48,025 bases of DNA, taken from NCBI RefSeq assembly GCF_900101115.1, contig NZ_FNFU01000020.1, positions 1 to 48,025 on the forward strand, read 5' to 3'. A program made the translations under genes and the position numbers. Source of the stretch: Cryobacterium psychrotolerans. GTDB taxonomy: Bacteria; Actinomycetota; Actinomycetes; Actinomycetales; Microbacteriaceae. The notes below the pieces were generated by a model, which saw nothing but the letters and a program-made list of their open reading frames with translations, searched no databases and was not told the DNA's origin. Each line of letters opens with the position of its first letter. Position 1 is the first letter of the stretch. Shown piece after piece: positions 1-48,025 of the stretch.

Positions 1-94
1 GCTCGACCCCGGCGGCGGCAAATGGCGCTACGTCACCACCTCCCGCACAAGGATCGCGGATGCACTCGATCTCCGCCTGGCCCAATCGGACTAG
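1..94 (+). CDS. C-terminal end of an unidentified protein (partial)
   Basis: An open frame entering from the left edge (codons begin at base 2) ends at a TAG at 92-94 and gives about 30 residues, ending DLRLAQSD. The frame has the expected high-GC codon pattern. Too little is present to recognise a family. The stop codon lies inside the first unit of the 16-bp tandem repeat that follows, so the repeat has grown into the 3' end of this gene. Confidence 0.5.
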   Translation, partial: LDPGGGKWRYVTTSRTRIADALDLRLAQSD

Positions 95-214
95 GTGCCA
101 GTCGGACTAGGTGCCAGTCGGACTGAGTGCCAGCCGGACCAGGTGCCAGCTGGACTTGGTGCTAGCCGGACCAGATGCTAACCGGACCAGGTGCCAGCCG
201 GACCAGGTATCAGC
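87..214. repeat. 16-bp tandem repeat, about 8 units, between convergent gene ends
   Basis: Eight consecutive 16-bp units start at 87, 103, 119, 135, 151, 167, 183 and 199. The approximate consensus is CGGACCAGGTGCCAGC with one to three substitutions per unit. The array begins within the stop of the left-edge gene and ends on the stop codon of the oxidoreductase (210-212). Units abut without spacers, so this is not a CRISPR. The unit length is not a multiple of three, so open frames through the array are artefacts. Confidence 0.9.
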
Positions 215-1211
215 GATCCGGCGAAACCCTCAGCACGATCTTGCCGCGAGTGTGTCCTTGCTCGAGCAGCCGGTGCGCCTCCGGACCCTCGGCGAGGTCG
301 AACACTCGGTCGACATGCACGCGCACGGCTCCCTCGTCGATCAGCTGGGTGATCAGCTCCAGGGTGCGCGCGTCGGCGGCGACCTTGTATCCGGTGGCGC
401 GGATGCCTGCGGCCGCGGCCTCGGCCATCATCGTCGGCCAGCTCCCGGTCGGCGCATTCACCAGAAGGCCGCCCGGCCGCAGCACCGCGAGCGACCTGCT
501 GCCGGTCTGGTCGTGCACATTGCCGACCAGGTCGATCACGGAGTCGAGACCGGACAGCACCTCGTCGAAGCGCTGGTTCGTGTAGTCGACGACTTCGTCC
601 GCGCCGAGTTCCCGCAGGAATTCAAGGCTCCTGGCCGAACCGGTCGCGATCACGTGGGCACCGAAGGCCTTGGCGAACTGCACCGCGAAGTGTCCCACGC
701 CGCCGCTGCCGGCGTGGATGAGCATCCGTTGCCCCGGAGCGGCAACGTCGACGACCATGCCCCAGGCCGTGAGCGCGGCGAGCGGCACGGCCGCGGCTTC
801 GATGTGGCTCAGGCGGGCGGGCTTCCGCGCGACGCTCATGCTCGACACGGGCACGTACTCGGCGTAGGTTCCCGGGGTGCGGGGCACCCGTGCCATCCCG
901 TAGACCTCGTCGCCGGGCTGCAGGGGGAACGACTCGTAGGGCGCGCGCACGACCACGCCGCTGAAGTCGTTGCCGAGAATCGTCGGGTAGGCGGCGATGG
1001 CGGCCGAAGCGCCCTTCCCGGCCCTGGTCTTGGCATCGATCGGGTTGATCCCGGCCGCGATGACGCGCACGATGAGCTCGTCGCTGACCGCGATCGCCAT
1101 CGGCACCTCCGCGAGGCGCAGTTCGTCGGGGTCGCCGGTTCGGTCGATCACGAGGGCGCGCATGGATGTAGGCAGGTCGGTGGCATGTCCCATGCCCCCA
1201 GTCTGCTCCAT
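210..1211 (-). CDS. NADP-dependent MDR-family oxidoreductase (quinone oxidoreductase-like)
   Basis: The product (333 aa) belongs to the medium-chain dehydrogenase/reductase superfamily. Residues about 17-130 form the GroES-like domain (LGNDFSGVV at about 79-87), followed by the nucleotide-binding domain with the glycine-rich AGSGGVG loop at 167-173. No zinc-ligand cysteine cluster is visible, so it resembles zinc-free quinone oxidoreductases/enone reductases that use NADPH. The substrate cannot be told. Family homology normally begins at M17 (MRALVIDRTG, start at 1163), which may be the true start; I report the longer frame because it begins 16 bases after the upstream nuclease stop, but it has no good ribosome site. 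It is probably co-transcribed with that nuclease gene. The stop codon sits in the last unit of the tandem repeat. Confidence 0.85.
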   Translation of the reverse strand: MEQTGGMGHATDLPTSMRALVIDRTGDPDELRLAEVPMAIAVSDELIVRVIAAGINPIDAKTRAGKGASAAIAAYPTILGNDFSGVVVRAPYESFPLQPGDEVYGMARVPRTPGTYAEYVPVSSMSVARKPARLSHIEAAAVPLAALTAWGMVVDVAAPGQRMLIHAGSGGVGHFAVQFAKAFGAHVIATGSARSLEFLRELGADEVVDYTNQRFDEVLSGLDSVIDLVGNVHDQTGSRSLAVLRPGGLLVNAPTGSWPTMMAEAAAAGIRATGYKVAADARTLELITQLIDEGAVRVHVDRVFDLAEGPEAHRLLEQGHTRGKIVLRVSPDR

Positions 1212-1227
1212 GGAGGGTGCCGGCGCC

Positions 1228-1887
1228 CTACCGAGCGGCCTGGCGGTTGAGCACGTCGATCAGGTCGTTGGCGAAGCCGACCAGGATGGCGATCTGGTCC
1301 TCGTCGCGTTCGATCCAGCGGCACTCCGGCTCCGCGCTGACGGGCACGAAGTCCAGGTGCTGCTCCCAGACGAGGAGCGTGCGTTCGGCGCCGAGCACGT
1401 ACTGCTGCCACCAGACCTGGCGGAGGTACGAGCGCGGGATGCTCCGCCAGGGCTTGCTCGTCGTCTTGATCTCCGCAAGCTGAAGTGAGCCGTCGGACGA
1501 GTGCCCCACGCCGTCCGGCGTTGCGAGGTGCCGGGTCTGGCCGGCCGCATGGAAGAGGTTCGTGCTGGGTTCGATCCCGTGGTTGCGCAGCACCCAGGCG
1601 GCGATCTCCGGTTCCCGGGCACGTCCGTGGTCGGTGAAGGTGTTGCCGCTGAAGCCGGTGCCGTGGGTCTTGTCCCTGGCCGCGTTCCGCACGGATGCCG
1701 GGGTCGCCAGCTTGGCGGCATCCGTCGCCGTGATGCCCTGGCTGCGTGCCCGCAGCCAAGCGACCCGGTCGGTCGAGTCGGCCACGATTCGGGACAGGTG
1801 AGGGGCGAGGCGGGGCCCCCGGGGTGACGGCGGCTCGGCCTCGTCGAAGAGGGAGAGCACCTGGACCGTCACCCCCCTATTCTGCAC
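1228..1887 (-). CDS. YqaJ-like viral recombinase/exonuclease family protein
   Basis: This 219-aa protein has the PD-(D/E)XK nuclease pattern of the YqaJ/lambda-exonuclease family. It shows RSQGITATDAAKL near 49-60, an acidic residue in GRAREPEIAAW (E92/E94), D125 in ATPDGVG, and the E-x-K motif LAEIKTT (E139, K141). Family members are 5'-3' exonucleases acting with single-strand annealing proteins in phages; chromosomal copies in actinobacteria stand alone and their role is unclear. Start: GTG at 1885-1887 with a GGAG-like site close upstream. It is divergent from the response regulator at 1960 and leads a two-gene leftward unit with the MDR oxidoreductase. No integrase or other phage gene is nearby, so I treat it as a resident gene. 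Confidence 0.8.
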   Translation of the reverse strand: MQNRGVTVQVLSLFDEAEPPSPRGPRLAPHLSRIVADSTDRVAWLRARSQGITATDAAKLATPASVRNAARDKTHGTGFSGNTFTDHGRAREPEIAAWVLRNHGIEPSTNLFHAAGQTRHLATPDGVGHSSDGSLQLAEIKTTSKPWRSIPRSYLRQVWWQQYVLGAERTLLVWEQHLDFVPVSAEPECRWIERDEDQIAILVGFANDLIDVLNRQAAR

Positions 1888-1959
1888 GCTCTCCGCTCAC
1901 AGCGTGGGCGCGGGGCGCTCAAAGCTGATTCATAGAAAACTCTGGATACTAAGAGGATC

Positions 1960-2703
1960 ATGACCACGCCCGCGAAGAACCCGTCCCATGGCCCGCGCCT
2001 GACCAAAGCCGACGGCAGCCCGATCCGGGTTCTCGTGGTCGACGACGAACCGATGCTGACCGACCTGCTCTCGATGGCGCTGCGCTACGAGGGCTGGGAG
2101 GTGCGCACCGCCGGAGAAGGGCGTCAGGCCCTGACCATCGCGCGGGAGTTCCGGCCCGACGCCATCGTGCTCGACATCATGCTGCCCGATATCGACGGAC
2201 TGCAGGTGCTGCAGCGGGTGCGGGCCGACGGCCACGAGACGCCCGTGCTGTTCCTGACCGCGAAGGACGCCCTCTCCGACCGCATCGCCGGCCTCACCGC
2301 CGGGGGCGATGACTACGTCACCAAGCCGTTCAGCCTCGAGGAGGTGGTGGCCCGCCTGCGCGGGCTGATCCGCCGGTCCACCCTCTCCGTGACCGACTCC
2401 AGCGACCCGCGGATCACCGTCGGCGACCTCACCCTCGACGAGGACAGCTACGAGGTCTTCCGCGCGGGTGAGCCGGTGGAACTGACCGCCACCGAGTTCG
2501 AGCTGCTGCGCTTCCTCATGCGCAACCCCCGGCGCGTGCTGAGCAAGGCGCAGATCCTCGACCGGGTGTGGAGCTACGACTTCGGCGGTCGGTCATCCGT
2601 GGTCGAAATCTACATTTCCTACCTGCGTAAGAAGATCGACGCCGGCCGAGAGCCCATGATCCACACCGTCCGCGGCGCCGGCTACATGCTGAAGACCGCC
2701 TGA
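1960..2703 (+). CDS. OmpR-family response regulator
   Basis: The 247-aa protein has an N-terminal receiver domain and a C-terminal winged-helix DNA-binding domain. Receiver landmarks are the acidic pair D28-D29, phospho-acceptor D72 in VLDIMLPD, T100 and K122 (VTKPFS). The OmpR/PhoB effector domain spans about 150-247 and ends in the typical HTVRGAGYML wing. AAGAGG at 1951-1956 is the ribosome site for the ATG at 1960. The TGA stop overlaps the ATG of the kinase gene (TGATG), so the pair is translationally coupled. It resembles actinobacterial TcrX/TrcR-type regulators, but the signal and regulon cannot be read from sequence. Confidence 0.95.
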   Translation: MTTPAKNPSHGPRLTKADGSPIRVLVVDDEPMLTDLLSMALRYEGWEVRTAGEGRQALTIAREFRPDAIVLDIMLPDIDGLQVLQRVRADGHETPVLFLTAKDALSDRIAGLTAGGDDYVTKPFSLEEVVARLRGLIRRSTLSVTDSSDPRITVGDLTLDEDSYEVFRAGEPVELTATEFELLRFLMRNPRRVLSKAQILDRVWSYDFGGRSSVVEIYISYLRKKIDAGREPMIHTVRGAGYMLKTA

Positions 2704-4226
2704 TGGCGACGCGCAAGCCGCGCACGCCCTGGACACTGCGCCGGAGGCTCGTCCTGGCCGTCGTCGGCCTCCTGGCGCTGGTGAGCCTGGCCATTGGGCT
2801 GGCGAGCGTCGCGATCCTGCGAGCCTCCCTGCTCGACGGCCTCGATGGGCGCCTCGCATCCGCCGCCGACCGGTCGAGCGCTGTCCTCGGCAGCGACGGG
2901 GACGGCGACGAAGACCACCCGCGGCCCACGCCCTCGGCCGAGGTCATCCTGAACGGTCCGGCCCAACCGCCAGGAACGCTCGCCCTGGTCTTCGACGGCA
3001 ACACGATCACGGCCGGCTACACCAACGACGAGAGCGGCGAAATCGAGTCGCTGACCGCCGAGCAGATCAAGCTCCTCGGTGAGAACCTCGACCAGTCGGC
3101 GCCGGTCACCATCGACCTCGGGGGAGGACTCGGGGACTATCGGGTCGTCGCGCAGACGAGCAGGACGGGCACGCTGTACATCCTCGGCTACCCGCTGTCC
3201 ACGGTGAACGGCACGGCCGCCCAGTTGGCCGTGATCATCGGCGTGGTCTCGCTCATCGGCCTGCTCGTCGTCGCCGTCGTGGCGGCCTGGATCGTGCGGC
3301 TGGCGCTTCGCCCGCTCGACCGGGTGACCGACACCGCCGCGCGGGTGGCCGAACTGCCGCTCGACCGGGGTGCCGTCGACCTCGTCGACCGGGTGCCGGC
3401 CGCCGACACCGACCCGCGCACCGAGGTCGGCCGCGTGGGATCCGCGCTCAACCGGATGCTCGACCACGTCGACCTCGCCCTGGAAACGCGCCACGCCAGC
3501 GAGAGCAAGGTGCGCCAGTTCGTCGCGGATGCCAGCCACGAACTGCGCACGCCGCTGGCCTCCATCCGCGGCTACGCCGAGCTCACCCGCCGGAGCGGTC
3601 AGGAACTCCCGCCCGACGCCATCCGCTCGCTGGACCGGATCGAGTCCGAGTCCATCCGGATGTCCGGCCTGGTCGAAGACCTGCTGCTGCTGGCCCGCCT
3701 CGACGAGGGCCGCGAGCTCGAACGCGAGCCGGTTGACCTCACGCGCATGCTCGTCGACGCGGTCAGTGACGCGCACGCGGCCGGGCCCGAGCACAGCTGG
3801 AATCTCGACCTGCCGGAGGAGCCGATCGAGGTGACCGGGGACGCGAGCCGGCTGCACCAGGTGTTGGCCAACCTCCTGGCCAACGCCCGCGTGCACACGC
3901 CGCCGGGCACGAGCGTCACGACCGCGCTCGCCGCGGAGGGCGACCGCGCCGTCGTGACGGTGACGGATGACGGCCCCGGCATTCCCGAGAACCTGCGGTC
4001 GACCCTCTTCGAGCGGTTCGCCCGCGGCGACAGCTCACGCTTCCGGGGGACCGGCAGCACCGGTCTGGGGCTGGCCATCGCCCGGGCCGTCGTCACCGCG
4101 CACAGCGGCGAGATCACCGTCGAGAGCCGCGAGGGGTTCACCCGGTTCCGGGTGACGCTTCCCCTCGACCAGACGCAGGTCGGCAACCCCGATCTGCGGA
4201 CCTCGGGCGCCTCGCATCACAACTGA
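2703..4226 (+). CDS. Two-component sensor histidine kinase
   Basis: This 507-aa membrane kinase has a first transmembrane helix at about 15-38, an extracytoplasmic sensor loop (about 40-172), and a second helix at about 173-198. A HAMP linker follows to about 262, then a HisKA domain with the phospho-accepting H279 (DASHELRTPLASI). The ATPase domain shows an N-box (NLLANARVHT), G1 (DDGPGIP), F-box (FERFARGD) and G2 (GLGLAIARAV). It phosphorylates the regulator encoded just upstream, with which it overlaps by one base. The sensor loop contains an acidic DGDGDED patch near 65-71; whether this binds a ligand or ion is unknown. The stop codon lies at the left foot of a long palindrome (4224-4280) that may terminate transcription. 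Confidence 0.95.
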   Translation: MATRKPRTPWTLRRRLVLAVVGLLALVSLAIGLASVAILRASLLDGLDGRLASAADRSSAVLGSDGDGDEDHPRPTPSAEVILNGPAQPPGTLALVFDGNTITAGYTNDESGEIESLTAEQIKLLGENLDQSAPVTIDLGGGLGDYRVVAQTSRTGTLYILGYPLSTVNGTAAQLAVIIGVVSLIGLLVVAVVAAWIVRLALRPLDRVTDTAARVAELPLDRGAVDLVDRVPAADTDPRTEVGRVGSALNRMLDHVDLALETRHASESKVRQFVADASHELRTPLASIRGYAELTRRSGQELPPDAIRSLDRIESESIRMSGLVEDLLLLARLDEGRELEREPVDLTRMLVDAVSDAHAAGPEHSWNLDLPEEPIEVTGDASRLHQVLANLLANARVHTPPGTSVTTALAAEGDRAVVTVTDDGPGIPENLRSTLFERFARGDSSRFRGTGSTGLGLAIARAVVTAHSGEITVESREGFTRFRVTLPLDQTQVGNPDLRTSGASHHN

Positions 4227-4280
4227 GTTGCGGACAAACACCCTTCCCCGGGCCAGGGAAGGTACATTCTCCGCAACTCA
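4224..4280. repeat. Long palindrome, copy A of a four-copy family (11-nt loop)
   Basis: The left arm begins TGAGTTGCGGA (4224-4234) and the right arm ends TCCGCAACTCA (4270-4280), pairing perfectly over 11 bp. Pairing continues with interruptions through ACCCTTC to GAAGGT, leaving an 11-base spacer at 4247-4257. The element starts on the kinase stop codon and lies between that gene and the convergent marR gene, so it is placed as a bidirectional terminator, although it lacks a U-tract. Related copies are at 14089, 42697 and 44556. Confidence 0.85.
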
Positions 4281-4319
4281 ACCCCTGGCGCACGCGGCCT
4301 TGGCTAGCGCGGCGCGGTA

Positions 4320-4757
4320 CTACTGCGCGTCGGGCGCGTTCAGCCGGGCGATCAGCGCGGCGAACTGCCGGAGGTCCGCTTCGGGCCAGGTGCCCAGCCG
4401 CCGGTTCACCACGGCGATCTTGCCGGCGCGCAGCTCGGCCAGCTTCTGCTCCGCGGCGGGCGTCAGAGCGAGGAACCGGGCCCGGCCGTCGCTGGGGTCC
4501 GCCTGGATCTCGAGCAGGCCCAGCTCCTGGAGCTGAGCCGCCTGCCGGCTGACGACGCTGCGGTCAACGGTGAGGGCCTCGGCGACGGCGCTGGCATGGG
4601 TCGGGCCGCTGCGCGAAAGCAGACGCAGCAGCTTCAGCCCGAACGGCTGCAGGGCCGGGTCGATGCTCAGCGCGGCATCCCGGATACTCCTCCGGATGAG
4701 GCCGGCGAGGATGTTCATCTGCTCCTCGACCTCCGCGAGTGCCTCGGCCGTGGTCAT
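4320..4757 (-). CDS. MarR-family transcriptional regulator
   Basis: The 145-aa protein has the MarR winged-helix layout: an N-terminal dimerisation helix, a recognition region around residues 53-80 (HASAVAEALTVDRSVVSRQ), the wing with the conserved DPSDGRARFLALT pattern, and a C-terminal dimerisation helix. Its ATG overlaps the stop of the upstream efflux gene as ATGA (4754-4757), so it is translationally coupled to the transporter. It probably represses this operon through the palindromes at 6481-6530 and is released by a drug-like ligand. That regulatory link is inference from gene order and operator position. Confidence 0.92.
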   Translation of the reverse strand: MTTAEALAEVEEQMNILAGLIRRSIRDAALSIDPALQPFGLKLLRLLSRSGPTHASAVAEALTVDRSVVSRQAAQLQELGLLEIQADPSDGRARFLALTPAAEQKLAELRAGKIAVVNRRLGTWPEADLRQFAALIARLNAPDAQ

Positions 4758-6463
4758 TTCACGACTTCGATCGACCCGGTCGGGTGCGCCTCACCGACCG
4801 GGGGCAGGGCTGCGGCCGCGGCGCTCACCTCGATCAGGATGTCTTCCGCGTCTTCGATCTCGCGCTGGTGCACGGATCCTTCGGTCTGAGCGAGTTCAAT
4901 CGCGTTCTTGCGCCCGAGCGGAAGGTTGGGCAGGAGCGCGACCATGATCAGGGTGACCACGGCCAGCGGGGCCCCGAGCAGGAAGACGGTGCCGACGCCC
5001 GAGCCGTACGAGGATTCGACGAGCACGCGGATGGCGTCCGGAAGCTCCGACACGTGGGGGATCGCCCCGCTGCCGAGGGCCTTGCCCGCGGCGACCTGGT
5101 CGGCGGGGCTGAGCGAGCCGATGCCGTCCGTGATCGTCGAGGCGACCGTGCTGCCGAGCACCGAGCCGAGCACCGAGATGCCGATCGTGCCGCCGATGCT
5201 GCGGAAGAACGTCACGGCGCTGGTGGCCACGCCGAGGTTCTTCACCTCGATGGCGTTCTGCACGACCAGGACGAGGTTCTGCATGAGCATCCCGAGGCCG
5301 GCGCCGAGGACGAACATGTACATTCCGACGAGCACGAGGTTCGTGTCGTACTGAAGCGTGCCGAGAAGCAGCAGGCCGGCGATGACGAGCACGCTCCCCC
5401 AGACCAGGATCGCCTTCCATTTGCCGGTGCGGCTGACCATGCTTCCGAAGACGGTCGACGAGATGAGCAGGCCGCCCATCATCGGGATGGTCAGCAGGCC
5501 CGACTGGGTGGGGGTCGCGCCGCGCGCAAGCTGCATGTACTGGCTCAGGAACACCGAGGTGCCGAACATGGCGACGCCCACCGACAGGCTGGCCACGGTG
5601 GCCAGGGTGAAGGTGCGGTCCTTGAACAGGTCGAGCGGGATGATCGGCTCCTTCGCCCTGAACTCCACGAACACGGCGGCGATCAGCAGGGCAGCCGCGC
5701 CGGCCACCATGACGAAGGACTGGGCGGATGCCCACTCGAACTGGTTGCCGGCCTGGGTCACCCAGATCAGGAGCAGGGAGACCCCGGCCGCGATGAGCAC
5801 GGCGCCGAGGTAATCGATGCGGGCGACGCGCCTGGGCCGCTTGGGCAGGTGCAGCGTCATCTGCAGCAGGATGATGGCGATCATGGCGATCGGCAGCGCG
5901 ATGAAGAAGTTCCAGCGCCAGCCGAACGCATCCGTCACAACGCCGCCGAGCAGCGGGCCGCCGACGGTGCCGAGGGCCATCACGCCGCCGAACAGGCCCG
6001 CGTACTTGCCGCGGTCCCGGGGGCTGATGATGTCGGCCATGATGATCTGGCTGAGCGCCGCGAGGCCGCCGGCGCCGAGGCCCTGCAGCACGCGGAATCC
6101 GATCAGTGTGTTGGTGTCCTGCGAGAAACCGGCCAGGGCCGACCCGATCACGAAGATCGCCAGCGCGAGCTGGATGAGCAGCTTGCGGTTGAACAGGTCG
6201 GCGAATTTACCCCAGATGGGCGTGCTGACGGCAGTGGCGAGGAGCGTCCCGGTGACGACCCAGGTGTACGCGGACTGGTCGCCCCCCAGATCCGCGATGA
6301 TGAGCGGCAGTGACGTGGCCACGACCGTGCCGGCCAGGATCGCGACGAACATGCCGAGCAGGAGGCCGGAGAGGGCCTCCAGAATCTGGCGCTGGGTCAT
6401 GGTTCCGTCGGTGGTGACGGGGTGCGTGGGGGCCCGGCGGACCTTCTGCGTTCTGGGTGACAT
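4754..6463 (-). CDS. MFS multidrug efflux transporter, DHA2 (14-helix) family
   Basis: The protein has about 14 predicted transmembrane helices, typical of DHA2 drug:H+ antiporters such as QacA/Stp. The loop 2-3 motif A is present as GKFADLFNRK and motif C as GGPLLGGVVTD. I place the start at 6463 (569 aa) because this ATG follows a good GGAG site; an upstream in-frame ATG at 6487 would extend it by 8 residues and overlap operator sequence. The C-terminal tail of about 50 residues is hydrophilic and acidic (EDAEDILIEV). The gene is first in an operon with marR and has a clear TTGACA-N17-TATGGT promoter upstream. The substrate is unknown; drug or solvent export is the family expectation. Confidence 0.92.
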   Translation of the reverse strand: MSPRTQKVRRAPTHPVTTDGTMTQRQILEALSGLLLGMFVAILAGTVVATSLPLIIADLGGDQSAYTWVVTGTLLATAVSTPIWGKFADLFNRKLLIQLALAIFVIGSALAGFSQDTNTLIGFRVLQGLGAGGLAALSQIIMADIISPRDRGKYAGLFGGVMALGTVGGPLLGGVVTDAFGWRWNFFIALPIAMIAIILLQMTLHLPKRPRRVARIDYLGAVLIAAGVSLLLIWVTQAGNQFEWASAQSFVMVAGAAALLIAAVFVEFRAKEPIIPLDLFKDRTFTLATVASLSVGVAMFGTSVFLSQYMQLARGATPTQSGLLTIPMMGGLLISSTVFGSMVSRTGKWKAILVWGSVLVIAGLLLLGTLQYDTNLVLVGMYMFVLGAGLGMLMQNLVLVVQNAIEVKNLGVATSAVTFFRSIGGTIGISVLGSVLGSTVASTITDGIGSLSPADQVAAGKALGSGAIPHVSELPDAIRVLVESSYGSGVGTVFLLGAPLAVVTLIMVALLPNLPLGRKNAIELAQTEGSVHQREIEDAEDILIEVSAAAAALPPVGEAHPTGSIEVVK

Positions 6464-6480
6464 CGTGCTCCTGCTGATAA

Positions 6481-6530
6481 TTGACAAGAGTCAACCATAA
6501 CCATGTAGTGGACCTGTGTCAACTACATGG
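6481..6530 (-). promoter_or_regulatory. Promoter and probable MarR operators of the efflux operon
   Basis: On the minus strand, TTGACA (6522-6517) and TATGGT (6499-6494) are separated by 17 bases, a near-ideal sigma-70 promoter. Two inverted repeats cover it: CCATGTAGT (6501-6509) with ACTACATGG (6522-6530), 9-bp perfect arms spanning the -35 and spacer, and TTGAC-N4-GTCAA (6481-6494) just after the -10. This is the expected layout for repression by the co-encoded MarR protein, which is inference. Confidence 0.7.
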
Positions 6531-6617
6531 CCGGGTCGGCGGCGGCGCCCCGAACGGCATCCGCTCGCCCGGCCCGCGTATGCTGTAGGCCGTTCTATTT
6601 AGCCGGAGGAAGCCCCT

Positions 6618-7235
6618 GTGACGAACTACCCCCGCCTGGTGGCATTCGACCTGGATGACACTCTGGCCCCGTCGAAATCACCGCTCGACCCGCGCATGGC
6701 CGCGCTGATGCTGCGCCTGCTCGACGTGGCGGAGGTCTGCGTGATCTCCGGCGGGCAGCTCGCGCAGTTCCGGATGCAGGTCGTCGACACCCTCGAGGGT
6801 GCCACCGCCTCCCAGCTCGAACGACTGCACCTCATGCCCACCTGCGGCACGCAGTACTACCGCTTCTCGGACGGCGTCCTGGCGCAGGTCTACGCGCAGA
6901 GCCTCTTCGCTGACGAGAAGAAGAACCGGCTGCGCGCGGCCGTGCAGGCCCTGTTGCCCGACCTCGAGGTGCGCTCCGGCGGGTCGACGTCCGTCGACAT
7001 CACTCGGCGCGGCATCGACAAGGCCTACGGGATGACGCAACTCGCCGAGCTGACCGGCGTGCCCCTGGATGACATGCTCTTCGTCGGTGACCGGCTCGAC
7101 CCGGACGGAAACGACTACCCGGTGAAGGCGCTCGGCGTCGCATGCCACTCGGTCCGCGACTGGCAGGACACCGCGGGATACCTCGAGACGCTCATTCCCA
7201 CCCTCCTGGCAACACCCGCCCGGGCCGGAGCCTGA
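6618..7235 (+). CDS. HAD-IIB family phosphatase
   Basis: The 205-aa protein has HAD motif I DLDDT (nucleophile D11, general acid D13), motif II near ISGG, a motif III lysine around K135 (GIDKAYG) and motif [12 protein letters not shown] (about 157-166), which marks the IIB (Cof/phosphomannomutase-like) group. It is likely a cytosolic sugar-phosphate or nucleotide phosphatase; the substrate is not predictable. It starts with GTG at 6618, seven bases after GGAGGA. It stands alone between the efflux operon and the ribosomal protein operon. Confidence 0.85.
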
Positions 7236-7260
7236 GCCGGAGCGGCGGCAGGGTGCCGAT

Positions 7261-7290
7261 TTGCACCCGGGCCGCCGCATCCGGTAGCGT
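7261..7290 (+). promoter_or_regulatory. Promoter of rplJ-rplL
   Basis: TTGCAC (7261-7266) and TAGCGT (7285-7290) are separated by 18 bases and fit an actinobacterial TANNNT promoter. Transcription would begin near 7297, just before the conserved L10 leader. Confidence 0.55.
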
Positions 7291-7296
7291 GGGCAA

Positions 7297-7475
7297 CAGC
7301 CAAAGACCGCCGGTTATTGCCTTGCCCAGAGATGGACAGAGCAATCGAAGGTTCATTCACGTGAACGGCCCGCGCAGGAATCGAAGTAGAAGTGCAGTGA
7401 AAGCTGCTCCCGCTCCGGCCTTGCGCTGGAGCTTTTTTCATGTCTGCGCCCCGGGCTACCGGCACATGAAAACTA
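7297..7475 (+). ncRNA. Ribosomal protein L10 leader
   Basis: The roughly 180-base untranslated stretch before rplJ begins with the AGACCGCCGGTTATTGCC block and contains a GCGCAGG segment, as in actinobacterial L10 leaders bound by the L10(L12)4 complex. It ends in an intrinsic terminator-like hairpin followed by six T residues. Binding of excess L10-L12 would favour termination and so limit operon expression. Assignment rests on position, conserved blocks and the attenuator; a covariance-model search was not possible here. Confidence 0.75.
7412..7438 (+). terminator. Attenuator hairpin in the L10 leader
   Basis: GCTCC (7412-7416) pairs with GGAGC (7428-7432) and is followed by TTTTTT (7433-7438). 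This is one of the few canonical rho-independent signatures in the window. It lies before rplJ, so it should act as a conditional terminator. An upstream AAGCTGCTCC segment could compete for the same right arm as an anti-terminator. Confidence 0.75.
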
Positions 7476-7486
7476 AGAGGAGCGCC

Positions 7487-8002
7487 ATGGCGAACAAGGA
7501 AGCAACGGTCGCCGAGCTTACGGAGAAATTCGAGAGCTCGACCGCCGTTCTGCTCACCGAGTACCGCGGTCTCACTGTTGCGAAGCTCAAGGAGCTGCGC
7601 ACGTCCATCAGTGAGGACGCCACGTACGCCGTGGTAAAGAACACGCTGACCAAGATTGCGGCCAACAAGGCCGGCATCTCGTCGTTCGACGACGAGCTTG
7701 TCGGTCCGTCCGCAATCGCATTCGTGCACGGAGACCCTGTCGCCGTCGCGAAGACCCTGCGTGCCTTTACCAAGGCAAACCCTCTCCTGGTGGTTAAGGG
7801 CGGTTACTTCGACGGTAACCCGCTGACCGCCGCAGAGGTAGGCAAGCTCGCCGACCTCGAGTCCCGTGAGGTGCTGCTGGCCAAGCTGGCCGGCGCCTTC
7901 AAGGCCTCGCTGTTCGGAGCCGCATATCTGTTCAACGCACCGCTGTCGAAGGCTGTTCGCACCATCGACGCGCTGCGTGAGAAGCAGGAGTCCGCGAACT
8001 AG
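7487..8002 (+). CDS. rplJ: 50S ribosomal protein L10
   Basis: The 171-aa protein begins [15 protein letters not shown] and carries the L10 landmarks [13 protein letters not shown] and VVKNTL. L10 anchors L7/L12 dimers to 23S rRNA through its C-terminal helix to form the ribosomal stalk that recruits translation factors. The start at 7487 is preceded by AGAGGAG (7476-7482); the frame is open further upstream to 7142, but that part is the untranslated leader. It is co-transcribed with rplL 51 bases downstream and controlled by the L10 leader. Confidence 0.97.
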
Positions 8003-8053
8003 GCATCGGCCTGGCATCGCGGTGAGTAACTAAGAAACTATAAGGAGAAAATC

Positions 8054-8437
8054 ATGGCAAAGCTTTCCACTGAAGAACTGCTTGAGCAGTTCAAGGGCCT
8101 GACCCTCATCGAACTCTCCGAGTTCGTCAAGGCGTTCGAGGAGACCTTCGAGGTCACCGCCGCTGCTCCGGTCGCCGTTGCCGGCGCTGCCGGTCCCGCC
8201 GCCGCTGCTGAAGAGGTCGAAGAGCAGACCGCTTTCGACGTCATCCTTGACGCCGTCGGCGACAAGAAGATCCAGGTCATCAAGGTTGTGCGCGAGCTCA
8301 CCGCCCTGGGCCTCGGCGAGGCCAAGGCAGTCGTCGACGGCGCTCCGAAGGCCGTCCTCGAAGGCGTCTCGAAGGAAGCAGCCGAAAAGGGCAAGGCTGC
8401 CCTCGAGGCTGCCGGCGCCACCGTCATCCTCAAGTAG
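8054..8437 (+). CDS. rplL: 50S ribosomal protein L7/L12
   Basis: The 127-aa acidic stalk protein has the standard layout: N-terminal dimerisation/L10-binding helices (residues 1-35), an Ala/Pro/Val-rich hinge (about 36-56), and a C-terminal factor-binding domain containing [16 protein letters not shown]. It begins with ATG at 8054 after AAGGAG. It is the second gene of the rplJL operon, followed by two strong hairpins that probably end transcription. Confidence 0.97.
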
Positions 8438-8534
8438 TCACGCCCCGCAAGGGGTACTGATTGAGGCGTGACCGGCGTTAGCCGTGTGAACGCAGAGGGC
8501 GTCGCATCCGTATGGATGCGGCGCCCTCGCTTCG
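8438..8534 (+). terminator. Double hairpin terminator after rplL
   Basis: Directly after the rplL stop, TCACGCC (8438-8444) can pair with GGCGTGA (8465-8471), and inside it CCCC-GCAA-GGGG forms a GNRA-capped stem. A second, stronger hairpin pairs GAGGGCG and CGCATCC (8495-8509) with GGATGCG and CGCCCTC (8514-8528) around a GTAT loop, followed by GCTTCGTT. There is no full U-tract, as is common in actinobacteria. Confidence 0.7.
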
Positions 8535-8707
8535 TTAACCGGTGCCGGCCCTTCGGGGGAATCGGGCGCTGATCGGGCGATCCCCTGCCCCCGCTCGAGG
8601 GTATCGATTTGGCATCCACTCGCCGCAGGCCTTGCCGCGCTCGCGCGCCGCCTCTAGGTTGGTGGGCGAAAGGCTTGCCATGCGTTCGGCAGATCCTTGA
8701 GGCCACG
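8535..8707. other. Intergenic stretch without recognisable gene
   Basis: Between the rplL terminator and the sugar-transporter promoter I see no convincing coding frame or strong structure. TTGAGG at 8697-8702 is a possible -35 element for the downstream operon. Confidence 0.4.
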
Positions 8708-8727
8708 TGGAAGCGCTTTCTTATACT
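8697..8727 (+). promoter_or_regulatory. Promoter with LacI-type operator before the sugar ABC operon
   Basis: TATACT at 8722-8727 is a good -10 box. Just upstream, TGGAAGCGCTTTC (8708-8720) contains the palindromic AAGCGCTT core with a central CG typical of LacI-family operators. It lies between the possible -35 (TTGAGG, 8697) and the -10, where bound repressor would block polymerase. No dedicated LacI gene is adjacent, so the regulator is encoded elsewhere. Confidence 0.55.
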
Positions 8728-8744
8728 CAACGAGGAGGAATCGC

Positions 8745-10085
8745 ATGAGCGTGAAGAATCATCCCCGACTCATCATCCCGACCGCCGCTCTCGCCGCCAT
8801 CGGGCTCGCCCTGACCGGCTGCACGGGCGACACCGCCGGGGGAGACAAGGCGAACACCGAGTGTGCCGACTACGACGCCTACGGGACGTTCGACTCCGGC
8901 ACGGAGGTCAACATCTACGGCACGATCCTCGAGGTTGAGGCCGACCGCCTGCAGGCGTCCTGGAAGGACTTCGAAACCTGCACCGGCATCGACGTCGTGT
9001 ACGAGGGCAGCGCCGAGTTCGAGGAGCAGATCAACGTTCGGGTCCAGGGCGGGAAACCGCCGGACCTCGGGATCACGCCCCAGCCCGGACTCGTGGCCGA
9101 CCTGGCCCGGTCAGGCGCGCTGTTGCCGGCGCCGAAGGCCGTCGCGGACAACGTAAAGGAGTTCTGGTCCGAGGACTGGGCCGGTTACGGCACGGTCGAC
9201 GGGGAACTCGTCGGTTCGCCGCTGATGGCGAGCGTCAAGGGCTACGTCTGGTACTCGCCCTCCACGTTCAAGGACAACGGCTGGGAGGTTCCCACCACCC
9301 TCGACGAGCTCAGCGCCCTCACCGACAAGATCGCCAAGACCGAGACCAAGCCGTGGTGCGTCGGCTTCGCCTCAGGAGTCGCAACGGGCTGGCCCGGAAC
9401 GGACTGGGTGGAGGACATGGTGCTTCGCCTGTCTGGACCCGAGGTGTACGACCAGTGGGTCACCCACGAGATCCCGTTCAACGACCCGGCCATCGCCGAG
9501 GCCTTCGACGAGGTCGGTGGCTTCATCAAGGACGAAGCCAACGTGAACGGCGGCCTCGGCGCGATCAACTCGATCGCGACAACGGAGTTCGGTGACGCCG
9601 GGCTGCCCGTGCTCGAGGGAACGTGCGCCCTGCACCACCAGGCCACCTTCTACGAGGGCTTCTGGCCCGATGGAACAGAGGTCGCACCGGATGGTGACGT
9701 GTGGGCGTTCATCCTCCCCGGAACCGAGGCGGACGCGAACGCGGTCACCGGCGGTGGCGAGATCGTCGCAGCCTTCAGCGACTCGAAGGAGACCGTCGCG
9801 GTGCAGACCTACCTGTCGAGCGACACCTGGGCGAACAACCGGGTGAAGCTGGGCGGCGTGATCAGCGCCAACAAGGGCCTCGACCCGGACAACGCGAGCA
9901 GTGAGCTGCTCTCGACCAGCGTCGAGATCCTGCAGAACCCGGACACGACGTTCCGCTTCGACGCGTCGGACCTCATGCCAGGCGCCGTGGGTGCCGGATC
10001 GTTCTGGAAGGGAATGGTCGACTGGATCGGCGGCAAGAGCACCGCCGCGACCCTCGACTTCATCGAGGGAACCTGGCCCAAGTAG
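8745..10085 (+). CDS. aglE: Alpha-glucoside-type ABC transporter substrate-binding lipoprotein
   Basis: The 446-aa product is a family-1 (MalE/AglE-type) sugar-binding protein. A lipoprotein signal ends in LALTGC with the lipidated cysteine at about residue 26, so it is anchored on the outer face of the membrane. Conserved body segments include VVYEGSAEFEEQINVRVQGG and KPPDLGITPQPG, which fit the alpha-glucoside (AglE) branch. I start at 8745 after GAGGAGGA; the frame opens earlier at 8697, but that overlaps the promoter. Two permease genes follow. Substrate assignment (maltose, trehalose or sucrose-like) is by resemblance only. Confidence 0.85.
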   Translation: MSVKNHPRLIIPTAALAAIGLALTGCTGDTAGGDKANTECADYDAYGTFDSGTEVNIYGTILEVEADRLQASWKDFETCTGIDVVYEGSAEFEEQINVRVQGGKPPDLGITPQPGLVADLARSGALLPAPKAVADNVKEFWSEDWAGYGTVDGELVGSPLMASVKGYVWYSPSTFKDNGWEVPTTLDELSALTDKIAKTETKPWCVGFASGVATGWPGTDWVEDMVLRLSGPEVYDQWVTHEIPFNDPAIAEAFDEVGGFIKDEANVNGGLGAINSIATTEFGDAGLPVLEGTCALHHQATFYEGFWPDGTEVAPDGDVWAFILPGTEADANAVTGGGEIVAAFSDSKETVAVQTYLSSDTWANNRVKLGGVISANKGLDPDNASSELLSTSVEILQNPDTTFRFDASDLMPGAVGAGSFWKGMVDWIGGKSTAATLDFIEGTWPK

Positions 10086-10175
10086 CAGCCCGGACCTCGG
10101 GGGCCGTGCGGCATCCGCCACGCGGCCCCCGAGGGCAACTCGCGTGACAGCACTCAATGGGGAGGCGGATTTCTC

Positions 10176-11147
10176 GTGACCACAACCGATCTCATCGGCA
10201 AGATCATCCAGGTCCTCGTGGGCCTCGCCGCCTTCGCGGCGGTCCTCGGGCTCGTCCTGTTCTTCATCGACCGGGCGCCCAAGAAGGGCCGGGACGTCAT
10301 CCAGCTGGTCGCGTTCCTGCTGCCGGCCATGATCCTGGTCGCCATCGGGCTGGTCTACCCGGCGATCCGAACGACCATCACCGCCTTCGGCGACAAGTCA
10401 GGCAACTTCATCGGCCTGGACAACTTCGTCTGGATGTTCACCCAGCCCGAGGCGCTGATCACCCTCCGCAACACCGTCATCTGGGTGATTCTCGTCCCGC
10501 TGGTGTCCACGATCGTCGGGCTCGCCTACGCCGTCTTCATCGACAAGTCGCGGGGGGAGAGGATCTACAAGGTCCTCGTCTTCATGCCGCTGGCCATTTC
10601 GTTCGTCGGCGCCGGCATCATCTGGAAGTTCGTCTACGAATACCGTCCGGCCGAGCGGGACCAGATCGGCCTGCTCAACCAGTTCCTCGTCTGGTTCGGC
10701 CAGGAGCCCGTGCTCTGGCTGCAGACGGAGCCGGTCAACACTCTGCTGCTCATCGTGGTGCTGATCTGGGTGGAGACCGGGTTCGCCATGGTCGTGCTGT
10801 CGGCCTCGATCAAGGGCGTCCCGGTCGAGCAGGTCGAGGCTGCGGAACTCGACGGGACGAACGCGTGGCAGCGCTTCCGCAACGTGACGCTGCCCAGCAT
10901 CCGCGGCGGCCTCGTCGTCGTTGTGACGACCATCACCATCGCCACGCTGAAGGTCTTCGACATTGTGCGGACGATGACCGGCGGCAACTTCAACACCAGC
11001 GTGGTCGCCAACGAGATGTACACGCAGGCGTTCCGCGCGGTCCAGCCGGGCCGTGGCGCCGCGCTGGCCCTCATCCTGTTCGTGATGGTCCTGCCGATTG
11101 TGATCTACAACGTTCGCGTCATGCGTCAGCAGAAGGAGATCCGATGA
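10176..11147 (+). CDS. aglF: Sugar ABC transporter permease (AglF-like)
   Basis: This 323-aa inner-membrane protein has about seven or eight predicted helices and the cytoplasmic EAA loop EAAELDGTNAWQRFRNVTLP near residue 228, which docks with the ATPase. It begins with GTG at 10176, ten bases after GGGGAGG. The end overlaps the next permease gene as ATGA, so the two membrane subunits are coupled for equal synthesis. It follows the binding-protein gene by 90 bases. No ATPase gene is present nearby; CUT1 systems in actinobacteria commonly share a MsiK-type ATPase encoded elsewhere. Confidence 0.88.
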   Translation: MTTTDLIGKIIQVLVGLAAFAAVLGLVLFFIDRAPKKGRDVIQLVAFLLPAMILVAIGLVYPAIRTTITAFGDKSGNFIGLDNFVWMFTQPEALITLRNTVIWVILVPLVSTIVGLAYAVFIDKSRGERIYKVLVFMPLAISFVGAGIIWKFVYEYRPAERDQIGLLNQFLVWFGQEPVLWLQTEPVNTLLLIVVLIWVETGFAMVVLSASIKGVPVEQVEAAELDGTNAWQRFRNVTLPSIRGGLVVVVTTITIATLKVFDIVRTMTGGNFNTSVVANEMYTQAFRAVQPGRGAALALILFVMVLPIVIYNVRVMRQQKEIR

Positions 11148-12136
11148 GCGACAACGTGGTCGACCTGCCTCTTCCCGGCGCCGCCAAGCCCCGGGACACC
11201 ACCTTCGAGGTCGCCGCCGCCGACCTCACCAAGGCCGGCCGGGTCAAGCGACGCCTCACCTCCCGGACCGCGACCATCGCCTCCCTGGTGATCGCCGTCA
11301 TCTGGACGATCCCCACCTTCGGTCTCCTGCTGTCCTCGTTCCGGCCGGAGGAGCTGATCCGGACGACGGGATGGTGGACGATCTTCCAGAATCCCGGTTT
11401 CACCCTCGACAACTACCGGGACGTGCTGTTCTCCTCGAGTTCGTCGGCGCCGCAGCTGGGCAGTTACTTCGTCAACTCCCTGGCGATCAGCATCCCGGCC
11501 ACGATCTTCCCGCTGGTGCTCGCCTCGATGGCCGCGTACGCCTTCGCGTGGATCAAGTTCAAGTGGAGCGGCGCGCTCTTCGTGTTCATCTTCGCGCTGC
11601 AGATCGTGCCGATCCAGATGGCGCTGATCCCGCTGCTTCAGATGTTCACCACGGCGCTCCAGCCGATGCAGGACCAGATTCACGCCGTCATCCCGATCAT
11701 CCCGGAAGACACCTACCTGCAGGTCTGGGTCGCGCACACGATCTTCGCCCTGCCGCTGGCCATCTTCCTGCTGCACAACTTCATCTCGGATATTCCCTCG
11801 GAAGTGATCGAGGCTGCCAAGGTCGACGGGGCGAGCCACAGCCAGTTGTTCTTCCAGATCGTGCTGCCGCTGGCCCTGCCGGCCATTGCCTCCTTCGCGA
11901 TCTTCCAGTTCCTCTGGGTCTGGAACGACCTGCTCGTGGCGCTCGTCTTCTCCGGCGGCACGGCGGATGTCGCGCCGCTGACCCAGCGATTGGCCGAGCT
12001 CAGTGGAAACCGAGGCCAGGACTGGCAACGCCTGACGGCTGGGGCATTCGTGTCTCTCGTGGTGCCGCTGATCGTGTTCTTCAGCCTGCAGCGATACTTC
12101 GTCCGCGGCCTGCTCGCGGGGTCGACCAAGGGGTAG
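11144..12136 (+). CDS. aglG: Sugar ABC transporter permease (AglG-like)
   Basis: The 330-aa protein is the second membrane subunit of the importer. An extended hydrophilic N-terminus of about 45 residues is followed by six predicted helices and the EAA loop EAAKVDGASHSQLFFQIVLP. The ATG at 11144 overlaps the preceding stop (ATGA). An open frame running through from 10157 is a frame artefact, because the segment before 11144 is out of frame with the first permease. The operon ends here without an ATPase or glycosidase gene. Confidence 0.9.
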   Translation: MSDNVVDLPLPGAAKPRDTTFEVAAADLTKAGRVKRRLTSRTATIASLVIAVIWTIPTFGLLLSSFRPEELIRTTGWWTIFQNPGFTLDNYRDVLFSSSSSAPQLGSYFVNSLAISIPATIFPLVLASMAAYAFAWIKFKWSGALFVFIFALQIVPIQMALIPLLQMFTTALQPMQDQIHAVIPIIPEDTYLQVWVAHTIFALPLAIFLLHNFISDIPSEVIEAAKVDGASHSQLFFQIVLPLALPAIASFAIFQFLWVWNDLLVALVFSGGTADVAPLTQRLAELSGNRGQDWQRLTAGAFVSLVVPLIVFFSLQRYFVRGLLAGSTKG

Positions 12137-12185
12137 CTCCCCGGCAGGGGAATGGCGGGTCGGCCATCGCGCTTAGGGTAAGCGT

Positions 12186-14048
12186 ATGAGTGGAATGCAG
12201 GGCGGCGGCAGGTCGCGCTCCCGCGTGAGCGGCGGGGATGTGGCGGCCCAGCGCGCCGAGAATGCCGAGGCTCCGCGCATCCCGAATCTGCTCCGGCGGA
12301 TACTCGGACTGTTCGCGCCGCACCGCCCGGCCCTCATCGTCACGATCGTGCTCGTGCTCATCGGCGCCGCGATGTCGGTGCTCCCGCCGCTGCTCACCCA
12401 GCGCGCCTTCGATGAGGGGCTCTTCCCTCAGGACGGCCCGCCGGACCTCGAGCGGCTGGCCTTCCTCGTCGGGCTGATGATCGCTGTCTACCTCGGCAGC
12501 GTGCTGCTCGGCGTCTGGCAGACCTGGCTGACGTCCACCGTCGGCAACACCGTGATGGGCGCCCTCCGGGTGCGCCTGTTCACCCATCTTCAGGCGATGG
12601 AACTCAGCTTCTTCACGAAGACCAAGACCGGCGTCATCCAGTCGCGCCTGCAGAACGACGTCGGCGGCGTGGCTGGCGTGCTCACCAACACGATCTCCAG
12701 CGTGCTCGGCAACATCGTCACCGTGATCGCCGCGTTCGTGGCCATGCTGCTGCTCAACTGGCAGCTGACGATCGTCGCCGTCATCCTGATGCCCATCCTC
12801 GTGATCGCGCAGCGCCGGGTGGGCCAGGTGCGTGCCCGGATCGCCTCGAAGACGCAGGAATCGCTCTCCGACATGACCGCGATCACCCAGGAGACCCTGA
12901 GCGTCTCCGGCATCCTGCTCTCGAAGAGCTTCACCCGGCAGCAGACGGAGATCAGGCGCTACGCCGACGAGAACGACAACCAGATCCGGCTGCAAATCAG
13001 CCAGCAGATGAGCGGCCAGTGGTTCTTCGCGATGGTCAGCCTGTTCCTCTCCAGCATCCCGGCCATCGTGTACCTCGTGGCCGGCGCGCTCATGGTCAAC
13101 GGCCAGACGGACGTCACGCCCGGCACGATCGTCGCCTTCACGACCGTGCAGGCCCGGCTCCTGTTCCCGCTCCTCGGGCTGATGCGGGTCGCGCTCGACC
13201 TGCAGACCTCGAGCGCGCTGTTCGCCCGGATCTTCCAGTACCTTGACCTGGTTCCGGCGATCAGCGACGCACCGGCGGCGCAGGCCGTGCCGGCCGAGGG
13301 CCCGGATGTCGGCCGGGTTGAGTTCGACCGGGTCACCTTCCGCTACCCGGATGCCGCCGCCGACTCCCGCCCCACCCTCGACGACGTCTCCTTCACGATC
13401 GAGCCCGGCGAGTTCGCGGCCTTCGTCGGACCGTCGGGGGCCGGCAAGACCACCGTCTCCTATCTCATCCCGCGGTTCTACGAGGTCGCGGCCGGGCGAG
13501 TGCTGTTCTCCGGCGTCGACGTGCGGGAACTGGAACAGAAGTCGCTCGTCTCCCACATCGGCATCGTCAGCCAGGAGACCTACCTCTTCCACGCGACAAT
13601 CGCCGAGAACCTGCGCTACGCGAAGCCCGACGCGACACCTGAAGAGCTCGAGACGGCCGCGCGGGCCGCGAACATCCACGACACGATCGCATCCTTTCCC
13701 GACACCTACGACACGGTGGTGGGTGAGCGCGGCTACCGACTGTCCGGCGGCGAGAAGCAGCGGATCGCGATCGCGCGGGTGCTGCTCAAGAACCCGGAAG
13801 TGCTCATCCTCGACGAGGCGACGAGCGCCCTGGACTCCATCTCGGAGCGCGTCGTGCAGGAGGCGCTCGACACCGCCAGCCGCGGGCGCACCACCATCGC
13901 CATCGCGCACCGCCTCTCGACCATCGTCACCGCCGACGTCATCTTCGTCGTCGACGGGGGCCGGATTGTCGAACGCGGCAGGCACGCCGAGCTGCTCGCG
14001 GCGAACGGCGTGTACGCCCGCCTCTACTCGGAGCAGATCACCGACTGA
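12186..14048 (+). CDS. ABC exporter, fused permease and ATPase (MdlB/MsbA-like)
   Basis: The 620-aa half-transporter has an N-terminal six-helix exporter domain (about 40-350) and a C-terminal nucleotide-binding domain. Walker A is GPSGAGKTT near residue 415, the signature LSGGEKQ near 520, Walker B VLILDEATSALD near 540 and the H-loop AHRLST near 578. It would act as a homodimer exporting a lipid, peptide or drug; the substrate is unknown. AGGG at 12174-12177 lies a few bases before the ATG; TAGGGT there could equally be a -10 of a leaderless transcript. Codon use matches its neighbours. A strong palindrome follows 40 bases after the stop. Confidence 0.93.
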   Translation: MSGMQGGGRSRSRVSGGDVAAQRAENAEAPRIPNLLRRILGLFAPHRPALIVTIVLVLIGAAMSVLPPLLTQRAFDEGLFPQDGPPDLERLAFLVGLMIAVYLGSVLLGVWQTWLTSTVGNTVMGALRVRLFTHLQAMELSFFTKTKTGVIQSRLQNDVGGVAGVLTNTISSVLGNIVTVIAAFVAMLLLNWQLTIVAVILMPILVIAQRRVGQVRARIASKTQESLSDMTAITQETLSVSGILLSKSFTRQQTEIRRYADENDNQIRLQISQQMSGQWFFAMVSLFLSSIPAIVYLVAGALMVNGQTDVTPGTIVAFTTVQARLLFPLLGLMRVALDLQTSSALFARIFQYLDLVPAISDAPAAQAVPAEGPDVGRVEFDRVTFRYPDAAADSRPTLDDVSFTIEPGEFAAFVGPSGAGKTTVSYLIPRFYEVAAGRVLFSGVDVRELEQKSLVSHIGIVSQETYLFHATIAENLRYAKPDATPEELETAARAANIHDTIASFPDTYDTVVGERGYRLSGGEKQRIAIARVLLKNPEVLILDEATSALDSISERVVQEALDTASRGRTTIAIAHRLSTIVTADVIFVVDGGRIVERGRHAELLAANGVYARLYSEQITD

Positions 14049-14088
14049 CGCTCTCCCCGCCCTCCACTCTCCTTATGCACTCCGAGCG

Positions 14089-14151
14089 GGTTGAGTTGCG
14101 GAAAGAGTACCTTCACTGTCGCCACGAAGGTACTTTTTCCGCAACTCAACC
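14089..14151. repeat. Long palindrome, copy B of the four-copy family (near perfect)
   Basis: The left arm GGTTGAGTTGCGGAAA (14089-14104) pairs perfectly with TTTCCGCAACTCAACC (14136-14151). After a single G/T position the stem continues with AGTACCTTC (14106-14114) and GAAGGTACT (14126-14134). The loop is 11 bases (14115-14125). This is the best-paired member of the family, with a 26-position stem. It sits between the convergent ABC exporter and DUF305 genes and can act as a terminator in both directions. Confidence 0.9.
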
Positions 14152-14173
14152 AGGGTGGCGCGCGGGAGCCCGG

Positions 14174-14857
14174 CTAGGCGCGGGCGGCGAGCATGCTCGT
14201 CATGAGCTCGATCTCGGAGTTCTGGCTGGTGACCACGGCCTGCGCGAACGACCGCACCGGCCCGTTGTCGCTGCGGTCGAGCACACCCTCGGCCATCTCG
14301 ACCGCCCCCTGGTGGTGAGCGATCATCAGGGTCAGGAAGATCCGTTCGGCCTGCGTCCCGGATGCCGCGGTCAGCTCGGCGACCTGGGCGTCGGTGGCCA
14401 GCCCCGGCATGGCCTGGCCCTCGCCCGCCGCCGCCGAATGACCGTGCTCCTCGCCGGAGCGGCCCGCGCGGGTCATCCACATCATCGCCGGCTCGCGGCC
14501 GGCCTGGGGCAGGCCCCACTGGGTGAGCCAGCCGAAGAGCTGGCCGGACTGCTGCGCCTGGGTCGCGGCGATGTCGTAGGCGAGCAGGCGCACAGCCGGG
14601 TCATCCGTGCGGTCGCGCACGACCAGCGCCAGCTGGACGCCCTGGTTGTGGTGCACCTGCATATCGCGGGCGAATCCGGCCTCCGCGCTGGTGCCGGAGG
14701 GCGGGGCGTCGGCGAGCGTGCTCAGCCGGCCGAGCGAGAACGAGGCGATCCCGACGACGGCGGCGATCGCGACGACGGCGAGGATCACGGCAACGCGTGC
14801 GGGAAGACCCGGGATCCGAGGCACCGGAGTCGGCCTAGGAGACCTTGCCGGGGGCAT
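14174..14857 (-). CDS. DUF305 family membrane-anchored protein
   Basis: The 227-aa product has one N-terminal membrane segment (VAVILAVVAIAAVVGIASF) and two four-helix DUF305 units, recognised by the HHNQG motif after FARDMQ and by MIAHHQGAVEMAEGVL near the C-terminus. Histidines and methionines in these motifs are thought to bind copper or silver in relatives such as CopM; here that is inference. The start at 14857 (GGGGGAA upstream) overlaps the 3' end of the DUF3105 gene by 23 bases, so the two are co-translated. A longer open frame to 14971 lies inside that neighbour and is rejected. Confidence 0.85.
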   Translation of the reverse strand: MPPARSPRPTPVPRIPGLPARVAVILAVVAIAAVVGIASFSLGRLSTLADAPPSGTSAEAGFARDMQVHHNQGVQLALVVRDRTDDPAVRLLAYDIAATQAQQSGQLFGWLTQWGLPQAGREPAMMWMTRAGRSGEEHGHSAAAGEGQAMPGLATDAQVAELTAASGTQAERIFLTLMIAHHQGAVEMAEGVLDRSDNGPVRSFAQAVVTSQNSEIELMTSMLAARA

Positions 14858-15530
14858 CGATTCCCCCGGTGCACGGTGCTCCGATCTCCGGGGCGAGACC
14901 GCCCTGCCAGTACTCCTCGAAGAACGCGGGGATGCGCTTGTCCGAGGCCGAGTCGAGCTGCAGCTGTGCATTCCAGCCGCTGAGCACGATCGGCGAGGGC
15001 AGGTCGTCAGCGGGGGAGAGCACGACGAAGGTGGAGGGCACCTGCAGCCGGAGCGACTCGAGCTCGGCCTTGCTGATCGTGGGGTCGTAGGTCACCCAGA
15101 TCGCGCCGTGCTCGAGCGCGTGCACCGCATTCTCGTTGGGGACCGGCTCCGTGTAGACGCCGCAGTTCAACCAGGTCGCGCTGTGCTCTCCGCCGGTGGG
15201 CGGGGTCTCCGGGTAGTCAACCGGCGTTTCCACGTGCCCGGCGGGATTCTTGAACGTCTCCACGCCCTCGATCGAGGCGCCCTCGCTGCCTGGCTTGTAC
15301 GTCGCATCCGGGGCCTTCTGCGGAGTCATGACCACGGACAGGACCACGATCGTGATGACCGCGAGGGCCGCGGCGATTCCGGCGATGAGCCAGATCCGGC
15401 GCCGGCGGGCGCTCCGCTTCTGCTGCCGGTGGTACTCCTCGAGCTTCTTCGCACGCTGCGCGGCACGCTGCTGCTTGACGCTCGCGGCGCTGGCGTTCGG
15501 CGGCGTGGCGGACGGTGGTGCAGGGGTCAC
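14835..15530 (-). CDS. DUF3105 family membrane protein
   Basis: The product has a basic N-terminal stretch (QQKRSARRRR), one transmembrane helix and an extracytoplasmic DUF3105 domain with GGEHSATWLNCGVYTEP and HALEHGAIWVTY. I choose the GTG at 15530 (231 aa) because AGAGG lies six bases upstream and a TAGAAT -10-like element (15561-15556) lies just before it. In-frame ATGs at 15572 and 15614 would lengthen it. DUF3105 genes often neighbour DUF305 genes in actinobacteria, as here, where they overlap by 23 bases. The biochemical role is unknown. Confidence 0.82.
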   Translation of the reverse strand: MTPAPPSATPPNASAASVKQQRAAQRAKKLEEYHRQQKRSARRRRIWLIAGIAAALAVITIVVLSVVMTPQKAPDATYKPGSEGASIEGVETFKNPAGHVETPVDYPETPPTGGEHSATWLNCGVYTEPVPNENAVHALEHGAIWVTYDPTISKAELESLRLQVPSTFVVLSPADDLPSPIVLSGWNAQLQLDSASDKRIPAFFEEYWQGGLAPEIGAPCTGGIDAPGKVS

Positions 15531-15742
15531 GATGGGCCTCTCTCGGTGGACTTCAATTCTATCCGAACGCATCCGCTCGCCCTCTGGGCTGCCTTCGGGG
15601 TCTCTCACAGCCACTTCACAGTCTGGTGGCTGCCTTCGGCCGTCAAGAGAACGTCAATAGAATGGGACCGTGTTCGACTGGGCGTCGTGCCCGTTGCCCC
15701 CGTGGCCTGGATGCCCGGCGTTGCCCCACGACGAAGGGTCCC

Positions 15743-17104
15743 ATGAAAATCGCAGACACCGTCCTTGACCTGATCGGCAACACCCCGCTGGTGAAGCTGC
15801 ACAAGGTCACGGACGGCATTGCCGCCACGGTGCTCGTCAAGCTCGAATACCTGAACCCCGGGGGCTCCTCCAAGGACCGCATCGCGGTGCGCATCCTTGA
15901 TGCGGCCGAGCGCGACGGGCGCTTGTTGCCGGGCGGAACGATCATCGAACCCACGTCCGGCAACACCGGCGTCGGCCTCGCCCTCGTCGCCCAGCAGCGC
16001 GGCTACAGGTGCGTCTTCGTGCTGCCGGACAAGGTCGGCGAGGACAAACGCAATGTGCTCACGGCCTACGGCGCCGAGATCGTCGTCACGCCGACATCCG
16101 TCGCCCCCGACCACCCCGACTCCTACTACAGCGTCTCCGACCGGCTCGCGCGGGAGATCCCCGGTGCGTTCAAACCCAACCAGTACGCCAACCCGAACGG
16201 CCCGCTCAGCCACTACGAGACCACCGGCCCTGAGATCTGGCGCGACACCGACGGCACGGTGACCCATTTCGTCGCCGGCGTCGGCACCGGCGGCACCATC
16301 ACCGGAACCGGGCGTTACCTGCGCGAGGTGTCGGATGACCGCGTGCGGATCATCGGCGCCGACCCGGAGGGCTCCGTCTACTCCGGCGGCACCGGCCGGC
16401 CGTACCTCGTCGAGGGCGTCGGCGAGGACTTCTGGCCGGCGGCCTACGATCCCACCGTCGTGCACGAGGTCATCGCCGTGTCCGACGCCGACTCCTTCGC
16501 CATGACCCGCAGGCTCGCCCTCGAAGAGGGCATCCTGGTCGGCGGTTCGAGCGGCATGGCCGTCGTCGCCGCGCTGCGGGCAGCGAAATCCCTCACCGCA
16601 GACGACGTCGTCGTCGTGCTCCTGCCCGACGGCGGCCGCGGCTACCTGGGCAAGATCTTCAACGACGGCTGGATGCGCAGCTACGGTTTCAGCAACGCGC
16701 CGGCCGGGCACACCGTCGGCAACCTGCTCACCTCCAAGGCGGGCACGCCCGCGTTCGTCTACGTGCGCCCGAGCGACACCGTGCACGACGCGATCCAGGC
16801 GATGACCTCGTCCAGCGTCTCCCAGCTGCTGGTGCTGGCCACCAAGCCCCCGGTCGTCATGGGCGAAGTCGTCGGTGCGCTGGACGAGCGGCGCCTGATG
16901 GACCTCGTCTTCTCCGGTGAAGCCAAACTCACCGACAAGGTCAGTGCGGTCGTGGGCGATCCGCTGCCCCTGATCGGCGTCCAGGAGCCGGTCGCGGCCG
17001 CTCGGGCCGCGTTCGCGCACAACGACGCACTGCTCGTCACCGACGGCGGCAAACCGCTGGGCGTCATCACCCGCCACGATCTGCTCACCTACCTGAGCGC
17101 TTAG
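15743..17104 (+). CDS. cbs: Cystathionine beta-synthase
   Basis: This 453-aa PLP enzyme joins homocysteine and serine to cystathionine, the first step of reverse transsulfuration. The catalytic domain has the PLP lysine in NPGGSSKDR (about K44), the EPTSGNTGVGLA loop and the phosphate-binding GTGGTITG loop. The C-terminal part (about 335-453) carries paired CBS domains (SDTVHDAIQAM; GKPLGVITRHDLLTYL) that may sense adenosyl ligands. The start at 15743 follows GAAGGG; the frame is open upstream, but that region holds the promoter. metB follows 18 bases later, forming a two-gene operon like that of mycobacteria. Confidence 0.93.
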   Translation: MKIADTVLDLIGNTPLVKLHKVTDGIAATVLVKLEYLNPGGSSKDRIAVRILDAAERDGRLLPGGTIIEPTSGNTGVGLALVAQQRGYRCVFVLPDKVGEDKRNVLTAYGAEIVVTPTSVAPDHPDSYYSVSDRLAREIPGAFKPNQYANPNGPLSHYETTGPEIWRDTDGTVTHFVAGVGTGGTITGTGRYLREVSDDRVRIIGADPEGSVYSGGTGRPYLVEGVGEDFWPAAYDPTVVHEVIAVSDADSFAMTRRLALEEGILVGGSSGMAVVAALRAAKSLTADDVVVVLLPDGGRGYLGKIFNDGWMRSYGFSNAPAGHTVGNLLTSKAGTPAFVYVRPSDTVHDAIQAMTSSSVSQLLVLATKPPVVMGEVVGALDERRLMDLVFSGEAKLTDKVSAVVGDPLPLIGVQEPVAAARAAFAHNDALLVTDGGKPLGVITRHDLLTYLSA

Positions 17105-17122
17105 ACAGAGAGAAGAATCCCC

Positions 17123-18277
17123 ATGGCCAGGAAGCACAAATTCGACACCGTCGCCATCCACGCCGGGCAGGCGTTCGACCCGACGACAGGCGCGGTCATC
17201 CCGCCGATCTACCAGACCTCGACCTTCGTACAGGAGAGCATCGGCGAACTCCGCGGCGGCTATGAATACAGCCGCGGCGGCAACCCCACCCGCACCGCGC
17301 TGGAGACCCTGCTCGCCGCCCTCGAGGGCGGCAAGCACGGACTCTCCTTCGCCAGCGGCCTCGCCGCGGAAGACACCCTGTTGCGGGCGATCCTCTCACC
17401 CGGCGACCACATCGTGCTCGGCAACGACGTCTACGGCGGCACGCACCGGCTGATCGAGCGCGTGCACGGTCCGTGGGGCGTGCGCAACACCACCGTGGAA
17501 ATGTCCGACCTGCGCGCGGTCGAGCAGGCGATCATCCCGGGGGAGACCAAGGTGCTCTGGGTCGAGACGCCCAGCAACCCGCTGATGAAGATCAGCGACA
17601 TCGCCGAGCTGGCCGACATCGGCCATCGCGCCGGTCTCGTCGTCGTCGTCGACAACACGTTCGCCTCGCCCGCCCTGCAGCACCCGCTGGCGCACGGCGC
17701 CGATGTTGTCGTGCACTCGACGACGAAGTACCTGGGCGGCCACTCCGATGTGCTCGGCGGCGCGCTCATCATCAACGACGACGAACTGGCCGAGAAGGCC
17801 AGGTTCCTGCAGTTCGCGGCCGGCCCGGTCTCCGCCCCGCTCGACGCCTGGCTCACCATCCGCGGAATCAAGACGCTGTCCGTGCGGATGGACCGCCACT
17901 GCAGCAACGCGCAGGCGATCGCCGAACACCTGGACAGGCATCCCGCGATCAGCGCCGTCTACTACCCCGGCCTGCCCGGCCACCCCGGCCACGAACTGGC
18001 CAAACAGCAGATGAGCGGCTTCGGCGGGATGATCTCGATCGCCTTCGCCGGCGGTGCGAAGGCGGCGCGCAAGTTCGCCGAGTCGATGACGCTGTTCCAG
18101 CTGGCCGAGTCCCTCGGCGGCGTGGAGTCGCTCGTGAACTACCCGTCCGAGATGACGCATGCCTCGGTACGCGGCACAGCCCTCGAGGTGCCCGACAACG
18201 TCGTGCGACTGTCCGTCGGTATCGAGGACATCGCCGACCTGATCGACGACCTGGACCGCGCCCTGCCCCGCAAATAG
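17123..18277 (+). CDS. metB: Cystathionine gamma-synthase/gamma-lyase
   Basis: The 384-aa Cys/Met-metabolism PLP enzyme has the YEYSRGGNPTR signature, the cofactor aspartate in VVVDNTFASP and the PLP lysine in HSTTKYLGGHSD. Beside cbs it most likely works as the lyase that splits cystathionine to cysteine, 2-oxobutyrate and ammonia, but the same fold also makes cystathionine from O-acyl-homoserine, and sequence alone cannot separate the two. AGAGAGAAG precedes the ATG at 17123. Confidence 0.92.
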   Translation: MARKHKFDTVAIHAGQAFDPTTGAVIPPIYQTSTFVQESIGELRGGYEYSRGGNPTRTALETLLAALEGGKHGLSFASGLAAEDTLLRAILSPGDHIVLGNDVYGGTHRLIERVHGPWGVRNTTVEMSDLRAVEQAIIPGETKVLWVETPSNPLMKISDIAELADIGHRAGLVVVVDNTFASPALQHPLAHGADVVVHSTTKYLGGHSDVLGGALIINDDELAEKARFLQFAAGPVSAPLDAWLTIRGIKTLSVRMDRHCSNAQAIAEHLDRHPAISAVYYPGLPGHPGHELAKQQMSGFGGMISIAFAGGAKAARKFAESMTLFQLAESLGGVESLVNYPSEMTHASVRGTALEVPDNVVRLSVGIEDIADLIDDLDRALPRK

Positions 18278-18383
18278 CGGCTCTGCCAGGAAGGCGCCGT
18301 CGGCCCGGCGGCCGGCGCGCCTCGGGGAGCATATGCCCGCGGCGGCATCCGACGAATTCGCCGCGCTGTCGGCGGAATAATTC

Positions 18384-18446
18384 ATGTGACCGTCACATTC
18401 GCCGTGCATAATTGACGTGCGCTCACAGTTGTGACCGTGCACATGC
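18384..18446 (+). promoter_or_regulatory. Two AraR-type operators before the LacI-family regulator gene
   Basis: ATGTGACCGTCACAT (18384-18398) is a perfect palindrome around one central base. A second, weaker copy, TGTGACCGTGCACA, lies at 18431-18444. CATAAT at 18407-18412 is a likely -10, so site 1 would overlap the -35 region and site 2 the early transcript. A matching site precedes araB at 19600-19615. This indicates autoregulation by the protein encoded just downstream. Confidence 0.75.
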
Positions 18447-18461
18447 GAGCAAGGTATCTCC

Positions 18462-19481
18462 GTGACCGTCGAATTGCCCAAGGGGCGTGCGCCCAGCATC
18501 CGGGATGTCGCGCGCCTCTCCGGTGTCTCGCACCAGACCGTCTCGCGCGTGCTCAACAACCATCCGAGCATCAAAGCGTCCACAAAGGCGCGTGTGCTGC
18601 AGGTGATGGAGGAGCTCCAGTACCGGCCGAACCGTGCCGCACGCGCGCTGTCCCGGGGGCGGTCGCGCACGATCGGCATCCTGTCGGCGTCGAGCGATCA
18701 GTACGGCCCCGCCAGCAGCATCGCCGCGATCCAGAACGCGGCCCGGGAAGCCGGGTACTACGTCAACACCGCCAATCTCGCCTCGGGTGACCGGGCGTCG
18801 ATCGAGGAGGCACTGAACCACCTGATGCTCCAGGCCGTGGAGGGGATCGTGGTCATCGCGCCCCAGGTGCGGGTCTTCGACGTGCTCGCGCAGCTGTCGA
18901 TCGACGTTCCGTATGTGACGCTGCAGTCCACCGGGCGGCTGGACGACCATGCCCTCTCGGTCGACCAGATCGCCGGAGCGCGGCTCGCCACCCGCCATCT
19001 GATCGACCTCGGCCATCGCAACATCTACCACCTGGCCGGCCCGCAGGACTGGATCGAGGCCGAGGCGCGGATGCGCGGATTCCTCGACGAGATGGGAGCC
19101 AGGGACGTGCCCACCACCGCGCCGATCCTCGGCGACTGGACCGCCGACTTCGGCTACCACGCCGGCCGGGAGTTATTGCGGGTGCGCGACTTCACGGCGA
19201 TCTTCTCGTCGAACGACCAAATGGCCCTGGGCCTGATTCACGCGGCCCGGGAGGCCGGCCTGGACGTGCCGGGGGACCTGAGCGTCGTCGGCTTCGATGA
19301 CATTCCCGAGGCGGCGCATTTCTGGCCGCCCCTCACCACGGTGCGTCAGGATTTCCCGGAACTGGGCCGGCGCTGCATCGCCCTGCTCCTCCGCAGTCTC
19401 GGCGGCGAAGCCGAGGGCTACCCCGGCACCATCGTGCCGGAGCTCATCGTGCGCGCCTCCACCGCGCCGCCGTCGTTCTAG
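18462..19481 (+). CDS. araR: LacI-family transcriptional regulator of arabinose utilisation (AraR-like)
   Basis: The 339-aa protein has an N-terminal LacI helix-turn-helix (IRDVARLSGVSHQTVSRVLNN, about 13-33) with the hinge AARALSRGRS, and a periplasmic-binding-protein-like effector domain (about 66-335). GTG at 18462 is the start. The gene lies immediately upstream of araBDA on the same strand, and the same palindrome precedes both, so it very probably represses itself and araBDA until L-arabinose or a derivative binds. The name araR is functional; it is unrelated to the GntR/LacI hybrid AraR of Bacillus. The regulatory role is inference from operators and synteny. Confidence 0.85.
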   Translation: MTVELPKGRAPSIRDVARLSGVSHQTVSRVLNNHPSIKASTKARVLQVMEELQYRPNRAARALSRGRSRTIGILSASSDQYGPASSIAAIQNAAREAGYYVNTANLASGDRASIEEALNHLMLQAVEGIVVIAPQVRVFDVLAQLSIDVPYVTLQSTGRLDDHALSVDQIAGARLATRHLIDLGHRNIYHLAGPQDWIEAEARMRGFLDEMGARDVPTTAPILGDWTADFGYHAGRELLRVRDFTAIFSSNDQMALGLIHAAREAGLDVPGDLSVVGFDDIPEAAHFWPPLTTVRQDFPELGRRCIALLLRSLGGEAEGYPGTIVPELIVRASTAPPSF

Positions 19482-19557
19482 CCAACCGAATTCGAACGCG
19501 CAACAGGTGCCCGCCCGCCTCACCGTGAGGGCGTTACCAAAACGAGATGTTTCGGGG

Positions 19558-19615
19558 TTGACAGGCAAATCATGGTGTCGGCTAAAGTGACAAGATCAAA
19601 TGTGACCGTTCACAT
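19558..19615 (+). promoter_or_regulatory. araBDA promoter and AraR operator
   Basis: TTGACA (19558-19563) is followed 19 bases later by TAAAGT (19583-19588), a TANNNT-type -10. The palindrome ATGTGACCGTTCACAT (19600-19615) covers the expected transcription start, ideal for repression. It shares the ATGTGACCGT half-site with the operators before the regulator gene. Confidence 0.75.
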
Positions 19616-19666
19616 TGGACCGCAACATTGCCGCATCAGCGGCACCTCAGACAAGGGAGTCGATTC

Positions 19667-21397
19667 GTGAGCACGACCGTCGCGCAGCCAGACGCTGTTT
19701 CGTCAGCACGCGAAGAGTCGCACAGCGACGAGTCGTACGTCCTGGGGGTCGACTACGGAACTCTGTCCGGGCGCGCGGTCGTGGTGCGGGTCTCCGACGG
19801 AGCCGAACTGGGCTCCGCCACGCTCGATTATGCGCACGCGGTCATGGACACGACCCTCGCCGCCACGGGCGCCGCGCTCCCGCCCGAGTGGGCGCTGCAG
19901 GTGCCCCAGGACTACGTCGACGTGCTCAAGACCGCCGTGCCCGCCGCGGTGGCCAACGCCGGAATCGACCCCGCCCGGGTCATCGGCATCGGCACCGACT
20001 TCACCGCCTGCACCATGGTGCCGGTGCTCGCCGACGGCACCCCGCTCTGCGAGCTGCCGGAGTACGCCGGCCGTCCGCACGCCTACGTCAAGCTGTGGAA
20101 GCACCACTCGGCGCAGTCGCAGGCCGACCGGATCAACGACCTCGCGGCCCTGCGCGGCGAGGGCTGGCTGCCGCGCTACGGCGGCCTCATCTCCAGCGAG
20201 TGGGAATTCGCCAAGGGCCTCGAGCTCCTCGAAGAAGATCCCGAGCTGTACAACCGGATGGACCACTGGGTCGAAGCCGCCGACTGGATCGTCTGGCAGC
20301 TGACCGGCACCTACGTGCGCAACGCCTGCACCGCCGGCTACAAGGGCATCCTGCAGGACGGCGCCTACCCCAGCGAGGACTTCCTCGGCGCGCTGAACCC
20401 GGACTTCGCCCGGTTCGCCAACGACAAGGTCGCGCATGAGGTCGGCCAGCTCGGCGATGCCGCCGGCACGCTCTCGGCGGAGGCGGCCGCCTGGACGGGG
20501 CTGCCGGCGGGAATTGCCGTCGCGGTCGGCAACGTCGACGCGCACGTCACCGGCCCGGCCGCGCAGGCCGTCGAACCCGGCCAGATGGTCGCCATCATGG
20601 GCACGTCGACCTGCCACGTCATGAACTCCGACCACCTCACCGAGGTGCCCGGCATGTGCGGCGTCGTCGACGGCGGCATCGTCTCGGGCCTCTACGGCTA
20701 CGAGGCCGGTCAGTCCGGCGTGGGCGACATCTTCGCCTGGTACGTGGGCAACCAGGTCCCGGCCCGGTACTTCACCGAAGCCGCGGCAGCGGGCCTGAGC
20801 GTGCACCAGTACCTCACCGAACTGATCAAGGACCAGCCCATCGGCGGCCACGGCCTGGTCGCCCTCGACTGGCACAGCGGCAACCGTTCGGTGCTCGTCG
20901 ACCACGAACTCTCCGGCCTGGTCATCGGCACGACGCTGACCACGCGGACCGAGGAAATCTACCGGGCCCTGCTCGAGGCCACCGCGTTCGGCACCCGCGT
21001 GATCGTCGAGACCTTCAACGCGAGCGCCGTGCCCGTGACCGAGTTCATCGTCGCCGGCGGGCTGCTGAAGAACGCGTTCCTGATGCAGACCTACAGCGAC
21101 ATCCTGCGCCTGCCGATCTCGACCATCGCCAGCGAACAGGGCCCCGCGCTCGGCTCGGCAATCCACGCCGCCGCCGCGGCCGGTGCGTACCCGGATGTGC
21201 GCGCCGCCGGCCAGGCGATGGGCAAGCTCAACAAGAACGTCTACACCCCGAACGAAGAATCCTCCCTGGCCTACGACAAGCTGTTCGCCGAATACTCGCT
21301 GCTGCACGACTACTTCGGGCGCGGCACGAACAACGTCATGCACCGGCTCAAGGCGCTCAAGCGCGAGGCCGCCACGACGGCGGAGGCATCGGTATGA
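19667..21397 (+). CDS. araB: Ribulokinase
   Basis: The 576-aa FGGY-family kinase phosphorylates L-ribulose with ATP, the second step of arabinose breakdown. The N-terminal nucleotide-fold motif is [16 protein letters not shown] (about 25-40), the substrate region includes [13 protein letters not shown], and the C-terminal FGGY signature region includes [16 protein letters not shown] use the GTG at 19667 because AAGGGAG lies seven bases upstream; an upstream in-frame ATG at 19628 has no such site and lies in the leader. The stop overlaps araD as ATGA. Confidence 0.95.
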
Positions 21398-22104
21398 GCA
21401 CCTACGGCCCGCAGATCGAGGTGGCGATCGCCCGCGTGCGCGCGGACGTCGCCCGCCTGCACTCCGAACTCACCCGCTACGGGCTGGTCGTCTCGACCGG
21501 CGGCAACGTCTCCGGTCGCGTGCCGGGCGCAGACCTGTTCGTGATCAAGCCGAGCGGCGTCGACTACGCCGATCTCGCGCCCGAGAACATGATCCTCTGC
21601 GGCCTGGATGGAGTCGTCATCCCGGACACTCCCGGCGCCGAACGATCGCCATCCAGCGACACCGCCGCGCACGCATACGTCTACCGGAATATGGCGGATG
21701 TCGGTGGTGTCGTGCACACGCACTCCACCTACGCGACCGCCTGGGCCGCCCGCGGCGAGTCGATCCCGTGCGTGATCACGGCCATGGCCGACGAGTTCGG
21801 CGGGGACATCCCGGTGGGCCCGTTCGCGATCATCGGCGACGACTCGATCGGCCGCGGGATCGTCGGAATCCTCACCGGCCACCGCTCCCGCGCGGTCCTG
21901 ATGCAGAACCACGGCCCGTTCACGATCGGCAAGGACGCCAGGGACGCCGTCAAGGCCGCCGTGATGGTCGAGGATGTCGCCCGCACGGTGCACATCGCCC
22001 GCCAGGCCGGGGAACTCATCCCGCTCCCGCAGGCCGCCATCGACACCCTCTTCGACCGATACCAGAACGTCTACGGACAAGCACCGCAGGGAGCGATTCT
22101 CTAA
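21394..22104 (+). CDS. araD: L-ribulose-5-phosphate 4-epimerase
   Basis: The 236-aa class II aldolase-fold enzyme converts L-ribulose 5-phosphate to D-xylulose 5-phosphate, feeding the pentose phosphate pathway. The phosphate-binding loop is [10 protein letters not shown] (about 29-38), with [10 protein letters not shown]; zinc ligands are the histidines of [13 protein letters not shown] and of QNHGPFTIG. The ATG overlaps the araB stop (ATGA) with CGGAGG upstream, and its stop overlaps araA (TAATG), so all three enzymes are translationally coupled. Confidence 0.95.
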
Positions 22105-23621
22105 TGCCAGAACTCTCCACCACCCTGGACCACTACGAGGTCTGGTTCCTCACCGGCAGCCAGAACCTCTACGGCGAGGAGACCCTGCGCCAGGTGGCCG
22201 ATCAGTCCCAGGCCATCGCCGCAGCCCTCGGCGCGAGCAGTGACATCCCGGTGAAGGTCGTCTGGAAGCCCGTGCTCAAGGACTCCGAGTCGATCCGCCG
22301 CGCCGCGCTCGACGCCAACGCGTCCGACCACGTCATCGGGCTCATCGCCTGGATGCACACCTTCTCGCCCGCGAAGATGTGGATCGCCGGGCTCGACGCC
22401 CTGCGGAAGCCGCTGCTGCACCTGCACACGCAGGCCAACGTCGAGCTGCCGTGGGCGGAGATCGACTTCGACTTCATGAACCTGAACCAGGCCGCGCACG
22501 GCGACCGCGAGTTCGGCTACATCCAGACCCGGCTGGGTGTCGCGCGCAAGACCGTGGTCGGCCACGTGTCCAACCCGGTCGTCAGCGCGAGCATCGGCAC
22601 CTGGACCCGCGCGGCCGCCGGCTGGGCGGCATCCCGCACGATGAAGCTTGCCCGGTTCGGCGACAACATGCGCTACGTCGCGGTCACCGAGGGCGACAAA
22701 ACCGAGGCCGAACTGCGGTTCGGCGTGCAGGTGAACACCTGGCCGGTCAACGAGCTTGCCGAGGCCGTGCACTCCGCCTCCGACGCCGACATCGACGCCC
22801 TCGTCGCCGAGTACGAGGACCTCTACGACGTCGTCCCCGAGCTCCGCAGCGGCGGCGGCCGGCACGACTCCCTGCGCTACGGCGCCGCGATCGAACTGGG
22901 CCTCAAGTCCTTCCTCGAGGCCGGCGGATTCAGCGCCTTCACCACGAACTTTGAAGACCTCGGCGCCCTCCGCCAGCTGCCCGGCCTGGCCGTGCAGCGC
23001 CTGATGGCGCAGGGCTACGGGTTCGGTGCGGAAGGCGACTGGAAGACCGCCATTCTCGTGCGCGTCGCCAACGTGATGGGCTCCGGCCTGCCCGGCGGCG
23101 CCAGCCTGATGGAGGACTACACCTACGACCTCACCCCGGATTCCGAGCTCATCCTCGGCGCACACATGCTCGAGGTCAGCCCGTCGCTGACCACCTCGCG
23201 GGCCAGCCTGGAGATCCACCCGCTCGGCATCGGCGGCAAGGAGGACCCGGTCCGCCTGGTCTTCAACGCCGACCCGGGACCCGCCGTGGTCGTGGCCATG
23301 TCCGACATGCGCGACCGGTTCCGGCTCGTGGCCAACGTCGTCGAGGTCGTCGAACCGACCGAGGCGCTGCCGAACCTCCCGGTCGGCCGTGCGGTCTGGC
23401 GCCCGGAGCCCGACTTCCAGACATCCGCCGCCGCCTGGCTCACCGCCGGCGCGGCCCACCACACCGTCATGTCGACCGCCGTCGGCATCGAGGTGTTCCA
23501 CGATTTCGCCGAGATCGCTCGCACCGAGCTTCTCGTGATCGATAAAGCCACCACCCTGCGCGATTTCACGCGCGAGGTGCGTTGGAACCAGGCCTACTAC
23601 CGACTGGCACAAGGCCTGTAA
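22104..23621 (+). CDS. araA: L-arabinose isomerase
   Basis: The 505-aa enzyme isomerises L-arabinose to L-ribulose using Mn2+. Family landmarks are [12 protein letters not shown] at the N-terminus, [12 protein letters not shown], the metal-ligand segments [13 protein letters not shown] and [22 protein letters not shown] and the late VFHDFAEI histidine. Length matches the usual 500 residues. The ATG shares one base with the araD stop. The sugar-importer gene chvE starts 71 bases downstream and may be partly expressed by read-through. Confidence 0.96.
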
Positions 23622-23648
23622 TCCCACCTCCCGCACCACCTCACGCAC

Positions 23649-23672
23649 ATTTGACATCAATGTCGATCAAAT
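23649..23672 (+). promoter_or_regulatory. Possible promoter/operator region before chvE
   Basis: TTGACA (23651-23656) could be a -35, and GACATCAATGTC (23653-23664) is an inverted repeat around it, with ATTTGA/TCAAAT ends slightly off centre. No good -10 lies at the standard distance, and the palindrome differs from the AraR sites. A separate regulator of the importer is possible but weakly supported. Confidence 0.3.
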
Positions 23673-23692
23673 AAAAAACGAAAGGAAACACA

Positions 23693-24811
23693 GTGAAGAA
23701 GAAAGCACTCTTCGCAATCGTGGCCGCTGGCGCCATGGTTGTCTCGCTGGCTGCCTGCTCCCCCGGGACCGACGGAGGCTCCGGCGAGGGCGACGGCGGT
23801 CTCATCGGCGTCGCGATGCCGACCAAGAGCTCCGAGCGGTGGATCGCTGACGGCAACGCCGTCAAGAGCCAGCTCGAAGAACAGGGCTTCAAGGTCGACC
23901 TCCAGTACGCGGAGGACGACATCCCCACTCAGGTCTCGCAGATCGAGAACATGATCACCAAGGGCGCGGAAGCCCTGATCATCGCCTCGATCGACGGCAC
24001 CACGCTCACGAGCGTGCTGCAGGATGCCGCGGATGCGGACATCCCCGTCATCGCGTACGACCGCCTCATCCGCGACACCGAGAACGTCAACTACTACGCG
24101 TCGTTCGACAACTTCAAGGTCGGCCAGCAGCAGGCAACCTCGCTGCTGAACGGACTTGGCCTCACCGACCTCGAGGGCAAGGCTGCCGCCGACGCTCCCA
24201 AGGGCCCGTTCAACATCGAGCTGTTCGCCGGCTCGCTGGATGACAACAACGCCTTCTTCTTCTTCGACGGCGCCATGGACATGCTCCAGCCGCTGATCGA
24301 CGACAAGACCCTCGTCGTGAAGAGCAAGCAGACCAAGATCGAACAGGTTGCCACGCTCCGCTGGGACGGCGAAACCGCGCAGAGCCGCATGGAGGACATC
24401 CTGACCTCCACGTACTCCGACGGTTCCAAGGTCAACGCGGTGCTGTCGCCCTATGACGGCATCTCGCGCGGTATCATCTCCGCACTCGAGGGCGCGGGAT
24501 ACTCGACCGGAGCCGAATGGCCGATCATCTCGGGCCAGGACGCCGAGCTCGACTCGGTCAAGGCCATCAACGGCGGCGAGCAGTACAGCACCATCTTCAA
24601 GGACACGCGCAAGCTCGCTTCCGTGGCCGTGGACATGGCTGTTGCACTGCTGAAGGGCGACAAGCCCGAGGTCAACAACACCAAGGACTACGACAACGGC
24701 AAGAAGGTCGTCGACTCGTACCTGCTCGACTCGCAGATCGTGGTGAAGGACAACGTCAACAAGGTCCTGGTTGATTCCGGCTACTGGACCGAGAAGGAAA
24801 TCAACGGCTAA
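23693..24811 (+). CDS. chvE: Multiple-monosaccharide ABC transporter substrate-binding protein (ChvE-like)
   Basis: The 372-aa lipoprotein has a signal ending SLAACS (cysteine about 22) and a class I periplasmic-binding fold with [33 protein letters not shown] and [10 protein letters not shown] segments. ChvE-type proteins bind arabinose, galactose, xylose and glucose; placement after araBDA points to L-arabinose here. It starts with GTG at 23693 after GAAAGGA. A strong hairpin follows before the ATPase gene and may raise the amount of binding protein relative to the membrane parts. Confidence 0.92.
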
Positions 24812-24845
24812 CAACTTCGGATCGCTCGGAGTAGTCGAGTGCATT

Positions 24846-24886
24846 CCGGCCGGTGGGGGAGTAGTTTTGCATCACCCACCGGCCGG
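24846..24886 (+). terminator. Intra-operon hairpin between chvE and gguA
   Basis: CCGGCCGGTGGG (24846-24857) and CCCACCGGCCGG (24875-24886) form a perfect 12-bp stem around a 17-base loop. No U-tract follows. Between a binding-protein gene and its ATPase gene such a structure usually acts as partial terminator or 3' stabiliser of the upstream message. Confidence 0.7.
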
Positions 24887-24936
24887 ACGGCACGACCAGG
24901 CAAGGAAGCAGAACGGCGAATGAAGAAGGTACTGAC

Positions 24937-26466
<1,530 letters not shown>

Positions 26467-26493
26467 CGTCGGCGCTGCGGAAGAGGAGAAACA

Positions 26494-27717
26494 ATGAGTG
26501 ATCTCGACACCAAGCCGGCAGCGGACACCAAGCCGGCCGTTGCACGGGCGGCCTCGCGGCTGACCCACGTCATCGCCGACCTGGGCAAGAACGGCATCTT
26601 CATCGCCCTGATCCTGGTAGTGCTGCTGTTCGCCTTCCTGACCGACGGCATTCTGCTTCGGCCGCAGAACATCTCCAACCTGATCGTGCAGAACGGGTAC
26701 ATCCTCGTGCTCGCCGTCGGCATGGTCATGGTGATCATCGCGGGCCACATCGACCTCTCGGTCGGTTCCGTTGCCGCCTTCGTGGGTGCCTGCTCGGGTG
26801 TCTTCGCGGTGCACTGGGGTCTGCCGTGGTGGCTGTCGATCATCCTCTCGCTCGGCATCGGCGCCCTGGTCGGCGTGTGGCAGGGGTTCTGGATCGCGTA
26901 CGTGGGCATTCCCGCATTCATCGTGACCCTGGCCGGCATGCTCATCTTCCGCGGACTCGCCCTCGTCGTGCTGGGCAACTCGAACATCGGGTCGTTCCCG
27001 AGCGAATACCGGGCACTCGGAAACGGATTCCTCACCGACCTGTTCGGCGAATACGAGCTTGATCCGCTCACCCTCGGCATCGCCGCGCTGGCCATCCTCG
27101 CCCTCATCACACAGCAGGTTCGCACGCGAATCGGCCGTCAGAAGTACAGCCAGGAGGTCGAGCCGCTGGCCTGGTTCATCGTCAAGCTTGCGCTCATCAC
27201 GCTGGCCATCGGCTTCTTCGCGTACGCCCTGGCCGCGTACAAGGGTGTACCGGTGACCCTGATCGTGCTGGCCGTGCTGGTCATGGTCTACGGCACGGTG
27301 ATGACGCGCACGGTCTTCGGCCGCCACATCTACGCCATCGGCGGCAACCGTCACGCGGCGGAGCTGTCCGGCATCAAGACTCGCAAGGTCGACTTCTACC
27401 TGTTCGTGAACATGGGGACCCTGGCCGCCCTGGCCGGCCTGATCTTCACGGCGCGGTTGAACCTGGCCGGCCCGAAGGCCGGTGACGGCTTCGAACTGGA
27501 GGCCATTTCGGCCGCGTTCATCGGCGGGGCCGCCGTCACCGGCGGCGTCGGCACCATCGGCGGGGCCATCATCGGTGGCCTGATCATCGGTGTGCTGAAC
27601 AACGGCATGTCGATCCTCGGCATCGGCATCGAATGGCAGCAGGCCGTCAAGGGCCTGGTGCTCCTCCTCGCGGTCGCCTTCGACGTGTACAACAAGCGAC
27701 GGGCGGGCGGCCACTGA
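26494..27717 (+). CDS. gguB: Multiple-monosaccharide ABC transporter permease (GguB/MmsB-like)
   Basis: The 407-aa membrane protein has about ten or more predicted helices and the CUT2 permease signature GHIDLSVGSVAAFVGA (about 84-99) plus YAIGGNRHAAELSGI near 279. It is longer than RbsC (about 320 aa), as is typical of the GguB subgroup. GAAGAGGAG precedes the ATG. It closes the chvE-gguA-gguB importer, and a canonical terminator begins 23 bases after the stop. Confidence 0.94.
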   Translation: MSDLDTKPAADTKPAVARAASRLTHVIADLGKNGIFIALILVVLLFAFLTDGILLRPQNISNLIVQNGYILVLAVGMVMVIIAGHIDLSVGSVAAFVGACSGVFAVHWGLPWWLSIILSLGIGALVGVWQGFWIAYVGIPAFIVTLAGMLIFRGLALVVLGNSNIGSFPSEYRALGNGFLTDLFGEYELDPLTLGIAALAILALITQQVRTRIGRQKYSQEVEPLAWFIVKLALITLAIGFFAYALAAYKGVPVTLIVLAVLVMVYGTVMTRTVFGRHIYAIGGNRHAAELSGIKTRKVDFYLFVNMGTLAALAGLIFTARLNLAGPKAGDGFELEAISAAFIGGAAVTGGVGTIGGAIIGGLIIGVLNNGMSILGIGIEWQQAVKGLVLLLAVAFDVYNKRRAGGH

Positions 27718-27740
27718 CGCGCGGCATCCGTTGAGCGCTG

Positions 27741-27774
27741 GGCCCCGGTCGTCTTCGGATGCCGGGGCCTTTTG
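27741..27774 (+). terminator. Rho-independent terminator after gguB
   Basis: GGCCCCGG (27741-27748) pairs with CCGGGGCC (27762-27769), followed by TTTT. GGCATCCG upstream (27723-27730) could alternatively pair with CGGATGCC (27756-27763). This ends the arabinose block. Confidence 0.85.
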
Positions 27775-27834
27775 CATGCCGCCGCGACACGCCGCCGTGA
27801 ATTCCACAGGCAAACAGGCCACCCCCTTTCGGGC

Positions 27835-27921
27835 CTGTGGATAACTCCCTGCGGCACCGCGGAAAATGGCTCAACCGGGCCGGGCGAGGCTGTGTAGAAC
27901 CGGTGGAATGTCGGTGGATAA
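27835..27921 (-). promoter_or_regulatory. DnaA-box-like cluster upstream of nrdHIEF
   Basis: Read on the minus strand, TTATCCACA (27843-27835) is a perfect DnaA box. TTCTACACA (27898-27890) and TTATCCACC (27921-27913) are one-mismatch versions. All three face the same way within 87 bases. DnaA-ATP control of ribonucleotide reductase genes is established in Escherichia coli; here it is inference. There is no dnaA/dnaN context or AT-rich unwinding stretch, so this is not oriC. Confidence 0.5.
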
Positions 27922-27935
27922 CCACATAATTGTAA

Positions 27936-27983
27936 TTACTGCATGTAGTGGCCGTGCCCGGACACAATCACTAGATGTAGTAT
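27936..27983 (+). promoter_or_regulatory. Paired NrdR boxes at the nrdHIEF promoter
   Basis: Two sites match the NrdR consensus CWATATATWG-like core: CTGCATGTAG (27939-27948) and CTAGATGTAG (27971-27980). They start 32 bases apart, three helical turns, the spacing known for NrdR box pairs. TAGTAT (27978-27983) is a possible -10 overlapping the second box. A 5'-UTR hairpin GTTCGGC-N6-GCCGAAC follows at 27994-28013. The NrdR gene itself is not in the window. Confidence 0.7.
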
Positions 27984-28055
27984 TGAAGCATCGGTTCGGC
28001 GCATATGCCGAACACCCAAATCCACACCTTGTGAGCAATGAGAGAGGCCCCAGCG

Positions 28056-28289
28056 ATGGCAATTACGGTCTACACCAAGCCTTCCTGCGTGCAGTGCACG
28101 GCGACATACCGTGCCCTGGACAACAAGGGCATCGAGTACGAGATCTTCGACCTGTCGGTCGACGAGAAGGCACTCGAAGCGGTCAAGGCCCTGGGCTACC
28201 TGCAGGCCCCCGTCGTCATCACCGACGAGGACCACTGGTCCGGTTTCCGCCCGGACAAGATCAACGAGCTGGCAGCACGCATCGCGTAG
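28056..28289 (+). CDS. nrdH: Glutaredoxin-like protein NrdH
   Basis: The 77-aa redox protein carries the NrdH active site CVQC (TKPSCVQCTAT) and the SGFRPDKI C-terminal segment. It reduces the C-terminal cysteine pair of NrdE and is itself reduced by thioredoxin reductase. I start at 28056 (AGAGAGG upstream) rather than the earlier ATG at 28038. It heads the class Ib ribonucleotide reductase operon nrdHIEF. Confidence 0.95.
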   Translation: MAITVYTKPSCVQCTATYRALDNKGIEYEIFDLSVDEKALEAVKALGYLQAPVVITDEDHWSGFRPDKINELAARIA

Positions 28290-28337
28290 TTTCTACACGT
28301 CCGTCCGACCAGCTCCCGACCACCGAGGGGGTGCCCA

Positions 28338-28742
28338 ATGACTGAGCTCGTCTATTTCTCCAGCACGTCCGGCAACACTCGCCGGTTCGTGGAGAAGCTC
28401 GGCCTTCCCGCGGCACGCATCCCTCTCTATGCCAGGGACGAGCCGCTGAAGGTCGACGAACCCTATGTGCTCTGCATCCCGACCTACGGCGGGGGCGGCC
28501 AGGGGGGAGCAGTCCCCAAACAGGTGATCCGGTTTCTCAATGATGAGAAGAACCGCTCGCTGATCCGCGGCGTCATCAGCGCCGGCAACACGAATTTCGG
28601 CGAGGCGTACTGCCTCGCCGGGGACATCATCGCCGAGAAGTGCCAGGTGCCCCACCTGTATCGATTTGAAGTATTCGGAACGCCGGATGATGTGCGCATC
28701 GTCCACGAAGGATTGGAATCATTTTGGAAGCAACAGCCGTGA
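28338..28742 (+). CDS. nrdI: Class Ib ribonucleotide reductase flavodoxin NrdI
   Basis: The 134-aa flavodoxin-like protein has the FMN-phosphate loop [12 protein letters not shown] at its N-terminus and the [14 protein letters not shown] loop. NrdI supplies superoxide to assemble the Mn(III)2-tyrosyl radical cofactor in NrdF. GAGGGGG precedes the ATG. Its stop overlaps the probable GTG start of nrdE (GTGA, 28739-28742). Confidence 0.95.
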
Positions 28743-30880
28743 AGTCGCAGCTCTCCCCGTCTGTCGGCGCGGAGATGGATTACCACTCCCTCAATGCCAT
28801 GCTCAACCTGTACGGCCCGAACGGGGAAATCCAGTTCGAGAAGGACCGTGAAGCGGCGCGGGAGTACTTCCTGCAGCACGTCAACCAGAACACGGTTTTC
28901 TTCCACAGCCTGCGCGAACGCCTCGACTACCTGGTCGAGAAGGAGTACTACGAACAGGCCGTGCTCGACATGTACACGTTCGAGTTCATCACGAAGCTCA
29001 ACGACCTGGCCTACTCGAAGAAGTTCCGCTTCCAGACCTTCCTCGGTGCGTTCAAGTACTACACCTCGTACACGCTGAAGACCTTCGACGGCAAGCGTTA
29101 CCTCGAGCGCTTCGAGGACCGCGTCGTGATGACATCCCTCGGCCTCGCCCAGGGCGACGAGAAGCTCGCGGTGTCCCTCGTCGAGGAGATCATCGCCGGG
29201 CGGTTCCAGCCGGCCACCCCGACCTTCCTCAACTCGGGCAAGGCGCAGCGCGGTGAACTCGTTTCCTGCTTCCTGCTGCGCATCGAAGACAACATGGAGT
29301 CGATCTCCCGCGCCATCAACTCCTCGCTGCAGCTGTCCAAGCGCGGCGGTGGCGTCGCGCTGCTCCTCACGAACATCCGTGAGGCCGGAGCGCCGATCAA
29401 GCAGATCGAGAACCAGTCCAGCGGCATCATCCCCGTGATGAAGCTGCTCGAAGACTCCTTCAGCTATGCCAACCAGCTCGGCGCCCGCCAGGGTGCCGGC
29501 GCGGTCTACCTGCACGCGCACCACCCCGACATCATGCGCTTCCTCGACACCAAGCGTGAGAACGCCGACGAGAAGATCCGCATCAAGACGCTCTCCCTCG
29601 GCGTTGTCGTGCCCGACATCACCTTCGAGCTCGCAAAGAAGGACGAGGACATGTACCTGTTCTCGCCCTACGACGTCGAGCGCGTCTACGGCGTGCCGTT
29701 CGCGGACATCTCGGTCAGCGAGAAGTATCACGAGATGGTCGACGACCCGCGCATCAAGAAGTCGAAGATGAAGGCCCGCGACTTCTTCCAGACGCTCGCG
29801 GAGATCCAGTTCGAGTCCGGCTACCCGTACATCATGTTCGAGGACACGGTCAACGCTGCGAACCCGATCAAGGGCCGCATCAACATGTCGAACCTGTGCT
29901 CGGAGATCCTCCAGGTCGCCACCCCGACGACCTACAACGAGGACCTGTCGTACGACAAGATCGGCAAGGACATCTCCTGCAACCTCGGGTCGATGAACAT
30001 CGCCCTGTCGATGGATTCGCCCGACTTCGGCCAGACGGTCGAGACCGCGATCCGCGGCCTCAACTCGGTGTCGGAGCAGAGCCACATCTCCTCGGTCCGT
30101 TCGATCGAAGACGGCAACGACAAGTCGCACGCGATCGGCCTCGGCCAGATGAACCTGCACGGCTACCTCGCCCGTGAGCGCATCTTCTACGGCAGCGAAG
30201 AGGGCATCGACTTCACCAACATCTACTTCTACACGGTGGTGTTCCACGCGCTGCGTGCCTCGAACAAGCTGGCCATCGAGCGCGGGCGTGCCTTCGACGG
30301 TTTCGAAGACTCGACCTACGCATCCGGTGCCTTCTTCGACAAGTACACCGACCAGGCCTGGACGCCGGCGACCCCGCGGGTCTCCGAACTGTTCGAGACC
30401 TCCGGCGTTGCGATCCCGACCCAGGCCGACTGGGCCGAGCTGAAGGCGTCGATCATGGAGCACGGGATCTACAACCAGAACCTGCAGGCCGTGCCGCCGA
30501 CCGGGTCCATCTCGTACATCAACAACTCGACCTCGTCGATCCACCCGATCGCCTCGAAGATCGAGATCCGCAAGGAAGGCAAGCTCGGCCGCGTCTACTA
30601 CCCGGCGCCGTTCCTCACGAACGACAACCTGGACTACTACCAGGACGCGTACGAGATCGGCGCAGAGAAGATCATCGACACCTACGCGGCCGCCACCCAG
30701 CACGTCGACCAGGGCCTGTCGCTGACGCTGTTCTTCAAGGACACTGCCACCACCCGCGACATCAACAAGGCGCAGATCTACGCCTGGCGCAAGGGCATCA
30801 AGACCATCTACTACATCCGTCTCCGCCAGCTCGCGCTGGAAGGGACCGAGGTGGACGGCTGCGTCTCTTGTATGCTTTAA
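28739..30880 (+). CDS. nrdE: Class Ib ribonucleoside-diphosphate reductase alpha subunit NrdE
   Basis: This 713-aa catalytic subunit reduces ribonucleoside diphosphates to deoxy forms. Visible landmarks are the cysteine in [10 protein letters not shown], the NLCSEI active-site segment with thiyl-radical cysteine, the [11 protein letters not shown] region, the tyrosine pair YYIRLRQ near the C-terminus and the terminal redox pair CVSC in GCVSCML. I prefer GTG at 28739 because it overlaps the nrdI stop as GTGA and has GGAAG seven bases upstream; an alternative TTG lies at 28724. The TAA stop lies inside an 18-bp perfect palindrome. Confidence 0.96.
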
Positions 30881-30952
30881 GGCTGCAGCCTTAACGGATG
30901 CACCGGTGGTCGAGCTTGTCGAGACCACGAATGCCGATCTCGACAAGCTCGA
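30877..30952. repeat. Palindrome plus 15-bp inverted repeat between nrdE and nrdF
   Basis: TTAAGGCTGCAGCCTTAA (30877-30894) is a perfect 18-bp palindrome containing the nrdE stop. It is followed by TCGAGCTTGTCGAGA (30910-30924) and its exact complement TCTCGACAAGCTCGA (30938-30952), with a 13-base loop. The TCGAGCTTGTCGAGACCA word resembles a common intergenic repeat of Micrococcales as I recall it; no other copy is seen in this window. It may modulate nrdF expression relative to nrdE. Confidence 0.85.
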
Positions 30953-30967
30953 TTTACGAACCACTGA

Positions 30968-32370
<1,403 letters not shown>

Positions 32371-32426
32371 GGCCTCATTAAAGCGCGTGCGCCCCTTGCC
32401 CGCTCTGCTTGGTCTGAGATTGAGAC

Positions 32427-32470
32427 TTCCGGTCGAGTTTGCCCGGTGTACCGGTCAAACTCGACCGGAA
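32427..32470. repeat. Perfect 15-bp inverted repeat upstream of the DUF1801 gene
   Basis: TTCCGGTCGAGTTTG (32427-32441) and CAAACTCGACCGGAA (32456-32470) pair perfectly. The 14-base loop CCCGGTGTACCGGT can itself form a small stem. It lies between the start of the DUF1801 gene and the 3' end of the VOC gene, both leftward, and could terminate the VOC transcript. Confidence 0.85.
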
Positions 32471-32510
32471 CTGGCCAGGTCGACGCAGGGTGCGCCCATC
32501 CGGGCGGATC

Positions 32511-32561
32511 AGCGAACCGGCACAGTGAGCGAACCGGCACAGTCAGCGAACCGGCACAGTG
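32511..32561. repeat. 17-bp tandem repeat, three units, overlapping a gene 3' end
   Basis: AGCGAACCGGCACAGTG occurs at 32511 and 32545 and with a final C at 32528, giving three abutting units. The stop codon of the VOC gene (32543-32545) lies in the array, so the last residues of that protein come from repeat DNA. This parallels the 16-bp arrays at 87-214 and 46470-46501. Confidence 0.9.
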
Positions 32562-32986
32562 AGCCGCGAAGTGAAGCGAATGAGGTACCCGTCCGGGTCC
32601 TGCACCAGGAACTGGGACACTCCGGCCTCGGTGCTGCCGGTCTGGTACCACTTGTCTTCGGGGGCCATGAAGAGCGGCCAGCCCGATGCCGCGAGGCGTT
32701 CGACCAGGGGCGTGATCGCCGGCACCGAGACCTGGAAATTCACGCCGCGGCCCAGGGGCCTTTCGAGGGTGTCGGCGACCCAATTCCGACCGACTCCGAT
32801 CTGCTCGAGCATGATCTGCGCCGTTCCGTACTGAAGGTAGGCGAAACCCTCCTGCGGACGGTCGTAGAGGATCTCGAAACCGCACAGAGCAACCCAGAAA
32901 TCCAGGCTCGTGGCGAGATCGGTGATCAGGAGTTCGGGGACGAGGCCAGGGAACGCGGGGGCAGTATCTCCCGATGCGGAGTTCAT
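32543..32986 (-). CDS. VOC/glyoxalase superfamily protein (bleomycin-resistance-like)
   Basis: The 147-aa protein shows the paired beta-alpha-beta-beta-beta modules of the vicinal oxygen chelate fold: PELLITDLATSLDFWVALCGFEI at the N-terminus, then ERLAASGWPLF and QFLVQDPDGYLIRF at the C-terminus with the usual D-P-(D)-GY-L-I-R-F ending. Substrate unknown; relatives include antibiotic-binding proteins and dioxygenases. I start at 32986 (GGGAG upstream); the frame is open further but runs through a hexanucleotide repeat and the neighbouring gene. The C-terminal TVPVR lies in the 17-bp tandem repeat. Confidence 0.82.
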   Translation of the reverse strand: MNSASGDTAPAFPGLVPELLITDLATSLDFWVALCGFEILYDRPQEGFAYLQYGTAQIMLEQIGVGRNWVADTLERPLGRGVNFQVSVPAITPLVERLAASGWPLFMAPEDKWYQTGSTEAGVSQFLVQDPDGYLIRFTSRLTVPVR

Positions 32987-33002
32987 GTCTCCCAGTATGG
33001 GG

Positions 33003-33037
33003 CGGCAGCGGCAGCGGCAGCGGCAGCGGCAGCGGCA
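33003..33037. repeat. (CGGCAG)n hexanucleotide microsatellite
   Basis: Five perfect CGGCAG units and a partial sixth occupy almost the whole 55-base gap between the dehydrogenase stop (33042) and the VOC gene start (32986). Its position just upstream of the VOC ribosome site means slippage could change spacing or expression of that gene. Confidence 0.92.
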
Positions 33038-33041
33038 CGCG

Positions 33042-34037
33042 TCAGCGCGGGTCAACCACCGGCGCCGTCTCGGGCTCGCCCGTCTCGAACAGCGAGATGA
33101 CGTTCTGCGCCTGGATGCGGATGTACTCCGCCAGCGTGTGGTCGGAGAGGAACCCGACGTGCGGCGTGACGATCGTGCGCTCGTGGGTGACGAGCGGGTG
33201 ATCGGCCGGCGCCGGCTCGACGTCCAGCACGTCCAGGCCGGCGGCGGTGATCTGGCCGCTGTCGAGCGCCTCAACCAGGGCGGGCGTGTCGATCAGCTGC
33301 CCGCGGCTCACGTTGACCAGGTAGCTGCCGGGCTTCATCCTGGAGATCGAGTCGGCATTGATGATCCGGTTCGTTTCCGGCGTCAACGGCAGGTGCAGGG
33401 AGAGCACGTCGGCGGAGGCAAGCACCTCGTCGAAACTCGCCAACCGCACGCCCAGCGACGCCAGACGCGCCGCGGCCTCCGGGTTCCGCGCGAGGTGCGG
33501 GTCGTAACCGACGATCGCGCCGAACAGGGGAGACGCGAACTCGGCCAGCTTCGCGCCGATCCGGCCCAGCCCGATCAGCCCGAGCGTCTTCTGGCTGAGG
33601 CGGGCAGGGCTCACGGCCGGGCGCGCGTTCCAGTCCACGCCGATGACGCGCTCGAAGAACGGCAGGTCCCGTGCCGTCGCCAGGATGAGCCCGAGCGCGT
33701 GCGTCGCGACCTCCTCGGTGGCCACGCCGGGCAGGTTGGTCACCCAGACGCCGGCTGCCCGCGCCGCGTCGAGGTCGATGTGGTCGAAACCCATCGAGAC
33801 GAGCGAGATGATGCGCAGGTCCGGCAGGCCCGCGATCACGCGTTCCGGAATCGGCGCATACCCGACGAGCAGGGCTTGGGCGCCCTGGGCCTCGGCGAGG
33901 ATGCGATCCGGGTCGAGGGTCTCGAGGAATCGAACCTCGAAGCCGTGTCCCTCGAGCAGACGGATGCCCGGGGTCGGGTCGATGTCCTCGTTGTCGGTGT
34001 AGATCGCGAGCGGTTTCTGCTCCGGCACGGCGGTCAC
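33042..34037 (-). CDS. D-2-hydroxyacid dehydrogenase (SerA/D-lactate dehydrogenase superfamily)
   Basis: The 331-aa NAD-dependent enzyme has the Rossmann motif GLGRIG (156-161) and the catalytic triad R245 (NVSRGQLID), E274 (DVLDVEPAP) and H293 (TPHVGF). It interconverts a D-2-hydroxy acid and a 2-oxo acid. Starting with GTG at 34037, it overlaps the stop of the amino-acid ABC ATPase (GTGA), so it is the last gene of a four-gene transporter operon. This suggests the imported compound is a 2-hydroxy acid or an amino acid whose 2-oxo acid is reduced. It lacks the C-terminal ACT domain of biosynthetic SerA, arguing against a serine pathway role. Confidence 0.88.
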
Positions 34038-34798
34038 AGGACCTTCGAGAGGAACGCCTGCGTGCGGCGGTGCTGCGGGTTACCGAGCACGTCCCTCGGG
34101 GCGCCCTGCTCGACAACGACGCCGGCGTCCATGAAGACGAGGTGGTCGCCGACCTCGCGGGCGAAGCCGACCTCGTGGGTGACTACGATCATGGTCATTC
34201 CGCTGTCGGCCAGGTCGCGCATGACATCGAGCACCTCGCCGACCAGTTCCGGGTCGAGGGCGCTGGTCGGCTCATCGAACAACATGAGCTTGGGCTTCAT
34301 CGCGAGGGCACGGGCGATCGCGACGCGCTGCTGCTGGCCGCCGGAGAGCTGCGACGGAAACTTGTGCGCCTGGTCGGCGAGACCCACGCGCTCCAGCAGC
34401 TGCATGGCGCGCTCCCGGGAATCCTTCTTCTGCTCGCGCAGCACGTCGACCGGAGCCAGCATCACGTTCTGCAGCGCGGTCATGTGGGCGAAGAGGTTGA
34501 AGCGCTGGAACACCATGCCGATGTCGCGCCGCTGGTCGGCGACCTGGTTCTCGTTCAGCTCATACAGCTTGCCGGCGCGCTCCTGGTAGCCGACGAGTTG
34601 GCCGTCGACGGACAGCCGGCCCGCGTCGATGCGCTCCAGGTGGTTGATGCAGCGCAGGAGGGTGGACTTGCCCGAGCCGGAGGGGCCGAGGAGGCAGAAG
34701 ACCTGGCCGGTGCGAACCTCGAGGTCGATCCCCTTCAGCACCTCAACGTGGCCGAATGACTTGTGGACGTTTTCCGCCGTGACCATTGCAGTTGTCAT
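34034..34798 (-). CDS. Polar amino-acid ABC transporter ATPase (GlnQ-like)
   Basis: The 254-aa ATPase has Walker [10 protein letters not shown] (about 39-47), Q-loop [10 protein letters not shown], signature LSGGQQQR, Walker [13 protein letters not shown] and the H-loop VVTHE. The [17 protein letters not shown] insertion is typical of the polar amino-acid (HisP/GlnQ) branch. It overlaps the permease upstream (ATGA) and the dehydrogenase downstream (GTGA), indicating tight co-expression. Confidence 0.93.
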
Positions 34799-35745
34799 GA
34801 GGCTGCTCCACCTTTCGTGCCGACGGGCTGGGCGCCGGGTGCCGCCGCCGGCGACGTGACCCGTCCCGGCGTGAGATTCCTCAGTACGCGCTGGCGGCGA
34901 GGCGCGGCGCCAGCGACCCCGCGGGCGAACCGTTTCTCGAGTTGCATCTGGATCAGCGTCGAGATCGTCGTCAGGACGAGGTACCAGATGCTGGCGACGA
35001 TGAGCAGTTCGAAGATGTAGAAGTTGCGCGCGGAAATCGTCTGCGCCCGGTTCAACAGGTCCGGCGCAGCGATCACCGTGACCAGCGACGTCATCTTCAG
35101 CATGGTGATGAGTTCGTTGCCCATCGGCGGAATGATGACCCGCATGGCCTGGGGCAGAACGATCTTGAACATGGTTGACCGGCGGCGCATCCCGAGCGCC
35201 ATGGCGGCCTCGCTCTGGCCGTGGTCGACCGACAGGATGCCGCCGCGAACGATCTCCGCCATGTAGGCGCCCTCGTTGAGGCCGAGTCCGAGCAGCGCCG
35301 CCACGAACGCGGTGATCACCGTGTTCGTGTCGAGGCTGAGCTCGCCCATCCCGAGCCTCGGGAAGAACAGGGCGAGGTTGAACCAGAGCAGCAGCTGCAC
35401 GAGCACCGGTGTGCCGCGGAATGCCCAGATGTAGCCCCCGGCCACCGAGTTCAGCACTCGGTTCGGCGACAGGCGCATGACTGCCACCGCCACTCCGAGG
35501 ACGACTCCGATGATCATCGAGAGCACGGTCAGGGAAATGGTGACCCAGAGCCCGCTGAGGATGGTCGGGCCGAACAGGTTCTCCCCGACAACAGACCAGT
35601 CGAGGTTGTCGTTCGTGGCGACGGCGTAGAGGAGTGCAACCAGCACGGCGACCACGATGACGCCCGAGATCTGCTGTCCCCAGTGCCGTACCGGGATGGC
35701 GCGGATCGGGGTTTTGGCATCGGTGGAAGCCGGCTGGCCGCTCAT
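34795..35745 (-). CDS. Polar amino-acid ABC transporter permease (HisM/GlnP family)
   Basis: The 316-aa protein has about five helices of the His/Glu/Gln/Arg/opine permease type with [28 protein letters not shown] and the EAA loop [23 protein letters not shown]. Only one permease gene is present, so it should form a homodimer. The C-terminal tail is Pro/Ala/Arg-rich and hydrophilic. Its ATG shares a base with the binding-protein stop (TAATG). Confidence 0.92.
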
Positions 35746-36659
35746 TACAGGGTGCCGCCGTTGACCGTGACCTCGGTGACCGCGCCGGAGCCCAGGTCGT
35801 GCTCGTCGAGGATGGACTTGTACGTGCCGTCGGCGATCAGCTTCTCGATGGTCGCCTTGACCGCGTCCCGAAGGTCGGAGTCTTCCTTGGCGAACATCGG
35901 CCCCATGACAACGGGCAGGAGAGGCTCGTCGTTGCCGATCTCAAACTTGCCGCTGCCTCCCTCCGCCTGGGCGTTGAAGCGGGCGACGGCATCCTGGGAG
36001 AAGGAGGCGTCGGCGCGTCCGCTGCGCACCTGCAGCATGGCGTCGGCGTCGGTGGCGAGTGCGGTCACAACGATCGGGTCGTCGGCGCACTCCTCGGTGT
36101 TGAACTTCTCCAGCAGGCTGACCTGGGTGGACGCCTCCAGGGCGGCGACCTTCAGACCGCACATGTCCTCGATGCCCTTGATGCTCTTGGGGTTGCCGGC
36201 CGGGACGACGATGCCCTGTCCGGTCAGGAAGTAATCGACGAAGTCGTACTTCGCCTGACGCGCCTTGGTGTCGGTCATGGCCGCGACGACGACGTCGATT
36301 CGCTTGGCGTCGAGAGCGGGGAGCAGTCCGTCGAAGGCCATGTTCGTGATGTCGACTGTGAGGCCGAGCTCGTCTCCGATGGCCTGGAACAGTGCCATGT
36401 CGAGGCCGATGACGGTGGTGTTGTCTGCGTCGAGGTACTCGAAGGGCGGGTAGAACGCCTCGGTGCCGATCTTGAGCACGCCGGCTTCCTTGATGTCTGC
36501 GGGAAGCATGCCGCGCAGGGCGCTGTCCGCGTCCTTGGCAGGAGCCTTGTCCGCCGACGAGGCCGCGCCTCCCGCGGAACACCCGGCCAGCATCGTCGCG
36601 GCGACCGCGAAGGTGACACCGAGAACGACTGCCTTGTTGCGCTTATTCATAGACCTCAT
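35745..36659 (-). CDS. Amino-acid ABC transporter substrate-binding lipoprotein (family 3)
   Basis: The product (304 aa from this start) has a lipoprotein signal ending TMLAGC and a family 3 binding domain with [36 protein letters not shown] and [12 protein letters not shown] segments. Two further cysteines (DMCGLK and EECADD) could form a disulfide. AAGGAGGAGCC lies right before the ATG at 36659, which decides the start over the longer frame. It heads the leftward operon SBP-permease-ATPase-dehydrogenase and is divergent from the TPP enzyme gene, sharing a 115-base promoter region. Confidence 0.92.
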
Positions 36660-36722
36660 GGCTCCTCCTTGAGCAGTGATGTCAGTCACCACTTCACGTG
36701 ATGATCAAACGATATTGCATGG

Positions 36723-36764
36723 TTGTTCTACATTATGACGGCAATTCGCAGAATTGTCCTACGA
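36723..36764. promoter_or_regulatory. Two FadR/FCD-type operators in the divergent promoter region
   Basis: TTGTTCTACAT (36723-36733) and TTGTCCTACGA (36754-36764) fit the TNGTNNNACNA pattern of FadR-subfamily GntR regulators, fully for the second and with one end change for the first. They start 31 bases apart, on the same face of the helix. The second lies 10 bases before the TPP enzyme start. A related site, TTGTTGTACGG, precedes the GntR gene at 39151-39161. Confidence 0.6.
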
Positions 36765-36774
36765 TGGAGCAATC

Positions 36775-38418
36775 ATGACGATAACTGAGACTGACGAGAC
36801 CCCGACCTCCCTTCATCGCAATGGCGGGGCGGCGGTCGCCGAGACCCTTCAGGAGCACGGCGTCGACACGATTTTCGGCATCCCGGGCACGCACAACCTC
36901 GAGATCTACCGGCACCTCGTGCGCCTGGGCATCAGGCCCGTCACGCATCGTCACGAGCAAGGGGCCGGCTACGCCGCCGACGGCTACAGCCAGGTCGCGG
37001 GCAAACCCGGGGTCGTCATCACGACCAGCGGCCCGGGCACCCTCAACGCGATGGTCGCGGCCGGCACCTCGTACGCGGAATCCCGGCCCGTGCTGATCAT
37101 CTCCTCCGGGCTCCCCTCCGGCACCGAACACCTCGACGGCGGCGAACTCCACGAGACGAAGGACACCCTCGCCGCCATGGCGAGCATGACCGAGTGGAGC
37201 ACGCGGGCGACAACCCCCGAGGAAGCAACCGAGGCCATCGCGCATGCCTTCGAGGTCATGCGCACGGGTCGCCCGCGCCCGGTCTACGTCGAGATCCCGA
37301 GCGACGTGCTTGCGCAGGAGTGGGACGGCGAGGTCGCCCGAGCCGGCGACGTGCTGACCCCCGCAGTCGACGAATCCCTGGTGCGGCAGGCAGCCCTGCT
37401 ACTCCTCGGCGCCACTCGGCCGGCGATCATCGCCGGCGGCGGATCCCGTGGGGCCGACGCGCAGCTGCGCCGGCTCGCCGAGCGCCTCACGGCGCCCGTG
37501 ATCTCGACCTGCAACGGCAAGGGAGTGCTGCCCGAGGGCCACCCGCTCTCCCTGGGCGCGAACATCCGCCTGAGGTCTGCTCAGGACTGGCTGAATGCCA
37601 GCGACGCGCTGCTGGTCGTGGGCAGCGAACTGGGCGACTCCGACCTGTGGGAGGGCAGGATCACCTCGCCGAACGTGATCCGCATCGACATTGCCGAGAG
37701 TCAGTTGGCCCTGAACGCACCGGCGCGGATCGCCATCCGCGCGGATGCCGCGGATGCCCTCGAGGCCATCGACGAGGCCATCGACGCGGTCCTCGGCCGG
37801 CACGGCGCCCCCGCCGATTCCGCCGAGCCACACATGGCGTCCCGCGAGCTGGACGAACTCAAGGCGACGCTCACGGTCGAGGCCCTGGCCGACGGCGAGA
37901 CCTGGTTCGAGCTGAACTCCGAACTCCGCACGGCGCTGCCCGCTGACACGATCATCACCGGCGACTCCTCGCAGGTGACCTACTTCGGAACGGTGCACTT
38001 CTTCCCGGTGCCGAACAAGAACTCGTTCCTCTACATGCCTCGCGTGGCAACCCTCGGCTACGCCCTCCCCGCCGCGATCGGCGCGAAGGTTGCCCGGCCC
38101 GACGCGCCGGTCATCGCCCTCCTCGGGGATGGCGCGCTCATGTTCTCGGTCCAGGAGCTGGTCACGGCGGTCGAGCAGGGCCTCTCGATCGTCGTCGTCG
38201 TCGCGAACAACGGCGGCTACCGCGAGATCCGGGACCAGCAGGCGGCACGCGGGATCGCCCCGGTCGGGGTCGACCTGCACGTTCCCGACCTGGTGGCCCT
38301 GGCGAACGCGATCGGCGCGACCGGCGAGCGGGCCGAAAACGCCCAGGATGCCGCGGCCAGGGCCCGGGCGGCCCTCGGCCGTCGGGGCCCGACGGTGATC
38401 AGCCTCGACTTCCCCTAG
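36775..38418 (+). CDS. Thiamine-diphosphate-dependent 2-oxo acid decarboxylase/acetolactate synthase-like enzyme
   Basis: The 547-aa protein has the three-domain ThDP fold. The catalytic glutamate is E61 in HRHEQGAGYAADGY, and the cofactor motif is GDG (451-453) followed 24 residues later by NN (478-479). The FGIPGTHNLEIYR start resembles 2-oxo acid decarboxylases such as the 2-ketoarginine enzyme AruI and acetolactate synthases; the exact substrate cannot be read. It begins at 36775 (GGAG upstream). It is divergent from the amino-acid transporter-dehydrogenase operon and convergent with the GntR gene, suggesting it acts on a 2-oxo acid made from the imported compound. Confidence 0.85.
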   Translation: MTITETDETPTSLHRNGGAAVAETLQEHGVDTIFGIPGTHNLEIYRHLVRLGIRPVTHRHEQGAGYAADGYSQVAGKPGVVITTSGPGTLNAMVAAGTSYAESRPVLIISSGLPSGTEHLDGGELHETKDTLAAMASMTEWSTRATTPEEATEAIAHAFEVMRTGRPRPVYVEIPSDVLAQEWDGEVARAGDVLTPAVDESLVRQAALLLLGATRPAIIAGGGSRGADAQLRRLAERLTAPVISTCNGKGVLPEGHPLSLGANIRLRSAQDWLNASDALLVVGSELGDSDLWEGRITSPNVIRIDIAESQLALNAPARIAIRADAADALEAIDEAIDAVLGRHGAPADSAEPHMASRELDELKATLTVEALADGETWFELNSELRTALPADTIITGDSSQVTYFGTVHFFPVPNKNSFLYMPRVATLGYALPAAIGAKVARPDAPVIALLGDGALMFSVQELVTAVEQGLSIVVVVANNGGYREIRDQQAARGIAPVGVDLHVPDLVALANAIGATGERAENAQDAAARARAALGRRGPTVISLDFP

Positions 38419-38437
38419 GGGTGCCGAGGCAGGAGCG

Positions 38438-39094
38438 TCAGGCTTCGACCGCGTCGAGCCGGGCGTGCAGCCGGCGAATCGTTTCGTCGATGTGGTCTTC
38501 CACGCAGCGTGCCGCTGCAGCGTTGTCCTGGGCGGCGATCGCCGCGTAGATGCGGCGGTGCTCATCGAGGAACGACGCATCCGCTGCGTAGTCGAGCCGG
38601 GATGACGCGAGGGCGTTGAGGTAAAACGAGAGCTCCACCGCGAGCTGGGCGTAGAAGGCGTCGATGCGCTCGCTGCCGAAATTACGAACGGTGGCGGCGT
38701 GGAAGGCGAGGTCCTTCTCGACAATGTCGCGGTCGTCGCCGGCGTCCGCGGCGAGTTCCAGGTCGTCCAGGGCCGTCTTGATTCCGGCGATGACCTCGGC
38801 GCTGGCGGGCAGGGAGACCGCGCCCACCTCAAGTCCGCGACGAGCGTCGTAGAGGTTGATCAGCGCATCCTTGGTCGGCTCCGCGACGATGGCCCCGCGG
38901 TGCATTTCATGGCGGATGAGACGACTCTGGCCGAGCAGCAACACGGCCTCGCGAACCGTGTTCCGGGAGACTCCGAGAGTCGTGGCGATCGTGTTTTCTC
39001 GCAGCGGAGTGCCGGGTTTCAGGCTGCCGTCCAGGATCAGGGTAGTGATGTGGTCGCGCACGTGTTCCGCCGTGCTGACGCGCTGGAAGGACAT
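38438..39094 (-). CDS. GntR-family transcriptional regulator (FadR/FCD subfamily)
   Basis: The product (218 aa from this start) has an N-terminal winged helix (AEHVRDHITTLILDGSLKPG; LRENTIATTLGVSRNTVREA) and an all-helical FCD effector domain with DLAFHAATVRNFGSERI and DEHRRIYAAI, whose histidines usually hold a metal that contacts a carboxylate ligand. Start choice is uncertain: ATG at 39094 has AGGGT upstream; 39112 and 39130 are alternatives, the last lying right after a TAGAAT -10-like element. The gene ends 20 bases from the convergent TPP enzyme gene. Matching operators upstream of both gene sets make it the likely local regulator. Confidence 0.88.
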   Translation of the reverse strand: MSFQRVSTAEHVRDHITTLILDGSLKPGTPLRENTIATTLGVSRNTVREAVLLLGQSRLIRHEMHRGAIVAEPTKDALINLYDARRGLEVGAVSLPASAEVIAGIKTALDDLELAADAGDDRDIVEKDLAFHAATVRNFGSERIDAFYAQLAVELSFYLNALASSRLDYAADASFLDEHRRIYAAIAAQDNAAAARCVEDHIDETIRRLHARLDAVEA

Positions 39095-39131
39095 CTTCGT
39101 CAGACCCTGCATGGACGCCATGGACGCCATT

Positions 39132-39338
39132 CTACGGGTGACTCGCCGAATTGTTGTACGGTCCAACAGCTGGACCTCGACCGGCGCCCGCCGGGGGGAG
39201 CGTCACGAGGGACTCCGCGACGATCTCTTCCAGTACGGTCAGGTCGACCTTGCCGAGGTCGCCCAGGTAGAGGCATACGACACCCGCCCTGTGCGGGCCG
39301 AGACGCTCGAGCTGCGCGGCGTACGTTTTGCCGGCCAT
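39132..39338 (-). CDS. Small DUF1801-like protein (C-terminal half only)
   Basis: The 68-aa frame has an excellent ribosome site, AAGGAG six bases before its ATG at 39338, so it is probably translated. Residues 8-48 (LERLGPHRAGVVCLYLGDL...VDLTVLEEIVAESL) resemble the C-terminal part of DUF1801 proteins, including the one at 31951-32370. It lacks the N-terminal half and so is either a stand-alone short member or a remnant. The last 20 residues overlap the operator region of the GntR gene. Confidence 0.6.
   Translation of the reverse strand: MAGKTYAAQLERLGPHRAGVVCLYLGDLGKVDLTVLEEIVAESLVTLPPAGAGRGPAVGPYNNSASHP
39151..39161. promoter_or_regulatory. FadR-type operator upstream of the GntR gene
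   Basis: TTGTTGTACGG resembles the sites at 36723 and 36754 and is preceded by the same GAA triplet as the second site (GAATTGT). It lies about 20 bases upstream of a TAGAAT element for the leftward GntR gene, consistent with autoregulation. Confidence 0.5.
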
Positions 39339-39491
39339 CGCTGCTCCTTGTCGTCCGTTCCGCGAATGCTAATGCACAGGGGCCCGCGGGGACCATGGGC
39401 CGGCGAGGATTCCCAGCCCAGGCCCCGTGCGAGCCCGGGTGGGCGACGGATGTCCCCACCGCTGGGAGTTGCAGAGCGCCCGGATACGCCG

Positions 39492-39524
39492 GAAGGCCGG
39501 GAACCCCACGGGTTCCCGGCCTTC
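39492..39524 (-). terminator. Strong hairpin after the secreted-protein gene
   Basis: GAAGGCCGGGAACCC (39492-39506) and GGGTTCCCGGCCTTC (39510-39524) form a perfect 15-bp stem with a 3-base loop, 27 bases past the stop of the leftward gene at 39551. There is no U-tract, but position and stability support a terminator. Confidence 0.8.
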
Positions 39525-39550
39525 GGCAGTGTCAGCGGGTGAGACGGAGG

Positions 39551-40339
39551 CTAGTTTCCTCCGGTCTCGACCTCGGCGTGTGCGCCGCCGGTGGCGTGCG
39601 TGTCGGAGAGGATCCGCTCGGCGATCGTCTGGACGGTCTTGCCGTACTCGCCGGCCAGCGCCGACGTCTCGACGTCCTGCAGGGCGGCGGCGCGGTCGGC
39701 GTCGGACGCATCCTTCACCGCCGTCAGGTCGGTCTGCAGCGACTCCGGGAGCTTGTCGAAGAGCACCGGGTTGTCCAGGAGCTTCTGGGCGATCTTCTCC
39801 ACGGACTGGCCCTTCGCGCCGGCCTCCGCCTGGTCACCCTGGAGGACGGTTCGCAGGCCGTCCAGCGGGTGGGCGGGGTCGGCCTGGATCTCCTGGGCGA
39901 ACTCCTTCACCTGTTCGCCGTAGCCGCCGGCCAGTGCCGTGGCGGTGATCGTCGTGGCGAGCGTGGTGCGGTCGGCCTCGGATGCTTCCTTCAGGGAGGT
40001 CAGGTCGGTCTGCAGCTTCTCGGGCAGGCGCTCGAAGAGTGCCGCGTGGCCGGACAGGGTCTCGGCGACGTTCTGTGCCTTGTCGCCGATGTCCGTGCCT
40101 TCGGACAGGTCGGCGCGCAGCTCCACCTTCAGCGCGGCCAGGACGGCGCCCTTGGTCCCGGCGTGCACCGAAGAGCTGCTGCTCGACTCGGTGTCGGATG
40201 ACGCGTTCAGCGGCGCGGCGGTCGCGCCCTGGGCTCCAACGCCCAGCAGCGCGCCCGCGGCCAGGGCGGATGCGGCGCCAATGGCCACGCGCTTCGTGCG
40301 GGTGGCGGAGGTGCGGGTGGAGATCGTGTTCTTGTTCAT
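39551..40339 (-). CDS. Secreted protein with tandem duplicated domain, unknown function
   Basis: The 262-aa protein has a Sec-type signal (basic start, hydrophobic AIGAASALAAGALLGVGA, probable cleavage after about 42, TAA/APL), a serine-rich linker (50-57), then two related units of about 80-85 residues (about 72-150 and 160-244). They share LFxKLPExLQTDL, A-S-(E/D)-A-D-R and SALAG-(G/E)-YG cores. Both are predicted helical and acidic. No catalytic motif or known family is recognised. I start at 40339 (AAAGGAT upstream); the frame extends to 40495 without a site. It could be a cell-surface or stress-related protein; that is a guess. Confidence 0.8.
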   Translation of the reverse strand: MNKNTISTRTSATRTKRVAIGAASALAAGALLGVGAQGATAAPLNASSDTESSSSSSVHAGTKGAVLAALKVELRADLSEGTDIGDKAQNVAETLSGHAALFERLPEKLQTDLTSLKEASEADRTTLATTITATALAGGYGEQVKEFAQEIQADPAHPLDGLRTVLQGDQAEAGAKGQSVEKIAQKLLDNPVLFDKLPESLQTDLTAVKDASDADRAAALQDVETSALAGEYGKTVQTIAERILSDTHATGGAHAEVETGGN

Positions 40340-40636
40340 TGTGGATCCTTTCGATTGCCTGCGGCCCGTCCGGCGATGATCCGACGGGGGCCGCACGTGG
40401 TCACCCGGCGAGTTTAGGGACGCGCCGGATGCCGAGCCTCCGTGGATGCTGGGAGCCGCGAAAAACGGGCTGCCGCCGTACGCCGGGCGTTTCACCGCTC
40501 CCGCGGGAGAAATAGCCTCTGAGCTGGGACTACGGGAAGGCGTCCTGGCTCGTTCGGGCCCGGAGGCAGCGCACTGGTGACTGCGATTTTGCTCTGCGGG
40601 CGCGGTGCCCTACGACAGGCCGAACGAGACGTTCGC
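40340..40636. other. Intergenic region between the secreted-protein and Usp genes
   Basis: No credible gene is seen here. It must contain the promoter of the secreted-protein gene and the 3' end of the usp transcript. CTCCCGCGGGAG (40498-40509) is a perfect 12-bp palindrome that might be an operator, but nothing else supports it. Confidence 0.4.
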
Positions 40637-41500
40637 TCAGGTTTCCGGCGGCGCGCTGATGACGATCGTCGGCGACACGATGTTCAGCACGAGCGCGTGG
40701 CTCACCGACCCCAGCAGGAGGCGTTCGACCCCGTGCAGGCCGTGGTTGCCCACGACGAGCACAGCCGCGCCGCGGGAGGCTTCCAGCAGGGCCGGCTGCG
40801 GTGGGCCGTGCATCAGCGTGCCCCGCACCGGGAGCTCGGGCCAGGCATCCGTCACCTTCGTCACGGATTCATTCAGGATCTGCTGGTGAGTGTCCTCGAG
40901 GGAATCGAGGAAGTCCTGGCTCGGCACGGGGTCCAGGGAATCCGGGCCCTGCCAGACCGGGGGCTCCTGCCAGGCGTGGATGATGCGGAGCGGCTGGTGG
41001 GACCGGCTCGCATGCTCCGCGGCGAACGCCACGGCGGCGTCGGAGGCCGTCGATCCGTCGATGCCGACGACCACTCCTGACCGGGTCGCACTGTCGGTCT
41101 CCGGCACGATCGCGACCGGGCCGCGTGCGCTCGCGGCGAGCCGTGCGCCCACCGACCACTCGAATCGCAGCTTCGAGCCCTCGCGCCGGTGCGTCCCGAC
41201 GACGACGAGCCGGTTCGGTGCAGAGCGCCGTCGGAGTTCGCCGATCGGGTCGCCCCGCACGAATTCGGATTCCACGCGCAGGTCCGGATGCGCCAGCCGC
41301 ACCTCGGCCGCGGCATCCTCGAGCGCCGCCCGCGCCGCATCGACCATGGAGTCGTCGACGATGTAGTCCGTGATTCCGATGGAGTCTTCCAGGACGCGCA
41401 CGAGCGTGAGATCACCGCCGGACGCCCACCGGGCCGCCCACTCGAGGGCGGAGCGCGCCGGCGCCGAGCCGTCCCAGGCCACGATCGTCGTCTCAGTCAT
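40637..41500 (-). CDS. Universal stress protein with two Usp domains
   Basis: The 287-aa cytosolic protein contains two UspA domains (about 1-140 and 142-287). The second has the ATP-binding G-2x-G-9x-G(S) motif VVGNHGLHGVERLLLGSVSH; the first has the more divergent VVGTHRREGSKLRFEWSVG, so nucleotide binding there is less certain. Tandem Usp proteins in actinobacteria are linked to hypoxia and stationary-phase survival. GGGAGGAC lies right before the ATG at 41500. It stands as a single gene. Confidence 0.92.
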   Translation of the reverse strand: MTETTIVAWDGSAPARSALEWAARWASGGDLTLVRVLEDSIGITDYIVDDSMVDAARAALEDAAAEVRLAHPDLRVESEFVRGDPIGELRRRSAPNRLVVVGTHRREGSKLRFEWSVGARLAASARGPVAIVPETDSATRSGVVVGIDGSTASDAAVAFAAEHASRSHQPLRIIHAWQEPPVWQGPDSLDPVPSQDFLDSLEDTHQQILNESVTKVTDAWPELPVRGTLMHGPPQPALLEASRGAAVLVVGNHGLHGVERLLLGSVSHALVLNIVSPTIVISAPPET

Positions 41501-41537
41501 GTTGTCCTCCCGAGCACGACACTACGCGCCATCGGCC

Positions 41538-42554
41538 TCAGCGGAGCGGAGAAAGCCGGGCGAAGAAGTTCGGTTCCTCGCACGCCTGGCCGCCGGCGAG
41601 GTTGAGGCACTGGTCGAGGTAGGAAGGGAACGGCTCGGTATCGGTCGACCCGAACCAGCGAGTGTAGAAGCGCCAGAAGTTCAGGTTGCCAAACGCCGAG
41701 CAGGAATCCCCGTCGGTGCCCGGCCGGGCCAGCAGCGCGGAATTGGGCTGGTACGGCGTGTAGTTGTACAGGTTCGCGGTGGCCTGGTTCTGAATCCCTA
41801 CCGGCTCGGCGCCGCACGCGGCATCCGGGTGGAAGCCCACGTCGACCGTGCCGATCTTGTAGGCGCGCTCCGGCTCCTGGGTGTACTGGCGGAATTGCCA
41901 GGCCGCGCGGTAGACCTGATTGAAGAACCCGAAGTACCGGGCGTCGCAGTCGGCCGTGTCGGGGCAGGCGTAGCCGGTGGCGCGCAGATAACCGGATGCG
42001 GTCGGCCGGGTGATCAGGGATTGTTCCTTCTGCATCAGCACGAGCAGCACCCGGGGGCTGATCGTGCAGGCTCGGGCGACCTTGGCGATGATGCGGCTGG
42101 CCGGCTCGTTGCGGGCGGCGGCATAGCGCGTGCAGTGGCCGGAGCCCTGGTTCGGCTGGGCGGTCGTGCTTTCGCGGTACTCCCAGAGGCAGCTCGAGCT
42201 ATCGGCGGGGGAGCACGTGCGCGCCTCGAGGAAGGCCTGGATTTCCTCTTCCGTCATGGCCGAGGGGTTGAAGAAGTTGTAGTCGCTGATGATCAACCCG
42301 GGGTTGAACGCGACGGGGGCGGCGCGCTCCTCGGCGCGGTCCACGGCCGCGGGCACCGCCAGCGCGGCAACGAGTGCCACCAGCATGGCGACGGCAATCA
42401 GCACCGGCGCGCGCCACCGGCGCCGGGGCGGCGCGGGCACCCGCCGCCGTGTCGTGGACCTGGCGGGCGCGCTGCGTCGGGGCGTGGTTGCCGCGGGCGC
42501 CCTGCGTCGGGGCGTGGCGGGCGCTCGCCGACGAGGCCTGCCGGAAGAGCTCAT
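41538..42554 (-). CDS. Membrane-anchored extracytoplasmic protein of unknown function
   Basis: The 338-aa protein starts with an unusual Arg/Pro/Ala-rich cytosolic tail of about 48 residues containing TPRRRAPA-type repeats. One transmembrane helix (about 50-70) and a conserved extracytoplasmic domain follow. The domain has FNPGLIISDYNFF, LLVLMQKEQSLIT, YACPDTADCDARYFGFFNQVY, YTPYQPNSALL and GNLNFWRFYTRWFG, plus several cysteines. The same domain occurs in many actinobacterial surface proteins, sometimes labelled hemagglutinin; QKEQSLIT might be a lysozyme-like active site, which is a guess. AGGG lies eight bases before the ATG. Confidence 0.75.
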   Translation of the reverse strand: MSSSGRPRRRAPATPRRRAPAATTPRRSAPARSTTRRRVPAPPRRRWRAPVLIAVAMLVALVAALAVPAAVDRAEERAAPVAFNPGLIISDYNFFNPSAMTEEEIQAFLEARTCSPADSSSCLWEYRESTTAQPNQGSGHCTRYAAARNEPASRIIAKVARACTISPRVLLVLMQKEQSLITRPTASGYLRATGYACPDTADCDARYFGFFNQVYRAAWQFRQYTQEPERAYKIGTVDVGFHPDAACGAEPVGIQNQATANLYNYTPYQPNSALLARPGTDGDSCSAFGNLNFWRFYTRWFGSTDTEPFPSYLDQCLNLAGGQACEEPNFFARLSPLR

Positions 42555-42679
42555 AAGCCGACCCTACCGGGGACCGGTCGCAGCGTGCTGGGAGCCGACG
42601 GCGCTCAAGGCAAGGGCCAGGTCGTTCAGGAGCGGGCGATCCGCGCCCATGCCGCCGCGGCCGAGCACCTCCTGGAGTC

Positions 42680-42769
42680 GATCGCCCGGGGTGAGCGGTT
42701 GAGATGCGGAGAAACACCCTTCGTTGGGACGCTGAAGGTTGTTTCTCCGCAACTGAACTGGATTGCCGG
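42680..42769. repeat. 90-bp direct repeat (right-hand partner at 44539) containing palindrome copy C
   Basis: This segment is almost identical (I count 5 differences in 90) to 44539-44628 in the same orientation. At its core is palindrome copy C: left arm from GGTTGAGATGCGGAGAAA (42697) to ACCCTTC (42722), 11-base loop (42723-42733), right arm GAAGGTT...CCGCAACTGAACT (42734-42759), a 26-position stem with a few mismatches. It lies just downstream of the glucoamylase-like gene. Confidence 0.9.
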
Positions 42770-42804
42770 CGGATGCCGGCGCAGGAGCGCGGGCGTTGGC
42801 GTGG

Positions 42805-44406
42805 TCAGGCGATGATGCCGGCGCCGAATTCCTCGATCGAAATCAGCGGCTTGATGGTGTCCTGCACGGCCCCGCGCGTGAAGTTGCGACGGATGACGTC
42901 GCCGCAGAAGACGTTCCCGATGGCGCCGAGAACCATCGCCTGGTCGAGCGAGAGGTAACGCCGGGCAACCAGGCCGGATTTCACGGCCACGGCGTCGTAG
43001 AAGCCGCCGTCACCGTACGCCTTCAGCTCTCGTTCGATCTTGACGAGGTTGTCGAAGGCCTGCCGCGGTTCGTATTGCATCGCCAGGAACGCCGCGTGCG
43101 GGGTGACGACACCGTCGCCCCAGGCCGGGGCGGGGCTCGTGCCTTCCCGGCAGCCCGCGAAGCCGCCGTCGTAGTGGGTGCGTTCCATGTCCGACACGTA
43201 GCCGTCCGGGTTCATCCCGATCGCCTCGACGCCCCACTCGCTGTAGCCGCCGCCCGGGCGGCTCGCCGGCGAGAAGCCCCAGTACCCGTACTTCGCGTCG
43301 TCCATCCCGAACTCGCGCTGGGCTCGAACGGTGAGCGGGTGGTTGACGCCCCAGGCCTTTGGTGCCCAGGCGGCCTCCGGCACGAATAGGTCGGGCATGA
43401 GCGCCTCGAACATGTCGCCGCCCCAGCTCGGCACGATGTGCATGCCGCGGTAGGCGAAGGCGCCCTCGAAGACGTCGATGCCGTGGTAGGTCTGGTGGTC
43501 GCCGACGGGCTTCTGCTCGAGCCAGGACCAGTCACAGGTGTCCGGGAAGACCCGCTGGGTGGCGAAGTAGTGGGCCGCGGGGATCTGGCCGCGGGAGATG
43601 CCGATGTAGCTGGCGATGCGCGGCTCGCTGTTGTGGATGTCGTAGTGGTTGAGCGTGTAGAACACGTCGGGCCCGTTGCCGAGGTAGTTGCCCTCGGCGG
43701 TGTTGACCGCCGGCTTGACGTCCCAAAAGCCGCCCCGGAGCAGGCCGGCCCCGATGCCCGGACGGGCATCCTTGTTGTAGAACATGCCGAAGTTCATTTT
43801 CTTCAGGATGCCGTTTGCCAGCCTGGCCGTGCGGGGCTCCGCGTTGCGCACCACCATGAGCGCGGCGGCGAACCAGCCGTTGTCGACGCTGGAGAGGAAC
43901 GGGTAGACGGTGTTGCCGTCCTCCGGCCACGTGGTCACGACGTCGCCGGTGGCTTCGTCATACCAGTTGTAGAACATCCCGCTGGGCTCGTGGTGCTTCA
44001 GGCGCGCCATGGTGGTCAGCGTTCGGGTCAGCCGTTCGAGGCATTCGCCGGCGCTGATGATGCCGAGCTCGCGCGCGACGACCGCGCTCCAGAGGTAGCC
44101 GCCGATGTTCGTCGGGGAGGTGTAGCCGCTGCGCCGGGGCTCGTTCACGGGGCCGCTGATGTTGTCGGCGGGCAGCCCGGTCACCGGGTCGGTCATCGCG
44201 ACGAGGGAGGCCCACGTGTCGCGGGCCCATCGCTGGAGCGTGCCGCGGTCGACGCCGGCTGAGGTCCCGGATGCGAACGGGGAGGCGTGCGCCGGCGTGG
44301 TCTGCGCGGTGGCCAGGCCGACCGCGGTGACGGCCGCGCCGCCGACCAGGAACTGTCGGCGGGTGGCGGCGAGCGTCGCCGCGGTGAAAGCAGGAATGGT
44401 TGTCAT
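42805..44406 (-). CDS. Tat-exported glucoamylase-like/DUF3131 family glycoside-processing protein
   Basis: The 533-aa product has a twin-arginine signal (ATRRQFLVGGAAVTAVGLA, then AHASP) and should be folded before export. Conserved blocks TSPTNIGGYLWSAVVARELG, FYNWYDEATGD, LSSVDNGWFAAALMVV, PSWGGDMFEALMPDLF and GDGVVTPHAAFLAMQYEP match the glucoamylase-like (alpha/alpha)6-barrel family that includes beta-1,2-glucanases and the central domain of cyclic beta-1,2-glucan synthase. Substrate is uncertain. The start at 44406 fits the Tat signal; longer open frame to 44787 is not coding. A LacI-type operator lies in its promoter and 90-bp direct repeats bracket the gene. Confidence 0.82.
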   Translation of the reverse strand: MTTIPAFTAATLAATRRQFLVGGAAVTAVGLATAQTTPAHASPFASGTSAGVDRGTLQRWARDTWASLVAMTDPVTGLPADNISGPVNEPRRSGYTSPTNIGGYLWSAVVARELGIISAGECLERLTRTLTTMARLKHHEPSGMFYNWYDEATGDVVTTWPEDGNTVYPFLSSVDNGWFAAALMVVRNAEPRTARLANGILKKMNFGMFYNKDARPGIGAGLLRGGFWDVKPAVNTAEGNYLGNGPDVFYTLNHYDIHNSEPRIASYIGISRGQIPAAHYFATQRVFPDTCDWSWLEQKPVGDHQTYHGIDVFEGAFAYRGMHIVPSWGGDMFEALMPDLFVPEAAWAPKAWGVNHPLTVRAQREFGMDDAKYGYWGFSPASRPGGGYSEWGVEAIGMNPDGYVSDMERTHYDGGFAGCREGTSPAPAWGDGVVTPHAAFLAMQYEPRQAFDNLVKIERELKAYGDGGFYDAVAVKSGLVARRYLSLDQAMVLGAIGNVFCGDVIRRNFTRGAVQDTIKPLISIEEFGAGIIA

Positions 44407-44455
44407 GGCGGTGCAGATCCTTCGTGTCGTCGTTGACGTTCGTGACTGACCCCCG

Positions 44456-44484
44456 AGTGTAAGCGCATACAAATGCCCGTGCAA
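44456..44484 (-). promoter_or_regulatory. Promoter with LacI-type operator for the glucoamylase-like gene
   Basis: On the minus strand TTGCAC (44484-44479) and TACACT (44461-44456) are 17 bases apart. Between and over the -10 lies the operator TGTAAGCGCATACA (44458-44471), palindromic except for one pair and centred on CG as in LacI-family sites. This implies sugar-responsive repression by a regulator not encoded here. Confidence 0.7.
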
Positions 44485-44538
44485 CCTTTTCCCGCGCTCT
44501 GCGGGCGTCGCTGAGCAGCGGGATGCCAGCGCCAGGCA

Positions 44539-44628
44539 GATCGCCCGGGGTGAGAGGTTGAGATGCGGAGAAACACCCTTCGTTGCGACGCTGAAGGTTC
44601 GTTGTCCGCAACTGAACTGGATTGCCGG
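44539..44628. repeat. 90-bp direct repeat (partner of 42680) containing palindrome copy D
   Basis: Near-identical to 42680-42769. The palindrome core has its left arm at 44556-44581 (GGTTGAGATGCGGAGAAA...ACCCTTC), an 11-base loop GTTGCGACGCT (44582-44592), and its right arm at 44593-44618. The right arm has diverged slightly (CGTTG for GTTTC), weakening the stem. It lies upstream of the glucoamylase-like gene, between it and the divergent SHOCT gene. Confidence 0.9.
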
Positions 44629-44785
44629 GTGACGCCAGGATCTGACGGGCGGTCGGCTTGTCTTTGTCGGCCGCACCCGGCCCGCGGGCGATGTCTCCTG
44701 CATCCCAGCCCTGCGCGGGGAGCCTGTCAAGGCCGGCGAGGGAGTAACGTCGTCGTCATCAGGGAAAGAGCGAGAGGAGACCGAC
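44629..44785. other. Intergenic region before the SHOCT-multicopper oxidase operon
   Basis: No gene is seen. It should hold the promoter for the SHOCT gene; TAACGT (44745-44750) is a possible -10, but no -35 stands at standard spacing. No CsoR-type C-rich/G-rich operator is visible here. Confidence 0.35.
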
Positions 44786-45037
44786 ATGATGTGGGGCTAT
44801 GGAGGCGGTTTTGACTGGATGTGGCTCCTCGGGCTGCTGCTCGTCGCGGGCATTGCGCTGCTCGTCGTGCTGATCGTGCGGCTGTCCGCCGGCAGCGGCC
44901 GTGGCGGACCGCCCGGCTACGGAACTTCGTCCGGCCGGACTCGCGCTCGCGAGATCCTCGGCGAACGATTCGCGAAGGGGGAGCTGACCGCCGACCAGTA
45001 CCGCGAACAGCTCCGGGTGCTCGACGAGGACCGGTGA
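44786..45037 (+). CDS. Small SHOCT-domain membrane protein
   Basis: The 83-aa protein has a Gly/Trp-rich start (MMWGYGGGFDWMW), one transmembrane helix (about 13-33), a Gly-rich linker, and a C-terminal SHOCT motif (AREILGERFAKGELTADQYREQLRVL). SHOCT proteins are short and of unclear function but often accompany copper and envelope genes. AGGAGA lies five bases before the ATG. The stop overlaps the multicopper oxidase start as TGATG. Confidence 0.85.
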   Translation: MMWGYGGGFDWMWLLGLLLVAGIALLVVLIVRLSAGSGRGGPPGYGTSSGRTRAREILGERFAKGELTADQYREQLRVLDEDR

Positions 45038-46485
45038 TGCAACCGATCAGCCGTCGCGGCATCCTGCTCCTGGGCGGACTCGGCGTTACGGCCACCGCGG
45101 TCGGCGGCGCCGGCCTGCTCTGGGGCTCCAGCGTCCGGACTCCGCCCGGGCCGCGGTTCGCCGAGCCGACCGAGCTGGCCAGCAAGGCCGGCCGGCTCAG
45201 GGTTCGTTTGACGGCGGCCGGCGGCCGGGTTCGGCTCGGCGACCGGGACGCGAGCGCCCTGACCTTCAACGGGGGAATTCCGGGGCCCACGCTTCGCCTG
45301 AAGGCGGGGGACCGGCTCAGCGTGCGGCTGCGGAACGAACTCCAGGACCCCACCAACCTGCACGTGCACGGGCTCCACGTCTCGCCGGAGGGCTCGGGGG
45401 ACAACCCGTTCGTCATGGTGGAGCCGGGGGATGCCTTCGACTATGAGTACGAGCTGCCCGCCGATCATCCGCCCGGGGTGTACTGGTATCACCCGCATCA
45501 CCACGGCACGGTCGCCGACCAGGTCGCCGGCGGACTGTTCGGGGCCATCATCGTCGAGGATCCCGAACCCATCGAGGCGGCCAGGGAGCGCCTGCTGCTG
45601 ATCTCGGACGTCAGCCTGGACGGCTCGGGGCAGATCGCCGACGTCTCGCCGATGGCCCGGATGCTCGGCCGTGAAGGCGACCTCGTGCTCGTCAACGGCC
45701 GGCTCACCCCCCGGCTCGCCGCGCGCCCGGGCGAACGTGAACGATGGCGGGTCGTGAACGCCTGCGTGTCCCGGTACCTGCGGCTGCGGCTCGACGGAGC
45801 GCGGCTGCAACTGATCGGCATCGACTCCGGCCGCTTCAGCAGCCCGCGGGACGTGGACGAAGTGCTGCTGGCCCCCGGGAACCGGGCGGACCTGCTCGTC
45901 ACCACCACCGCCGGCACGGCGTCCCTGCGCGCCGCGCCCTACGACCGGGGCGACGCCGGCGGAATGATGGGCGGCGGGTCACCGGGCACCCTCTCGGGCG
46001 CCGTGCTGCTGGCGACCCTGGCGGTTGAGGGTGAAGCCGTCCCGGCCCTGCCCGAGGTCTCCGCCCAGCCGGCGCCGCGCGACCTCCGCTCCGCCCCCGT
46101 GACGGCCCGGCGCGAATTGACCTTCGCCATGGGCATGGGGGCAGGAATGGGCGGCGGCATGATGAGCTTCACCATCAACGGCCGGGAGTTCGATGCCGGC
46201 CGGGTGGACACGACGGCCGCCGAGGGCAGCGTCGAGGAGTGGACGCTGGTCAACGACAGTCCGATGGATCACCCGGTGCACCTGCACGTGTGGCCGATGC
46301 AGCTGATCGAGGTGAACGGGCGCGAGGTGGAAGCCGTGCCGCGGCAGGACGTCGTGAACGTGCCGGCGCGAAGCCGGGTGCGGGTGCGCATCGCCTTCGA
46401 TCGCTTCACCGGCCGCTCGGTCTACCACTGCCACATCCTGGACCACGAGGACAACGGCATGATGGGTGTCATCGAGGTGCGCTGA
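45037..46485 (+). CDS. Tat-exported multicopper oxidase (CueO/bilirubin-oxidase-like)
   Basis: The 482-aa enzyme has a Tat signal (ISRRGILLLGGLGV) and the four copper-binding motifs: LHVHGLH, WYHPHHHG, HPVHLHVW and HCHILDHEDNGMM, the last holding the type 1 cysteine and axial methionine. Methionine-rich stretches (GGMMGGGS; MGMGAGMGGGMM) may bind Cu(I). It probably oxidises cuprous ions outside the cell, lowering toxicity. The ATG overlaps the SHOCT stop; a longer frame from 44821 is inside that gene. Its stop codon lies in a duplicated 16-bp unit. Confidence 0.92.
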   Translation: MQPISRRGILLLGGLGVTATAVGGAGLLWGSSVRTPPGPRFAEPTELASKAGRLRVRLTAAGGRVRLGDRDASALTFNGGIPGPTLRLKAGDRLSVRLRNELQDPTNLHVHGLHVSPEGSGDNPFVMVEPGDAFDYEYELPADHPPGVYWYHPHHHGTVADQVAGGLFGAIIVEDPEPIEAARERLLLISDVSLDGSGQIADVSPMARMLGREGDLVLVNGRLTPRLAARPGERERWRVVNACVSRYLRLRLDGARLQLIGIDSGRFSSPRDVDEVLLAPGNRADLLVTTTAGTASLRAAPYDRGDAGGMMGGGSPGTLSGAVLLATLAVEGEAVPALPEVSAQPAPRDLRSAPVTARRELTFAMGMGAGMGGGMMSFTINGREFDAGRVDTTAAEGSVEEWTLVNDSPMDHPVHLHVWPMQLIEVNGREVEAVPRQDVVNVPARSRVRVRIAFDRFTGRSVYHCHILDHEDNGMMGVIEVR

Positions 46486-46545
46486 CATCGAGGTGCGCTG
46501 ACGTGGGCTGATGTGCGCTGACGTGGGCCGCGCTGACGTGGGTGC
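46470..46545. repeat. 16-bp duplication at the oxidase stop codon, followed by degenerate repeats
   Basis: CATCGAGGTGCGCTGA occurs twice in tandem (46470-46485 and 46486-46501). The first copy ends on the oxidase stop, so the second carries a spare stop. GCGCTGACGTGGG-like words then recur about three times to 46545. This resembles the 16-17 bp arrays at 87-214 and 32511-32561. Confidence 0.85.
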
Positions 46546-46562
46546 GCGCGGCCGCCGGCTGG

Positions 46563-46885
46563 TTAGGAGCGGACCAGGCGGGCGATCGCGGCCGAGGCCT
46601 CGCGCATTTTCAGGTCCGCTTCCGGGCCGCCGGCCGCGCGGCATCCACGACGCAGTGGTTCAGGTGGTCGTCGAGCAGCCCGAGCGCCACGGACTGCAGC
46701 GCGCTCGTCATGGCGGAAATCTGGGTGAGGATGTCGATGCAGTACTTCTCGTCGGACACCATGCCCTGCAGGCCCCGGGCCTGCCCCTCGATCCGGCGCA
46801 GCCGCTTGAGGTAGTCGTCTTTGTTGGAGATGTACCCGTGCGGTCCCGAGTGGGGCATTGCCGCCGTTTCGGTCGATTCTTCCAT
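46563..46885 (-). pseudogene. csoR: CsoR-family copper-sensing repressor with C-terminal frameshift
   Basis: The frame from ATG 46885 gives 91 aa ending RKRT at 46610. It contains the CsoR core with the Cu(I) ligands C (EKYCIDIL), H and C (LNHCVVDA). After the ligands the frame becomes PAARKRT-stop, whereas the adjacent frame reads GPEADLKMREASAAIARLVRS and stops at 46563, the usual CsoR C-terminus. One missing base within the G/C run at about 46621-46645 would explain this. The ligand set is intact, so the shorter protein may still bind copper, but the last helix is lost. A sequencing error is possible. The gene is divergent from copZ-copA, with two operators between. Confidence 0.8.
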
Positions 46886-46891
46886 GCCGAC

Positions 46892-46946
46892 ACTATACCC
46901 CCCGGAGGTATGAGGAGTATAGTGATTGCGGTACCCCTGGGGGTAC
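46892..46946. promoter_or_regulatory. Divergent csoR/copZ promoters with two CsoR operators
   Basis: GTACCCCTGGGGGTAC (46931-46946) is a perfect CsoR-type operator; ATACCCCCCGGAGGTAT (46895-46911) is a second, slightly imperfect one. TATAGT occurs as a -10 for copZ on the plus strand (46918-46923) and for csoR on the minus strand (46897-46892). Copper binding by CsoR should release both promoters. Confidence 0.85.
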
Positions 46947-46969
46947 GCCATCGAAAGGGACTGCAGCTC

Positions 46970-47221
46970 ATGAGCGCAACTGACCAGAACGACGCCGGCC
47001 TGACCACGAGCATCCTCGAGGTCTCCGGGATGACCTGTGGACACTGCGTGAAGAGTGTCACCGAGGAACTGGGCCTGATCGAGGGCGCCCGCAATGTCGA
47101 GGTCGCGCTCGTGTCGGGCGGCGTCTCGAAGGTCCTCGTCTCCAGCGTGGGTGCGCTGGACCCCGCCGCGGTCGCCGCGGCGATCGACGAGGCCGGCTAC
47201 GAGTTGGTGACCCAGCCCTGA
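46970..47221 (+). CDS. copZ: Copper chaperone CopZ-like (heavy-metal-associated domain)
   Basis: The 83-aa protein is a single HMA domain with the Cu(I)-binding CxxC in SGMTCGHCVKSV, a ferredoxin-like fold, and a ten-residue N-terminal extension. It carries copper to the P-type ATPase encoded next. GAAAGGGA lies nine bases before the ATG at 46970; the frame is open from 46511, but that part covers the csoR gene. The stop overlaps the ATPase start (TGATG). Confidence 0.92.
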   Translation: MSATDQNDAGLTTSILEVSGMTCGHCVKSVTEELGLIEGARNVEVALVSGGVSKVLVSSVGALDPAAVAAAIDEAGYELVTQP

Positions 47222-48025
47222 TGAGCGGGCAGCAGGTCGAACTTGTCGTTGGCGGGATGACCTGCGCGTCCTGTGCGGCGAGGATCGAAAAAAAGCTCAA
47301 CCGCATGCCCGGCGTCGAGGCTTCGGTCAACTACGCGACCGAGAAGGCCACCCTGTTCGTGCCGGAGGGCACAACGGTCGACGACGCGATTGCCACCATC
47401 GAGGCGACCGGGTACACGGCCGTGCTGCCGGCACCCCCCGTCCTCCCGGATGCCGCCGACGAGGCGGACTCGGAAGTGGTCACCCTGCGGCACCGGCTGC
47501 TGGTCTCCGCTGCCCTCGCGACGCCGGTCGCGCTGATGTCGATGATTCCTGCGCTGCAGTTCACGAACTGGCAGTGGCTCGCCCTCACCCTCGCCGCTCC
47601 CGTCGCGGTCTGGGGCGCCTGGCCCTTCCACCGCGCGGCCTGGGTCAACGCCCGCCATGGCGCGGCGACGATGGACACCCTGATCAGCGTCGGCGTGCTC
47701 GCCTCGCTCGGCTGGTCGCTCTACGCGCTGTTCTTCGGCATGGCCGGGATGGCCGGCATGACGATGGAGTTCTCCTTCACGGCGGAACCGGGGGCCGGGG
47801 CCGACGAGATCTACCTGGAGGTCGCATCCGCGGTCACCGTCTTCATCCTGGCCGGACGCTACTTCGAGGCCAGGGCCAAGAAACGCTCCGGCGCGGCGCT
47901 CAAGGCGCTGCTCGAACTGGGCGCGAAGGAAGCAACGCTGCTCCGGGACGGCGTCGAAACCCGGGTCCCGACCGCCTCGCTGATGGTCGGCGACCTGTTC
48001 GTCGTGCGCCCCGGCGAGAAGATCG
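47221..48025 (+). CDS. copA: Copper-translocating P1B-type ATPase, N-terminal part (cut by window end)
   Basis: The frame opens with ATG at 47221 and runs past the window end (268 residues seen). It starts with an HMA domain containing GMTCASCAARIEKKL (about 12-26), followed by the first transmembrane helices (LLVSAALATPVALMSM; LALTLAAPVAVWGAW; TLISVGVLASLGWSLYALFF) and the start of the actuator domain (VTVFILAGRYFEARAKKRSG). It pumps Cu(I) out of the cytoplasm. The CPC and DKTG motifs lie beyond the edge. It is coupled to copZ and presumably controlled by CsoR. Confidence 0.93.
   Translation, partial: MSGQQVELVVGGMTCASCAARIEKKLNRMPGVEASVNYATEKATLFVPEGTTVDDAIATIEATGYTAVLPAPPVLPDAADEADSEVVTLRHRLLVSAALATPVALMSMIPALQFTNWQWLALTLAAPVAVWGAWPFHRAAWVNARHGAATMDTLISVGVLASLGWSLYALFFGMAGMAGMTMEFSFTAEPGAGADEIYLEVASAVTVFILAGRYFEARAKKRSGAALKALLELGAKEATLLRDGVETRVPTASLMVGDLFVVRPGEKI

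Follow-up and report, generated by a model that had tools for sequence, protein, structure and literature searches.

A high-copy family of gene-end palindromes with a fixed 11-nt centre in Cryobacterium, candidate two-way transcript ends

The window, that is, the whole 48,025-nt stretch of Cryobacterium psychrotolerans DNA analysed here, contains four copies of a long palindrome, each framed over 67 nt around an 11-nt centre and assigned to neither strand. Copy A (4219..4285, with its centre CCCGGGCCAGG at 4247..4257) lies between convergent genes and provides the TGA stop codon of a histidine kinase gene on the plus strand, which ends at 4226. Copy B (14087..14153, centre ACTGTCGCCAC at 14115..14125), a near-perfect palindrome, is also placed between convergent genes, an ABC transporter gene ending at 14048 on the plus strand and a DUF305 gene ending at 14174 on the minus strand, and its intergenic stretch folds with a z of -8.1. 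Both are also present in the sister species Cryobacterium tagatosivorans. Copy C (42695..42761, centre GTTGGGACGCT at 42723..42733) is found in tandem context, 43 nt downstream of a glucoamylase-domain gene on the minus strand (3' end at 42805), and copy D (44554..44620, centre GTTGCGACGCT at 44582..44592) between divergent genes. These contexts, like the places and loops of the four palindromes, are as described in the original prediction. Copies C and D are not independent of each other, since they lie within the two units (42680..42777 and 44539..44636, repeat family D5) of a single 98-nt repeat with 92% identity. The right arm can be read, directly from its codons, as EGTFSATQ, in line with the EGxFSATQP-type frames that had been proposed for it. 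No Rfam match was obtained for the window; for 13 loci, every match stayed under the curated threshold and almost all involved models of microRNA precursors, which speaks against a known RNA family.

The palindromes belong to a family that is far above chance expectation in the host genome, with at least 84 copies of TTGAG-TTGCGGA-N7-CCTTC-N11-GAAGG-N7-TCCGCAA-CTCAA scattered across 22 contigs. When the inner part of this pattern, from TTGCGGA to TCCGCAA, was searched genome-wide with up to 3 mismatches, it was found at 85 places per strand, compared with 0 for the reversed pattern. The compiled set comprises 84 full copies, all of which were read; one degenerate overlapping entry (C35:4488) was left out of all counts. 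The constancy of the 11-nt loop, first seen in four copies, holds for the family: an exact search from TTGCGGA to TCCGCAACT with 0-60 free bases between them gave 67 rows (34 + 33) at 39 distinct places, all of them 51 nt long. In the aligned copies, the consensus ends in GYTGAG...CTCAAC/CTCAGC. The common left-right polarity claimed for the four copies is only partly meaningful, because copy B is nearly symmetric; genome-wide, the variant arm is the left one in 13 of 14 asymmetric copies, the orientation of contigs being arbitrary, and GC skew gave too weak a signal for orienting them.

The copies are strictly intergenic, none of the 83 with readable context (one copy at a contig edge was left out) being located inside a gene, which supports the proposal of a high-copy, REP-like intergenic family. 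Forty-three copies lie between convergent, 27 between tandem and 13 between divergent genes, an excess of convergent contexts over the 46 convergent junctions among 259 in 305 kb of the host genome (Fisher P = 6e-9). Where two copies share one junction (C32:64178/64376, C32:99463/99629 and C35:4235/4405), each of them was counted individually. The 113 flanking 3' ends are found at a median of 27 nt from the copy, 82 of them within 50 nt, the median for the 53 flanking 5' ends being 107 nt, and six flanking genes end precisely at the element's own stop triplet. The same preference is seen elsewhere: 24 loci in other Cryobacterium species (L106, L111, L124 and L125 having been left out of 28) comprise 12 convergent, 12 tandem and no divergent contexts, and 20 loci in 15 other genera comprise 11 convergent, 7 tandem, 1 divergent and 1 unreadable (L290).

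Comparison with C. tagatosivorans, made on 660 kb of stretches without a base-by-base filter and several of them chosen for a model match there, indicates that 15 of 18 comparable copies are common to both species. At these 15 orthologous pairs, both arms retain the boxes TGCGGA and CCTTC: substitutions number 14 in 300 box positions (6 of which come from a single copy whose alignment spans an indel), compared with 42 in 165 centre positions (P 3e-10). Only one clean pair of occupied and empty places was found, C31:155009, where the empty place in C. tagatosivorans contains a small hairpin and no target duplication is evident at this single site. The suggested mobilisation has this one presence/absence case in its favour and the 15 of 18 shared copies against it. 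Within the genus, copy number varies widely, from no match to the hairpin model in 11 of 57 genomes up to the at least 84 copies of the host. At the junction of copy B, the intergenic stretch folds better than 100 shuffles each in 11 of 13 genomes, the host included (z <= -2.4; a 356-nt stretch in one genome, G003, was left out), with another repeated hairpin family occupying the junction in 5 of these 11, and the 2 remaining genomes have no excess folding.

Whether selection acts on structure, as had been suggested from the four copies, receives a different answer at each scale. Within the host genome (84 copies), no stem position pairs above the expectation for independent arms, so that substitutions breaking the pairing as often as keeping it, the outcome named as contrary to a structural element, are half observed here. 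The first two centre positions pair less than expected (14/84 against 27.8), showing that the loop here is not entirely unconstrained; in C. tagatosivorans (strain Sr47), of which 43 distinct copies were read, the same comparison gives 10/43 against 14.1 (P 0.12). Between species and genera, in contrast, selection on structure holds, with compensated arms. Across 18 other Cryobacterium genomes, which supplied 66 copies, 377 of 462 cells of the N7 arm segments, those left free by the search pattern, are paired, the baseline being 47% when shuffled across genomes and 75% when shuffled within genomes. The hairpin model also has matches in 23 of 84 other Microbacteriaceae genera, and the 20 loci read in context are mostly hairpins of the same geometry, whose arms are different but mutually paired. 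When 32 sequences representing several genera were aligned, both sides had changed in 24 of 28 pairs, with a score of 0.529 against 0.168 for shuffled sequences, although this set was found by the hairpin model, which favours paired sequences; the alignment (A4) derives from a previous one (A3) by removing 8 sequences of other length or gapped (L281, L283, L286, L287, L289 and L294-L296) and adding 3 from Cryobacterium. Read in transcript orientation, G-U pairs are not in excess of A-C mismatches, either in the 27 tandem copies of the host (8 against 14) or in 14 of 19 tandem loci elsewhere (13 against 11; 5 loci left out), and this count lends no support to selection on pairing at the RNA level.

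The reading that we favour, at a probability of about one half, is that the family consists of gene-end hairpins acting as two-way, U-less (I-shaped) transcript ends. The hairpin would form in the RNA, where it would end or protect transcripts: located behind a stop codon, it is predicted to stop RNA polymerase or, alternatively, to guard the message's 3' end against degradation, in both cases on either strand. The symmetry of the palindrome would allow a single copy to serve the two genes of a convergent pair. The number of copies probably rose by REP-like copying with a putative helper, or by recombination. The placement at 3' ends and convergent junctions, the conservation at orthologous places, the compensated arms of the same geometry in other genera and the different hairpins in the same slot at the copy B junction all speak for this reading. 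Against it stand the absence of a U-tract, the G-U pairs that do not outnumber A-C mismatches, the 13 of 83 copies between divergent genes, with no 3' end to serve, the arms without covariation in the host genome, the 11 of 57 Cryobacterium genomes without a model match and the 2 of 13 genomes with no excess folding at the copy B junction. Moreover, since only 6 of the 46 convergent junctions in 305 kb of the host genome hold a copy, the family is not the general terminator.

These hairpins are not canonical intrinsic terminators, since no U-tract follows them: TTTT occurs within 15 nt in none of the 113 downstream flanks, which are G-rich (43%), and at least 4 T among the first 8 nt in only one. 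A terminator scan of positions 1-20000 gave 8 sites compared with 7.0 in shuffles, one of them within copy A, where part of the arm serves as the tail, and none at copy B. A close parallel would be the I-shaped hairpins lacking a U-tract that the consulted part of a review (PMC12288462) describes for mycobacteria, at no more than 50 bp from the stop codon. They share with the Cryobacterium family the absence of a U-tract, a distance from the stop codon that is mostly 50 nt or less (82 of 113 3' ends here) and an actinomycetotal host. The Cryobacterium hairpins differ in being repeated copies of one sequence family, whose geometry is fixed and whose arms are symmetric, and in that termination is here a prediction. 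Termination without a U-tract is itself disputed, as judged from the titles of two references in that review, one calling the U-tract dispensable (2020) and the other stating that mycobacterial RNA polymerase requires it (2014).

A doubtful alternative, although the one with most in its favour, would be a selfish, REP/REPIN-like element devoid of host function, putatively copied in trans and tolerated behind gene ends, where it does least harm. The wide variation in copy number across the genus, the clean occupied/empty pair and the inclusion of copies C and D in a 98-nt duplication fit this possibility. The family is, like REPs, high-copy, intergenic and downstream of genes, and the likeness to the GTAG and CGTC super-families, as far as covered by the excerpts of PMC3733652 and PMC3116915, extends to the preference for 3' ends and convergent genes, also reported for REPs of other phyla (PMC3733652), to species-specific variants, and to conserved ends around a variable centre. 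However, the stem of REPs measures 5-13 bp in the same excerpts, compared with approximately 25-28 bp here, and the fixed 11-nt centre sets the family apart as well. The consensus of aligned copies lacks the GTAG or CGTC tag that REPs carry unpaired at one of their ends. The REP-associated transposase (RAYT) that the original prediction proposed to look for was not found, its Y1_Tnp domain being absent from all 57 Cryobacterium genomes in a search that was positive in 5 of 14 control genomes, and a RAYT/IS200-type helper is thereby ruled out for the genus. Solitary arms are also lacking: in 543 of 3247 kb of the host genome, 171 arm matches lie in palindromes, and the 9 outside them, all with at least 2 mismatches, compare with 13 obtained with the reversed pattern. 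Furthermore, mere tolerance leaves unexplained that 15 of 18 places are shared with the sister species, with the boxes kept while the centre drifts.

It is rather unlikely that the palindrome works at the DNA level, either by binding a dimeric protein or by forming a cruciform, as a roadblock or a supercoil sink between converging polymerases. The independent variation of the arms in the host genome, the boxes conserved in both arms as half-sites would be, their constant spacing and the lack of a G-U preference would fit such a site. On the contrary, the arms differ freely between genera with the pairing kept, so that a single conserved protein would have needed repeated co-evolution, and the avoidance of pairing at the start of the centre is not clear in the sister species and hence reveals no clear site logic. 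We regard as comparably unlikely a transposon-like terminator, in which Microbacteriaceae-wide symmetric gene-end hairpins would copy themselves without RAYT, replace other hairpins at the same junctions and then be selected for ending transcripts on both strands, with different Cryobacterium lineages having competing families (F1 in the host, F2 with GGGCCC arms) that nearly exclude each other.

A MITE, in which the terminal inverted repeats from both ends of an insertion sequence would flank an 11-nt remnant, is very improbable: it would account for long inverted repeats that recur in the genome around a short centre lacking conservation, but the centre is constant in length, no target duplication is evident at the one clean empty place, and the absence of solitary arms in 543 kb speaks against an insertion-sequence parent, no arm standing alone either among 54 genome-wide half-site matches, all in palindromes, of a pattern for the less common arm variant that covers about one third of the arms. 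Similarity between the flanks of copies, which could betray a larger mobile unit, was limited to diffuse matches. Integron attC sites are long imperfect palindromes with a variable loop and outer GTTRRRY/RYYYAAC boxes; the Cryobacterium palindromes have attC-like outer boxes too, but the inverted order of these boxes and the dispersal of copies over 22 contigs, instead of an array, rule out this identity. Paired DNA uptake signals acting as terminators in Neisseria and Pasteurellaceae are also inverted pairs behind genes, enriched at tail-to-tail junctions, but, according to the part of PMC1852404 consulted, they occur singly as well and generally in at least 1,000 copies; the Cryobacterium arms are much longer, and the absence of solitary ones in 543 kb speaks against such a signal.

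Full-text literature searches found no palindromic repeats of Cryobacterium or Microbacteriaceae in titles or the beginnings of abstracts; in the portion consulted of a Cryobacterium genome paper (PMC7381226), 'palindromic' occurs only within the name of CRISPR, and 'Microbacter' and 'Cryobacterium' are absent from the main text of a 2025 REP survey (PMC12306157). REP-type repeats without a dedicated transposase are considered an open case, as for the CGTC class in the excerpt of PMC3733652. Cryobacterium offers a dense natural series, from genomes with no model match to one with at least 84 copies, with occupied orthologous places, one empty place and rival families, suited to studying how such palindromes increase in number and whether the ends of transcripts are determined by them. 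Since open frames can be read through the arms, the family is one for annotators of Microbacteriaceae genomes to mask. It also bears on the dispute over whether the RNA polymerases of Actinomycetota stop at hairpins free of U-tracts.

The four palindromes of the original prediction were borne out: copies A, B, C and D (67-nt frames 4219-4285, 14087-14153, 42695-42761 and 44554-44620) align without gaps over 67 nt around an 11-nt centre. They belong to a family, here F1, built as TTGAG-TTGCGGA-N7-CCTTC-N11-GAAGG-N7-TCCGCAA-CTCAA, where N11 is the centre and N7 are free arm segments, and further copies were found throughout the genome (3.25 Mb in 45 contigs, the window being contig C22). A boxes-only pattern finds 85 places per strand genome-wide and the reversed pattern finds none; we compiled 84 full copies with flanks, spread over 22 contigs, an 85th entry (C35:4488) being excluded as degenerate and overlapping another copy. 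Mismatches to the 24 fixed bases number none in 33 copies, one in 35, two in 15 and three in one. The 67 rows (39 places) found with exact outer boxes and 0 to 60 bases permitted between them were all equal in length.

Of the 14 asymmetric copies, a set that takes in copies A and D and those of contig C32, 13 carry the variant arm (AAACAC/AAACAA and its relatives) on the left; the seven on contig C32 are all oriented alike irrespective of gene strand, hinting at a polarity relative to the chromosome. At two copies, C24:15811 and C20:156568, short tandem repeats in the flanks reproduce the copy's end sequence (CTGAA, CTCAGTAA). The window also holds a 16-bp tandem repeat array close to the contig start (72-214) and a direct repeat in three copies with a spacing of 17 nt (32509-32564).

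With genes called by a simple codon-usage caller trained on the window, none of 83 copies lies inside a gene; the neighbouring genes are convergent for 43, tandem for 27 and divergent for 13. Flanking 3' ends (n=113) lie at a median distance of 27 nt and 5' ends (n=53) at 107 nt, and in six cases, copy A included, the element's own stop triplet terminates the adjoining gene. In 305 kb of this genome, where 46 of 259 junctions are convergent, F1 occupies 6/46 convergent, 7/165 tandem and 2/48 divergent junctions, and the excess of convergent placement among the copies is significant (P = 6e-9). Loci elsewhere, 24 from other Cryobacterium species and 20 from other genera, show the same bias.

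In GTDB r220, with one genome per species, all 44 matching stretches are named Cryobacterium, a lineage of the Microbacteriaceae. At two mismatches or fewer, the pattern occurs in 28 of 199 genomes, this one included, and in Cryobacterium alone of the 110 genera sampled. A covariance model built from 46 copies, with hits on both strands counted and no more than 90 candidates per genome scored, matches 46 of 57 Cryobacterium genomes. In the family sample it matches 30 of 199 genomes, which belong to 24 of 85 genera; with Cryobacterium set aside, this is 23 of 84. Matches in other genera are much weaker (best 1.4e-14 vs 3.1e-23 here), many being single ones near 1e-4 to 1e-6. Twenty of them, from six genomes, each fold into a single long hairpin (-45 to -71.5 kcal/mol for 88 nt) with quite different, mutually pairing arms; in most, a centre of about 10-12 nt is preceded by CTTC or CCTC and followed by GAAG or GAGG. 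Another 20 loci, read together with their surroundings, come from 18 genomes of 15 other genera and are mostly alike, except for two of different build (L287, L290) and an imperfect one (L285).

The sister species C. tagatosivorans (G006) has a large F1 set of its own. Within 660 kb of sequence from it, comparison was possible at 18 places; the element is present at 15 and absent at three, two of which are a single junction. One of the absences, C31:155009, gives a clean occupied/empty pair, the empty place having a small hairpin. In orthologous copies, substitutions amount to 14/300 in the boxes (a single copy, aligned across an indel, accounts for six), 36/210 in the N7 segments, 47/240 in the outer arm and 42/165 in the centre; thus, the boxes are conserved and the centre drifts. 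A palindrome centred on GTCGACACGAC or its near reverse complement (L077, L079, L089, L105) lies apparently at the same place in C. algoricola, C. glucosi, C. breve and genome G005, with both arms changed, and is probably an old copy.

Selection on structure, which had been proposed for the arms, stands between lineages and fails within this genome. In 66 copies among the matches listed for 18 other Cryobacterium genomes, found by a search making no demand on N7, the N7 segments are paired in 377 of 462 cells; shuffling across genomes gives 47% and shuffling within genomes 75%, and none of 2000 shuffles reached 377. Among 32 sequences (22 Cryobacterium, 10 other genera), both-sided changes occur in 24 of 28 pairs, with a covariation score of 0.529 vs 0.168 shuffled, which leans towards pairing because the 10 other-genus sequences came from a hairpin model. 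The initial alignment, of 46 sequences taken mostly from this genome, gave a small excess (80.4% of cells paired vs 77.9% shuffled). Within the 84 copies, no stem position exceeds the independent-arm expectation (smallest upper-tail P 0.30); column 17 is paired in 31 vs 31.3 expected, and column 2, at the outer edge, in 14 vs 22.9. Centre positions 1 and 2 pair below expectation (14 vs 27.2 and 17 vs 27.1) and position 3 somewhat above it (42 vs 34.4, P 0.03); among 43 copies of C. tagatosivorans, avoidance at the first base does not reach significance (10 vs 14.1, P 0.12). The centre ends of the 84 copies largely fall into a few types (GTT, AAT/ATT, CCG/CCC), and combinations of two ends of the same type, which would be able to pair, occur in this genome less often than expected.

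As to how F1 multiplies, the REP-associated transposase that the original prediction proposed to look for is not supported: its domain Y1_Tnp, shared with IS200, is absent from all 57 Cryobacterium genomes. A search for a dedicated copying helper, covering that one domain, found none. Solitary arms do not stand out: in 543 of 3247 kb, 171 arm hits lie within palindromes and nine outside, against 13 for the reversed pattern, and with a narrower half-site pattern genome-wide all 54 hits lie within palindromes. Copies C and D form a 98-nt duplication, and C. tagatosivorans has two copies, about 630 bp from each other, at a place with a single copy here; recombination and local duplication therefore probably play a part.

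Where a copy is known to be transcribed in a single direction, G-U pairs are not above A-C mismatches (8 vs 14 here; 13 vs 11 in 14 loci elsewhere). Taken with the pairing results, the substitutions leave a hairpin that acts in RNA plausible without demonstrating it, and templated correction of near-palindromes in replication could also make the arms stay similar.

The best hint that a place itself wants a hairpin is the junction of copy B, between convergent ABC transporter and DUF305 genes, where different palindrome families occur. The orthologous place was fetched in 30 genomes; 14 keep both genes, and 13, this one included, were tested. The intergenic stretch folds better than shuffles in 11 of the 13 (z -2.4 or lower), the others being G016 and G004. 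The hairpin is F1 here and in C. tagatosivorans, a second family (F2) in five genomes (G013, G018, G032, G036, G048), and short or unrelated in the remainder. F2, TGGGCCC-N8-AAGGTGGGCCC and close variants (e.g., L183, L185, L199, L206, L209), often has an inner GGGCCCA...TGGGCCC hairpin. Exact matches to it occur in 15 of 57 Cryobacterium genomes, all with 0-5 F1 model matches, whereas 34 of the 42 genomes lacking it have at least eight (Fisher P = 2e-8, uncorrected for phylogeny); the two families nearly exclude each other. A third family, F3, is a 58-nt palindrome, GCGCACCTT-N7-GCGGGCGCA-N8-TGCGCCCGC-N7-AAGGTGCGC or close variants (L256-L260), with exact matches in five of 57 genomes and N7 segments changing in step in most of the matches listed. 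In G033 and G054, an F3 copy lies behind the same ABC transporter gene, next to a neighbour other than DUF305.

In mycobacteria, U-less hairpins close behind stop codons have been described as I-shaped terminators (PMC12288462), and the same review cites papers whose titles take opposite sides on whether a U-tract is needed. F1 resembles them in position, 82 of 113 flanking 3' ends lying within 50 nt of the element, and in its want of a U-tract, with TTTT in none of the 113 flanks. On this likeness we chose, at about even odds, the reading of F1 as a two-way transcript-end hairpin, which would act by termination or by blocking 3' decay. Its main rivals are a REP-like element that is purely selfish and a palindrome acting at the DNA level.
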